A DNA stretch of 45,248 nt, from contig NZ_RHOG01000020.1 of assembly GCF_003946405.1 (NCBI RefSeq), forward strand, positions 1-45,248, in the 5' to 3' direction. Positions 1-45,248 of the stretch are shown piece after piece. Below the pieces are notes generated by a model, which worked only from the letters and a program-made list of their open reading frames with translations, was not told the origin of the DNA and did not search any database. The stretch comes from Lacticaseibacillus yichunensis. Lineage in GTDB: Bacteria; Bacillota; Bacilli; Lactobacillales; Lactobacillaceae. Numbering within the stretch: position 1 is the first letter of the stretch; every line of letters begins with the position of its first letter. Position numbers and translations under genes: made by a program.

Positions 1-420
1 CTCAAGAACAACTGGAAGACGCTACACAAGGCCAATCCTGACGCCAAGCACCGTCGTTATCGACCTGGGCTGAATGATTATCTGACAGATCAGGAAGTGG
101 TCGATATTGGCACGAACGCCTTCCCAGCCTTAAAAGATGCCTACGAGACCTACATCAATATTCACGATGCACTACTGAACGGCGACACCGTGCGGCTTGA
201 TGAACTGATCAAGCACTACCGCGGGCACGGCGGACCAATGAGTGTCGCGCTCTCCACTCTGCGCAAGAATTTGCGCGGTGTCCTCAATGCAGCCAAGACC
301 ACCTATTCAAACGGACCGATCGAAGGCGTCAACCGCAAGATCAAGGAGCTCAAACGAGCGTGTTATGGTTTCGCCAATCAAGCCCGTATGTTCAAACGAA
401 TCTATCAATTGATTGCCTGA
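1..420 (+). CDS. ISL3-family transposase, C-terminal part (cut by window edge)
   Basis: The frame is open from the first base and ends at the TGA at 418-420, giving 139 residues of the C-terminal end of a transposase. The tail reads GPIEGVNRKIKELKRACYGF followed by aromatic and basic residues, which is the characteristic end of the DDE domain of ISL3-type transposases (the E of the triad lies in the IEGVN stretch). These enzymes cut and rejoin IS ends. Whether the full gene is intact lies outside the window. I could not identify the right terminal inverted repeat with confidence in the bases after the stop. Confidence 0.85.
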   Translation, partial: LKNNWKTLHKANPDAKHRRYRPGLNDYLTDQEVVDIGTNAFPALKDAYETYINIHDALLNGDTVRLDELIKHYRGHGGPMSVALSTLRKNLRGVLNAAKTTYSNGPIEGVNRKIKELKRACYGFANQARMFKRIYQLIA

Positions 421-423
421 CTA

Positions 424-450
424 TCCTCCTCGGTCATACCCCGAGGAGGA
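424..450. repeat. Perfect hairpin just after the transposase
   Basis: A 10-bp perfect inverted repeat (TCCTCCTCGG at 424-433, complement at 441-450) with a 7-nt loop follows the transposase stop by 3 nt. There is no T-run after it, so it is not a standard intrinsic terminator. It may be a 3' stabilising or IS-internal hairpin. Confidence 0.55.
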
Positions 451-536
451 GTCTGCCCAAACCACCTCGGAGGTGCGGTTCTTGGCCTCTGATTTCGCTG
501 CGCAGACTTTTGTGGTCGTCAAATGCTCAAGTGCGG

Positions 537-656
537 AAGCCCGGAAGCCCCGAAGCCCCGAAGCCCGCAAGCCCCGAAGCCCTCTAAGCCCTCTAAGCCC
601 TCTAAGCCCTCTAAGCCCTCTAAGCCCTCTAAGCCCTCTAAGCCCTCTAAGCCCTT
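537..656. repeat. 9-bp minisatellite with degenerate leader repeats
   Basis: Eight perfect tandem copies of TCTAAGCCC run from 583 to 654. They are preceded (about 537-582) by irregular GAAGCCC-type units of 7-9 nt that look like a degenerate form of the same repeat. Both strands are open through the array (PLS repeats on plus, EGL repeats on minus) because the period is a multiple of three. No start, ribosome binding site or domain supports translation. It sits between an IS remnant and the 3' end of the ATPase gene. Confidence 0.9.
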
Positions 657-735
657 AAGATAACAAAAAGCCCCCTCAAAAGAGGAGACCCATAAAAGCT
701 TAAAACATAAAACCAACACCATTTGACAAATTTCC

Positions 736-764
736 AAAAAAAGTCGCGGGCCACGGTCCGCGAC
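736..764 (-). terminator. Intrinsic terminator of the P-type ATPase gene
   Basis: Read on the minus strand, GTCGCGG and CCGCGAC pair around an 8-nt loop and are followed by a run of seven T. It begins 6 nt after the end of the ATPase gene. Confidence 0.85.
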
Positions 765-769
765 GTCAA

Positions 770-3544
770 TCAGTCATTGTTCTTGGCCATCCGGCGCACC
801 AAGTATTTACGCAGCTCTTCGATCAGGAAGATCGGAATCGGGATGATAAAGAGGAAGAGCCAGTCCGCCGCGGTGATGGCGGTCGTGTTGAACAGGGTCT
901 GAACGCCTGGGGTGTACGCGAGAAAGGCGAAGAGGGCGATCTCAAACAGAATGCCGAACCAGATGCGGTGGTTGGAGAAAATGCCAAACCGCATCACGGA
1001 CACAGTCTTTGTCCGGCAATTCAGCGCGTTGGCGATCTGCGAAAAGACGATCGCCCCTAACACGAGGGTCGTCGCGCGGGCATAAACGGTGCCGCTGGCC
1101 GCAAGTGGCACGCTTGGCCAGCCGTTTTGCATGTTGACGAAGAAGTAGGCGCCGGTGGAAATCAAGCTGGCGATCAAGCCATACCAGGCAAAAGCGGTCC
1201 ACAGCACGTGTTTGTTCATCAGATGGGCGGTGCGTTTGCGCGGGGGCTGGTGCATGATGCCGGGTTCCGCTTTTTCCGCGCCAAGCCCCAACGCCGGCAA
1301 CATGTCTGTGCCAAGATCGACAGTCAGAATCTGCATGACGGTCATTGGCAGGGGAATGAGTCCGCGCGAGAACAGGAACAGAATCGATGGGAAGGCCTCT
1401 GGCATATTGGAGGTCAGGATGTACGTGAGAAATTTCTGGATGTTCGCATAGACGGTGCGGCCTTCTTCGATCGCGCTGACGATCGAGGCAAAATTATCAT
1501 CGGTCAGGATCATATCGGCGGCGTCTTTTGCCACATCGGTCCCGGTGACCCCCATGGCGACGCCGATATCCGCTTTTTTCAGCGCAGGGGCATCGTTGAC
1601 GCCATCTCCGGTGGAGGCGACAATCTCGCCATTTTTCTGCAAGGTCGAGACGATCTTGTATTTCTGTTCTGGGGCGACCCGGGCGAAAATGATCTCGCCC
1701 CGCAGCGCCGCTTGCAGCTCATCTTCAGACATTGCGTCGAGCTCGGTGCCGGTCACGACGCGGGCCTTGTCAGAGGTCAGGCCGATCTTCACTGCGATCG
1801 ATTTAGCGGTCAGGGTCGAGTCGCCCGTGACCATGATGATCTTGATGTTGGCGTGGTGGCATTTTTCGATGGCGTCATAGATCTCGGGACGCGGCGGGTC
1901 GGCCATGATGGTCAGGCCAAGAAAGGTCAGGTCTTGTTCGGCGGTCTCGATGGTCAGCGCGTCCACTTGGGCGGCCTGATCCGCGGCGGCTGGAATCTCG
2001 CGGTAGGCGACGGCCAGACTGCGCAGGCCTTGCGCCGCATAATGGCGATTGGCGGCATCGATCGCGCGCCTGTCGTCATCGGTCAGCGGCCGAATTTTGC
2101 CATCATCTGCAATGGTGGTGCACTGGCTCAGCGTGTCACTCAGCGAGCCCTTCGCGCAGATCGACAAGGTGTGGGCGTCATGTTGATGCACAGTGGACAT
2201 CCGCTTGCGTTCGGAGTCAAACGGGAATTCCTTCAGGCGCGGGGCAACCGCGACGGCCGCGGCCACGTCAAAGCCGGCTTTTTGCGCGACGATCACCAGC
2301 GCCGCTTCCGTCGGCGTTCCGAGTATCTTGGGTGTTCCGGCTTCGTCTTGTTCGACGGTGGTGTCGTTGTTCAAGGCCGCGACGGTGATCAATTTATTCA
2401 GATCCGGGTCGTCTCGATAGGTGATGACCTGACCGTCTTTTTTCACCTTGCCATTTGCGACATAGCCCTCGCCTGAAATGGTGAAGGTCTTGTCGCGGGT
2501 CCAGATGTGATTCACCGTCATCTGATTTTGCGTGAGCGTGCCAGTCTTATCGGAGCAGATCACTGTGGTCTCGCCAAGGGTCTCAACCGAATTGAGCTCC
2601 TTGACCAAGGCGTGTTTCTTCGCCATGCGCTGCACGCCTTGGGCCAGGCTAAGTGTGACCGTGGGCAACAGGCCTTCCGGAATGAAGGCGACGATCATGC
2701 CCAGCGCAAAAATGAAGGCTTTGGCCGCGGGATAGTGGACAAAGAAGATCGCGGCGATGAAAAAGGCGAGGCCGATGCCGATCGCGATCAGCGAGATCTG
2801 CTTGGTCAGCCGGTTAAGCTCACGCTGCAGGGGACTGGCAGATTTGGTCTGTTGCTGGGTGAGGCTGGCAATCTGGCCAAACTCGGTGTTCATGCCGGTG
2901 GCGATCGCGACGGCTTTCGCGGTGCCTGCGCCGATGCTGGTACCGGCATAGACTAGATTTGACTCGGCAAACTCGCCTTCGCCTGGATCGTATTTCACAA
3001 ATTTTGATTCAGGCACCGATTCGCCAGTCAAGGCACTTTGGTCGACTTGGACCGAGGTCGCCTCAAGCAAACGGGCATCGACTGGAATCGCGTTGCCGGC
3101 CTGCAGTTCAAAGACGTCTCCGGGCACGATCTGGGTCGCATCGACTTGTTGGAGTTGGCCGTCGCGGTAGACTTGGGTGTAAGTCGGCAGCATCGCCATC
3201 AGCGAATCCGTGGCTTTTTTTGCTTGGAACTCCTGCCAAAAACTGAAACAGCCATTGATGATATTGACGAGCCAAATGGCGATGCCGAGTTCCGGTGTGC
3301 CAGTCAACATCGCGATGAGCCCAGAGACCCACAACAGAATCGCCATGAGACTGATGAAGTTCTTGAGAAAAATTTTCAATTGAGACTGTTGCTTTGCGCG
3401 GGTGATGCGATTGGGGCCATATTGGGTCAGGCGGGCCGTTGCCTCTGCAGACGACAGGCCCTCGACGCGACTTTTCAGCGTCTCAAGCACGTCTTCATTT
3501 GACGCGGCGGCAAAGCGCTCACGTTTTTGATCGGATGCAGCCAT
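770..3544 (-). CDS. Cation-transporting P-type ATPase (P2 family)
   Basis: A 924-residue membrane pump that couples ATP hydrolysis to cation movement. Visible motifs are an N-terminal cation-ATPase domain, TGES in the actuator domain, the phosphorylation motif DKTGTLT with Asp332, a VTGD motif, GDGVNDAP in the hinge, and about ten membrane helices. Membrane helix 4 carries FIPEGLLPTVTLSLA, and helices 5-6 carry NMPEAFPS and DLGTDMLPALGLG. These resemble the Na/K-ATPase-like (P2C) and prokaryotic Ca2+/Na+ pumps more than heavy-metal pumps, but the ion cannot be fixed. I place the start at the ATG at 3544 rather than 54 nt upstream, because AGGAAGG lies 11 nt before it. It is monocistronic, with its own terminator. 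Confidence 0.93.
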   Translation of the reverse strand: MAASDQKRERFAAASNEDVLETLKSRVEGLSSAEATARLTQYGPNRITRAKQQSQLKIFLKNFISLMAILLWVSGLIAMLTGTPELGIAIWLVNIINGCFSFWQEFQAKKATDSLMAMLPTYTQVYRDGQLQQVDATQIVPGDVFELQAGNAIPVDARLLEATSVQVDQSALTGESVPESKFVKYDPGEGEFAESNLVYAGTSIGAGTAKAVAIATGMNTEFGQIASLTQQQTKSASPLQRELNRLTKQISLIAIGIGLAFFIAAIFFVHYPAAKAFIFALGMIVAFIPEGLLPTVTLSLAQGVQRMAKKHALVKELNSVETLGETTVICSDKTGTLTQNQMTVNHIWTRDKTFTISGEGYVANGKVKKDGQVITYRDDPDLNKLITVAALNNDTTVEQDEAGTPKILGTPTEAALVIVAQKAGFDVAAAVAVAPRLKEFPFDSERKRMSTVHQHDAHTLSICAKGSLSDTLSQCTTIADDGKIRPLTDDDRRAIDAANRHYAAQGLRSLAVAYREIPAAADQAAQVDALTIETAEQDLTFLGLTIMADPPRPEIYDAIEKCHHANIKIIMVTGDSTLTAKSIAVKIGLTSDKARVVTGTELDAMSEDELQAALRGEIIFARVAPEQKYKIVSTLQKNGEIVASTGDGVNDAPALKKADIGVAMGVTGTDVAKDAADMILTDDNFASIVSAIEEGRTVYANIQKFLTYILTSNMPEAFPSILFLFSRGLIPLPMTVMQILTVDLGTDMLPALGLGAEKAEPGIMHQPPRKRTAHLMNKHVLWTAFAWYGLIASLISTGAYFFVNMQNGWPSVPLAASGTVYARATTLVLGAIVFSQIANALNCRTKTVSVMRFGIFSNHRIWFGILFEIALFAFLAYTPGVQTLFNTTAITAADWLFLFIIPIPIFLIEELRKYLVRRMAKNND

Positions 3545-3702
3545 ATTCTGATGTTCCTTCCTATAATTAAGAGGGCGGCAGTTGGTCGCTTCACCCATAT
3601 TCTAACGCTTTGCTAGACGCTGAGACCATTTTCGGCTGCTTTGATGGGAAAAAGCCGGAAGTTCTCGCTGGCGTCTCATAACAATATTTGTTAAATAAAA
3701 AA

Positions 3703-3925
3703 GGAAGTGGGACAAATGTCGTTTTTGGGTCCGACAGGTAAGTGTTCCAAGCGCCAGGTCCGAACTTTGAACCAGGCGATTGGATATGAGCCCGTTAGAC
3801 GCCTGCGTCTTACAGGCTCAATTGCGTAGCTCCTTAGCTGCTCGGGCCCCGGACATTTGGCCCACGACACTGCTGTAACATTAGTGCACCAAAAAGGACC
3901 CGGGACAAAACTTTTGCTTTGTCCT
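3703..3925 (+). repeat. Intergenic structured repeat family R, copy 1 (with 47-nt insertion)
   Basis: Copy 1 of a repeat also found at 30390 and 34258 in the same orientation. It starts GGAAGTGGGACAAATG and contains the pairing arms GTGGGACAAATG/CATTTGGCCCAC and GGGTCCGA/TCGGGCCC (one G-U). A smaller CACT/AGTG hairpin follows. Unlike the other copies it carries 47 extra nt at 3785-3831, which form their own hairpin (TGAGCC/GGCTCA with an inner AGACGC/GCGTCT). The terminal terminator-like hairpin is decayed here: GGACAAA/TTTGTCC remains, without a T-run. It fills the spacer between two minus-strand genes; no gene lies at 3545-3982. Confidence 0.85.
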
Positions 3926-3982
3926 AGGCCACGATGTTTTGACGAATAAGCGGACGTGGAAGTCTCGTGACGCGACCCGCCG

Positions 3983-5413
3983 TTAATTTTCGTGAATCAG
4001 ATCCCGCAGCTCGCCGATGAGGTCATTTGGGTGGCGCGTGGCGCGGGCGACTGTTTTGATGTTGAGCAGGTCCATCACAGTCAGGTTATGCGAGATCGAA
4101 TTTTTGCCGTAAGAGCCCGTGCCCAGGGTGAGCGATGGGGTGAGCTTGTTGAAAAGCCCACCGATGCCGCCAAGACTGGCAGGCGTGTTGACGAGGATCC
4201 GGCAAGCGGGCATGGCTTCACCAAAGGCCGAAATCACGTCGTCGCTGGTGGTGTGCACGGCGGCAGTGTGGCCGAGTCCACCATGATCAAGCAGCGCGCG
4301 GCAAAGGGAAAAGGCGGATGCCTGGTCTGGCGCGACATAGCAGGCTAAAACTGGGCAGAGTTTTTCCCCGGATAGCGGGAAGTTGACGCCAATGCCATCG
4401 AGCTTTGCAATCAGCAGCTTGGTTCCCTTGGGGACGTGGAGACCGGCGGCGCGGGCGATCTTCTCCGCAGATTGGCCGGCGATCGGCCCGCGGACTGTGT
4501 GCCGCTGGGGATCGATGACCGCCTCACTGAGTTTGGCAACGTCTTGATCCGGCACAAAATAGGCGCCGCGCGCTTGAAACGCTGCTTTCACGCGGGGATA
4601 GATGCTGCGGTCAACGACGATGCTGTTTTCGCTGGCGCAGATCATGCTGTTGTCAAAAGATTTGCTGAGGACGATGTCGGTGGCTGCGGCGTCGATATCG
4701 GCCGAGGCCTCGATGTAAGCCGGCGCATTGCCAGGCCCAACCCCGAGCGCGGGCTTGCCGGTGGAATAGGCAGCCTTCACCATGCCGGGGCCCCCGGTGG
4801 CCAGTACCAGCGCGATCTGCGGGTCGTTCATCAACGTATTGGTGGCCTCGATGCTCGGAGTATGAATGTACTGAATCAGACCGGCCGGCGCCCCGGCTTT
4901 TTCAGCGGCCGTCTCAAGCAGGCGGCAGGTCGCAACGCCGCATTGTTGCGCCTGGGGATGCAAGCCAAAAATGATTGCGTTGCGTGTCTTCAATGACAGT
5001 AATGCTTTGAAGATCACCGTCGAGGTTGGGTTCGTGACTGGTGTGACGCCAGCGATAATGCCAAGCGGCTCGGCGTAGCGGGTCAATCCATTGGCCGGGT
5101 CATCATCGATCAGGCCAACTGTGCGGGTGTCTTTGATGTTGTTCCAAATGTATTGGCTGGCGTAGATATTCTTGATTGCCTTATCTTCGGCGACGCCCCG
5201 GCCGGTTTCCTTCCAGGCCAAAAATGCGAGGTCCTTTGCATGATTGATCGCTGTTTTGACGACGGCTTCGCAAACGGCGTCGACTTGCGCCTGGGTGAAC
5301 TGCTGATAGGCGTTGAAGGCAACTTGTGCTTGGCGGACGAGAGACTCGATCTCAAGTTTGGGCTCGGGTTTTGCATTGGATTGCGGTTTTAACTGTGTAA
5401 CTGTTGTTGCCAT
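3983..5413 (-). CDS. Acetaldehyde dehydrogenase (CoA-acylating), stand-alone
   Basis: A 476-residue aldehyde dehydrogenase of the CoA-acylating type, interconverting acetaldehyde plus CoA plus NAD+ and acetyl-CoA plus NADH. The catalytic cysteine is Cys259 (SMICASENS), and the VTPVTNPTST and GVGPGNAPAYIE motifs match the N-terminal half of AdhE and EutE-like enzymes. The iron alcohol dehydrogenase half of AdhE is absent: the frame ends normally, with no remnant downstream. The ATG at 5413 has AAGGAG 10 nt before it and matches the family N-terminus, so it is preferred to an upstream in-frame start at 5506. There is no microcompartment gene nearby. The likely role is acetyl-CoA/ethanol redox balance, by inference. 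Confidence 0.92.
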   Translation of the reverse strand: MATTVTQLKPQSNAKPEPKLEIESLVRQAQVAFNAYQQFTQAQVDAVCEAVVKTAINHAKDLAFLAWKETGRGVAEDKAIKNIYASQYIWNNIKDTRTVGLIDDDPANGLTRYAEPLGIIAGVTPVTNPTSTVIFKALLSLKTRNAIIFGLHPQAQQCGVATCRLLETAAEKAGAPAGLIQYIHTPSIEATNTLMNDPQIALVLATGGPGMVKAAYSTGKPALGVGPGNAPAYIEASADIDAAATDIVLSKSFDNSMICASENSIVVDRSIYPRVKAAFQARGAYFVPDQDVAKLSEAVIDPQRHTVRGPIAGQSAEKIARAAGLHVPKGTKLLIAKLDGIGVNFPLSGEKLCPVLACYVAPDQASAFSLCRALLDHGGLGHTAAVHTTSDDVISAFGEAMPACRILVNTPASLGGIGGLFNKLTPSLTLGTGSYGKNSISHNLTVMDLLNIKTVARATRHPNDLIGELRDLIHEN

Positions 5414-5690
5414 GATCTGCCATCTCCTTGGTTGTTCATCCTTATCGTAGCGAGCCAACAGCCACTTGTAAACACCATGAAAACGTGCTGTAACAGGTAT
5501 ACACATGACTTTTCAAGCCGTGACAGTTGGACTGAGAAACGCCGAGTCACCGGGAAGTCTGAAAAAGTATTCACGAACTTTTGCAATAAATGGCGGCGAT
5601 TTCATTTTTTCTGTATTGAGACAGAAGTTTTTTTCAGTGGTGACAGTCGGCGAGGGAGTGAGGTGGCGGTTTGGCAATTGATGCGCGCGC
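5414..5690. other. Gene-free divergent spacer (left part)
   Basis: No gene is visible between the dehydrogenase start and the structured repeat at 5700. A hairpin TTCTGT/ACAGAA (5609-5626) followed by seven T looks like a plus-strand terminator, but no plus-strand gene precedes it. Two short direct repeats GTGACAGTYGG lie near 5520 and 5640. The promoter of the minus-strand dehydrogenase must lie here; I see no convincing consensus. Confidence 0.4.
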
Positions 5691-5699
5691 CTGCCTGCC

Positions 5700-5846
5700 C
5701 ATCCCGCGGGCCTCCGCACCCTTCAGTTGGGCTTCGGCCCGCATGACGGGGACATCTAACTGTCTCGTGCACTTGATGGCTGAGTGCGCCATCAAGCACC
5801 CGAGCCAAGTTAGTTGCCCCGTCATCCCGCGGGCCTCCGCACCCTT
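5700..5846 (+). repeat. Structured intergenic repeat family S, site A (one unit)
   Basis: A 24-nt direct repeat (5700-5723 and 5823-5846, beginning CATCCCGCGGGCC) brackets one unit with a period of 123 nt. Inside, ATGACGGGG pairs with CCCCGTCAT. Then come CTAACT/AGTTAG, CTCG/CGAG and TTGATGGC/GCCATCAA, with the apical loop TGAGTGC. The upstream flank can also form GCGGGCC/GGCCCGC. The same architecture with different stem sequences occurs at 13777-13988 and 38687-38968. It lies upstream of the cdaA -10, so it is probably not part of the cdaA transcript. Confidence 0.85.
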
Positions 5847-5878
5847 TCTCAGACCCGCGCGCCCCCGCCCCTTGCTCG

Positions 5879-5887
5879 TGGTATAAT
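5879..5887 (+). promoter_or_regulatory. Extended -10 promoter of cdaA-cdaR-glmM
   Basis: TGGTATAAT is a perfect TATAAT with the extended TGn motif, 31 nt before the cdaA start. No good -35 is seen, which is usual for extended -10 promoters. Confidence 0.65.
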
Positions 5888-5917
5888 TAATTGCAAATCG
5901 GAAATGGAGGAGTTGAC

Positions 5918-6760
5918 ATGCAGACTTTTTTGTCTGGCTTGTTGCGCTGGTCCACGGTGGCCAACACGATCGATATCCTCGTGGTATGGTTTCTCGCTTA
6001 TCGGTTGATCATGCTGGTGCGCGGGACGAAAGCGGTCCAGTTGTTCAAGGGCGTCTTTGTCGTTGCGGCGATCAAGATTGTTTCCTGGTATCTGCAACTG
6101 CGGACGCTGGGCTGGATCACGGATCTGATCATCACGTGGTCGGTGCCGGTCTTGGTCATCATTTTTCAACCGGAGATCCGGCGCGGGCTTGAGCATCTCG
6201 GCCGCGGCTCGATCATGCCATGGAACAAGCCTAATGAGCACGAGATCGAAGTGCGCCTCGTCAAGGAGTTGGACAAGGCGATTCAATATATGAGCCGACG
6301 TCGAATCGGTGCCTTGATCACCATTCAGCAAAAGACTGGGCTTGAGGATTACATCGAAACAGGGATTCCAATCGATGCCGATGTGTCTGGGGAGCTGTTG
6401 ATCAACATCTTCATTCCCAACACCCCGTTGCACGATGGGGCGGTGATCATTCGGGATAATCGCATCGCAGTCGCAGCCGCCTATTTACCGCTGTCGGAAA
6501 GCAATCTGATTCCCAAAGAGCTTGGAACCCGGCATCGCGCCGCGGTCGGGATAAGTGAGGTGACCGACGCTTTGACAATCGTGATCTCAGAGGAGACCGG
6601 CGGCGTGACAATCACGACGAACAATAATTTGATTCGTGATCTGACGCGTGAAGATTATCTCAAGCTTTTGACTGCCCAATTGGTGCCTGCGGATGAAGCA
6701 AAGCAGAGCCGCTTTGCGGAAATTTTCGCCGGCCTCACGCATAAAGGGGGGTCGAAGTGA
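5918..6760 (+). CDS. cdaA: Diadenylate cyclase CdaA
   Basis: A 280-residue membrane enzyme that makes the second messenger c-di-AMP from two ATP. Three hydrophobic helices fill roughly residues 10-80. The DAC domain follows, with the catalytic Asp173-Gly-Ala (HDGAVII) and Arg205-His-Arg (GTRHRAAVG) motifs. The ATG at 5918 has GGAGGAG 5 nt before it and gives the family N-terminus; an in-frame TTG at 5891 lies over the promoter and is rejected. The stop overlaps the start of cdaR. This is the conserved cdaA-cdaR-glmM arrangement that ties c-di-AMP to cell-wall precursor synthesis. Confidence 0.97.
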   Translation: MQTFLSGLLRWSTVANTIDILVVWFLAYRLIMLVRGTKAVQLFKGVFVVAAIKIVSWYLQLRTLGWITDLIITWSVPVLVIIFQPEIRRGLEHLGRGSIMPWNKPNEHEIEVRLVKELDKAIQYMSRRRIGALITIQQKTGLEDYIETGIPIDADVSGELLINIFIPNTPLHDGAVIIRDNRIAVAAAYLPLSESNLIPKELGTRHRAAVGISEVTDALTIVISEETGGVTITTNNNLIRDLTREDYLKLLTAQLVPADEAKQSRFAEIFAGLTHKGGSK

Positions 6761-7791
6761 TGCATTTTGATAAATTATGGGAAAGCAAATGGTTTTACCG
6801 CATCTTGGCGTTGCTTTTGGCGATCGGGTTATTTGCCTATGTCAATGCGGAAAATCTGAACAACACGCGGCAAAACCGCACCAACAACACAGCCATCACC
6901 GCCACGACCACCCGCACGTTGAAAGTCCCGCTTCAGCTGAACGCCAACACGGATAAGTATTTCATCACCGGGTATCCTGACAAGGTATCAGTTACGCTGT
7001 CAGGCAGTGCCAGCCTGGTCACGGTGACGGCCAACACGATGAATTTTCGCGTGATCGCGGAACTCGGTGGCCTTGGCGTTGGGACGCACACGGTGAAGCT
7101 CAAGGAAGACGGGCTGAACAAGGATCTGACCTACTCGATCAAACCGGAAACGGTGAAGATCAAGATTCAGGATCGCAAATCGCTGCAACTGCCGATTCAG
7201 GTCAAGTACAACAAGGACAGTCTCGCCCCGGATTATGAAGCGGGGACCCCGAGCCTGTCCACTGTCACAGCCGAGGCGACCGGCGGCAAGGGCGAGATCG
7301 ACCGGATCTATCAAGTCGTCGCGAACATTGTGATGGCGCGCAACACGAAGGCCGATGTGTCGCAGCAAGTCTTGCTTCAGGCGCTGGATGAAAAAGGCAA
7401 CACCGTCAATGTTGTGCTGTCGCCGGAAACGGTGACGGTGAAGTTGCCTGTCTCGCTGCCGAGCAAAAAAGTCCCAGTGACGCTGAAGCAGACAGGGACC
7501 GTTAACGACTCGCTCGTCTACGCGCTGACGACTAGCACCAAAAACGTGACGGTTTACGGTGCCAATGCCGTCCTCAACAAGATCGACTCGCTTGAAGTGC
7601 CAGTCGATGTTTCCGGAATCACCGAAAATACCACCAAAACGCTCGACTTGAGTGGGGTGGATACGAAGCTCAATAAAGTGTCGCCTGCGTCGCTCAAGGT
7701 GACGATCAGCGTCGCCAAGTCGGCTGCCAGCTCGAGTTCAAGCTCAAGCGCCGAGCGCGCCAGCAGTAGCTCCTCCTCCGATAATGACTGA
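6760..7791 (+). CDS. cdaR: CdaA regulatory protein CdaR (YbbR-domain)
   Basis: A 343-residue protein with one N-terminal membrane helix (about residues 12-29) and an extracellular part made of several YbbR repeats. In the family it binds CdaA and modulates its activity. The start ATG at 6760 overlaps the cdaA stop (GTGATG), with AAAGGGGGG before it. An alternative GTG lies one codon upstream. The C-terminus is a low-complexity Ser-rich tail (two Ser runs around an AERA segment) ending in acidic residues, probably disordered. It lies 24 nt upstream of glmM in one operon. Confidence 0.95.
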   Translation: MHFDKLWESKWFYRILALLLAIGLFAYVNAENLNNTRQNRTNNTAITATTTRTLKVPLQLNANTDKYFITGYPDKVSVTLSGSASLVTVTANTMNFRVIAELGGLGVGTHTVKLKEDGLNKDLTYSIKPETVKIKIQDRKSLQLPIQVKYNKDSLAPDYEAGTPSLSTVTAEATGGKGEIDRIYQVVANIVMARNTKADVSQQVLLQALDEKGNTVNVVLSPETVTVKLPVSLPSKKVPVTLKQTGTVNDSLVYALTTSTKNVTVYGANAVLNKIDSLEVPVDVSGITENTTKTLDLSGVDTKLNKVSPASLKVTISVAKSAASSSSSSSAERASSSSSSDND

Positions 7792-7815
7792 GAAAAATGA
7801 AATGAGGCAAAGATC

Positions 7816-9177
7816 ATGACAAAGTATTTTGGAACCGATGGTGTGCGCGGAATCGCGAATAAGGAATTGAGCCCGGAAATGGCTTTTCGCCTGGGCCGCT
7901 GCGGTGGGTATGTTCTGACCCAGCACACACAGGATCCAAATAAGCGCCCATTAGTCCTTGTCGCGCGGGATACCCGTGCGTCCGGCCAGATGTTAGCCGA
8001 TGCGCTGATCTCCGGCCTGCTGTCGGTCGGCATCGAGGTATTGTCGCTTGGGGTGATCACGACCCCGGCCGTGGCCTATTTGATCAAGGTGCAAAGTGCC
8101 GATGCCGGCATTCAGATCTCTGCATCCCATAATCCGGCTGCCGACAACGGCATCAAGTTTTTCGGCCCGGATGGCTATAAGCTGTCTGATGAGACCGAAG
8201 AGGAAATTGAAGCGTTGCTGGACGCGCCGGAAGACACGCTCCCACGGCCAGCTGCAGAAGGCCTTGGCACCGTTTCGGAGTATCCGGAGGGGTCGCTGAA
8301 ATACCTCCAGTTTTTGGAACAGACCATCAGCGATGATCTGTCAGGTATCCATGTGGCCGTCGATGCGGCAAACGGCGCGACCAGTGGCCTTGTCTCCCGC
8401 CTGTTTGCGGATGTTGAGACAAATTTTGACACCATGGCGACGCATCCGGATGGGCTGAACATCAACAAGAACGTTGGCTCGACGCATCCTGAGGCGCTTG
8501 CCAAACTGGTGGTGGACAAAGGCGCACAAGCTGGGTTGGCATTTGACGGCGATGGTGATCGCTGCATCGCGGTCGACGAGCTGGGCCAGATCGTTGATGG
8601 CGACAAGATCATGTATATCATCGCCGCGGACATGAAGCGCCAGGGCCGGCTCAAGCAGGATACGATCGTGACGACCGTAATGAGCAATCTCGGCTTGTAC
8701 AAGGCCATGTCAGCGGCAGAAATGAAGTCCGTCCAGACCGCAGTCGGTGACCGTCACGTCTCCGATGAGATGCGCGCGCACGGCTACAATATCGGCGGCG
8801 AGCAGTCCGGCCATGTGATCTTGTTTGATTATCACAACACGGGCGATGGCATGCTGACAGGGCTTCAATTGCTAGCCATCATGAAGCGGACGGGTAAAAA
8901 ATTGTCCGAGCTTGCGGCGCCGGTGCAGACCTACCCGCAAAAGTTGGTCAATGTTCCGGTGTCTGACAAAAACAATTGGCAGGCTTACCCCGCGATTCAA
9001 GACGCCATCGACGCCGTTGAAGCGGAGATGGGTGATGACGGGCGCGTTCTCGTGCGCCCAAGCGGGACCGAACCGTTGTTGCGCGTGATGGCCGAGGCGA
9101 AAACTGAGCCGCTGGTCAATACTTACGTGGATCGCATTGTGGCCGTTGTCGAGGAGCAGATGGGCGCAGCAGAATAA
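7816..9177 (+). CDS. glmM: Phosphoglucosamine mutase GlmM
   Basis: A 453-residue alpha-D-phosphohexomutase that converts glucosamine-6-phosphate to glucosamine-1-phosphate on the way to UDP-GlcNAc. The active phosphoserine motif SASHNP (Ser104), the metal loop DGDGDR and the C-terminal phosphate-binding RPSGTEP are all present. Length is normal for the family. It is the last gene of the cdaA-cdaR-glmM operon. CdaA and GlmM are reported to interact in other Firmicutes. Confidence 0.97.
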
Positions 9178-9276
9178 CGGGTTGCCCGTTTTCGCGCCAT
9201 GCTACGAGCTGTAGCTTGGCCAATTCGGCGCAGAAGCGTTGAGCGGTAGCGCACCAATCAGTTGATCGATAAGAGG
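9178..9276 (+). other. Structured 3' region of glmM, function unknown
   Basis: Between the glmM stop and its terminator lie about 100 nt with clear inverted repeats, for example GCTAC/GTAGC around GAGCT nested in GCGCC/GGCGC (about 9195-9232). A further GCG-rich stem follows near 9235-9262. I compared it with the glmS ribozyme by eye and did not find its conserved core. It may be a 3' stabilising fold. Confidence 0.4.
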
Positions 9277-9314
9277 AGATGCCCTTTCCGGAGACGGAGC
9301 GGGCATCTTTTTTT
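9277..9314 (+). terminator. Intrinsic terminator after glmM
   Basis: AGATGCCC and GGGCATCT form an 8-bp stem followed by a run of T. Confidence 0.9.
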
Positions 9315-9320
9315 AAACCG

Positions 9321-9351
9321 ACCTATACCAATATTGTTAAAAATACCTATA
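9321..9351. promoter_or_regulatory. Possible NagR-type operator upstream of glmS
   Basis: ACCTATACCAAT (9321-9332) and a second ACCTATA (9345-9351) lie just upstream of the glmS -35. On the minus strand the first reads ATTGGTATAGGT. That resembles one arm of the NagR/GamR (GntR family) operator ATTGGTATAGACCAAT known from amino-sugar genes. The second arm is poor, so this is only a candidate. Confidence 0.35.
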
Positions 9352-9367
9352 TCAGTTTTAAAAAACG

Positions 9368-9396
9368 TTGACTTTATGTGACCACGGAAATACAGT
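9368..9396 (+). promoter_or_regulatory. glmS promoter
   Basis: TTGACT and TACAGT are separated by 17 nt, a good housekeeping promoter, 75 nt before the glmS start. Confidence 0.7.
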
Positions 9397-9421
9397 AGAC
9401 AATGTTAAATCAAAAACCAAT

Positions 9422-9449
9422 ACGAGATTTTTGCCTGTGCCAATCTCGT
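9422..9449 (+). promoter_or_regulatory. Hairpin in the glmS leader
   Basis: ACGAGATT and AATCTCGT pair perfectly (8 bp, 12-nt loop) in the 5' leader, just upstream of the AAAAGGA ribosome binding site. It could affect stability or translation of glmS; nothing links it to a known riboswitch. Confidence 0.5.
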
Positions 9450-9471
9450 TAAAAGAAAAGGATGTTGTCTC

Positions 9472-11280
9472 ATGTGTGGAATCGTCGGTGTGATCGGGCG
9501 CGAAGATGCGCCGCAAGTCTTACTGCAAGGACTGCAAAAACTGGAATATCGCGGCTATGACTCGGCCGGTATCTATACGGCCGGTGCCGGATCTGCGCGG
9601 TTGGTGAAGGCCGTGGGTAAGATCGCGGCGCTGACTGAGGCAATCGGCCCCGATGTGACAGGGACGATGGGCATCGGTCACACCCGGTGGGCCACAAATG
9701 GCAAGCCGACTGAAGCCAATGCGCACCCCCATGTTTCTGCGGACGGCCGTTTTTATCTGGTCCACAATGGCGTGATCACCAATTCGGCGGCGTTGCGCGC
9801 GACTTATTTGAGTGACGTCAGCTTCGCAAGCGAAACGGATACAGAGGTGGTCGTCCAGCTGATCGCCTTTTTTGCCAAAAGCGGGCTGACAGCGCATGCC
9901 GCGTTTGTCAAAACACTTCGCTTGCTGGAAGGCTCGTATGCATTTTGCCTGGCCGATCGCGATGATTCTGACGTGTTGTACGCCGCGAAAAATAAGAGCC
10001 CACTGCTGATCGGCAAGGGGGCCGGGTTCAACCTGGTCGCCTCCGATGCACTGGCCATGATCGAGCTGACGGACCAATTCCTTGAGCTCAATGATGGGGA
10101 AGTGGTGACGCTCACGGCTTCGCAGGTTCAGATCGAGAATTTGACGGGTCAACAGATCGAGCGTGCGCCGATCACCGTGACGATCGATGCGGCCGAGGCT
10201 GATAAGGGTCCCTATCCGTTTTACATGCTGAAGGAGATCAATGAGCAGCCAATCGTGATGCGGCGCCTGCTTGCAGCCTACACAAAGGCAGATGGGCAAG
10301 TTGAGATGCCTGCAGCGCTTTTGACGGCACTGGCGCAAGCGGATCGGCTGTATATCGTGGCGGCAGGGACCAGTTATCACGCTGGACTGATTGGCAAGCC
10401 GCTTTTTGAAAGTCTCGCGAATGTCCCCGTCGAAGTTCACTTGGCCAGCGAGTTTGGCTATCATTTGCCATTATTGTCTGCCCACCCGCTGTTTATTTTT
10501 CTCACGCAAAGTGGTGAGACGGCCGATATTCGCGAGGTGTTGGTCAAGGTGAAAAAAATGGGCGCGCCGACCCTGACGATCACCAATGTCGTGACTTCCA
10601 CATTAGCCCGTGAGGCGGATCATGTGCTCGCGCTTCACGCCGGCCCTGAGATCGCGGTTGCCTCCACGAAGGCATACACGGCGCAGGTCGCGGTGGAGGC
10701 ATTGTTGGCAAAAGCGCTCGGCGAGTTCAAAGGGACCGAGGCAGCCATCAAGTTTGAGGTGGCGCACTGGTTAAGCTTGGCCGCCGCCGGTCAGCATACT
10801 TTGATCGATCAGCAGGCCCGCATTCATGAGCTAGCCACCACGCTTTTTGCCGGCCAGGACCGCGCGTTTTATATCGGCCGCGGCAGTGATCATGCGGTGA
10901 GCCTTGAAGCGGCACTGAAGCTCAAGGAGATCTCGTATGTGCACGCGGAGGGATTTGCGGCAGGCGAGCTGAAGCATGGGACGATCGCGCTGATCGAGCC
11001 GGACACACCAACCGTTGCGTTTGTGACGGATCCATTGACGGCTGCTCGCACGCGCAGCAACGCCGAAGAGGTCGCGGCGCGCGGGGGCCACGTGGCAATC
11101 ATTGCGACCAGTGACCTGGCTGAAGCAGGCGATGACCTGGTCGTCCCGGCGATCGAGCCACGCCTGACGCCCTTGATCGCGATCGTGGCGGGCCAGTTGC
11201 TGGCGTATTTTACCAGTTTGGATCGCGGGTATGACGTTGACCGGCCACGGAATTTAGCAAAATCGGTCACTGTGGAATAA
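9472..11280 (+). CDS. glmS: Glutamine-fructose-6-phosphate aminotransferase GlmS
   Basis: A 602-residue enzyme that makes glucosamine-6-phosphate from fructose-6-phosphate and glutamine, the first committed step of amino-sugar synthesis and the step before GlmM. The N-terminal glutaminase domain starts MCGIVGVIG with the catalytic Cys after Met removal. The C-terminal part has two SIS domains (TQSGETADI, STKAYTAQ) and the conserved tail DRPRNLAKSVTVE. It has its own promoter and is separated from glmM by a terminator. Confidence 0.98.
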   Translation: MCGIVGVIGREDAPQVLLQGLQKLEYRGYDSAGIYTAGAGSARLVKAVGKIAALTEAIGPDVTGTMGIGHTRWATNGKPTEANAHPHVSADGRFYLVHNGVITNSAALRATYLSDVSFASETDTEVVVQLIAFFAKSGLTAHAAFVKTLRLLEGSYAFCLADRDDSDVLYAAKNKSPLLIGKGAGFNLVASDALAMIELTDQFLELNDGEVVTLTASQVQIENLTGQQIERAPITVTIDAAEADKGPYPFYMLKEINEQPIVMRRLLAAYTKADGQVEMPAALLTALAQADRLYIVAAGTSYHAGLIGKPLFESLANVPVEVHLASEFGYHLPLLSAHPLFIFLTQSGETADIREVLVKVKKMGAPTLTITNVVTSTLAREADHVLALHAGPEIAVASTKAYTAQVAVEALLAKALGEFKGTEAAIKFEVAHWLSLAAAGQHTLIDQQARIHELATTLFAGQDRAFYIGRGSDHAVSLEAALKLKEISYVHAEGFAAGELKHGTIALIEPDTPTVAFVTDPLTAARTRSNAEEVAARGGHVAIIATSDLAEAGDDLVVPAIEPRLTPLIAIVAGQLLAYFTSLDRGYDVDRPRNLAKSVTVE

Positions 11281-11327
11281 GTTGATTGTCGGATTTTGAG
11301 CGAATGCGCACGCCGATCTATGGATAA

Positions 11328-11365
11328 AAAATCGCCACCGAGATTTTTGCCTCGGTGGCGATTTT
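11328..11365. terminator. Bidirectional terminator between glmS and pepF
   Basis: AAAATCGCCACCGAG and its perfect 15-nt complement flank an 8-nt loop. A and T runs at both ends serve the convergent genes glmS (plus) and pepF (minus). Confidence 0.92.
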
Positions 11366-11381
11366 ATTTTGGGTCAATGGG

Positions 11382-13184
11382 TTATAGATAGCGTTGCGAC
11401 AGGTCGATAAAGGTCTGCGCGTCTTTTGCGGCCAGGTCGATGCCTTGCTGCCAAAAGTCCGGTTTCGTGAGATCGACGCCGAGGTGTTTTTTCGCCAACG
11501 TTTCGGTGTCCATATTCGCGGTGTCCTTGAGTAGCGCGATATAATCATCTTCGAAATTGCTGCCGCTTTGCTGGGCCTTGGCGTAAATACCGCTGGAGAA
11601 GAGGTAGCCAAAGGTATAAGGAAAGTTGTAAAACGGCACATCGTCGATGAAAAAGTGGAGCTTATCAGCCCAGAACATCGGGTCGAAATCGGCCAGACCA
11701 CCTGCATAGGCGGTCTCTTGCGCCTGCGTCATCAACGTACGCAGTTGGTCGACCGTGACGGTGCCTTGTTGCCGGGCATCATAGAAGCTGCGTTCAAAAA
11801 GATAACGCGCATGGATGTTCAGCAGCATGGCCAACGGATTGCTCATTTTGGCATCCAGCAAATTGAGCTTTTCTTCTGGGGAAGTGGCGGCTTTGACCGT
11901 GGCGTCCGCAACGATCAGCTCGGCAAATGTGGACGCTGTTTCTGCGACGTTCATGGCGTAATCCCGGCGCATGCTCGGCATGTCTTTGAGCAGGCTCGAG
12001 TGGAACGCGTGCCCCAGTTCATGCGCGATCGTGGAGACGCCCGCGGCTGAGCCGTCAAAAGTCATGAAGATCCGGGCCTCTTTGACATCCGGCACAGAGG
12101 TCATGTAACCGCCTGGCCGCTTGCCTGGCCGATCTTCGGCTTCGATCCACGCGTGGTCAAAAGCGTATTCCGCAAAATCGGCCATTTTCTGGGAGAACTT
12201 GGCGAAGTTTGCGATAATAAATTCAGCGGCCTCGTCGAACGTGTAGACCTTTGGCGTGTAGTCGCCGACCGTCACTGGCGCCCACTGATCATGCCAAGTC
12301 ATTTGCGAGCGGCCCATCAGCTTGGCTTTTTGGTCGAGGTAGGCAACAAACGGCTTTTTATTTGCCGAAACAGTCGCCCACATTTGGTCGAGGGTGGCCT
12401 GGCTCATGCGATTGAGTTGCAATGGCTTGTGCATGTAGTCGGTGATGCCATGCAGGCGGTTATTCGTCAGACGAAAACCGGCCAGATGATTAAGCGTATC
12501 CGCAAATGGAGCAGCGTGCTGCGACCAGGTCGTTTCCCAGCTATCGAAAACAGTCTCACGGACTTTCGGGTCAGGGTCCGACTCAAAGCGATTTTGCGCC
12601 TGGCCAGCTGACAAAGAAAGCTGCTCGCCGTCGATGGTGACCGGAAAATGGAGATCGGCGCTCAATGTATCGTAGTGACTGCTCCAGCCATTGAAACCGT
12701 CCAGGGCAAGCTGGCTGATCATCGCCTCACTTTGATCGTCGAGTAACTCTTTGCCTTGGGTCCGCAGTTCGCGGAGGCCAAACGCGACAGTATCCAGCCC
12801 GGGCGTCGCAATGAGCGTTGAAAATGTCGCATCATCCAGCGAGGTCAGTTTTTTGATCAACGGCAGGGTGATTTGCTGCAACTGTGTGCCCAGCACCTGG
12901 ACCTGGTTCAACACAACGCCGGCCTGCTGATTGCTGGTGTCGGCACTAAGGGACATATTTGCAAAAGTGGCGATCGTGGCCAGGCCATTTTCGACATCCT
13001 CTTGCAGGCTGAGAATCGCCTTGGCCTGTGAAAAATCATTGTCGCTTGCCGCGTCCCAGTTGTTAATAGCTTGCTTTAGGGTCGGCATCTTCGCTTCGCA
13101 ATCTGCCATCCGGGCCTTCAGCTGTGGGGATGTGATGCCACCGGGAAAGATCGAATCGAGATTCCAGTTGATCGAATACTTCAT
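11382..13184 (-). CDS. pepF: Oligoendopeptidase F
   Basis: A 600-residue cytoplasmic zinc metallopeptidase (M3 family) that cleaves oligopeptides. The zinc motif HELGH has His388, Glu389 and His392, and the conserved GGY loop lies upstream of it (RPGGYMTS). Length is typical. The ATG at 13184 follows a GGAGG ribosome binding site. It is monocistronic and convergent with glmS. Confidence 0.96.
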   Translation of the reverse strand: MKYSINWNLDSIFPGGITSPQLKARMADCEAKMPTLKQAINNWDAASDNDFSQAKAILSLQEDVENGLATIATFANMSLSADTSNQQAGVVLNQVQVLGTQLQQITLPLIKKLTSLDDATFSTLIATPGLDTVAFGLRELRTQGKELLDDQSEAMISQLALDGFNGWSSHYDTLSADLHFPVTIDGEQLSLSAGQAQNRFESDPDPKVRETVFDSWETTWSQHAAPFADTLNHLAGFRLTNNRLHGITDYMHKPLQLNRMSQATLDQMWATVSANKKPFVAYLDQKAKLMGRSQMTWHDQWAPVTVGDYTPKVYTFDEAAEFIIANFAKFSQKMADFAEYAFDHAWIEAEDRPGKRPGGYMTSVPDVKEARIFMTFDGSAAGVSTIAHELGHAFHSSLLKDMPSMRRDYAMNVAETASTFAELIVADATVKAATSPEEKLNLLDAKMSNPLAMLLNIHARYLFERSFYDARQQGTVTVDQLRTLMTQAQETAYAGGLADFDPMFWADKLHFFIDDVPFYNFPYTFGYLFSSGIYAKAQQSGSNFEDDYIALLKDTANMDTETLAKKHLGVDLTKPDFWQQGIDLAAKDAQTFIDLSQRYL

Positions 13185-13258
13185 ATATTAAGCCTCCGTT
13201 TGCTATATATTAATGTCAGTATACGTGTGTGGTGCGCGTTAAGAAAGAGGGGCGTTCG

Positions 13259-13747
13259 TTGAAACGCAATGTTTGGTTATTCGTGGGAGGTGCTTTGTTG
13301 GTGGCGCTATTCGTCAGCTCGGCCATGACCTATCGCCAGCAGTCGCTGATTCCCTTGCTTGAAAAAACACTTGCCAATCAGCCATTTCGGTCGCAAATGA
13401 CGGGTGTCGATTTTGATTACGCCGGGACCACGATCTCGATCGCGCATCTTGGATATTTCAATTTTATCGAATTTTTTATCCGCAAGGCGGCGCATGTCCT
13501 GACTTTCATGACACTGGCAGGGGTGATGATGATCGCGCTGCGAAAAAATATTCAGCCGCGGGGATTGCGGGCTGTTCTGATCGGCCTTTCTGCTTGTGGG
13601 GTGGCGGCGTTGGATGAGGCACATCAGATGCTGACAGGGGGCCGTTCGCCGCTTTTTCAGGACGTTCTACTGGATACTTGCGCCGCCTGTGTGGGCATTT
13701 TGATTGTGTTGCTGATGGCATGGCGGCGGCCGACGCGGTGGGCGTAG
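13259..13747 (+). CDS. VanZ-like membrane protein
   Basis: A 162-residue protein of the VanZ-like family with an N-terminal membrane helix, an extracellular loop and three more hydrophobic segments. The family signature is seen in RKAAHVLTFMTLAG and in DEAHQMLTGGRSPLFQDV. VanZ proteins are associated with glycopeptide resistance, but most chromosomal copies have no assigned role. The TTG at 13259 with AAAGAGGGG 6 nt before it is the best start; an in-frame GTG at 13229 has no ribosome binding site. It is divergent from pepF and unrelated in detail to the VanZ protein at 41451. Confidence 0.8.
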   Translation: MKRNVWLFVGGALLVALFVSSAMTYRQQSLIPLLEKTLANQPFRSQMTGVDFDYAGTTISIAHLGYFNFIEFFIRKAAHVLTFMTLAGVMMIALRKNIQPRGLRAVLIGLSACGVAALDEAHQMLTGGRSPLFQDVLLDTCAACVGILIVLLMAWRRPTRWA

Positions 13748-13776
13748 GGAATGTGAGCGCTTGGGTTTGTACCTTG

Positions 13777-13988
13777 CGATCAGCGTGGACGCCTTTGGCT
13801 AAGTGCGCCAGCCGCACCCAAGCCAGCCTAGCCGCTCAGACCTAGGCGCTCGGCTTCGCACCTTGTAACTGGGCTCCGCGCGGCAGGTCTGAGACATCTA
13901 GTCGGCCCGGTCACGTATGGCTAAGTGCGCCATTCGCGTCCAGGCCGAACTAGCTGCTCAGACCTAGGCGCTCGGCTTCGCACCTTGT
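13777..13988 (+). repeat. Structured intergenic repeat family S, site B (one full and one partial unit)
   Basis: A 33-nt direct repeat (13834-13866 and 13956-13988, beginning GCTCAGACC) has a period of 122 nt. The unit hairpin runs 13886-13964: GGTCTGAG/CTCAGACC, CTAGT/ACTAG, CGGCC/GGCCG, ATGGC/GCCAT, with apical loop TAAGTGC. Before it, 13777-13840 is a half unit with the same loop (TGGC/GCCA). The first flank copy (CTCAGACC at 13835-13842) can also pair with GGTCTGAG, giving two exclusive folds. It separates the VanZ gene from the yebC promoter. Confidence 0.88.
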
Positions 13989-13993
13989 TTCTA

Positions 13994-14022
13994 TTGTTCG
14001 TGTGTCTGTTTTTTGGTATACT
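13994..14022 (+). promoter_or_regulatory. yebC promoter
   Basis: TTGTTC and TATACT are spaced 17 nt, with an extended TGG before the -10. It starts 6 nt after the family S element. Confidence 0.7.
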
Positions 14023-14075
14023 ACAAACGTTTATGAGCCATTTTTGGCTTTAAAAATCAGAAAAGAGGGTTAATC

Positions 14076-14819
14076 ATGTCAGGACACTCCAAATGGCATA
14101 ACATTCAAGGTCGTAAGAACGCCCAAGATGCCAAGCGTGGCAAAATTTTTCAAAAGATCTCCCGTGAGCTCTTTATGGCTGCGAGAACAGGTGGTTCTGA
14201 CCCCAACAACAACCCTTCGCTTCGACTAGTCATGGACAAGGCCCGTGCTGCCAACATGCCGAAAGACAATATCAAGCGCGCGCTTGATAAAGCCGAGGGC
14301 GGCGACACGACACAATACGATGAAGTTCAATATGAAGGCTATGGGCCAGCAGGTATCGGCGTTCTCGTCGAAGCTTTGACCGATAACAAGAACCGGACGA
14401 GCTCGGATGTGCGTGTGGCGGTCACCCGCCATGGTGGCACGATGGCAAGCGCCGGTGCGGTCTCTTATATGTTTGACCGCAAAGGCTACTTCGTGATCGA
14501 ACGCGAAGGCCTCGATGTTGATGAGGATCAGATGCTTGAAGCAGTGATGGAGGCTGGCGCCGACGATCTGCAATCATCCGACGACCAATTCGAGATTTTC
14601 ACTGATCCAAAAGATTTCAGTACGGTTCGTGATTCCCTGGAGGAACAAGGCTTCCACTTCAGCACGGCTGAATTGACCATGGTCCCGCAAAATACCGTGG
14701 CGCTTCCGGCGGACAAGGTCGAGACTTTCCAGAACATGATCGACGCCCTGGAAGATAACGACGATGTTCAAAATGTTTACACGTCGGCTGAATGGCCAGA
14801 CGAGCCAGACGAAGACTGA
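14076..14819 (+). CDS. YebC/PmpR family regulator (TACO1-like)
   Basis: A 247-residue protein with the family N-terminus [14 protein letters not shown] and the usual length. The family was named as transcription regulators. Recent work links members to translation of proline-rich stretches, so the role here is inferred only. It has its own promoter and terminator and an acidic C-terminus (DEPDED). Confidence 0.95.
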
Positions 14820-14830
14820 GCACTTTGCTA

Positions 14831-14866
14831 AACGCGTGATTCGGGAAACTGAGTCACGCGTTTTTT
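14831..14866 (+). terminator. Intrinsic terminator after yebC
   Basis: AACGCGTGA and TCACGCGTT pair and run into TTTT. It separates yebC from the comG operon. Confidence 0.9.
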
Positions 14867-14934
14867 GATTCTTTTTTTCGGCTGGGTGCGTTTTTTTCCC
14901 TAATTGCGAAATCATTCATTGCGGGGGTGAAAAA

Positions 14935-15792
14935 ATGGATCCAGTCGTGAGGTATTTGCAGCAGGCCGTCGCGGAGTCGAGTAGTGATGTCTATTTGATT
15001 CCGGATGGCGATGACTATCAGCTGGTCAAGCGGCAGCCGGGCGGGCTCAGCCGGCGCGACCCGCTGTCCGGTGAAGAAGGCAGGCGGTGGCTCAACACCT
15101 TGAAGTTTGCGGCGGGGATGAACCTGGTTGAACAGCGCCGTGTGCAGATCGGGCGGCTGACGTTGGCGGACGTCGCCGCGCAAATGCGTTTGTCGACGGT
15201 GGGTGATCATTTAGATCGAGAGACCATGGTCATTCGCCTGCTTTATGGGATTCCCGCGCTCGACAGCTATAGCCGGCCGCTTGTCGAGTCGTTGGTGCAG
15301 GCTTCAGAAGGCGGCGGCATGATCGCGCTGGCGGGGCCAACTGGCGCGGGAAAAACGACGCTCCTGTATCAAGTTGCGCGAGAGTTGGCCAGAAATAAGA
15401 TGGTGCTGACGATCGAAGACCCGGTGGAGATCCTTGCGCCGGCATTTGTTCAGCTACAGGTGAATCCGCAGGCCGGGATGACCTATGAGGCGCTGTTAAA
15501 GGCCGCGCTGCGGCATCGCCCAGATGTGCTGGTGATTGGAGAGATTCGCGATCGTGCGACGGCACAGGCCGGCATCGAAGCGGCGTTATCAGGCCATGTC
15601 GTGCTGACCACGATTCATGCGCGCTCTGCGCAAGGCGTGGCCATGCGATTACAGGCATTGGGTATCGCCGCCCCATATGTCCAGGCAGCATTGCGCGTCA
15701 GTGGGTATCTTCAGCTGGCGGTTGAGCCGGTGATTCACGCACAGCTTGATCTATTGCCAGCCGTTGAAAAAAGGGGGTTGTTTGGGGCATGA
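14935..15792 (+). CDS. comGA: Competence pilus ATPase ComGA
   Basis: A 285-residue GspE/PilB-type secretion ATPase that powers assembly of the DNA-uptake pseudopilus at the membrane. Visible are Walker A GPTGAGKTT, Walker B region DVLVIGEIRD and the His box GHVVLTTIHA. It lacks the long N-terminal domain of GspE, as usual for ComGA. GGGGGTG lies 7 nt before the ATG. It is the first gene of comGA-GG; all seven frames overlap end to start. The ComK or SigH control site usual for this operon is not evident upstream. Confidence 0.96.
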   Translation: MDPVVRYLQQAVAESSSDVYLIPDGDDYQLVKRQPGGLSRRDPLSGEEGRRWLNTLKFAAGMNLVEQRRVQIGRLTLADVAAQMRLSTVGDHLDRETMVIRLLYGIPALDSYSRPLVESLVQASEGGGMIALAGPTGAGKTTLLYQVARELARNKMVLTIEDPVEILAPAFVQLQVNPQAGMTYEALLKAALRHRPDVLVIGEIRDRATAQAGIEAALSGHVVLTTIHARSAQGVAMRLQALGIAAPYVQAALRVSGYLQLAVEPVIHAQLDLLPAVEKRGLFGA

Positions 15793-16766
15793 AAAAAGGC
15801 AAACGACTCTCTTCCAGCCAGCAAGTTCAATTTGCGAGTACGCTCGCCCAATTACTTGAGGCCGGTTTTTCCCTGCAAACGGCACTGAGCTATCTGCTGA
15901 TCGCCATGCCGCAAGCATCAACGGTCCTCAATGCCTTGCAGGGCGCGCTGACTGGCGGCGTTCGCTTCAGTCAGGCGCTGATGAGTCAGGGATTCGCTTC
16001 GCCAATCGTTTTTCAGGTGACCCTGGCAGAAGGCCACGGTGCGCTGAGCCGGGCGTTGGCCACCAGCGCCACCTTGATGCGGATGCAGCAAACGCAGCGG
16101 CGGCACCTAGCGCAACAGCTCGTCTATCCGGCGGTGCTGTTAGGTCTGTTAGCGATTTTGCAGATCGCGCTCTTGGCCGTTGCATTGCCCTTGCTTCAGC
16201 TGCCGGTGGGGCCGGCCGCTTGGGGGTCGATTGGTCTTTCAGTGGTGATGGCAATCGCTGGGGGTGTCGGCATGGTCGGGTGGCGGGTTGTGCCTGCCGC
16301 CTCGCGTGCCACCCTTGCCATGCGCGTGCCTGTGGTTCGGCGCATGATGATCCTGTTTTATCAATACCAGTTCATGACAGGGAGCCAGGCCTACCTGCTT
16401 GCGGGCCAGCAGTTGACCGATTATTTGGCGCATCTAGGGGCCATGGCAGGCAGCCCGCTTGCCAAAGTTGGGCGTCAGGCGACAGCTGACCTGAGCGCGG
16501 GGGCAACGGTGGCCGAGGTGCTTCATCATCCGTTGATTCCGCAGAGCCTGCCCGCGTTGCTTGCGCTGGGGTTGCCCCGCGAGCAAGTGGTCAATGGAAT
16601 CGAGTTATTGGCAACACAACAATTTTCCCGGTTGCAAAGTGGCCTGGCCAAGGCAGTCGCCGTGGTGCAGCCGCTCCTGTTTTTAGTGATCGGTAGCCAG
16701 ATCGTGCTGGTCTATCTGACCGTTTTATTGCCTCTTTATCAACAGATCGGAGGAATGGGAACATGA
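15789..16766 (+). CDS. comGB: Competence pilus membrane platform ComGB
   Basis: A 325-residue type II secretion F-domain protein with three hydrophobic segments, the inner-membrane platform of the competence pilus. It overlaps comGA by 4 nt and comGC by 4 nt. Length is normal. Confidence 0.93.
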   Translation: MKKGKRLSSSQQVQFASTLAQLLEAGFSLQTALSYLLIAMPQASTVLNALQGALTGGVRFSQALMSQGFASPIVFQVTLAEGHGALSRALATSATLMRMQQTQRRHLAQQLVYPAVLLGLLAILQIALLAVALPLLQLPVGPAAWGSIGLSVVMAIAGGVGMVGWRVVPAASRATLAMRVPVVRRMMILFYQYQFMTGSQAYLLAGQQLTDYLAHLGAMAGSPLAKVGRQATADLSAGATVAEVLHHPLIPQSLPALLALGLPREQVVNGIELLATQQFSRLQSGLAKAVAVVQPLLFLVIGSQIVLVYLTVLLPLYQQIGGMGT

Positions 16767-17083
16767 GACACAAAAGACGACGCGGGTTTACCCTGATCGA
16801 AGTATTGGCCGCCATTGTTTTGATCGTGGTCCTCACGGTGGCGCTGGTCGCAACGATCAACAGCCAAGTGCAGCAAGCCAATCGTCAAAACAATCGGATT
16901 CTAATCGAGACTGTGAATGCGCAACTCGTCATTACGGCCCAGCAGGTTGGTTGGGTGAAACCGACCAGTACGCAGGATCTCGTGACGCAAGGAATCATTT
17001 CCAAGGAGCAGCTGGATCGGTTAACTGGAACCGCCACATTTGATCTGACCAGCGACCCACCGCAGTTCCGAATTCGTCCATGA
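16763..17083 (+). CDS. comGC: Major competence pseudopilin ComGC
   Basis: A 106-residue prepilin with a short basic leader and the class III cleavage motif RRRG/FTLIEVLAAIVLIVVL (Glu at +5), followed by the hydrophobic helix. It is the main subunit of the uptake pilus. It needs a ComC/PilD prepilin peptidase, which is not in this window. Confidence 0.94.
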   Translation: MRHKRRRGFTLIEVLAAIVLIVVLTVALVATINSQVQQANRQNNRILIETVNAQLVITAQQVGWVKPTSTQDLVTQGIISKEQLDRLTGTATFDLTSDPPQFRIRP

Positions 17084-17565
17084 GACGGCGCGGCTTCACC
17101 TTGATCGAGGTCGTCGCCAGTCTTGTGGTGGCGACACTCCTTTTGACTGTCGCGCTTGCGGGGGCCAGGCAGTTGATCGCGCAGCAGTCCGCGCAACATT
17201 TTATGCAGGCATGGCAGGCAAGCTGGCGCGCGCAACGACTGGCGACAGCGCGAACCGGACAACGCGCACGGCTGGTCGCTTCCTATTATGAGCAGTGGGT
17301 GCGGGTGGGACCATGGCCGGCAAAAATGAGCGTCAGCAAATGGGAAACGGCCGGCACGACGCAGACCTTTGTTTTGCCAAAAGGGGTCTCTTTGCGCTGG
17401 CCCAAGGCAAAAAATGTCATCTTTCCAGCCGATGCGGAAATGGTCTATCAAGGCGGCGATTCGTTCAGCGGGCTGGTCACGTTGATTTTTGATTTTGCGG
17501 ATGGCCACAGCGAGTCGGTCAGTTCACAGATGAGTTGGGGGGAATTGCGGTGGTATCGCGACTAA
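17080..17565 (+). CDS. comGD: Minor pseudopilin ComGD
   Basis: A 161-residue protein that starts MRRRG/FTLIEVVASLVVATLLL, a class III prepilin signal with Glu at +5. Position and size fit ComGD. It overlaps comGC by 4 nt. Confidence 0.9.
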   Translation: MRRRGFTLIEVVASLVVATLLLTVALAGARQLIAQQSAQHFMQAWQASWRAQRLATARTGQRARLVASYYEQWVRVGPWPAKMSVSKWETAGTTQTFVLPKGVSLRWPKAKNVIFPADAEMVYQGGDSFSGLVTLIFDFADGHSESVSSQMSWGELRWYRD

Positions 17566-17876
17566 AAGGGAGCACCATGGTCGAACATCTTGCGGCGCTG
17601 ATGGTACTGGTGCTCGCCGCTTCATGGCTGGTCCTGATTCAATCCTTTTATTTGCGGACTGTGAAGCCGGCGCGGCTGGAAATGTCGGCCAAAGAGGCGG
17701 CACTGATTGGACTCCACGAGCTTCAGGGGCGTGGCCAAAAGGTTGATGAATTGGCGACCACTGTCAGATACGGTCTCGAAAGCTGGCAAATTCAGCTGAC
17801 CGAAACGGGCATCTTAGTGACAGGGGAGGGACACCACTATGAATTTATCCTATCGGGGGATGAGACGGCGCGGTAA
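17550..17876 (+). CDS. comGE: Minor pseudopilin ComGE-like
   Basis: A 108-residue protein with the N-terminus RLKG/STMVEHLAALMVLVLA, a prepilin-like signal with Glu at +5. The GTG at 17550 has a G-rich ribosome binding site (TTGGGGGGA) 7 nt before it, inside comGD. A TTG at 17535 is possible but overlaps that site. Assignment rests on position and the signal; the body is not conserved enough to recognise by eye. Confidence 0.8.
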   Translation: MVSRLKGSTMVEHLAALMVLVLAASWLVLIQSFYLRTVKPARLEMSAKEAALIGLHELQGRGQKVDELATTVRYGLESWQIQLTETGILVTGEGHHYEFILSGDETAR

Positions 17877-18318
17877 CACTATGGTCGAGGCCATGATCGC
17901 GGTGGCATTATTTGTGGGGGTCGTTTTACTTTGGCGGCCGGTCCTTCGCGGCTTTTTGGTGGCGGCCTGGCTAGATCGGGATTACTTGCTGGCCATGAGC
18001 GCCCAGACGCGGTTGGAGGAGATGGCGCAACAAGCGACGACGATGACAATCAACCACGCTGAGACAGGGGATGAATGGCAGGTGACGACCTCTGCCGACT
18101 CATTCATCGTCTCGGCCGGCAAAAAGCCAACTGGGCCGTATCTATACCGGACCCCGGGCTTTAATCCACTCGTGATCGGCGTCGCCAAATGGACATTAGA
18201 ACCATTGGCAAACGGGGAAATCGAATGGACCTTCAAGACGCCACAACAAATCGAGTTTTCTGGGATTCTGTCTCAGTCGCCAGCAAAGGAGCGTGATGGA
18301 GATGCGTCGACGCGGTAG
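17839..18318 (+). CDS. comGF: Minor pseudopilin ComGF-like
   Basis: A 159-residue protein with a short basic leader, RRRG/NTMVEAMIAVALFVGVV, then a hydrophobic helix and a soluble domain, as in ComGF. GGGGAGGG lies before the ATG. It overlaps comGE by 38 nt. Confidence 0.82.
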   Translation: MNLSYRGMRRRGNTMVEAMIAVALFVGVVLLWRPVLRGFLVAAWLDRDYLLAMSAQTRLEEMAQQATTMTINHAETGDEWQVTTSADSFIVSAGKKPTGPYLYRTPGFNPLVIGVAKWTLEPLANGEIEWTFKTPQQIEFSGILSQSPAKERDGDASTR

Positions 18319-18493
18319 TGCGCTGATCTTTGCCGTCGCCATTTTCGCGGTGATGACCCTCGCTGGGGCAGCAATCATGGCTGAAATGGCCCAGTGGCGT
18401 CTCAATTATCAACAGCGCAGTCAGACGCTGACAGTGCGCCTTCAAAGCGCTTGGCAGACGTATTGGGAGGACGGCGCATCTGAGGGGCCTTGA
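18296..18493 (+). CDS. comGG: ComGG-like small pilus protein
   Basis: A 65-residue protein with basic N-terminus RRRGSALIFAVAIFAVM and a single helix. The residue at +5 is not Glu, as in many ComGG proteins. AAAGGAG lies just upstream; ATG 18296 and ATG 18302 are both possible starts. It is shorter than typical ComGG, but no stop or frameshift suggests decay. Confidence 0.7.
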   Translation: MEMRRRGSALIFAVAIFAVMTLAGAAIMAEMAQWRLNYQQRSQTLTVRLQSAWQTYWEDGASEGP

Positions 18494-18499
18494 ATGAAT

Positions 18500-18540
18500 G
18501 CCGATGCGGCGCGGTTGTAACCGTGCCCATCGGCTTTTTT
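18500..18540 (+). terminator. Terminator of the comG operon
   Basis: GCCGATG and CATCGGC pair, with an inner GGCGCGG/CCGTGCC stem, followed by six T. Confidence 0.92.
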
Positions 18541-18546
18541 AAAGCC

Positions 18547-18575
18547 TTGAAACTGGCCTGTCTCATAGGTAAAAT
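18547..18575 (+). promoter_or_regulatory. Promoter of the methyltransferase-ackA unit
   Basis: TTGAAA and TAAAAT are separated by 17 nt, 30 nt before the TTG start. Confidence 0.65.
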
Positions 18576-18605
18576 GGAACTTGTATTATCAAAGGAGGGA
18601 GACGC

Positions 18606-19625
18606 TTGGCAAACGAGTTGAAGTCGCTTTATACCGTGTTGGAACAAACAACGACGATGCTGGCGAAACAGCTGGATACCAGCTTTTTGGCCAGTGCAAT
18701 CGAGTCTGGCGAAAACCTCCAAGCGGGAACTGTGAAGCAGGAGGATGGCAAGCCGGATGCAGAAACGGCGGCTAAGATGCAGGAACAGTACGATCAGATC
18801 GATCTGGGTGCTTTTTCTGCAGAGGACATCCGTCAGGCATTGCAGTTGTTGTTGGTTGAGGCAATCAGGCGCGATGCCATTGAGCCAAACAAGCAAGTGA
18901 CGCCTGATGCGATGGCGAGCCTGGCGACGTACCTGGTCACGATCTTTGCGGGTGATCTGAGCAGTCCGGTCACGGTGGTCGATCCTGTGGCAGGCAGCGG
19001 TAATCTGATCTTTGCGGTGATGAACCAGTTGCATGCCGCGCTGAAGGTGACGACGACAGGGGTGCTGGTCGATAACGATGAGGACCTGTTGGCGTTTGCG
19101 GCCATGAGCGGTCAGTTGCAGCATCAGGACGCCCAGTATTTTCACCAAGATGCGCTGGCCACGCCGCCGGTCACGCAGGCGGATCTGGTCGTTGCAGATC
19201 TACCGGTCGGGTATTATCCGGTGGATGAGCGCGCCAAGCAGTTTGCCACGGCGGCTGAGTCTGGCCACTCGTATGTGCATCATCTGCTACTTGAGCAGAG
19301 CCTGCACTTCTTGAAGCCTGGTGGACTCGGATTGTTTTTCGTGCCGAGCAATGTTTTCCAGAAGGATGAAGCGAAGGGCCTGACCGCATGGCTGGCAAAA
19401 ACGACTTACCTGCAAGGCCTCTTGAATCTGCCTGAGGACTTCTTTGCGAGCAAGGCCGCTGAAAAATCGTTGCTGGTCTTGCAGCGGCCGGGTGGCTCGG
19501 CGCAGCGCGTCAACCAGGTTCTGTTGGGCACATTTCCCGCGCTCAATGATAAACAAGCATTCAGTCGCTTTATCGGCGACGTGAATCGCTGGGCGGCGAC
19601 CAACCTCGCGCCCGCGCACCACTGA
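18606..19625 (+). CDS. SAM-dependent methyltransferase, YtxK-like
   Basis: A 339-residue N6-adenine-type methyltransferase fold. The SAM-binding motif VVDPVAGSGNLIFAVM is followed by the catalytic-type motif DLVVADLPVGYYP, in the place of NPPF/DLPFGYYP. Its place between comG and ackA matches ytxK of many Firmicutes. The substrate is unknown; no restriction gene is near. It starts with TTG, supported by AAAGGAGGG 6 nt before it. Confidence 0.85.
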   Translation: MANELKSLYTVLEQTTTMLAKQLDTSFLASAIESGENLQAGTVKQEDGKPDAETAAKMQEQYDQIDLGAFSAEDIRQALQLLLVEAIRRDAIEPNKQVTPDAMASLATYLVTIFAGDLSSPVTVVDPVAGSGNLIFAVMNQLHAALKVTTTGVLVDNDEDLLAFAAMSGQLQHQDAQYFHQDALATPPVTQADLVVADLPVGYYPVDERAKQFATAAESGHSYVHHLLLEQSLHFLKPGGLGLFFVPSNVFQKDEAKGLTAWLAKTTYLQGLLNLPEDFFASKAAEKSLLVLQRPGGSAQRVNQVLLGTFPALNDKQAFSRFIGDVNRWAATNLAPAHH

Positions 19626-19671
19626 AATTAACCAGGGGTCATTGATCGATCCCGTTTAAGGAGATGTACTG

Positions 19672-20868
19672 ATGACAAAGATTCTCGCAATCAACGCCGG
19701 CAGTTCGACGTTGAAGTTCAAATTGTTTGAAATGCCTGAGGAGACCGTGATCGCAAGTGGCATGGTCGATCGGATGGGCCTGCCGAATTCCAAGTTCAAG
19801 GTCAAGTATGGCGATGGCCAACAATACTTAGTGAACCAGGATATTCCAACGGCAGACATGGCCGTGGACCTGTTGCTGAAGGCACTGATCGACCTCAAGA
19901 TCATCGGCGATTACAAAGAGATCGAAGGCATTGGCCACCGCATCGTCGCAGGCGGCGAGCGGTTCAAAGAATCTGAAGTGATCGACGCGGCGTCGCTGAA
20001 AGAAGTGCGCGCCCTCTCAGATTATGCGCCACTGCACAATCCAGCTGAAGCTGACGGCATCCAGGCCTTTATGCACCTGCTGCCAGGCGTGCCGGAAGTC
20101 GGCGTCTTTGACACATCGTTCCACACGACCATGCCGAAGATGAATTACCTCTACTCGATCAAGCGCGAGTATTACGAAAAGTTTGGGGCGCGTAAATATG
20201 GCGCCCATGGGACCAGTCACCGTTACGTTTCCCATCGTGCGGCCGAAATGCTCGGCAAGGACCTCAAGGACTTGAAGATGGTCACTTTGCATTTGGGCTC
20301 TGGCGCTTCGATCACCGCGGAAAAAGATGGCAAGTCGTTTGATACCTCGATGGGCTTCACCCCGTTGGCTGGGATCACGATGAGCACTCGTAGCGGCGAC
20401 ATTGACCCATCGTTGGTTGCCTTTTTGCAGCAAAAGCTTGGCTTGAAGGATCCACAAGAGATGATCGATATTCTGAACAACGAAAGCGGCTTGGTCGCGT
20501 TGTCAGAACTGTCTCCGGACATGCGTGAACTGGAAAAAACGCGTGAGACGCGCCCACAGTCCCAGCTGGCGATCGACATCTTCGTCAACCGCGTCATCAA
20601 ATACGTGGCCGGCTACATTGCCGAAATGGGCGGCATCGACGCGCTGGTCTTTGCCGGTGGTATGGGCGAAGGCGATCCGAAGATGCGTCAGCGCATCATC
20701 GATGGCCTCTCCGTCTTTGGCCCGAAACTCGATCCTGTTTTGAACGACGTTGACACGGTTGAGCGTGTGATCTCCAGCGATGACTCTCCGGTCGCCATGC
20801 TTCTGGTGCCGACTAACGAGGAATTGATGATTGCCCGCGATGTTGTGCGCCTTGCACATTTAGGTTAA
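19672..20868 (+). CDS. ackA: Acetate kinase
   Basis: A 398-residue enzyme interconverting acetyl-phosphate plus ADP and acetate plus ATP. It has the family N-terminus KILAINAGSSTLKFKLF, the HGTSHRYVS motif, and FTPLAGITMSTRSGDIDP. Length is normal. AAGGAG precedes the ATG. It follows the methyltransferase by 46 nt and is probably cotranscribed. Confidence 0.98.
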   Translation: MTKILAINAGSSTLKFKLFEMPEETVIASGMVDRMGLPNSKFKVKYGDGQQYLVNQDIPTADMAVDLLLKALIDLKIIGDYKEIEGIGHRIVAGGERFKESEVIDAASLKEVRALSDYAPLHNPAEADGIQAFMHLLPGVPEVGVFDTSFHTTMPKMNYLYSIKREYYEKFGARKYGAHGTSHRYVSHRAAEMLGKDLKDLKMVTLHLGSGASITAEKDGKSFDTSMGFTPLAGITMSTRSGDIDPSLVAFLQQKLGLKDPQEMIDILNNESGLVALSELSPDMRELEKTRETRPQSQLAIDIFVNRVIKYVAGYIAEMGGIDALVFAGGMGEGDPKMRQRIIDGLSVFGPKLDPVLNDVDTVERVISSDDSPVAMLLVPTNEELMIARDVVRLAHLG

Positions 20869-20874
20869 AAATAA

Positions 20875-20914
20875 GAGGCTGGGTCGCACATTTGGGCGGC
20901 CCACCTTCTTTAGA
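20875..20914 (+). terminator. Weak terminator-like hairpin after ackA
   Basis: TGGGTCGC and GCGGCCCA pair (one G-U) around ACATTTGG, flanked by GAGG/CCTT, with a poor T-run. It may allow readthrough into the next gene. Confidence 0.5.
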
Positions 20915-20928
20915 AATGAGGTGCCGTC

Positions 20929-21387
20929 ATGCAATGGACGAGTATTTTATATATCGTGGTGTTCATCGTTGCGGCTGTGGCCGTTGGGCTGTTTCGGCGG
21001 CAGGTGGTTTACGCGGCCCGGGCGCGGCGGGGCTGGCGGATCTTTTATCTGGTCGCAGCTGGGCTGATCCTGGCGATGACCCTGGTGATCTCAAAGACCG
21101 TGGATGAGTATGTGAGCGGGTTTTTCATCTGCGGGATGTTTCTGATCTTCGCTTTTTGGCAACGCGGGCTCACCACCAGTGCCGTCATCAATGGCCTGGG
21201 TAGTGTGCGCGCCTACCGCACCTTTTCTGCGATTCGGTTGCAGGCAGATGGAACTAGCGGCACCAGCATGCAGGCCATGGTCGGTTCGGTGACAGTGGTG
21301 AAAATGCGGTTCAAAGATGATCCAAAGTTCGTCGCGAAGTTTTTGAAGCGGCGGATGGACCCACAGCGCGTGATCATCGTGCAGTGA
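20929..21387 (+). CDS. Membrane protein of unknown function
   Basis: A 152-residue protein with three hydrophobic segments in the first 90 residues and a basic soluble C-terminal domain ending KRRMDPQRVIIVQ. The layout is reminiscent of small DUF5673-like membrane proteins, but I do not recognise it firmly. GAGGTG lies 5 nt before the ATG. It is 60 nt downstream of ackA. Confidence 0.75.
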   Translation: MQWTSILYIVVFIVAAVAVGLFRRQVVYAARARRGWRIFYLVAAGLILAMTLVISKTVDEYVSGFFICGMFLIFAFWQRGLTTSAVINGLGSVRAYRTFSAIRLQADGTSGTSMQAMVGSVTVVKMRFKDDPKFVAKFLKRRMDPQRVIIVQ

Positions 21388-21410
21388 ACAACTTTCATGA
21401 AAGTAGTAAT

Positions 21411-21443
21411 AAAAGCGGCGTGACGCGATTCATGCCGCTTTTT
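21411..21443 (+). terminator. Intrinsic terminator
   Basis: AAAAGCGGC and GCCGCTTTT pair, with a T-run; it ends the ackA-side transcript. Confidence 0.88.
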
Positions 21444-21517
21444 GATTCGCCATCGGGAGGAAGCCTCGCCGCTTGCCGCGTATACTGATTCTAAGGAATA
21501 GAAGGGAACGATGTTGA

Positions 21518-22873
21518 TTGACGCAGCACAGCACACACCAGCCGCAAATGGCCCGCAGTTTAAAGAGTCGCCACATCCAATTGATCGCGATCGGTGGTAC
21601 GATCGGGACCGGCTTATTTTTGGGGGCAGGCCAATCGATTCACTTGGCGGGGCCCTCGATCTTGCTGGCGTATCTGCTGGCTGGCATCATGTGTTTTGCC
21701 TTGATGCGCGCGCTGGGTGAATTGATGCTGTCGGACGTCGATCAACACTCGTTTGTCGATTTTATCAATCGCTATTTGGGTCCGCGTTGGGCGTTCATCA
21801 CTGGCTGGACGTATTGGGTCTGTTGGATCGCGATCGCGATGGCGGAAGTGACGGCAATCGGGCTATACATTCGGTTTTGGCTCCCAGGCCTCCCGCAATG
21901 GGTACCTGGACTGATCGCATTGGCGCTGCTGGCGTTGCTCAATCTGATCTCCGTTGGGGCGTTCGGCGAAACGGAATTTTGGTTTGCGCTGATCAAAGTG
22001 GCGGCGATCATCGCGTTGATCGCCATTGGGGCTGTGATGATCGGCTTTCATTACCGCACCGCGGTAGGCCACGCCAGCCTGCACAATCTGACGGCGTTTG
22101 GCGGCTTTTTTCCAACTGGGGTCCGCGGGTTCTTCTTATCGTTTCAAATGGTGACCTTCAGTTTCGTCGGTATCGAGATGGTCGGGATGACGGCTGGCGA
22201 GGCGCAAGATCCTGAGAAGGTGATTCCCGAGGCCATCAATAAATTGCCTGTGCGGATCATTTTGTTTTACATAGGGGCCTTGTTTGTCCTGATGTGCATT
22301 TATCCTTGGAACACCTTCAGCGCAAATGCCAGCCCGTTTGTTCAGGTGTTCAACAATGTCGGCATCAAGATCGCGGCGGATGTGATCAACTTTGTGGTCC
22401 TGACCGCGGCGGCGTCGGCCTGCAATTCCAGCCTGTTTTCGACCGGGCGCATGCTGTTTTCACTCACGCTACCGACGAAGGGAAAATTGCACTGGTTCTC
22501 CCATTTGTCTCGCCGCCAAGTGCCGGCCCGTGCGATCGTCGGCTCGGCGCTGGTGATCGCGGTGGCAGTCCTGCTCAACATGGTGTTGCCGGACCACGTG
22601 TTCAGCGTCATCTCAAGTGTCGCAACGACCAGCTTCCTGTTTGTGTGGAGTATGATCATTTTGGCGCATCTCCGGTTCAAAAAAGCGCATCCCGGCAAAA
22701 CAGCTTTTCCGGCACCGCTATTTCCTGTGGCGGACTGGTTTGTGTTGGCTTTCTTGCTGATGATCGCGGTGGTGATGATGCTACGCCAAGAAACGGCGAT
22801 CGCGGAACTCCTGGCGATCGCTTGGCTGATCTTTTTGGCCTTCGCGTACCGTTTGCGAGAACGGCGCGCCTAA
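21518..22873 (+). CDS. cycA: Amino acid permease, CycA-like (D-Ala/D-Ser/Gly type)
   Basis: A 451-residue APC-family transporter with about twelve membrane helices. IGGTIGTGLFLGAGQSIHLA, MRALGELMLSD, GWTYWVCWIAIAMAEVTAI and FSFVGIEMVGMTAGEAQDPE align closely by eye with E. coli CycA, which imports glycine, D-serine and D-alanine. Substrate is therefore inferred. The TTG at 21518 has GAAGGGA 10 nt before it. An ATG at 21548 (MARSLK) is a possible shorter start. It is monocistronic with its own terminator. Confidence 0.85.
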   Translation: MTQHSTHQPQMARSLKSRHIQLIAIGGTIGTGLFLGAGQSIHLAGPSILLAYLLAGIMCFALMRALGELMLSDVDQHSFVDFINRYLGPRWAFITGWTYWVCWIAIAMAEVTAIGLYIRFWLPGLPQWVPGLIALALLALLNLISVGAFGETEFWFALIKVAAIIALIAIGAVMIGFHYRTAVGHASLHNLTAFGGFFPTGVRGFFLSFQMVTFSFVGIEMVGMTAGEAQDPEKVIPEAINKLPVRIILFYIGALFVLMCIYPWNTFSANASPFVQVFNNVGIKIAADVINFVVLTAAASACNSSLFSTGRMLFSLTLPTKGKLHWFSHLSRRQVPARAIVGSALVIAVAVLLNMVLPDHVFSVISSVATTSFLFVWSMIILAHLRFKKAHPGKTAFPAPLFPVADWFVLAFLLMIAVVMMLRQETAIAELLAIAWLIFLAFAYRLRERRA

Positions 22874-22886
22874 AAAAGATTGAATC

Positions 22887-22919
22887 AAAAAAGTCGCGGC
22901 GTTTGGCCTCGACTTTTTT
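22887..22919. terminator. Bidirectional terminator
   Basis: AAAAAAGTCG and CGACTTTTTT pair around an inner GGC/GCC. It serves the permease (plus) and the convergent anchored protein (minus). Confidence 0.9.
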
Positions 22920-22928
22920 GCATCCTGC

Positions 22929-23447
22929 TCATTGCTCATTGACAATCGCGGCTTTGAGCGCTTGCGCGGCGCCTGTTTCGCTGACGGTCTTGTAGGCCTT
23001 ATAGGCACCGTAGAAATCACCTTTGGCCAGCGCCTGTCGCAGTGGCTGTAGCTGACTTTCGGAAAATAGGACCTGCGCCGCCGCTGTGGCCTGGGTGCTA
23101 GATAAGCCGGCCGCCGTCTGCAGGAGGTCCGCGGCCTTAGCTTGATTTTGGGCGGCGGCGACGATCGTACTCATTTTGGTAGCCTTGAGCGTCGATGCGA
23201 CCTGATCCAGCGTCGCGTCGGTGTCCGGGTTGCCATTTTTCGCCGCGTCAATGCGCTGAACGATCTGGTCCTTGACTACGTTATCGGCAGGGGTGTTGCC
23301 ACCTGTCAGTGTGCGCAGCCCATTATTGAGTTGCGGGAAAAAGGCCACCCCTAGGCCAATCAAAATGACGAGGGTCAGCCCGATCGCGAGGAGAATCTTT
23401 GGCCAGCGACGTTTGCGCGGTCGATTTGTCATACGTGTTTGGGTCAT
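22929..23447 (-). CDS. Membrane-anchored protein of unknown function
   Basis: A 172-residue protein with a basic N-terminus (NRPRKRRWPK), one membrane helix at about residues 19-40, and an alanine-rich helical exterior domain containing AGLSSTQATAAAQVLFSESQ. No domain is recognised. AAAGGAATGG precedes the ATG. Its leader, towards ssrA, contains an attenuator-like structure. Confidence 0.75.
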   Translation of the reverse strand: MTQTRMTNRPRKRRWPKILLAIGLTLVILIGLGVAFFPQLNNGLRTLTGGNTPADNVVKDQIVQRIDAAKNGNPDTDATLDQVASTLKATKMSTIVAAAQNQAKAADLLQTAAGLSSTQATAAAQVLFSESQLQPLRQALAKGDFYGAYKAYKTVSETGAAQALKAAIVNEQ

Positions 23448-23468
23448 GGGACCATTCCTTTCATTTAT

Positions 23469-23515
23469 AAACAGAAAGGGCCTCCGCTGGCCGCAAACTC
23501 TGCGGCTGGAGACCC
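23469..23515 (-). terminator. Terminator-like hairpin in the leader, between ssrA and the anchored protein
   Basis: On the minus strand CTCC/GGAG and GCCGCA/TGCGGC stems, closed by GGG/CCC, are followed by TTTCTGTTT at 23477-23469, about 20 nt before the next start codon. It could be the distal terminator of ssrA or an attenuator. An upstream hairpin, GTGTCT/AGACAC, lies at 23565-23599. Confidence 0.6.
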
Positions 23516-23680
23516 ATTTGTGTATCTTTATGCATTGGCGACTCTTTGCACCCTGCGCCTTGTTGTGTCTACTTTGTGCCTACGAATTGCCACAGACACG
23601 GGTTCTACCAAAAACTAAAGCCTGAAAACACCGTCATACCGGTATTTATTAAAATACATTTGGCAGAAGAACCTCGAAAA

Positions 23681-24042
23681 TGGAGGTGAGGAGAATCGAA
23701 CTCCTGTCCATCAGCCCTGCTACACCCAGCTCTACACTCATAGTCGATTCATTTGAATTTCGCCAACGCGCCGCGCCAACCGGCTAGGCTAACGCGCGAG
23801 GGCTATCCTGAGAATCTCTTGCGGCTCCCTCAGGCGGCAGGAGACGCCGTAGCTCAATGATTTGAGACCTGACACCGCCGCTTGAGCGACAACGGGCAGA
23901 TCACGCTAAGCTGTTATTAAGCAGCCAGGGCGTAAGAATTTTCGTTTTTTGCAGTTAAATTAACTGTTTCCGTTGATGACGGAGCCGAGCCTCCGGAGTG
24001 CACTACATGCGCGAAGACCAATGTCGAGACCATTACACCCCC
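23681..24042 (-). ncRNA. ssrA: tmRNA (ssrA)
   Basis: A transfer-messenger RNA that rescues stalled ribosomes. The 5' end GGGGGTG pairs with CACCTCC at the 3' end to form the acceptor stem, and the T arm GGAGTTCGATTCTCC is intact. The tag frame at 23952-23917 reads AKNENSYALAA then TAA, the Lactobacillaceae pattern. After the CACCTCC and discriminator A no full CCA is encoded, so the tail is presumably added by CCA transferase. The start is placed from the acceptor pairing. Confidence 0.97.
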
Positions 24043-24058
24043 GATAGTTGCAACCGTC

Positions 24059-24088
24059 ATGATAGCATGGACTAGAAAGGTTTGTCAA
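24059..24088 (-). promoter_or_regulatory. ssrA promoter
   Basis: On the minus strand TTGACA and TATCAT are separated by 18 nt. The -10 ends 16 nt before the mature tmRNA 5' end, leaving a short leader for RNase P to remove. Confidence 0.8.
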
Positions 24089-24154
24089 AGTTTGGCCGGG
24101 GTGCTAGGCTGGATATAAAATATACGTTACAATTTGGTGATAGGAGAATTCGGT

Positions 24155-24568
24155 ATGATTTTTATGATCGCTGGCGCTGTCCAGTTTGTGATCGGTGTCC
24201 TCTTTTTGATCGCACCAGCAAAAAAGCCAAGTAGCTTTTACGGGTATGTCTCATACCTGGCCCGTGTCACGGATGAGGGGTTCGTGTTGGCGCAAAAATG
24301 GGCGCGCAATGCGCTACTGGTGACCGGGACGCTTGAGATCGCGGCGGGGGCTGCGATCAGAGCCTTGCACTGGGAAGGCTTTTTCATCATTTGGCTGATT
24401 TTGGCCGTGCTCTTGTTTTTGCCGATGTTCACCTATACTGAAAGCAAATTGAAGCAATATTTGACAGCTCATGACGCGATGCCGACCGACTATGTGGATC
24501 CAGACGAGGCGCTCAAAGCGCGCTCGGCTCACCGCTACCGGCAAGGCTACCGTGATCAACGAAAGTGA
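24155..24568 (+). CDS. SdpI-like membrane protein
   Basis: A 137-residue protein with three hydrophobic segments. The central FYGYVSYLARVTDEGFVLAQKWARN resembles the conserved loop of the SdpI/YhfL family (YGYRTP...W..AN). In Bacillus, SdpI is an immunity and signalling protein against the SdpC toxin. No toxin gene is seen here. The ATG at 24155 with AGGAGA 6 nt before it is preferred to a GTG at 24134. It lies 11 nt upstream of the response regulator and probably shares an operon with it. Confidence 0.7.
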   Translation: MIFMIAGAVQFVIGVLFLIAPAKKPSSFYGYVSYLARVTDEGFVLAQKWARNALLVTGTLEIAAGAAIRALHWEGFFIIWLILAVLLFLPMFTYTESKLKQYLTAHDAMPTDYVDPDEALKARSAHRYRQGYRDQRK

Positions 24569-24579
24569 GGCCCCTCATA

Positions 24580-25302
24580 ATGAAGATTTTAATGATCGAG
24601 GACAACGAAAGCGTTGCCCAGATGATGGACATGTTTTTCAAGAAGGAACAGTGGGACGTGGTCAATGCGTATGACGGCGAGGAGGGGCTTGCCCAGTTCA
24701 ACGCGGCGCCCGACAGCTTCGATCTCATCACCCTGGATCTCAACCTGCCGAAAATGGATGGGATGCAGGTCGCCCAAGAGATTCGCAAGACGTCAAAAAC
24801 GGTGCCGCTGATCATGCTGACGGCGCGCGATTCGGAAAGCGACCAGGTGCTTGGCCTAGAGCTTGGGGCGGATGATTATGTGACCAAGCCGTTTTCCCCG
24901 ATCACGCTGGTCGCGCGTATCAAGGCCCTGCATCGACGCGCTGAAGTCAGCGACGCGCCGGCTGAGGCCAAGCCGGAGACCACGGCTGAATACGACGTGG
25001 TGACGCCGCATTTCAAGCTCAGCACCAAGACGCGCGAGGCGTTTTTGGATGACGAGCCGATCGAGGGCCTCACGCCTAAGGAATTCGACTTGCTCCACAC
25101 GCTGGCGCAAAATCCTAAGCAGGTGTTCTCACGGGAACAGCTCCTTCAGTTGGTGTGGGATTACGAATATTACGGCGATGAACGCACCGTCGACGCGCAT
25201 ATCAAAAAACTTCGGCAGAAGATCGAAAAGGTTGGCCCACAGATCATCCAGACGGTCTGGGGGGTTGGCTATAAATTCGATGATTCAGGGCTCGATAAAT
25301 GA
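24580..25302 (+). CDS. Response regulator, OmpR/PhoB family
   Basis: A 240-residue two-component regulator. The receiver domain has the acidic pocket (IEDNE), phosphoacceptor Asp53 (TLDLNLP) and Lys in VTKPFSP. The winged-helix DNA-binding domain (LTPKEFDLLHTLAQN to TVWGVGYKF) fills the C-terminal half. The ATG at 24580 has GTGAGG before it. It overlaps the kinase gene by 4 nt. Confidence 0.95.
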   Translation: MKILMIEDNESVAQMMDMFFKKEQWDVVNAYDGEEGLAQFNAAPDSFDLITLDLNLPKMDGMQVAQEIRKTSKTVPLIMLTARDSESDQVLGLELGADDYVTKPFSPITLVARIKALHRRAEVSDAPAEAKPETTAEYDVVTPHFKLSTKTREAFLDDEPIEGLTPKEFDLLHTLAQNPKQVFSREQLLQLVWDYEYYGDERTVDAHIKKLRQKIEKVGPQIIQTVWGVGYKFDDSGLDK

Positions 25303-26765
25303 AGATGCTCTACCAGCAGATGCTCGCCTTTTTCGGTGTGATCTTGGTCACGCTGGCGGTCGTCTCCATTTTGTTTATCCGCTCCACGACAAGTAACGTC
25401 TGGGAGACTAGCTTCGATCAGCTTGAACAATATACAGATGTGCTCAAGGATCGGGCGGTCGATAGCAACACGTACCTGATCAACTCGCAGTTCATCCAAA
25501 ACTCCGAGGAGATTCTCAAGGACCAGCACGTGCATTTCATTATTTATGATGCCAAAAACAATGCACGTTACCCGGCGCAAGCAGCAAATGGTGGGGCCGA
25601 GCCAATCGCCAGCAATTACTGGAAGCAGCTGAAAAATGGTAATGCGGTCGCACTGCCTGAGCTGACGACCAATCCGGCAGATGGCAAGGCGCAAAGCATG
25701 ACCATCTATTATAAGCCTGTCTTTTTGGACAATGAGTTGCTGTTTGTCATCGCCGCGTATGCCCCGGTCGACAATATTCAGGCCTCGATCAAAAAAACAG
25801 AGCATAACTTGTTGATCGCCTTTCTGTTGTCGATGCTGGCGGCAATCGTCATTTCCTATTTTGTCGCGCGCTATCAGACGGGGCGGATCAATCGCCTGCG
25901 GCTGGCGACTCACCAGGTGGCGGAAGGGGATTACGACGTCGAGGTGAAGGTCAAGGGGAGTCAGCGCGATGAAGTCGTGGCGCTGGCTAACGATTTTCAA
26001 GACATGGTGCAAAGTTTGCGAGCCAGCCAAGCGGAGATCAAGCGCCAGGAAGAGCGGCGCCGGCAGTTCATGGCGGATGCGGCTCATGAGATGCGCACGC
26101 CGCTCACCACAATCAATGGGCTCTTGGAAGGCCTCGCGTATGATGCGATTCCGGAAGAGAGCAAGGGCGAGTCGATTCAGTTGATGCGCCGGGAGACCAA
26201 CCGTCTGATCCGACTGGTCAACGAAAATCTGGACTACGAAAAAATTCGGACCAACCAGATCATGCTTAACAAGCAGACATTCAATGCGACTGAAGCGTTG
26301 CACGATATTGTCTCGCAGCTGACAAAAAAGGCGCAGGATGCCGGCGACACGATCACCATTGAGGCCGCAGACGAGGTGCCGGTCTTCGCCGACCATGACC
26401 GCTTCGTGCAGGTCCTTTTCAACATCACGCAAAACGCGATTCAGTTTACCCAAAATGGGACGATCACGGTGCGGGCCAAGGCGGGCTATCACCAGACTGA
26501 GCTGGCGGTCACCGACAGCGGCATTGGGATGAGCCCAGATCAGGTCAAAAATATCTGGGAGCGGTATTATAAGGCTGACCCATCCCGGAAAAATACGAAG
26601 TACGGCGAATCCGGGTTGGGCTTGGCGATCGTGCATCAACTGGTCACCCTGCATGGCGGCGAGATCAAGGTCGATTCTGAGCTTGGCAAAGGCACCACGT
26701 TTACCCTGACCTTCCCCGATGAGGAGACAGCGCCGAAGCAGGCACCAATCACGCATACCAAATAG
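25299..26765 (+). CDS. Sensor histidine kinase
   Basis: A 488-residue membrane kinase. Helix 1 lies at about residues 7-27, followed by an extracellular sensor of about 140 residues, then helix 2 at about 168-190 and a HAMP domain. The dimerisation domain has phospho-acceptor His263 (AAHEMRTPLTTI). The ATPase domain has N (FNITQNAIQFT), DSGIGM and GESGLGLAIV boxes. It pairs with the regulator at 24580. The signal is unknown; the SdpI-like neighbour hints at envelope or peptide stress. Confidence 0.95.
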   Translation: MKMLYQQMLAFFGVILVTLAVVSILFIRSTTSNVWETSFDQLEQYTDVLKDRAVDSNTYLINSQFIQNSEEILKDQHVHFIIYDAKNNARYPAQAANGGAEPIASNYWKQLKNGNAVALPELTTNPADGKAQSMTIYYKPVFLDNELLFVIAAYAPVDNIQASIKKTEHNLLIAFLLSMLAAIVISYFVARYQTGRINRLRLATHQVAEGDYDVEVKVKGSQRDEVVALANDFQDMVQSLRASQAEIKRQEERRRQFMADAAHEMRTPLTTINGLLEGLAYDAIPEESKGESIQLMRRETNRLIRLVNENLDYEKIRTNQIMLNKQTFNATEALHDIVSQLTKKAQDAGDTITIEAADEVPVFADHDRFVQVLFNITQNAIQFTQNGTITVRAKAGYHQTELAVTDSGIGMSPDQVKNIWERYYKADPSRKNTKYGESGLGLAIVHQLVTLHGGEIKVDSELGKGTTFTLTFPDEETAPKQAPITHTK

Positions 26766-26777
26766 GAGGCAGGCGAC

Positions 26778-27068
26778 ATGGCAGATGTCCTGGTCGACGC
26801 ACTCTATATTCTCAGCGAATTTCTTTTTCTTCCGGTAGCTGTTTCGCCCGCATCGTAGCGGCGACTTTGGCTGCGGCTGGCGCTGGCGATTCTACTAAAC
26901 ACTGCGTTGATGGGCAGTGGTGTCCTGTTGTTCGTGAATGGCCTGGGTGGCCCGAAGTGGCTGCCGCTGGTCGGTGGCGCCTTGGTAATCGGCGTCTTCG
27001 GTTTTTTGATAGGCTATTCGCTACGCAATTTTTGGCGGGCCTACCAAGCGTCGCGCACCGCAAAATGA
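26778..27068 (+). pseudogene. Small membrane protein gene interrupted by an in-frame TAG
   Basis: After AGGAGG and an ATG at 26778, the frame gives MADVLVDALYILSEFLFLPV and six more residues, then TAG at 26856-26858. It continues in the same frame without another stop to TGA at 27066-27068. The second part has two hydrophobic helices and a basic end (NFWRAYQASRTAK). With the TAG read as a sense codon the product would be 96 residues. One CAG-to-TAG change would explain it. Readthrough or reinitiation cannot be excluded. It is 12 nt after the kinase. Confidence 0.7.
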
Positions 27069-27090
27069 GACCAGACATTTCTAATCAGAA

Positions 27091-27117
27091 CACTCGGCTA
27101 CGGCTGGGTGTTTTTTT
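27091..27117 (+). terminator. Terminator of the two-component operon
   Basis: CACTCGGC pairs with GCTGGGTG (with G-U pairs) and is followed by seven T. Confidence 0.8.
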
Positions 27118-27175
27118 ATGTCGATACAGGCGAAATCGATTTCATTAGAATCAAATGTGTCGCAGGAATTAGAAA

Positions 27176-27204
27176 TTGCTTTTTTCAGAAACGTTCGGTA
27201 GAAT
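27176..27204 (+). promoter_or_regulatory. Promoter of the metal ABC transporter
   Basis: TTGCTT and TAGAAT are separated by 17 nt, 48 nt before the first gene. Confidence 0.65.
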
Positions 27205-27219
27205 GACGATATAGACAAA

Positions 27220-27235
27220 GTTAGGCTCGCCTAAC
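27220..27235. promoter_or_regulatory. DtxR/MntR-type operator
   Basis: GTTAGGCTCGCCTAAC is a perfect 7-2-7 palindrome of the TTAGG/CCTAA class bound by DtxR/MntR/IdeR metal repressors. It lies just after the predicted transcription start and before the AAAGGAGG of the ATPase gene. Binding there would block transcription when manganese (or iron) is plentiful. The repressor gene is not in this window. Confidence 0.75.
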
Positions 27236-27252
27236 CAAAGGAGGAATTATCT

Positions 27253-28038
27253 ATGCTCAGAGTCAAGGGCCTGTCCGCGGCATACGAAGGGACCCCGATC
27301 TTCTCTGACGTGTCTGTCGATTTTGCACCGGGTAAGATCACTGGCATCATCGGACCAAATGGCGCAGGCAAATCAACATTGATCAAAAATATGCTGAACT
27401 TGGTGAAACCGGTGAACGGGTACGCGGATTTTAATGGCGTTCCGCTGGTGAAACAAGCGGCCTCCGTTGCCTATATCGAGCAACGCGCGGAGATCGATCT
27501 GACTTTTCCCATCGACGTCTTGGATGTGATCGTGATGGGTACCTATCCGAAACTTGGATGGTTCAAGGTGCCTGGTAAAACGCAGCGTGCCCAAGCCAAG
27601 GCGGCGCTTTCAAAGGTCGGATTGAGTGACTTTGCCCATCGTCAGATCGGCAACCTCTCTGGCGGGCAGCTGCAGCGCGTGTTCGTTGCGCGGGCCATCG
27701 TTCAGGAGGCGCCGCTGGTCTTCATGGATGAGCCGTTCGTTGGCATCGACATGCAAAGTGAGGCCGAGATCATTCGCATTCTCAAGGAATGGCGGGCGGC
27801 GGGCAAAACAATCGTCGTGGTCCATCATGATCTCAACAAGGTCAGCCAGTATTTCGATGAGCTGGTGATCATGAGTCCGGGCGCTGGCATTGTCGCGCAC
27901 GGGCCGGTAGATGAGGTCTTCACGCAAGCCAATATTCAGGCGGCCTTCTCGCCAGATCTCGGCAATGTGTTGTTTGGGTCCGGTAAGGCCGAGACGGCAG
28001 GCGCCGCGCAAAAACAGGAGGTGGCCTTCAATGACTAG
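27253..28038 (+). CDS. Manganese/zinc ABC transporter, ATP-binding protein
   Basis: A 261-residue ABC ATPase with Walker A GPNGAGKST, signature LSGGQLQR, Walker B LVFMDEP and switch His (VVHHD). The sequence style is that of metal-uptake ATPases of the MntB/PsaB/SitB type. AAAGGAGG precedes the ATG. It overlaps the permease by 8 nt. Confidence 0.93.
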   Translation: MLRVKGLSAAYEGTPIFSDVSVDFAPGKITGIIGPNGAGKSTLIKNMLNLVKPVNGYADFNGVPLVKQAASVAYIEQRAEIDLTFPIDVLDVIVMGTYPKLGWFKVPGKTQRAQAKAALSKVGLSDFAHRQIGNLSGGQLQRVFVARAIVQEAPLVFMDEPFVGIDMQSEAEIIRILKEWRAAGKTIVVVHHDLNKVSQYFDELVIMSPGAGIVAHGPVDEVFTQANIQAAFSPDLGNVLFGSGKAETAGAAQKQEVAFND

Positions 28039-28888
28039 TCTTGTCGCATTTTTCAACGGCTTGATGCAGTACAACTTCCTACAGACGGCACTGATCACCG
28101 CCATCATGGTTGGAGTCATGTCCGGTATCATCGGCAGTTTCATTATTTTGCGCGGGATGTCGCTGATGGGGGATGCAATCTCCCACGCGGTGCTGCCGGG
28201 TGTGGCCGTTGCCTACATGCTTGGCATCAACGTCGTCTTCGGGGCTGCCTTCTTCGGCATTTTGGCCGCCCTGTTGATTGGGTTTGTGGCCGATCGCACC
28301 AAGTTGAAAAATGATACTGCGATCGGCATCGTTTTCTCCGCCTTTTTCGCCTTGGGGTTTATTTTGATCTCGCTGGCGGAGAGCTCGACGAACTTGCATC
28401 ACGTGCTGTTTGGCAACGTGCTGGCGGTATCCGATTCCGACCTGTTGCTGACAAATGCGGTGCTGGTCGTGGTCGTTTTGTTCACCGTCTTATTTTACAA
28501 GGAACTGCTGGTCTCCTCCTTTGATCCGCATTACGCGCAGGCATATGGGCTGAAGGTGCAAGTGCTACATTATGGCCTGATGTTGATGCTGACGCTGGTG
28601 ACCGTGTCCGCCTTGCAAACAGTTGGCATCATCCTGATTGTTGCAATGCTGGTCACGCCGGCTGCGACTGCCTTCTTGTGGACGGAGAACATGGGCGTGA
28701 TGCTGGTGTTGTCCGCGTCGATCGGCGCCGTGTCCGCATTGATCGGGTTGTATTTCAGCTATACCTTCAACTGGGCGTCCGGCCCGGCAATCGTGTTGAC
28801 CGCCGCCGTCCTGTTTTTACTCTCGTTCATTCTCTCGCCAAAACAGGGCCTGCTCCGTCAGCTGAAGGGTGGTGCCGCCAATGCTTAA
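28031..28888 (+). CDS. Manganese/zinc ABC transporter, permease
   Basis: A 285-residue ABC-3 family permease with about eight membrane helices. The conserved GDAISHAVLPGVAVAY motif contacts the ATPase. The ATG at 28031 is set by AGGAGGTG before it and by the family N-terminus; the frame is open further upstream inside the ATPase gene. It overlaps the binding-protein gene by 8 nt. Confidence 0.93.
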   Translation: MTSLVAFFNGLMQYNFLQTALITAIMVGVMSGIIGSFIILRGMSLMGDAISHAVLPGVAVAYMLGINVVFGAAFFGILAALLIGFVADRTKLKNDTAIGIVFSAFFALGFILISLAESSTNLHHVLFGNVLAVSDSDLLLTNAVLVVVVLFTVLFYKELLVSSFDPHYAQAYGLKVQVLHYGLMLMLTLVTVSALQTVGIILIVAMLVTPAATAFLWTENMGVMLVLSASIGAVSALIGLYFSYTFNWASGPAIVLTAAVLFLLSFILSPKQGLLRQLKGGAANA

Positions 28889-29816
28889 GCGCCTGGGTAT
28901 CACCAGTCTGTTGCTGGCGGCGGTGACCGGCTTTGTCTTGTGGTTCGTGAATGCCAAACCGGTCCGGGTGATGGGCGATGCCAGCACAATGCGAATCGTC
29001 ACCACCAATTCGATTTTGGAAGACATGACCGAGCAAGTAGTTGGCAGCCGCGCGGAAGTGTATAGTATCGTGCCGCGCGGACAAGATCCTCACGAATACG
29101 AGCCGAAGCCATCCGACGCCCAAGCCACCGCGGCCGCGGATTTGATCTTCCATAACGGGCTCAAGCTCGAGACCGGTGGCAACGGCTGGTTCACAAAATT
29201 GGTGGCCAATGCCGGCAAACGGGACAACAAAGAAGTCTTTGCGGCATCTGAAGGCGTCACAGCTCGGTATGTGAACGGCGACAAAAACTCCCCGGATCCG
29301 CACGCCTGGCTGGATATCGCCAATGGGATTCGGTACATCAAAAACATTGCGGCGGCCGTGATCGACAAAGATCCGGCGCATGCAAAAGAGTATCAAGCCA
29401 ACGCTGATGCCTACATCGCCAAACTCACCAAGTTGGACCAGGCGGCCAAGCAACAATTTGCCGACATCCCGGCGGCCAAAAAACTGCTGGTGACCTCTGA
29501 AGGCGCGTTCCAGTATTTCAGCGCGGCCTACGATCTGACGCCGACCTTCATCTGGGCAATCAACACCGAATCCCAGGGGACGCCAGAACAATTGCGCACC
29601 GTTTTGGCCAAGATCGAGGCCAGTGACGTGCCAGTGCTGTTCGTCGAGACCTCGGTGTCGAAAAAGGCGATGCAAAAAGTCAGCCAGGATAGTGGCAAGC
29701 CAATCTACGCGACACTGTTCACGGATTCCCTCGCCAAAAAAGGTCAGAAAGGCGACACCTACCTGACCATGATGCAATGGAATCTGTCTCACATTCATGC
29801 GGGATTGGCACAGTGA
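28881..29816 (+). CDS. Metal-binding protein of the ABC transporter (cluster A-I), no lipobox
   Basis: A 311-residue substrate-binding protein of the PsaA/MtsA/SitA type. The four metal ligands are visible as His71 (DPHEYEP), His141 (DPHAWLD), Glu207 (TSEGAF) and Asp282 (FTDSLA), almost the same spacing as PsaA. A hydrophobic N-terminal segment (about residues 8-27) is present, but the protein has no cysteine at all, so it cannot be a lipoprotein. It is probably held by an uncleaved helix or secreted. AAGGGTGG precedes the ATG. Confidence 0.92.
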   Translation: MLKRLGITSLLLAAVTGFVLWFVNAKPVRVMGDASTMRIVTTNSILEDMTEQVVGSRAEVYSIVPRGQDPHEYEPKPSDAQATAAADLIFHNGLKLETGGNGWFTKLVANAGKRDNKEVFAASEGVTARYVNGDKNSPDPHAWLDIANGIRYIKNIAAAVIDKDPAHAKEYQANADAYIAKLTKLDQAAKQQFADIPAAKKLLVTSEGAFQYFSAAYDLTPTFIWAINTESQGTPEQLRTVLAKIEASDVPVLFVETSVSKKAMQKVSQDSGKPIYATLFTDSLAKKGQKGDTYLTMMQWNLSHIHAGLAQ

Positions 29817-29938
29817 TCGCAATTGGCTAAAGGCAAGTGACTGGGCCAGGTTTGCGCTCCATCCCAAAAGTGCTCGGCGCCGCACCCTTTTTTCCTTTGT
29901 GCTACAATGAGCGTAAATTAACTTGTGGGGTGCGGGGT

Positions 29939-30373
29939 ATGCAGAAGTATTACATTGTTGACAGCTCGATTCTGCCTGAGGTCGTTGACAAGGTGATCCG
30001 GGCGCGCACGATGATCGAAAATGGGCAGGTGCGGCAGGTCTCAGAAGCCGTCAAGCGAGTCGGGATCAGTCGGGGCACCTATTATAAGTACAAAGATTAC
30101 GTTTTTTTGCCCGAGGCGGGTCTGACCCAGCGCAAGGCCGTGATCTCCCTGATGTTACATCATGACCGCGGAATCCTGTCTGAGGTGCTCAACGCGATCT
30201 CGGCGGCAAACGGCAGTATTATCACGATCAACCAGAACATTCCGATTCACGATTGGGCCAGTGTGGTGATCTCGTTTGATATCTCCAATCTGGAAGGGAC
30301 GATCGACGAATTGCTGGATGTGCTGCGGGCGTCCCGTGGGGTGACCGATGTGACCTTGATCTCAGTTGAATGA
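29939..30373 (+). CDS. ACT-domain protein, PheB/UPF0735 family
   Basis: A 144-residue protein. An N-terminal helix-turn-helix-like part (VSEAVKRVGISRGTYYKYKD) precedes a C-terminal ACT domain (RGILSEVLNAISAANGSIITINQ). ACT domains bind small ligands, often amino acids; this family is often called PheB without firm function. The ATG at 29939 follows a GGGGTGCGGGG stretch. TGCTACAAT at 29910-29918 is a likely extended -10. Confidence 0.88.
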   Translation: MQKYYIVDSSILPEVVDKVIRARTMIENGQVRQVSEAVKRVGISRGTYYKYKDYVFLPEAGLTQRKAVISLMLHHDRGILSEVLNAISAANGSIITINQNIPIHDWASVVISFDISNLEGTIDELLDVLRASRGVTDVTLISVE

Positions 30374-30389
30374 GCGCGGCGCAAAAAGC

Positions 30390-30568
30390 GGAAGTGGGAC
30401 AAATGGCGTTTTTGGGTCCGACAGGTAAGTGTTCCAAGCGCTAGGTTCGAACTTTGGACCAGGTGATTGGGACCTTAGCTGCTCGGACCCGGACATTTGG
30501 CCCACGACACTGCTGTAACATTAGTGCACCAAAAAGGACCCGGGAAACTTTTGTCCCGGGTCCTTTTT
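30390..30568 (+). repeat. Intergenic structured repeat family R, copy 2, with terminator
   Basis: This copy is full length without the insertion seen in copy 1. The arms GTGGGACAAATG/CATTTGGCCCAC and GGGTCCGA/TCGGACCC are intact, and CACTGCTGTAACATTAGTG forms the next hairpin. It ends in a near-perfect symmetrical hairpin (AAAAAGGACCCGGGA with TCCCGGGTCCTTTTT, 30531-30568), which terminates both the ACT gene (plus) and the RpiR gene (minus). Confidence 0.9.
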
Positions 30569-30592
30569 GTGTCCTGTGATCTTGCGGAAAAA

Positions 30593-31450
30593 TCAGCTCA
30601 GTTGATGATCTTCCAGCTGTTGATATTTATGACGCAGCGCCCCGACATGATGCTGATAATCGCGGGCATAGACGAGCGCAAACAGAACATTCAGGACATA
30701 GTCAAACGCCGCTTGTGAGGCGAAGGTCCCGATCTTCATCACATCGAATTCTTTTTGCGTGATGATCAGCGCAACATCCGCCAGTTGATTCAGCGGCGAG
30801 TTGACGTTACCACTGAGCAGCAGAAGCGGCACGCTGGCATTGGTCAAAAACTGCATCAGTTGTTCGGCGCGCGGCGTCTTGCCACCATACGTGATGAAGA
30901 TGGCACAGTCGTCTTCAGTCAGGTTCGCCGCGGTCCAGGCCTCATCGGCATACTCATCCGCGATCACCGCAAACTTGTTGAGCTTGATCAGGCGATTTTG
31001 CAAACTGCGCGCCCGAATCTGTGAATCGCCGCTGGCAAACAGGAAGATACGCTTGGCATCATCGATCAGATCGGCGGCGCGGGTGAGGTCGGCCTGCTGA
31101 AGTTGCGTCAGCGCGCGCGCCACCGCGGCCTGGGTCAGATCGGCCATTTTTTTTGCGATGGTCATGGTGCTGTCAGTCGGCATGAAGGGAAAATTTGCAT
31201 CGACTGGCTCCGGCGTTTGAAGCGCGGCGGCTGCGGCCTGGGCGATCGCCACGCGGAGCTCCTTGTAGCCGGCGTAACCGAGCTTTTTTGCCAAACGAAC
31301 GATTGCCGAGTGTGAGGTGTAAGTCTTGGCGGCCAGCTCCTCGATGGAAAGGGCGGGGATGCTGGCGAGATGAGTTTGAATATAGCCAGCCAGCCGCTGC
31401 TCGGTCGCGGTCAGGCCTTCTGTTTGCGTCAATGCGTCTGTGAGTAACAT
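30593..31450 (-). CDS. RpiR/MurR-family transcription regulator
   Basis: A 285-residue regulator with an N-terminal helix-turn-helix of the RpiR type (about residues 1-75, LSIEELAAKTYTSHSAIVRLAKKLGY). A SIS sugar-phosphate-binding domain (about 115-250) follows. The start at 31450 has GGAGATAGG just upstream; an in-frame ATG 33 nt further up lacks one. It is divergent from the two oxidoreductases and probably controls them in response to a sugar phosphate (inference). Confidence 0.92.
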   Translation of the reverse strand: MLLTDALTQTEGLTATEQRLAGYIQTHLASIPALSIEELAAKTYTSHSAIVRLAKKLGYAGYKELRVAIAQAAAAALQTPEPVDANFPFMPTDSTMTIAKKMADLTQAAVARALTQLQQADLTRAADLIDDAKRIFLFASGDSQIRARSLQNRLIKLNKFAVIADEYADEAWTAANLTEDDCAIFITYGGKTPRAEQLMQFLTNASVPLLLLSGNVNSPLNQLADVALIITQKEFDVMKIGTFASQAAFDYVLNVLFALVYARDYQHHVGALRHKYQQLEDHQLS

Positions 31451-31596
31451 CCTATCTCCAATCTGGCCGAAATGTTCAACCACGTTGTTTTTCCAATCGA
31501 AAGGCTGGTCGGTTTCGGTCTAAGTGGCAGCGCGTTCGCCGTCAAAGCAAAGAACTTGTTACACTGAGTATAACCCTACATGGAGGTCTTCACATC

Positions 31597-32634
31597 ATGA
31601 CAAAATTAACGATCGCATATATTGGCAATGGGAAAAGCACCAACCGCTATCATCTGCCGTTTGCGCTGAAGCAGGCGGACAAGATCACCGTCAAGACGAT
31701 CTATGCCCGCCACGATGATCACACCTGGGCACGCATCCCGGGTGTTCATTATACAACGGACATCAACGATATTTATAATGATGATTCGATCCAGCTGGTG
31801 GTGGTCGCTACCCCAGCCGAGACGCATTATACGCTGGCAAAGGAAGCCTTGACCCGCGGTAAAAACGTGCTGGTGGAAAAGCCATTCACCGAGACGGTCG
31901 CCGAGGCGCGTGAACTATTTGATCTGGCCAAGGCGAAAGGCCTGATGATCCAATGCTACCAAAATCGGCGCTTCGACTCCGATTTTCTCACTGTCCAGCA
32001 GGTGATCGAAAGTGGCAAGCTCGGCGATCTGCTGGAGGTCGAGGATACTTTCGATTACTTCCGCCCGGAAACCCCGGAAAATAGTACCTTCTCGGCAGCT
32101 GGCAGCTTTCTCTACGGCCATGCGTGCCACACGCTGGATCAGATCATCTCCTATTTTGGCAAACCGGATTCGGTGCACAGTGATGTTCGCCAGTTGCTTG
32201 GGCGCGGGAAGATGAACGATTATTTTGACCTGGATCTGTATTATGGCAAGATCAAGGTCGCTGTGAAATCCAGCTTTTTCCGGTTGGTGCCACGGCCGAG
32301 CTTTTCCGTGTACGGCAAACGCGGCGTCTTCATCAAGCAGGGGATGGATCGGCAGGAGACCCACCTGAAGATGTTTTACATGCCGACGCATCCGGACTTT
32401 GGGCTGGATCGGCCGGAAGATTATGGAACCTTGACGTATGTGGATGACAACGGCCAATATCATCAGGAAAAAGTCGTGTCGGCCATTGGCGATTACAGCC
32501 GCGTGTATGCGGGGTTGTATGAGACGCTGATCAATGGCAAGCCAAAAGCGGTCAAGGACGAAGAGACCTTGTTGCAATTGCAAATATTGCAGGACGGCAT
32601 CCAGCCGTTGGTCGACCAGGAAGAAGGTAAGTGA
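31597..32634 (+). CDS. Gfo/Idh/MocA-family oxidoreductase 1
   Basis: A 345-residue NAD(P)-dependent dehydrogenase with an N-terminal Rossmann fold (AYIGNGKSTNRYHLPF), the conserved EKPFTETVAEA motif, and a C-terminal alpha/beta domain. Substrates in this family are sugars, inositols or similar; this one is unknown. ATGGAGG precedes the ATG. The next gene starts 1 nt after its stop. Confidence 0.9.
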   Translation: MTKLTIAYIGNGKSTNRYHLPFALKQADKITVKTIYARHDDHTWARIPGVHYTTDINDIYNDDSIQLVVVATPAETHYTLAKEALTRGKNVLVEKPFTETVAEARELFDLAKAKGLMIQCYQNRRFDSDFLTVQQVIESGKLGDLLEVEDTFDYFRPETPENSTFSAAGSFLYGHACHTLDQIISYFGKPDSVHSDVRQLLGRGKMNDYFDLDLYYGKIKVAVKSSFFRLVPRPSFSVYGKRGVFIKQGMDRQETHLKMFYMPTHPDFGLDRPEDYGTLTYVDDNGQYHQEKVVSAIGDYSRVYAGLYETLINGKPKAVKDEETLLQLQILQDGIQPLVDQEEGK

Positions 32635-32635
32635 T

Positions 32636-33613
32636 ATGAAGCTTGCGATTCTTGGCGCAGGGAAGATCGTACATGATTTTTTGCCGATGGTGCAGGCACT
32701 GCCGGCAATCGAGGTCGCGGCCATTTGCGGGTTACCACAAGATGCACCGGAAATGACGCGCCTGGCTGATCAGTTTCCGATCGGGCATGTCTATACTGAT
32801 ATCAATGAGGGACTTGCAGATCCGGCTGTCGACACGGTGTATGTTGCGTTGCCCAATTCGCTTCATTTTCGTTTCGCCAAATTGGCACTCGAGGCTGGCA
32901 AAAATGTGATCTGCGAAAAGCCGTTCACGCTGCACTTGGCAGAGCTTGAGACCTTGAAAGACATCGCCGCGGCGAAAGGGGTCTTGTTGCTTGAGGCAAT
33001 CACCAATCAGTATCTGACTAATTATCAGCAGATCAAGGCGGATCTGCCTAAGCTCGGCGACATCAAGATCGTGTCGTGTAACTATTCGCAGTATTCCTCA
33101 CGCTATGATGCGTTTAAAGAGGGAACGGTGCTGCCAGTCTTTGACCCTAAACTGGGCGGCGGGGCCCTGATGGACTTGAACATTTACAATATCCATTTTG
33201 TGGTAGGCCTACTGGGTAAGCCGGTGGCGGTGCATTATTTTGCCAATATCGACCGTGGCGTGGATACGTCGGGTATTTTGACACTGACTTATCCGACCTG
33301 CCAGGCGCTGTGCATCGCCGCCAAGGATTGTGCGGCGCCGGTGACGTCCAGCATTCAAGGCGATGCGGGGTCCATCATTGTTGAAGGGCCGACCAATACC
33401 GTTGAGCGCTTCGACGAGACCCTCAATGGCCAGCCAAGCATCCAGGTAGATCGGCGTGTGTCGGATCACCGAATGTTCCAAGAGTTCGATAATTTTGAGC
33501 GCATCATTCGCTTGGCGGATCACGCGGAAGCGGACCAGCGGATGGCACACAGTGAGGCTGTGATGCAGGTGGTAGATGCGGCACTCAATGATGCGGGCAT
33601 CACGCTGGGCTAA
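32636..33613 (+). CDS. Gfo/Idh/MocA-family oxidoreductase 2
   Basis: A 325-residue paralogue with Rossmann motif ILGAGKIVHDF and EKPFTLHLAEL. The ATG at 32636 is supported by GAAGGTAAG; the open frame upstream lies inside the first gene. The two enzymes differ clearly in sequence and may act in successive steps or as a pair. They are divergent from an RpiR regulator. Confidence 0.9.
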   Translation: MKLAILGAGKIVHDFLPMVQALPAIEVAAICGLPQDAPEMTRLADQFPIGHVYTDINEGLADPAVDTVYVALPNSLHFRFAKLALEAGKNVICEKPFTLHLAELETLKDIAAAKGVLLLEAITNQYLTNYQQIKADLPKLGDIKIVSCNYSQYSSRYDAFKEGTVLPVFDPKLGGGALMDLNIYNIHFVVGLLGKPVAVHYFANIDRGVDTSGILTLTYPTCQALCIAAKDCAAPVTSSIQGDAGSIIVEGPTNTVERFDETLNGQPSIQVDRRVSDHRMFQEFDNFERIIRLADHAEADQRMAHSEAVMQVVDAALNDAGITLG

Positions 33614-33636
33614 CAAACGTCTTTATAAATGAGAAA

Positions 33637-33674
33637 AATAGGGCGCTGATCGTTACTGCGATTGGAGCCCTATT
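33637..33674 (+). terminator. Hairpin after the oxidoreductases
   Basis: AATAGGGC and GCCCTATT form an 8-bp stem with a 22-nt loop and an AT-rich tail rather than a clean T-run. A terminator is likely but not certain. Confidence 0.5.
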
Positions 33675-33740
33675 AATATTTAGTTGCAATCTTGGTGAGA
33701 AGATGATAATTTGATTAAATAAATTGCTTGTGGGGAAGTG

Positions 33741-34250
33741 ATGGACATGACGCGTCCAGTAAAGGTGGCGGCGTTGTTCTTGCTCGGGCTGTTGATCATC
33801 TTGCCGGCTTTGGCGCTGACAACGGCGATCGTGGCACTCAGTTTAATGGTGACTGGCCTAGCTGCGGCTGGCATCGCGAGCGGGCTGTTGGTCGCGGTCA
33901 GTGGGACATTGGCCGGTGCTCTACTTGTGGCGGCCGGGATGCTGCTCGGGCTCCAGTTTATCCATTTTCACCAAGGAGAACTGAATTATGTCGTGGCCGG
34001 GGTGCGCCATCACCCGCCTGTCTGCATCGATCTGTCGGGGCGCACGATCTGCCGCCATATTTGGGCAAAGGAGCGCCTTTTTCATTCGCAAGGGGAGCAT
34101 TTATTCGCTGCGATCGAGCACAGCATTGAGACCTATTTTGCCGTCGATCTCCGGGATTACTTGCTCCATCAGGCCACCGATCAACACGGGGTGGCCGTTG
34201 TCGAGGTCATGGTCCTTGCAGACGAAGAAGATTTTCACTTTTCACTTTAG
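33741..34250 (+). CDS. Membrane protein of unknown function
   Basis: A 169-residue protein whose first 80 residues form two long hydrophobic, alanine- and leucine-rich helices. The soluble part contains several His and Cys (VRHHPPVCIDLSGRTICRHI) and ends in an acidic stretch. I do not recognise a family. A GTG one codon upstream is an alternative start; GGGGAAG lies before both. It sits alone between the oxidoreductases and repeat R copy 3. Confidence 0.65.
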   Translation: MDMTRPVKVAALFLLGLLIILPALALTTAIVALSLMVTGLAAAGIASGLLVAVSGTLAGALLVAAGMLLGLQFIHFHQGELNYVVAGVRHHPPVCIDLSGRTICRHIWAKERLFHSQGEHLFAAIEHSIETYFAVDLRDYLLHQATDQHGVAVVEVMVLADEEDFHFSL

Positions 34251-34257
34251 GTAGGAT

Positions 34258-34436
34258 GGAAGTGGGACAAATGTCGTTCTTGGGTCCGACAGGTAAGTGT
34301 TCCAAGCGCCGGGTCCGAACTTTGGGCCAGGTGATTGGAGCCTTAGCTGCTCGGACCCGGACATTTGGCCCACGACACTGCAGTCACATTAGTGCACTAT
34401 ACTGGAACTGGGAAAGTTTTGTCCCAGTTCCTTTTC
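34258..34436 (+). repeat. Intergenic structured repeat family R, copy 3, with terminator
   Basis: Third copy, in the same orientation as the others and directly after the 33741 gene. Pairing arms are conserved. The final hairpin has changed sequence but keeps pairing (GGAACTGGGA/TCCCAGTTCC) and ends in TTTT, so it terminates the upstream gene. Confidence 0.9.
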
Positions 34437-34493
34437 GCGCTCCGCCAATCTGTGAGGGCGCGCTCGATTTTGGCCTCAAAACCACAGGAGCCG

Positions 34494-34814
34494 TTATTCT
34501 CCGGATTCTTTCTTCTTTTCGATCAAATGCCAGGTGCTGGGCCAACGCATGCCGGTAAAGCCGGTGTATTCGATGGAAAACTGGAAGTGCTGGCCCAGCG
34601 CAGTAATTACCTGCTCGAGTTCGCTGAGGTCGCCGGTGGCACTGTGCAGTGGGGTGGACTTCAGCCGGTGGCCGAGGGCTTGCTGATTGAAAAAGAAGTT
34701 GATGGCGTGGTCATAAGGGTCGTTGGCGACCAGTAGCCAGTAACGGGTATTCCGGCGTTGCGCAAAAAGTGGCTGAATTCGGGCGACGATCAAATCAACA
34801 TCTCGGCGATCCAT
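34494..34814 (-). CDS. Small protein cotranscribed with the Y-family polymerase
   Basis: A 106-residue soluble protein (MDRRDVDLIVARIQPLFAQR) with no domain I recognise. Its ribosome binding site (GAAGG) overlaps the polymerase stop codon and its ATG is 11 nt downstream, so it is almost certainly translated from the same LexA-controlled message. A role in DNA damage tolerance is inferred from context only. Confidence 0.75.
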   Translation of the reverse strand: MDRRDVDLIVARIQPLFAQRRNTRYWLLVANDPYDHAINFFFNQQALGHRLKSTPLHSATGDLSELEQVITALGQHFQFSIEYTGFTGMRWPSTWHLIEKKKESGE

Positions 34815-34825
34815 TGGTAAGCCTT

Positions 34826-36127
34826 CTATTCATAACTGTTGCCGCCGTTGTGGCCCCCGACCAGACTGGCGCGCTGAATCGCGGTGCCACCGCGTAACTT
34901 GGATTTTGCATAAACGAGGGCGGTGAAGCCAAACCGCTCGCGAATCTGATCCACGGTGCGGGCGAGATCTGTGCGGTGGAGTTGTGATGGCAATGGCTCA
35001 AATAAGTCGAGTTGCTCGCCTGTATCGGGACTTAAGCGCCCGGTGTAAACCGCGATATTTCGGATGACTTGGCCTTCCCAGCGCGCGCGAAAAAGTTGAA
35101 GCAGTGCCGCATTGATCGCGTCGTTGCGGTTGGTCGGGGCGATTCGCATACTGCCATTAAAGCCGCCGCGGCCATCTTCTTCGCTGGCCGCGTAGGAAAA
35201 ACCGATGCCTAAACTGAGACTGCCAGCTTGTTTGTGGTGATGCCGCAGCCTGGCCGCCACCTGTTCGCCGATTTCTTTGATCACCAGTTCGATCTCGCTT
35301 TGCAAGGCATAATCGCGCGGCAGGACCTGGGAATTGCCGATACTGGCTGAACGGGTCGGTACGCGCTGCGAAAGCTTGCTGCGGTCGATGCCCCAGCTGA
35401 GCGCAAACAGCTGGGTGCCGATGATGCCAAGTTCCTGTTTAAGGAGATACGGATCGGCATGGGCGAGCTCGTCCATATCGTGAATGTCGAGTTTGTTCAA
35501 GTGACGCGCGGTGCGATCGGCGATGCCCCACACATCGGTCAAGTTGGTGATCGACCAGATCTTTTCCGGCACGGTACGATAGGTGATCTCGCCAATCAGA
35601 TTCGGCGTGTGCTTGGCGTAGACATCCAGCGCGATTTTTGCCTGCACCGGATTTTCACCGATGCCGACGGTGGTGTATAGACCGAGCTCTCGCCGAACGG
35701 TGCGCTGGATCTTCTCGGCAACGGCGCGCGGGGAGTCGCCAAAAAGCTGCCAACTTTTGGTCAGATCTAGCAGCGATTCGTCGATTGAGTAAGGCCATAA
35801 GTCTTCATCGGCGACGAAACGGCGAAAAATATCATTGATCTGCAGGTTGCGCTTGATGTACAGATTCATGCGCGGGGGCACGACCCACAGATGCGCCTCA
35901 TCCGGTAAGTCGCGTTGCCGCGAGACGTTGGCTTTCAGGCCATACAGGCGCTTGGCTTCAGGTGAGGTGGCCAAGATCAAGCCGCCATTGGTGTTGGCTT
36001 GCTCTGACATCACGACAAGAATCGACTTTAGGGGATTGAGCCCACGCATCACACTTTCAACCGAGGCATAAAAGGACTTGTTGTCGATCATGAAGACAAC
36101 GCGCCGCGGTTCTTTTTCATAGACCAT
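34826..36127 (-). CDS. Y-family DNA polymerase, UmuC/UvrX type
   Basis: A 433-residue translesion polymerase. The palm motif MIDNKSFYASVES and catalytic YSIDESLLD are present, as are a helix-hairpin-helix-like segment (LTDVWGIADRTARHLNKLDI) and the little-finger domain. QLDLFEP near the C-terminus is a candidate beta-clamp-binding motif. The ATG at 36127 follows GAGGTGATTCGG. The promoter holds a LexA box. Confidence 0.93.
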   Translation of the reverse strand: MVYEKEPRRVVFMIDNKSFYASVESVMRGLNPLKSILVVMSEQANTNGGLILATSPEAKRLYGLKANVSRQRDLPDEAHLWVVPPRMNLYIKRNLQINDIFRRFVADEDLWPYSIDESLLDLTKSWQLFGDSPRAVAEKIQRTVRRELGLYTTVGIGENPVQAKIALDVYAKHTPNLIGEITYRTVPEKIWSITNLTDVWGIADRTARHLNKLDIHDMDELAHADPYLLKQELGIIGTQLFALSWGIDRSKLSQRVPTRSASIGNSQVLPRDYALQSEIELVIKEIGEQVAARLRHHHKQAGSLSLGIGFSYAASEEDGRGGFNGSMRIAPTNRNDAINAALLQLFRARWEGQVIRNIAVYTGRLSPDTGEQLDLFEPLPSQLHRTDLARTVDQIRERFGFTALVYAKSKLRGGTAIQRASLVGGHNGGNSYE

Positions 36128-36145
36128 CCGAATCACCTCGTCATT

Positions 36146-36175
36146 ATTATACGAACGTGTGTTTGTTTTTGGCAA
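36146..36175 (-). promoter_or_regulatory. SOS promoter with LexA box
   Basis: On the minus strand TTGCCA and TATAAT are separated by 18 nt. The LexA/DinR box CGAACGTGTGTTTG (plus strand 36152-36165) fills the spacer and matches CGAACRNRYGTTYC at 13 of 14 positions. Confidence 0.88.
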
Positions 36176-36258
36176 GCAAAAAGTTTGTCGCTGTCATCGC
36201 GCGTCGACTGTCCCGCAAAGTGCTATACTCGACTGCAAACAATGAAACAGGTGACTCG

Positions 36259-37101
36259 ATGACAAAATTAACAGATACATATACGCTTGCAAATGGCGTC
36301 AAGATTCCGCAGGTCGGCTTTGGCACATGGCAGATTCCGGATGGTCCGATTGCTTATAAGGCTGTGGCAGATGCGCTGGCGGCTGGGTATCGCCACATTG
36401 ATACTGCGTGGCAATATAAAAATGAGGCCAGTGTCGGCAAAGCGGTGCGTGATTCCGGCATCGCCCGCGACGAGTTGTTTATCACGTCCAAATTACCGGC
36501 ACACGCAAAAAGCTATGAAGCGGCGAAAACGGCGATCGAGGAAAGTATGGCCAATCTCGGCCTTGATCAGCTCGATCTGTACCTGATCCACGCGCCATGG
36601 CCATGGAGTGACCTGGGCGGCGACTACCGCGAGGCAAATCGCGAGGTCTGGCGAGCGATGGAAGAGTTCTACCAAAGTGGGCGGGTCAAGGCGATCGGCA
36701 TCTCGAACTTCAATGCCCGTGATCAAAAGGATTTGTACGCCCATGCGACGATTCAGCCGATGGTCTTGCAGCTGCAATATTATATCGGCTTCACGGAAGC
36801 AGAAAACGTGCAGGCGGCTCAGGACAATGGCATGCTCGTCGAGGCGTTTTCACCACTTGCGACCGGCTTCTTACTGAACAACCCAGACGTGCAAAAAGTG
36901 GCTGCCGCACATGGTGTGTCAGTTGCCCAGGTGGCAATCAAATATGTCTTGCAACACGGCCTGTTGCCGCTTCCCAAGGCGACCGCGCCACAACACATCA
37001 GCCAAAATGCGCAGCTGGAGTTTGAGCTGACGCCAGCGGAAATGGCCTTTTTGGACACGTTGAAGGATACAGCCCCTGGCGAAGACGATAATCTGTATTG
37101 A
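36259..37101 (+). CDS. Aldo-keto reductase
   Basis: A 280-residue NADPH-dependent reductase of the AKR5-like group (2,5-diketogluconate reductase type). The catalytic tetrad is complete: Asp48, Tyr53, Lys78 and His111. The substrate is not predictable. The ATG at 36259 has AGGTGA before it, and TGCTATACT at 36219-36227 is a likely extended -10. It is divergent from the polymerase. Confidence 0.93.
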   Translation: MTKLTDTYTLANGVKIPQVGFGTWQIPDGPIAYKAVADALAAGYRHIDTAWQYKNEASVGKAVRDSGIARDELFITSKLPAHAKSYEAAKTAIEESMANLGLDQLDLYLIHAPWPWSDLGGDYREANREVWRAMEEFYQSGRVKAIGISNFNARDQKDLYAHATIQPMVLQLQYYIGFTEAENVQAAQDNGMLVEAFSPLATGFLLNNPDVQKVAAAHGVSVAQVAIKYVLQHGLLPLPKATAPQHISQNAQLEFELTPAEMAFLDTLKDTAPGEDDNLY

Positions 37102-37110
37102 TCTAGGCAC

Positions 37111-37161
37111 GCAAAAAGCGGGCGGTGCTTGTCGATGAGGACAGGCACTGCCCGCTTTTGC
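37111..37161. terminator. Bidirectional terminator
   Basis: AAAAGCGGGC and GCCCGCTTTT with inner TGTC/GACA pair around GATGAG. It serves the convergent reductase (plus) and the 37166 gene (minus). Confidence 0.92.
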
Positions 37162-37165
37162 GCGC

Positions 37166-37753
37166 TTAAGATAATTTGGCGTTTGGCATGCTGGCATCGT
37201 GCAACAGGTCCGGCGGCGTTTGAAAACTCGTCTGCGGATTGGCAGCAATCAGCGCCGCATCGGTGGTCAACATCAAGAGGCGGGCGGTGCTGTGGGCCAG
37301 GGCGGCTTCGGCACAGGCCAAAAACAGGCGGCGCTCCTGTGGATCCATGCTAGCCGGCAGATCGCGCATCAACAGATATTGGCGGCCAGCCAGTAGCCCG
37401 CGAAACAGCTGGATGTACAGACTTTGCTGATCCGTCAGCGCTGAGGCCTGCTGATCCAAAAAGTCGCTGTCTCTGCGCAAATTTTCAGGGAGAATGTCAA
37501 ATGGCAAGCTTTCCCCATTGATGAGCAGGTTGCCGCGCACCGTCAGATACGGGACCAAACCGGCATCCGGCAAGGTGATCGTCGCGAGAAGCTTGCTAGC
37601 GCCGTTTGCGATGAACGTCTGGCCATACCGGCGAAAAGTCTCATCACGCACGTCGTCACTGGGCTGCTGAAGGTAATAAAGATGTGAAGGGGCAAACAGT
37701 GCGTCAAGCCGGGTCGCAAAGGCTTGGGCGGCGCGAACATGAAAGATCTGCAT
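37166..37753 (-). CDS. Degenerate ABC-transporter ATPase-like protein
   Basis: A 195-residue protein whose C-terminal half (about 105-165) follows the ABC ATPase pattern with its catalytic residues replaced. LTDQQ stands for LSGGQ, LLMRDLPASMDP for LLLDEPTSALDP (Walker B Asp to Arg, Glu to Asp), and LLMLTTD for the His switch. IANGASKLLATIT near residue 48 recalls a broken Walker A without its GKS/T. The frame is intact with a normal start, so this looks like a maintained pseudo-ATPase. It lies 16 nt downstream of an FtsX-like permease. Homology is judged by eye. Confidence 0.6.
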   Translation of the reverse strand: MQIFHVRAAQAFATRLDALFAPSHLYYLQQPSDDVRDETFRRYGQTFIANGASKLLATITLPDAGLVPYLTVRGNLLINGESLPFDILPENLRRDSDFLDQQASALTDQQSLYIQLFRGLLAGRQYLLMRDLPASMDPQERRLFLACAEAALAHSTARLLMLTTDAALIAANPQTSFQTPPDLLHDASMPNAKLS

Positions 37754-37769
37754 GAAAAGACTCCTTTCG

Positions 37770-38522
37770 TCAATGATGAAGCATTCTGCGCTTGGTCGCG
37801 GTGATCGCCGTGAGAAAAACGCTGCCTTGGCCGATCAGCATGGTCGCTAACCCCGCCAAATAGGTGGGTAGCATGCCGACAATGCCTGCCTCCATGGGGC
37901 GCGGGCCGCGATGGGGGAAAATCAGTCCCTGATCATTGAATTCGGTCAGGCGGTTTGCAAATAGTTTTTTTGTGATCGTGCGCAAGTCTTCGGAAGCGCC
38001 GCTTTTGGTGAGCTGTGTGTCGAACCAATGCCGGTTGAGGTCGTTGATCCAGCTGGCCGCCGTGTCGCCGAACAAGGTGGCAAGTAGCCATAACAGCACA
38101 TAGACGCCAGTGAAGACCAGCACGTTTTCAAGCAAATATTGGGCCGTGATATCCCCGGCGTTTTTGCCGACCATCAGATACGCGGTGGTCTCTTGCCGGC
38201 GAAAATGGGCGAACAATAGGGCAAAAATGATCCACACCAGCAAGCTGACGAGAACGCCGATCCACCAAGTCAGCTGAAGACGCTGGCCAACAGTGGCGTA
38301 CGTCTTTTCGACCTGGTCGATCAGCTTGGCGGCGCCAGATAAGGCGGACTTATCAAATTGCCCCAGTCGCCCCTTAAAGGCGGCAAGTGCCCCGCGGTTG
38401 GCGGCCTGAAAGGTGAGCAGAAAAAGGCTGAGGATGGTAAACACCAGCGTCCACACCGCGGTGGCGATGTAGGCTCGGCGATGATAGTTCAGCGCCTTGA
38501 GCGCCCGTTCGAGAAAACGCAT
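37770..38522 (-). CDS. Small FtsX/MacB-like permease
   Basis: A 250-residue protein with four membrane helices (about 16-38, 84-106, 130-148, 215-238) and an exterior loop after helix 1. The cytoplasmic RRQETTAYLMVGKNAGDITAQY after helix 2 matches the coupling region of FtsX/MacB permeases. It is shorter than most MacB permeases and close to FtsX in size. The only ATPase next to it is the degenerate protein at 37166. The start is the ATG at 38522, after AGGTGAAAG. Confidence 0.7.
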   Translation of the reverse strand: MRFLERALKALNYHRRAYIATAVWTLVFTILSLFLLTFQAANRGALAAFKGRLGQFDKSALSGAAKLIDQVEKTYATVGQRLQLTWWIGVLVSLLVWIIFALLFAHFRRQETTAYLMVGKNAGDITAQYLLENVLVFTGVYVLLWLLATLFGDTAASWINDLNRHWFDTQLTKSGASEDLRTITKKLFANRLTEFNDQGLIFPHRGPRPMEAGIVGMLPTYLAGLATMLIGQGSVFLTAITATKRRMLHH

Positions 38523-38612
38523 GCTTTCACCTCACCTTAATGACACCAGTATAGCGGCGGGGTGTGAACAAATTATGAATTTGACGGGAATAATTGCACT
38601 GGAAATAACGAA

Positions 38613-38650
38613 AAGACCCAGGACAAAAGGTTGGTTTTGTCCTGGGTCTT
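38613..38650. terminator. Bidirectional terminator-like hairpin
   Basis: A perfect 16-bp stem (AAGACCCAGGACAAAA and its complement) with loop GGTTGG. On the minus strand it ends in TTTTC and would end the ltaS transcript after the family S repeats. Confidence 0.88.
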
Positions 38651-38686
38651 CTCGATAAATTTAGGTCGGATGGGCGACGGCGGGTC

Positions 38687-38968
38687 GCTACTCGACCATC
38701 CCGCGGGCCGTCGCACCCTGTCTTAGTCAGGCTCCGCGGGGCAGGGGTGGGACATCTAGTCGTCCCGGTCGCCCGATGGCAAAGAGCGCCATCAAACGCC
38801 CAGGCCGCACTAGCTGCCCACCCCTGGGCGCCCCACTTCGCACCGTAGATGGGCTCAGGCCCGCATGGTCGAGGTATCCAGCTGTCTCGTGCACTCGAGG
38901 CGAAGTGCGCCTCAAGCACCCGAGCCAAGCTAGCTACTCGACCATCCCGCGGGCCGTCGCACCCTGTC
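38687..38968 (+). repeat. Structured intergenic repeat family S, site C (two tandem units)
   Basis: A 36-nt direct repeat (38687-38722 and 38933-38968, beginning GCTACTCGACC) is 246 nt apart, two periods. A diverged middle flank starts at 38813. Unit 1 pairs GGGGTGGG/CCCACCCC, CTAGT/ACTAG and GATGGC/GCCATC with loop AAAGAGC. Unit 2 pairs ATGGTCGAG/CTCGACCAT, CTCG/CGAG and GAGGC/GCCTC with loop GAAGTGC. The last bases overlap the ltaS stop codon. In the ltaS transcript it would appear as the complement. Confidence 0.88.
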
Positions 38969-41240
38969 ACCGCTTCGGTTTTTGTTTGCTTGTTGCGCTA
39001 CTACTCGACGAGGTGACGACGCCGTTTTTGATGACTGCGCCTGATTCGACGGCCTCTTTTGCCGCATCGACCTGCGGCAAGACCTTATCCGGATAGGTCG
39101 TCAGTGGTGAGCGGTCCGTTGACAATTCTGGCGCATCCGTTTGGAACAAGTCCGCCGTGGAGTGGTCGCCGTTTTGTAAGTAAAGCGAGGTCGAGTGATC
39201 GCCCAATGCCTCCTCGGTCGCCAGCATATTTTTCAAACTATGCGCGTGGTCGAGAGTGGTCGGGTCGACCGGGGTGAAGCCCTTTGGCACGTAGAAGCGC
39301 AGCAAGTTCTGGTTGGCCAACATGTCCGACAAACTCAGACTTTCATCGACGTGCTGCTGGTCGGCCGTGAGCTCTTTTTTGAGCTTCTCATCTGGGGTGA
39401 CGACATCGCCGCTTGAATTGGCGTAGACGGTATCGCCGAGCACCGTGTATTTTGGTGTGATGTAGTTGTGATTGCGGAAGGCGACCACGCTGTCATGCTG
39501 GGGGGAAAGCAGGTCGGTGCCGAACTGGACGTAAGAATCCGTGCTGATGCCCAGCAGGTGTAGCAGCGTTGGCAAGACATCGATCTCGCCGCCATAAGTA
39601 TTGTTGATGCCGCCCTTGAGCCCCGGCATGCTGAAAATCAGTGGCACGCGCTGCATCTGGGTGTCGTCGTAGCTGTCCCAGTCTTTGGCGTCCATGCCAA
39701 GCGCCGAGGCCAGTGTCTGATTACGATCATTTGAGATGCCAAAGTGGTCGCCGTACATCATCACCAGCGTATTTTTCTCAAGGCCACTGGCTTTGAGGTA
39801 GTCGAAGAACTCCTTCAGCGCCTGGTCGAGATAATGCGCGGTGCGGAAATAGCCGTTGATGTACGGATCTGACGTATTCGCATCCGGGAAGTTACTGTCG
39901 GTATCCGTGATGAAAAATGGGTAGTGGTTGGAGGTCGTGATGATCTTGGCCTCAAACGGTTGCTGAAGATGCTCCAGATACTTGATCGACTCCCCAAACA
40001 TCAACTTATCCTTGATGCCATAATCGGTATCCTGGCCGGTGTCGTGCTTATAAAAATTGCCGTCAAAAAAGTAATTGTAGCCAAGGCTGTTATAAACGTT
40101 GTTGCGGTTCCAAAAGGTGCCTGCGCCGCCATGGAAAACAGCGGTGGTGTAGCCGGCCCGCTGCTCCAGAATCGCCGGCTGTCCCTCAAAGGTGTTGTCG
40201 GTGCCCAGCGAGGAGAAAAGAGAGCCGGTCGACAGGCCAAAGGTGGAGGTCTCCAGCATATTTTCCGCATCGGAGGTCTTGCCCTGGCCGACTTGGTGGA
40301 AGAAGTTTGAAAAACTCAAGGTGCTGGGCTGTTTGATCAGCGAATTAAGAAACGGGGTGACTTCTTGGCCGTCGATCTTGGTGCCGATCAAAAACTGCTG
40401 GAAGCTTTCCAGATGGATGATGATCACATTTTTGCCTTTGGCGACGCCGTCATACTGCGGGTCAGGTGCCGCCGCATGCTTTTTCGTATAGGCCAGAATC
40501 TGATTCATGTTGGCACTGTCGGCGCTGGCCCGTACCTGGTTGTTCTGTGCGGTCTTGAAGCCATCGTAGATCGTAAACGGCGTCAGCCCGAGGTATTTCA
40601 CGATGTAGTTGCGATCAAACGTGCGCCACAGCAGCTGCGGGCGGTTCAGCTCGCTGGTCATCATGGTGACGGCAAACAGCGCGACCCCAATCGTCGACAC
40701 GGCTTGCGGCAGGTGATACGTCGGCTGGCGGGGGTCGCAGACAAAACCAAAATGCGGCCAATGAAGCGGCTTTTGCTGAAGGTAGGCGATCAAATTGCGA
40801 ATGGCAAAAATCACTAGCGCCACGCCCATCAAGACAAAGTCGAGGACATAGACGAGATCATGCCAGACCAGCATGTTCAGCGAGCTCGCCCCTAGGCCCT
40901 GTGAGACCTTTGACACACCGAGCACCGTGGTCACCGTCATGAAATCGGAGAACTCGCGGTAATAAAGGACATTGGCGATCAACAGTACGCACATTAGAAA
41001 ATAAATAATTAACGCCGATATGTAGGCACGCCGCGGCCGCCGGATGTACAGCGCAAAACTGAGCAGCAGGATGCTGGTCCCCAGCGGATTGATCACGAGA
41101 ATGATCTGCTGCAACAGACCGGTGGCGCCGAGGGTGAAGTCCACAAAATAAGCGAACAATGTTTTGAGCCAAATCAAGGCGAGCAGCACCGCCAAAAATC
41201 CCATGCGGGTGGTGCGCAGCCGGGTTATCAGTCGCTTCAC
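38967..41240 (-). CDS. ltaS: Lipoteichoic acid synthase family protein (LtaS)
   Basis: A 757-residue polyglycerol-phosphate synthase family membrane protein. Five N-terminal membrane helices (to about residue 200) precede an extracellular sulfatase-fold domain. The catalytic Thr322 lies in GQGKTSDAENM, with metal-site motifs HLESFQ and MYGDHFGIS. It transfers glycerol phosphate from phosphatidylglycerol to the LTA chain. The GTG at 41240 is chosen because AGGAG lies 7 nt before it; the ATG at 41300 would cover the promoter. A Ser-rich, basic tail is unusual but common outside enzyme domains. Confidence 0.92.
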   Translation of the reverse strand: MKRLITRLRTTRMGFLAVLLALIWLKTLFAYFVDFTLGATGLLQQIILVINPLGTSILLLSFALYIRRPRRAYISALIIYFLMCVLLIANVLYYREFSDFMTVTTVLGVSKVSQGLGASSLNMLVWHDLVYVLDFVLMGVALVIFAIRNLIAYLQQKPLHWPHFGFVCDPRQPTYHLPQAVSTIGVALFAVTMMTSELNRPQLLWRTFDRNYIVKYLGLTPFTIYDGFKTAQNNQVRASADSANMNQILAYTKKHAAAPDPQYDGVAKGKNVIIIHLESFQQFLIGTKIDGQEVTPFLNSLIKQPSTLSFSNFFHQVGQGKTSDAENMLETSTFGLSTGSLFSSLGTDNTFEGQPAILEQRAGYTTAVFHGGAGTFWNRNNVYNSLGYNYFFDGNFYKHDTGQDTDYGIKDKLMFGESIKYLEHLQQPFEAKIITTSNHYPFFITDTDSNFPDANTSDPYINGYFRTAHYLDQALKEFFDYLKASGLEKNTLVMMYGDHFGISNDRNQTLASALGMDAKDWDSYDDTQMQRVPLIFSMPGLKGGINNTYGGEIDVLPTLLHLLGISTDSYVQFGTDLLSPQHDSVVAFRNHNYITPKYTVLGDTVYANSSGDVVTPDEKLKKELTADQQHVDESLSLSDMLANQNLLRFYVPKGFTPVDPTTLDHAHSLKNMLATEEALGDHSTSLYLQNGDHSTADLFQTDAPELSTDRSPLTTYPDKVLPQVDAAKEAVESGAVIKNGVVTSSSSSATSKQKPKR

Positions 41241-41271
41241 TGAACTTCTCCTCTCTAAAATAGTCTTTCCT

Positions 41272-41300
41272 ATTGTAACCGCCGCCGCGTGCTTGGGCAA
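41272..41300 (-). promoter_or_regulatory. ltaS promoter
   Basis: On the minus strand TTGCCC and TACAAT are separated by 17 nt. A GGCCGG/CCGGCC hairpin (41321-41354) lies upstream, between this and the divergent VanZ promoter. Confidence 0.65.
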
Positions 41301-41417
41301 ACCAGTCCACGGGAAAAATCGGCCGGGGTGTGCCGCAAACCAGCGGCGCCGGCCACTTACTCGTAAAAATAAAAAAGAATTAAAATCTTGATCGGCGCGA
41401 AATGGGGCGGTGTGGTC

Positions 41418-41426
41418 TGGTACAAT
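41418..41426 (+). promoter_or_regulatory. Extended -10 of the VanZ gene
   Basis: TGGTACAAT lies 24 nt before the ATG; no good -35 is seen. Confidence 0.5.
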
Positions 41427-41450
41427 TGATGCGAGTTTGGAGGAGTCGCC

Positions 41451-42062
41451 ATGTTGTTTTTAGGCCCATTATACCGGCTGATCGCCGACCATTTTGCCAC
41501 CCGCATCAATCATTTTCCTTTGGTGCGGCTTGTCTTGTACAGCATGGATAAGACAATTCTCTACCTATTGATATGGATGGCGTTGCGCTGGGCGTGGAAA
41601 CTATTACGCCACCGTCCGTTGCATTTTCGCCATGAGCTACTGGTGACGCTGTTTTCCGGCTACGTGATCATGGTGATGATGCTGACCGTTTTCCGCGATG
41701 TCTATTACCCCTGGCAACTAGTCTTCCACTTCGACCGCCCGCTGTCCGTGATCAATTTTCACCCCCTTGTCGAGACGTTCAAGCTCAGGCAGGGCCTGTC
41801 GCAATTTGATTTTTGGTATCAATCAGCCGGCAACATCGCCTGGTTCATGCCCTTTGGCTTTGGCCTGCCGCTGGTCGCCAGTCGCAAGCAGAACCTGCTG
41901 GGGGTCAGTGCGCGCGGGCTGCTTCTGTCGCTGGTCATTGAAACGCTACAATTTCTTTTGATCTCCGGCGTGGCCGACATCGATGACGTGATCTTCAACA
42001 CGATTGGCGCGGCCGCCGGGTACCTCGTTTATAAGTTGATCTGGCCGCATGGACGGGCTTAA
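41451..42062 (+). CDS. VanZ family protein
   Basis: A 203-residue membrane protein with about five hydrophobic segments and the VanZ signature (NFHPLVETF, NIAWFMPFGFGLPL, ETLQFLLISGVADIDDVIFNTIGA). Function of chromosomal VanZ proteins is not established; some affect lipid exposure or glycopeptide tolerance. GGAGGAG precedes the ATG. It is divergent from ltaS. Confidence 0.9.
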   Translation: MLFLGPLYRLIADHFATRINHFPLVRLVLYSMDKTILYLLIWMALRWAWKLLRHRPLHFRHELLVTLFSGYVIMVMMLTVFRDVYYPWQLVFHFDRPLSVINFHPLVETFKLRQGLSQFDFWYQSAGNIAWFMPFGFGLPLVASRKQNLLGVSARGLLLSLVIETLQFLLISGVADIDDVIFNTIGAAAGYLVYKLIWPHGRA

Positions 42063-42250
42063 CAGAACTTTTCTGAAAATATTTTTGAATTTCATGATTT
42101 AGTGAAACTCGCTTGCTTGAAGCGCCTAGACAGGGCGGTCAAGCAGTGCGTTTCGCTATTTTTTTTGCCACCGAGTGGTCTGGCTGGTTTTTTTGAAAAA
42201 AGCCTGTTATTATCGCCTTGTCTGAAAATTGGGCGTGAGATGGCACCGAT
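42063..42250 (+). other. Gene-free stretch after VanZ, with hairpins
   Basis: GCTTGA/TCAAGC enclosing GCGCC/GGCG (about 42113-42146) and a short hairpin followed by eight T (about 42146-42168) form the likely VanZ terminator. No frame with a credible start is seen. Confidence 0.5.
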
Positions 42251-42253
42251 TTC

Positions 42254-42321
42254 AGAATTCGTTTTCATAGCGTGATGCCTGCCATTATGCGGTTGAATTG
42301 AAAACGAAATCACGATAGAAT
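42254..42321 (+). promoter_or_regulatory. CcpA-type promoter of the GRP transporter
   Basis: TTGAAT (42293-42298) and TAGAAT (42316-42321) are 17 nt apart. The spacer begins with TGAAAACGAAATCA (42299-42312), which matches the cre consensus TGWAANCGNTNWCA with one mismatch. An inverted copy of its core (TTCGTTTTCA, 42258-42267) lies 31 nt upstream and gives a second, weaker cre-like site on the other strand. Confidence 0.75.
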
Positions 42322-42386
42322 GACTACTTGTGTATTTTACATTTTTGCAAGAGACACACGACCTTCGATGAAAAGAGGAAAATGAC

Positions 42387-43238
42387 ATGACCATCATCAT
42401 CGCGCTGATTCCCGCCCTTGCATGGGGCTCGATCGGCCTTGTCAGCGGCAAACTTGGCGGGAATGCTTACCAGCAGACCCTGGGGATGACGCTTGGCGCA
42501 TTGATCTTCGGCATTGGCACCTGGCTTGTAATGCGCCCGGCCATGGATGTGAAAGTGTGGGCGATCGGCCTGGCTGCCGGCTTATTCTGGGCGCTGGGAC
42601 AGAGCCAACAATTCCAAGCTATGAAATATATCGGCGTGTCGATGACCGTGCCGCTTTCCACCGGGATGCAACTGGTGGCCAACACGTTGGCTGGCGCGCT
42701 ATTATTCGCCGAATGGAAAACAGGCAAAATGGTTATTCTCGGCCTGCTTGCCTTGGTCTTTCTGGTCGCAGGGGCATTTTTGACCTCGCGGAAGGAAAAA
42801 GGCGGGGACGCTGGGACCCCATTGGCCTACGCAAAAGGCATCCGGACGCTGCTGATTTCCACGATCGGCTATGCGGGCTACACGATCATCATCAATGCTG
42901 GCCAGGTCTCGACCACCGGCGTTGTCCTGCCGCAATCGATCGGCATGGTGATCGGCGCGCTGCTGTTTGCCATCGGCCACAATGCCTTCAATAAAGAAAC
43001 AGTCAAGAACATCCTCACCGGCTTTTTGTGGGGCACCGGCAACGCATTTCAGCTCTATTCGATGACATTGGTCGGCCTCGCCGTTTCCTATTCGCTTGCG
43101 CAAATGGGCATTGTGATCTCGACGTTTGGCTCGATCTATTTGCTCGGTGAACATAAGACGCACAAGGAGATGCAGTGGGTGACAGTGGGGTCTTTGCTCA
43201 TTATCGCTGGCGGCGTCGTCCTCGGAATCATGAAATAA
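42387..43238 (+). CDS. GRP-family sugar transporter (GlcU/RbsU-like)
   Basis: A 283-residue protein with ten membrane helices of the glucose/ribose porter family. LIPALAWGSIGLVSGKLGG and the internal repeat (about residues 1-140 and 150-283) are typical. It takes up glucose or ribose by proton symport in family members. AAAGAGGAAA precedes the ATG. Placement upstream of pgi and behind a cre site fits glucose metabolism. Confidence 0.92.
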   Translation: MTIIIALIPALAWGSIGLVSGKLGGNAYQQTLGMTLGALIFGIGTWLVMRPAMDVKVWAIGLAAGLFWALGQSQQFQAMKYIGVSMTVPLSTGMQLVANTLAGALLFAEWKTGKMVILGLLALVFLVAGAFLTSRKEKGGDAGTPLAYAKGIRTLLISTIGYAGYTIIINAGQVSTTGVVLPQSIGMVIGALLFAIGHNAFNKETVKNILTGFLWGTGNAFQLYSMTLVGLAVSYSLAQMGIVISTFGSIYLLGEHKTHKEMQWVTVGSLLIIAGGVVLGIMK

Positions 43239-43246
43239 CCACATCA

Positions 43247-43302
43247 GCAAGCTAGCGGATACGAAAGAACTGATTTTTTCGTATTGGGCTACCTTGCTTT
43301 TT
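43247..43302 (+). terminator. Terminator after the transporter
   Basis: GCAAG/CTTGC, TAGC/GGCTA and ATACGAAA/TTTCGTAT stack into one long stem followed by TTTTTC. Confidence 0.85.
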
Positions 43303-43360
43303 CATATATGCGCGGTTAAAGTTGAAAGTGTTTCAGGAACAATTTAGGAGGATGCAGATA

Positions 43361-44701
43361 ATGGCTTATATCTCTTTTGATTCATCGAAGCTGAGCAAGT
43401 TCGTTCACGAAAACGAGCTCGGCGAGATGCAGGCACTGGTCACCGCAGCTGACAAGGAGCTGCGTGAAGGCACCGGCGCTGGCAACGATTTTCGTGGGTT
43501 CTTGGACCTGCCTGTCAACTATGACAAGGACGAGTTCGCCCGGATCAAGAAGGCGGCAGAAAAGGTTCAAAGCGATTCCGAAGTCTTCGTTGCGATCGGT
43601 ATTGGTGGTTCCTACCTTGGCGCACGGATGGCAATCGACTTTTTGTCCCACACCTTCCGCAACTACGAACCAGGCCGCAAACTGCCAGAAGTTTATTTTG
43701 CCGGCAATTCCATTTCTAGCAGCTACCTGGCTGATCTGGTCGACATCATTGGCGACCGCGACTTCTCTTTGAACGTCATCAGCAAGTCCGGGACCACGAC
43801 CGAACCTTCGATCGCATTCCGGATCCTCAAGGCCAAACTTGTCGAGAAATACGGCAAGGAAGGCGCTAAGGGTCGTATCTACGCGACAACTGATCGCGCA
43901 CAAGGCGCTTTGAAGCATGAATCCGATGTTGAAGGCTACGAAGAATTCGTTGTGCCTGATGATCTGGGTGGCCGTTACTCTGTTTTGTCCGCAGTTGGCC
44001 TGCTTCCGATCGCCGTTGCTGGTGGCGACATCGATGCCTTGATGAAGGGCGCTGCCGATGCCCGCGACGAATATAGCGACGCGGATCTGACCAAGAACGA
44101 AGCTTATCAGTATGCTGCATTGCGCAACATTTTGTATCGCAAGGGCTACACGACTGAATTGCTTGAAAACTACGAACCGACCCTGCAGTATCTCGGCGAA
44201 TGGTGGAAGCAATTGATGGGCGAGTCTGAAGGCAAGGATCAAAAGGGAATCTACCCATCATCTGCAAACTTCAGTACTGACCTGCATTCCTTGGGTCAAT
44301 ACATCCAGGAAGGTCTGCGCAACCTGATGGAGACCGTTGTTTGGGTCGACCAGCCAAATCATGAGCTGACCATTCCTGTTGAAAAAGGCTCTAACGATGG
44401 CCTCGACTATCTGGAAGGCCGCAAGATGTCCGAAGTAAACCGCAAGGCGTACGAGGGCGTTGTGCTGGCTCATACCGATGGCGGCGTGCCAGTGATGACT
44501 GTCACCATTCCAAAGCAGGATGCATACACCTTGGGCTACCTGATCTATTTCTTTGAAGCAGCCGTTGCTGTCTCTGGCTACCTGAATGGCATCAACCCAT
44601 TCAACCAGCCTGGCGTTGAAGCCTATAAGAAAAATATGTTTGCGCTTCTCGGCCGCCCTGGCTTTGAAGATATGACCAAGGAATTGACCGCACGCCTGTA
44701 A
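43361..44701 (+). CDS. pgi: Glucose-6-phosphate isomerase
   Basis: A 446-residue glycolytic enzyme interconverting glucose-6-phosphate and fructose-6-phosphate, the substrate of GlmS. Conserved stretches include [26 protein letters not shown] and [18 protein letters not shown] lies 9 nt before the ATG at 43361; the open frame upstream is not needed. Codon use (many preferred codons) suggests high expression. Confidence 0.98.
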
Positions 44702-44738
44702 TGACGCGGGGTTCAGTTAGGTAAAAAGCACCACACAA

Positions 44739-44811
44739 GACCGCTAGTATTGTTCATTTGCGTGACTGAGTTTTTTGTTCACGTGTTCTTGACAATGCTG
44801 GCGGTCTTTTT
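44739..44811 (+). terminator. Branched terminator after pgi
   Basis: GACCGCTAGTATTGT pairs with GACAATGCTGGCGGTC (two mismatches) and is followed by TTTTT. The loop contains its own CGTGA/TCACG hairpin. Confidence 0.85.
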
Positions 44812-45136
44812 GTGAACGATTTTTTCGTCGGCGCCGGGTACATTGCTTTAAAACGCTGATGTGATGGGCTGTGACGCTATCACAAAAGTTTTTGAATCCG
44901 GGGGCCGGGCGTGCGGACCTTCAGAGATGAAATGATGTTAAAGAAATCGAAATCGCCGTCGAGTTTAGATTGGTTAAAATTGCATCGTTTATTCTATTCA
45001 CGTGCGTCCATGGGTATCGACTCTCGTGTAAGAGGTGAACGATCCGGGCTTTTTCGCGATTGCTGGAACCCGCACCGCATCAACGTTTCAAAATTTCCGA
45101 TCACATTTTCCGGCTCCCGTTCGCTTTATATTATGT
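44812..45136. other. Gene-free stretch
   Basis: I see no gene with a credible start and domain here. TATATTAT at 45127-45134 is a possible -10 for what follows, but no clear -35 is present. Confidence 0.4.
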
Positions 45137-45248
45137 AAGGGTCAGGAAGGTGGGCTCTTGCCGACGCCCGAATGAGCATGCCCCAAGTGGAGACTGTCGC
45201 ATGCATATTCATTCGACTCCATGGGCGGTCGGGGGAAACAACACACCA
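45137..45248 (+). ncRNA. Structured RNA candidate, cut by the window edge
   Basis: CGAATGAGCATGC (45169-45181) pairs with GCATGCATATTCATTCG (45199-45215). This helix is enclosed by CCGACGCCC (45161-45169) and GGGCGGTCGG (45223-45232). The two nested long helices with an AT-rich promoter-like box just upstream suggest a non-coding RNA or a riboswitch leader. I could not match it to a known class. Confidence 0.45.

Follow-up and report, generated by a model that had tools for sequence, protein, structure and literature searches.

The window analyzed here, a stretch of 45,248 nucleotides from Lacticaseibacillus yichunensis, carries at three intergenic sites repeats whose stems change in sequence while their pairing is kept, and the question is what kind of structure is being maintained and how. 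Compensatory change this extensive is usually taken to prove a functional RNA. Here, sister species carry different versions of the elements at corresponding places and the stems show no wobble preference, so this may instead be selection on folded DNA itself. The reading we favor, at a probability of roughly one half, is a non-autonomous mobile DNA repeat with a REP- or MITE-like way of life, in which the unit is one imperfect hairpin of ~120 nt and the selected structure is folded DNA.

Repeat units in the window

The three sites comprise four complete units of ~120 nt, and each array opens with the 3′ fragment of a unit (Table 1). The complete units score 97–139 bits with model R1 and 99–119 bits with model R2, and all are on the plus strand. 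The four window units were among those from which R1 was built, so its scores are no test of the family; that test comes from the covariation counts and from the units used for comparison. Direct reading found every motif that a preliminary description had named at the three sites, among them the upper-stem variation GATGGC/GCCATC versus GAGGC/GCCTC and the outer stems ATGACGGGG/CCCCGTCAT in unit A, GGTCTGAG/CTCAGACC in B, GGGGTGGG/CCCACCCC in C1 and ATGGTCGAG/CTCGACCAT in C2. The supposed conserved flank, GCGGGCC or GCTCGGC, is actually an additional stem that covaries; this stem, S1, lies around the outer stem. The left copy of the flank is present as described, but it represents the 3′ portion of an incomplete unit, and sites A, B and C accordingly amount to ~1.2, 1.6 and 2.3 units. 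The S1 arms of unit B do not match each other (GCGCGGC versus GCTCGGC).

Table 1 Repeat units and their parts at sites A, B and C of the window
Feature	Position	Strand	Pairing	Details
Site A, 3′-end fragment of truncated unit plus spacer	5700..5724	+		CATCCCGCGGGCCTCCGCACCCTTC recurs at the 3′ end of unit A
Site A, complete hairpin unit	5725..5845	+		R1 138.8 bits, R2 118.8 bits; fold z −6.6 as DNA, −6.7 as RNA
Unit A, stem S1, 5′ arm	5736..5742	+	with 5829–5835	Alignment columns 12–18 with 105–111
Unit A, stem S2 (outer stem), 5′ arm	5743..5751	+	with 5817–5825	Columns 19–27 with 93–101
Unit A, stem S3 with T·C mismatch, 5′ arm	5753..5762	+	within 5806–5816	Columns 29–38 with 82–92
Unit A, apical loop TGAGTGC	5781..5787	+		Read from sequence
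Site B, truncated unit (3′ part)	13788..13864	+		Profile positions 44–119
Site B, complete unit, S1 arms mismatched	13867..13986	+		R1 97.4 bits
Site C, 3′-end fragment of truncated unit plus spacer	38690..38724	+		CTCGACCATCCCGCGGGCCGTCGCACCCT matches the 3′ end of C2
Site C, unit C1	38725..38846	+		R1 116.7 bits
Site C, unit C2	38847..38965	+		R1 123.3 bits

Covariation and conserved parts of the hairpin

A wider set of units was built, as the preliminary description had proposed, and covariation was assessed with shuffles, slid controls and APC-corrected mutual information, none of which models kinship. In 90 units from the L. yichunensis genome, 94.2% of cells are paired, compared to 78.6% after shuffling and 34–40% in the slid controls, and 528 cells are changed on both sides, compared to 175 after shuffling. 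Both-sided changes occur in 29 of 36 pairs in these units, and in 33 of 36 pairs in 73 distinct rows from several species, an alignment that was fitted to the model and leans towards it. The 18 strongest column couplings in 195 units are nested pairs of a single hairpin. Coupling follows pairing and not distance, since the median nMI is 0.72 for variable paired columns (18 pairs) and 0.14 for adjacent unpaired columns (39). These tests, together with 81 BLAST matches of unit A in its own genome, exclude chance. Covariation is strong, and variability is not equal outside the hairpin: the linker, like the loop, is one of the more conserved parts of the unit. The counts support the proposal of a modular family in which pairing kept under sequence change reflects selection on a fold.

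The units start with AGTTGGG or AGTCGGG and have in common an imperfect hairpin that contains a T·C mismatch and a 7-nt loop, most commonly GAAGTGC, CAAGTGC or TAAGTGC. The mismatch T31·C90 is kept in 170 of the 195 units and is pairable in 16; in the loop, column 58 is A in 176, column 60 is G in 169 and column 63 is C in all 195. As DNA, units A, B and C2 fold better than shuffles (z of −6.6, −4.7 and −3.5), whereas C1 does so only modestly (z −1.5, equaled by 19 of 200 shuffles). The corresponding z values for RNA are −6.7 for A, −5.9 for B, −2.7 for C1 and −4.0 for C2.

These conserved letters bear on two other explanations. Quasi-palindromes without function could be kept paired by arm-to-arm templated repair and ectopic gene conversion; hairpins are exchanged and lost, and a truncated unit incapable of folding has also changed type (L011 versus L095), both of which this explanation would accommodate. 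Under such repair, however, the T31·C90 mismatch should be lost and the A-rich loop should not persist, and we consider this explanation improbable. Alternatively, a host protein for chromosome organization or repair could recognize the loop and the mismatch, with the units as its binding sites or cruciforms. That would suit stems that are free to vary while loop letters and mismatch are conserved. It would also fit the finding that in L. nasuensis, too, diverged units occupy site A, which lies upstream of cdaA. Content and number are nevertheless unstable at given places, and counts differ among genomes of the genus: R2 finds 34 matches in G020 and 136–150 in G022, G005 and G027, among the best 150 candidates. 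A protein site is therefore a still weaker candidate than templated repair. R1 copy numbers are not comparable across species, G022 having 0 matches with R1 and at least 136 with R2.

RNA or DNA

The preliminary description allowed for either RNA or extruded DNA, and it is the DNA half that is favored. Stems of structured RNAs are expected to tolerate G·U over A·C. No such preference is seen in the units, where 98 of 7000 stem cells are G·T and 118 are A·C (p 0.20, counted over cells that are not independent events and with no RNA reference set alongside); mobile folded DNA is thus favored over RNA. Rfam covariance models gave no gathering-level match on any unit in the window, three other loci of the same genome and 18 loci of relatives, in agreement with the earlier remark that no named family is known to have this pattern. 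On 12 more distant loci there was one T-box, at 93.5 bits (threshold 93), whose 438 nt in L210 contain the R2 match of that locus on the opposite strand.

The main competitor is a structured RNA under host selection, in an mRNA 5′ or 3′ region or as a small RNA, with the array as a regulatory or stabilizing structure. The fold is kept over the genus, and the RNA folding scores are consistent with this explanation. Some units lie inside operons, between PTS IIB and IIC genes, and are probably transcribed there. A rough gene caller placed 45 arrays as 14 co-directional, 11 divergent, 9 convergent, 4 opposite and 7 undecided; 14 arrays thus point with the genes and 4 against, a possible sign of some function in transcripts. 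The common divergent and convergent placements speak on the other side, the mixed contexts suggesting no single transcript role, as do the G·T count, the Rfam result on the scanned units of the genus, and hairpin content and number that vary at one gene among close relatives. A structured RNA is therefore unlikely in our view, though it deserves more weight than templated repair or a protein site. Promoters apparent by eye to the right of arrays A and B were not found by consensus scans; at site C the scan placed a promoter-like site to the left of the array and also gave a minus-strand terminator.

Distribution and turnover of the arrays

The window and 39 fetched stretches of the same genome hold 96 complete units, and there are at least 15 further sites. 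Of 251 Lactobacillaceae genomes, 91 have matches to a broader model; matches beyond the family are few, and those at the level of Bacilli are weak. Plasmids carry units as well, in another genus too; unit A itself has no match on plasmids, and a search of phages with a paracasei-type pair of units found none.

Sister species have arrays at the same intergenic places, with differences in unit number and hairpin content. Lacticaseibacillus mingshuiensis, at 92% DNA identity, has an equal number of units in 7 of 23 orthologous arrays. When 45 units were compared to the best unit of the orthologous array, 22 were at least 90% identical, 21 were below 80% and two lay between. The best match overall was in the orthologous array for 16 units; for 26 it lay at another place in the sequence fetched from L. 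mingshuiensis, and 3 were tied. As other places offer many more candidates, this 26-to-16 split overstates replacement, and the bimodal identities are the better evidence for turnover. The same pattern is seen at two sites on L. paracasei plasmids, where near-identical flanks enclose different hairpins (L159 versus L160) or zero, one or two complete units (L166/L167/L170, L161 and L163). Some places without a hairpin have a scar between short CTNCG direct repeats.

For a mobile folded DNA, we infer that the selected structure would form on strand separation, and that pairing would persist because well-folded units are those that are copied or kept. Template switching or recombination at the conserved linkers, CNCGCACCCT-spacer-AGTTGGGCTNCG, may exchange and add hairpins, and stalled forks may assist in this. 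Against this reading, simple replication slippage could suffice for arrays to gain and lose units.

The 101 inner spacers are 0–6 nt long, except one of 24 nt. The spacer copies at least 3 nt of the right flank in 26 of 83 arrays, with 5.4 expected and a maximum of 13 in 2000 shuffles; the match is beyond chance but variable in length, and a target duplication of fixed length is not supported. By a simple motif test, 65 of 96 arrays begin with a 3′ fragment, which suggested retro-copying as a possible route. Some left ends occur in more than one species (L011/L095) and therefore look old.

Search for a mobilizing enzyme

No mobilizing enzyme was found in a search confined to PF01797. A resident Y1 (RAYT/IS200) transposase could mobilize the units as REP/REPIN elements, given that these are imperfect intergenic palindromes at high copy and that their own genome has two PF01797 genes. 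One of these, L049, is however an IS605 pair (Y1_Tnp of 150 aa beside OrfB_IS605 of 384 aa), and neither L048 nor L049 contains a unit. PF01797 is present in 13 of 30 genomes of the genus, and 13 genomes with R1 matches are without it; G001, G006, G011 and G014 have no PF01797 yet 47–60 R1 matches each, among the matches listed. No GTAG precedes the hairpin. Nor is there a replication-strand bias: among the matches listed, 45 of 79 and 20 of 34 sites are on the leading strand, in a sample of 88 of 150 G027 and 34 of 138 G005 matches with dnaA at position 331 and the terminus assumed opposite the origin. An IS200/IS605-type single-strand mechanism thus gains no support, and a resident Y1/RAYT mobilizer, for which PF01797 would have to track the units, was rejected as the least probable of the explanations considered.

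Relation to known repeat families

Integron attC sites have a structure more conserved than their sequence, an invariant GTT/AAC core, and arrays of exchangeable parts. The units resemble them in the conservation of fold beyond sequence and in exchangeable array parts, but have no fixed GTT core; the paired core is GTTAG, ACTAG, GCTAG or CCTAG and covaries. REP, BIME and REPIN sequences with RAYT, proposed to be non-autonomous mobile DNA, are, as outlined in PMC3116915 and PMC8266576, likewise high-copy intergenic imperfect palindromes with irregular stems and clusters, a description that the units share; the REPs of E. coli are 29–37 nt long, compared to ~120 nt here (PMC3116915, PMC8266576). 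Unlike them, the units form head-to-tail arrays, lack the conserved GTAG and have no tracking Y1 transposase.

BOX elements of Streptococcus pneumoniae, thought to be parasitic, are also interspersed and modular, with a variable number of tandem parts and a predicted stem-loop (PMC3049150). As far as its description sets the two apart, BOX repeats an inner boxB that lies between boxA and boxC, whereas in the present arrays the entire hairpin is repeated in tandem. MITEs, as defined in the same source, are similarly small, base-paired, intergenic and near-palindromic with short edge duplications (PMC3049150). Their inverted repeats are conserved and their target-site duplications of fixed length, while here the stems covary and the inner spacers are variable. 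At the two IS605-type loci, the loci compared for this, no transposon ends matching the units were seen.

The repeats appear to be a family of self-spreading folded DNA not described before. If so, they account for many intergenic repeats in lactobacilli that are unannotated in the records examined, offer a testable system in food bacteria for the copying, exchange and loss of folded single-stranded DNA, and warn RNA-discovery pipelines of a possible class of false positives. A bolder version, which we hold to be as doubtful as a structured RNA, is a Bacilli-wide superfamily of folded-DNA cassettes, written and exchanged in fixed intergenic arrays by dedicated machinery that reads only fold, loop and mismatch; the linker would be a reusable address copied at each addition, like a CRISPR repeat, and the hairpins interchangeable inserts. 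A literal CRISPR-like reading was set aside: the linker is constant within an array and the inserts vary, but the hairpins belong to a single common family, and the likeness is an analogy only.

Among the open-licence papers listed in the literature searches, no title or abstract opening reports these repeats. A 2008 survey of structured stem-loop repeats in 40 bacterial genomes (PMC2267715) names Lactobacillus once, for L. johnsonii and the family Lac-1, of 231 nt.

Unit architecture and copy number

The intergenic arrays A, B and C of the window together contain four complete units of 119–122 nt, and each array opens with a truncated unit, represented by its 3′ part. The unit is an imperfect hairpin that runs from AGTTGGGCTNCG through stem S1, the outer stem S2, a CATCTA-type inner stem and further stems to a 7-nt loop (most commonly GAAGTGC, CAAGTGC or TAAGTGC), and returns through the closing arms to CNCGCACCCT. 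S1 and S2 exist in many sequence versions, and the opposite arm matches nearly always. The Lacticaseibacillus yichunensis genome (2.56 Mb, 73 contigs) has as its nearest named relative among the records found Lacticaseibacillus mingshuiensis 117-1 (92.0% identity across 17 kb). BLAST with the unit of site A gives 81 matches in it. The window and 39 match-bearing stretches hold 45 arrays, with 106 profile matches, of which 96 are complete units. Covariance-model searches add at least 15 sites outside these stretches, e.g. C11:11560, C7:31636 and C23:98115; the genome total exceeds the listed count, as only the best 60 and the best 14 candidates were scored.

Coordinates of arrays, genes and other elements
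Feature	Location	Strand	Remark
Array A	window 5700-5846
Array B	window 13777-13988
Array C	window 38687-38968
Second repeat	window 30384-30545	minus	R2, 65 bits
Second repeat	window 34258-34413	minus	R2, 62 bits
Second repeat	window 3697-3905
tmRNA gene	window 23678-24042	minus	Rfam RF00023
PF01797 gene, locus L049	G000 C24:20125-20499
PF01797 gene, locus L048	G000 C3:3509-3883
Diverged units, L. nasuensis	L060 9012-9134
T-box call	L210 1328-1765
Lysine riboswitch	L134 1694-1869

Covariation and the fold

The repeat family is real and covarying. In alignment A1 (90 units), 94.2% of the cells of 36 column pairs can pair, compared to 78.6% in shuffles and 34–40% when partners are slid by 1–3 columns, and two-sided changes occur in 29 of the 36 pairs (528 cells against 175 expected). 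Kin sequences may beat shuffles without structure, so the stronger evidence comes from the slid controls and from the ranking of couplings. Couplings were ranked in 195 distinct units of two species, from 199 found (96 and 103). The 18 top APC-corrected couplings between columns at least 4 apart are all nested pairs of one hairpin; 17 belong to the 36-pair list, and the remaining one, columns 43 with 77, extends a listed helix and is paired in 78% of units. Linkage between columns tracks pairing, not distance, with a median normalised mutual information of 0.72 for 18 variable paired columns compared to 0.14 for 39 adjacent unpaired ones. The wider alignment A2 (73 distinct rows), which leans towards the covariance model because it was fitted to it, is 92.2% paired, compared to 61.5%, with double changes in 33 of the 36 pairs. 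The claim of the preliminary description that pairing is kept under sequence change thus holds in the wider unit set (A1 and the 195 units). It had also known of no named family; neither Rfam nor literature searches returned a description, and as far as these searches show the family is undescribed.

A T31·C90 mismatch is retained in 170 of the 195 units and is pairable in 16. Within the loop, C at column 63 is invariant across the 195 units, and 176 of them have A at column 58. The unpaired column 28 is variable (A 121, G 52, T 15, C 7).

DNA or RNA level and gene context

A fold selected as RNA is expected to tolerate G·U over A·C. Of the 7000 pair cells in the 195-unit set, 6614 are Watson–Crick; G·T accounts for 98, A·C for 118 and other combinations for 170. 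The difference between G·T and A·C has a p of 0.20, in a comparison made within the repeat units alone. A rough gene caller places 14 of the 45 arrays in a co-directional context, 11 in a divergent, 9 in a convergent and 4 in an opposite one, and leaves 7 undecided. Some arrays separate genes of a single operon, e.g. PTS IIB and IIC on plasmids. Array strand shows no bias relative to replication among the matches listed for genomes G027 and G005.

Turnover at orthologous places

The most likely explanation is that the repeats are mobile folded DNA, with exchange taking place at intergenic arrays of fixed position. We compared 23 orthologous places with L. mingshuiensis, where 700-bp flanks are 85–99.7% identical (mostly 91–98%). 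Shared occupation at 13 of them is by selection, because those L. mingshuiensis stretches were picked for holding units; the other 10 (A, B and eight by synteny), chosen otherwise, have complete L. mingshuiensis units at 8 and a remnant at 2. The number of complete units is equal at 7 of the 23 places, in a count that omits units with deletions and in which locus L027 reaches a contig end in L. mingshuiensis. At places where the L. mingshuiensis array still has one or more complete units, 45 units were compared with the orthologous array; their best match in it is at least 0.90 for 22, below 0.80 for 21 and between these for two. The overall best match lies in the orthologous array for 16, elsewhere for 26 and is tied for 3, a split that overstates replacement because elsewhere holds more candidates.

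At site A, L. mingshuiensis has a unit of a different type with the same flanks on either side, and at site B the ends are alike and the inner stems different. The place of L041 retains a fragment only. The place of L030 is a scar in which GGGCTCCG is followed directly by CACCC, consistent with hairpin loss between short CTCCG repeats at the hairpin base. Diverged units occupy the place of site A in L. nasuensis, upstream of cdaA. At L. mingshuiensis L078, several hundred bases left of the array are absent from the orthologous L. yichunensis place, L018.

Plasmids provide further comparisons. A unit pair from genome G005 (L138) matches 15 plasmid records, 9 from Pediococcus and 6 from Lacticaseibacillus, and none of the phage records searched with it. 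In one PTS operon, the hairpin at a given place differs between two L. paracasei plasmids; a Pediococcus inopinatus plasmid has the same hairpin as the first, and the two L. plantarum plasmids examined, of four listed, are without it and retain its first bases. At a second place, a middle-deleted unit is all that is present in the three L. paracasei plasmids examined, of six listed with a shorter match, one plasmid holds one unit, and another a middle-deleted remnant and two units.

Possible array growth and mobilisation

In 26 of 83 arrays the spacer repeats right-flank bases for at least 3 positions, compared to a mean of 5.4 and a maximum of 13 in 2000 shuffles. The 26 are not independent events, since L033 and one L022 array, and perhaps L070, extend into an adjacent remnant, and the count includes orthologous pairs. 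Each extra unit in L071 bears GGTC, with which the right flank begins. Copies of this kind are what replication slippage or a template switch at the CACCCT end would leave; a short staggered insertion would also produce them. With one exception, the 101 inner spacers are 0–6 nt long, which is evidence against a transposase that makes duplications of fixed length.

Units matching R1, the narrower of two covariance models, occur in 25 of 60 genomes, every one among the 30 of the genus. The Y1 transposase (PF01797) is found in 13 of these 30, and it is absent from 13 genomes in which R1 has matches. In L. yichunensis, L049 is an IS605 pair, with Y1_Tnp adjoining OrfB_IS605; a model search of L048 and L049 found no units in either. 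An array on C24 lies about 2 kb from L049.

Distribution and a second repeat

The broader model R2 was searched with the best 12–18 candidates scored per genome. At E ≤ 1e-5 it matches 91 of 251 Lactobacillaceae genomes (12 of the 91 in the genus), in 19 of 40 genera. In the order sample (E ≤ 1e-6), 12 of 198 genomes match, four in Lactobacillaceae and eight outside, and at least 20 Lactobacillaceae genomes are listed without a match. The phylum sample gives 4 of 299, L. yichunensis included, the other three being weak (45–52 bits). Examples from other genera, several in tandem, fold similarly: a short stem at the base is followed by S1 and by a junction that is asymmetric, its 3′ strand reading TAACC, TAAAC or similar, and beyond it lie S2 and the inner stems. 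The loops of these examples are often of the AAAGNNC kind, with L206, L210, L211 and L212 as exceptions. On the few sequences judged by eye and by fold, those beyond Lactobacillaceae are candidate members. A T-box call just above threshold spans a unit-like R2 match in L210, and in L134 the distance between a unit and a lysine riboswitch is about 80 nt.

A second repeat in the window (GGAAGTGGGACAAATG...), with 23 matches in the genome counting self and fragments, could represent a distant branch of one superfamily with these units, because two copies score with R2. The window also carries a tmRNA gene. L. mingshuiensis L091 has a copy of the second repeat to the left of its array, and L031 of L. 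yichunensis has none.
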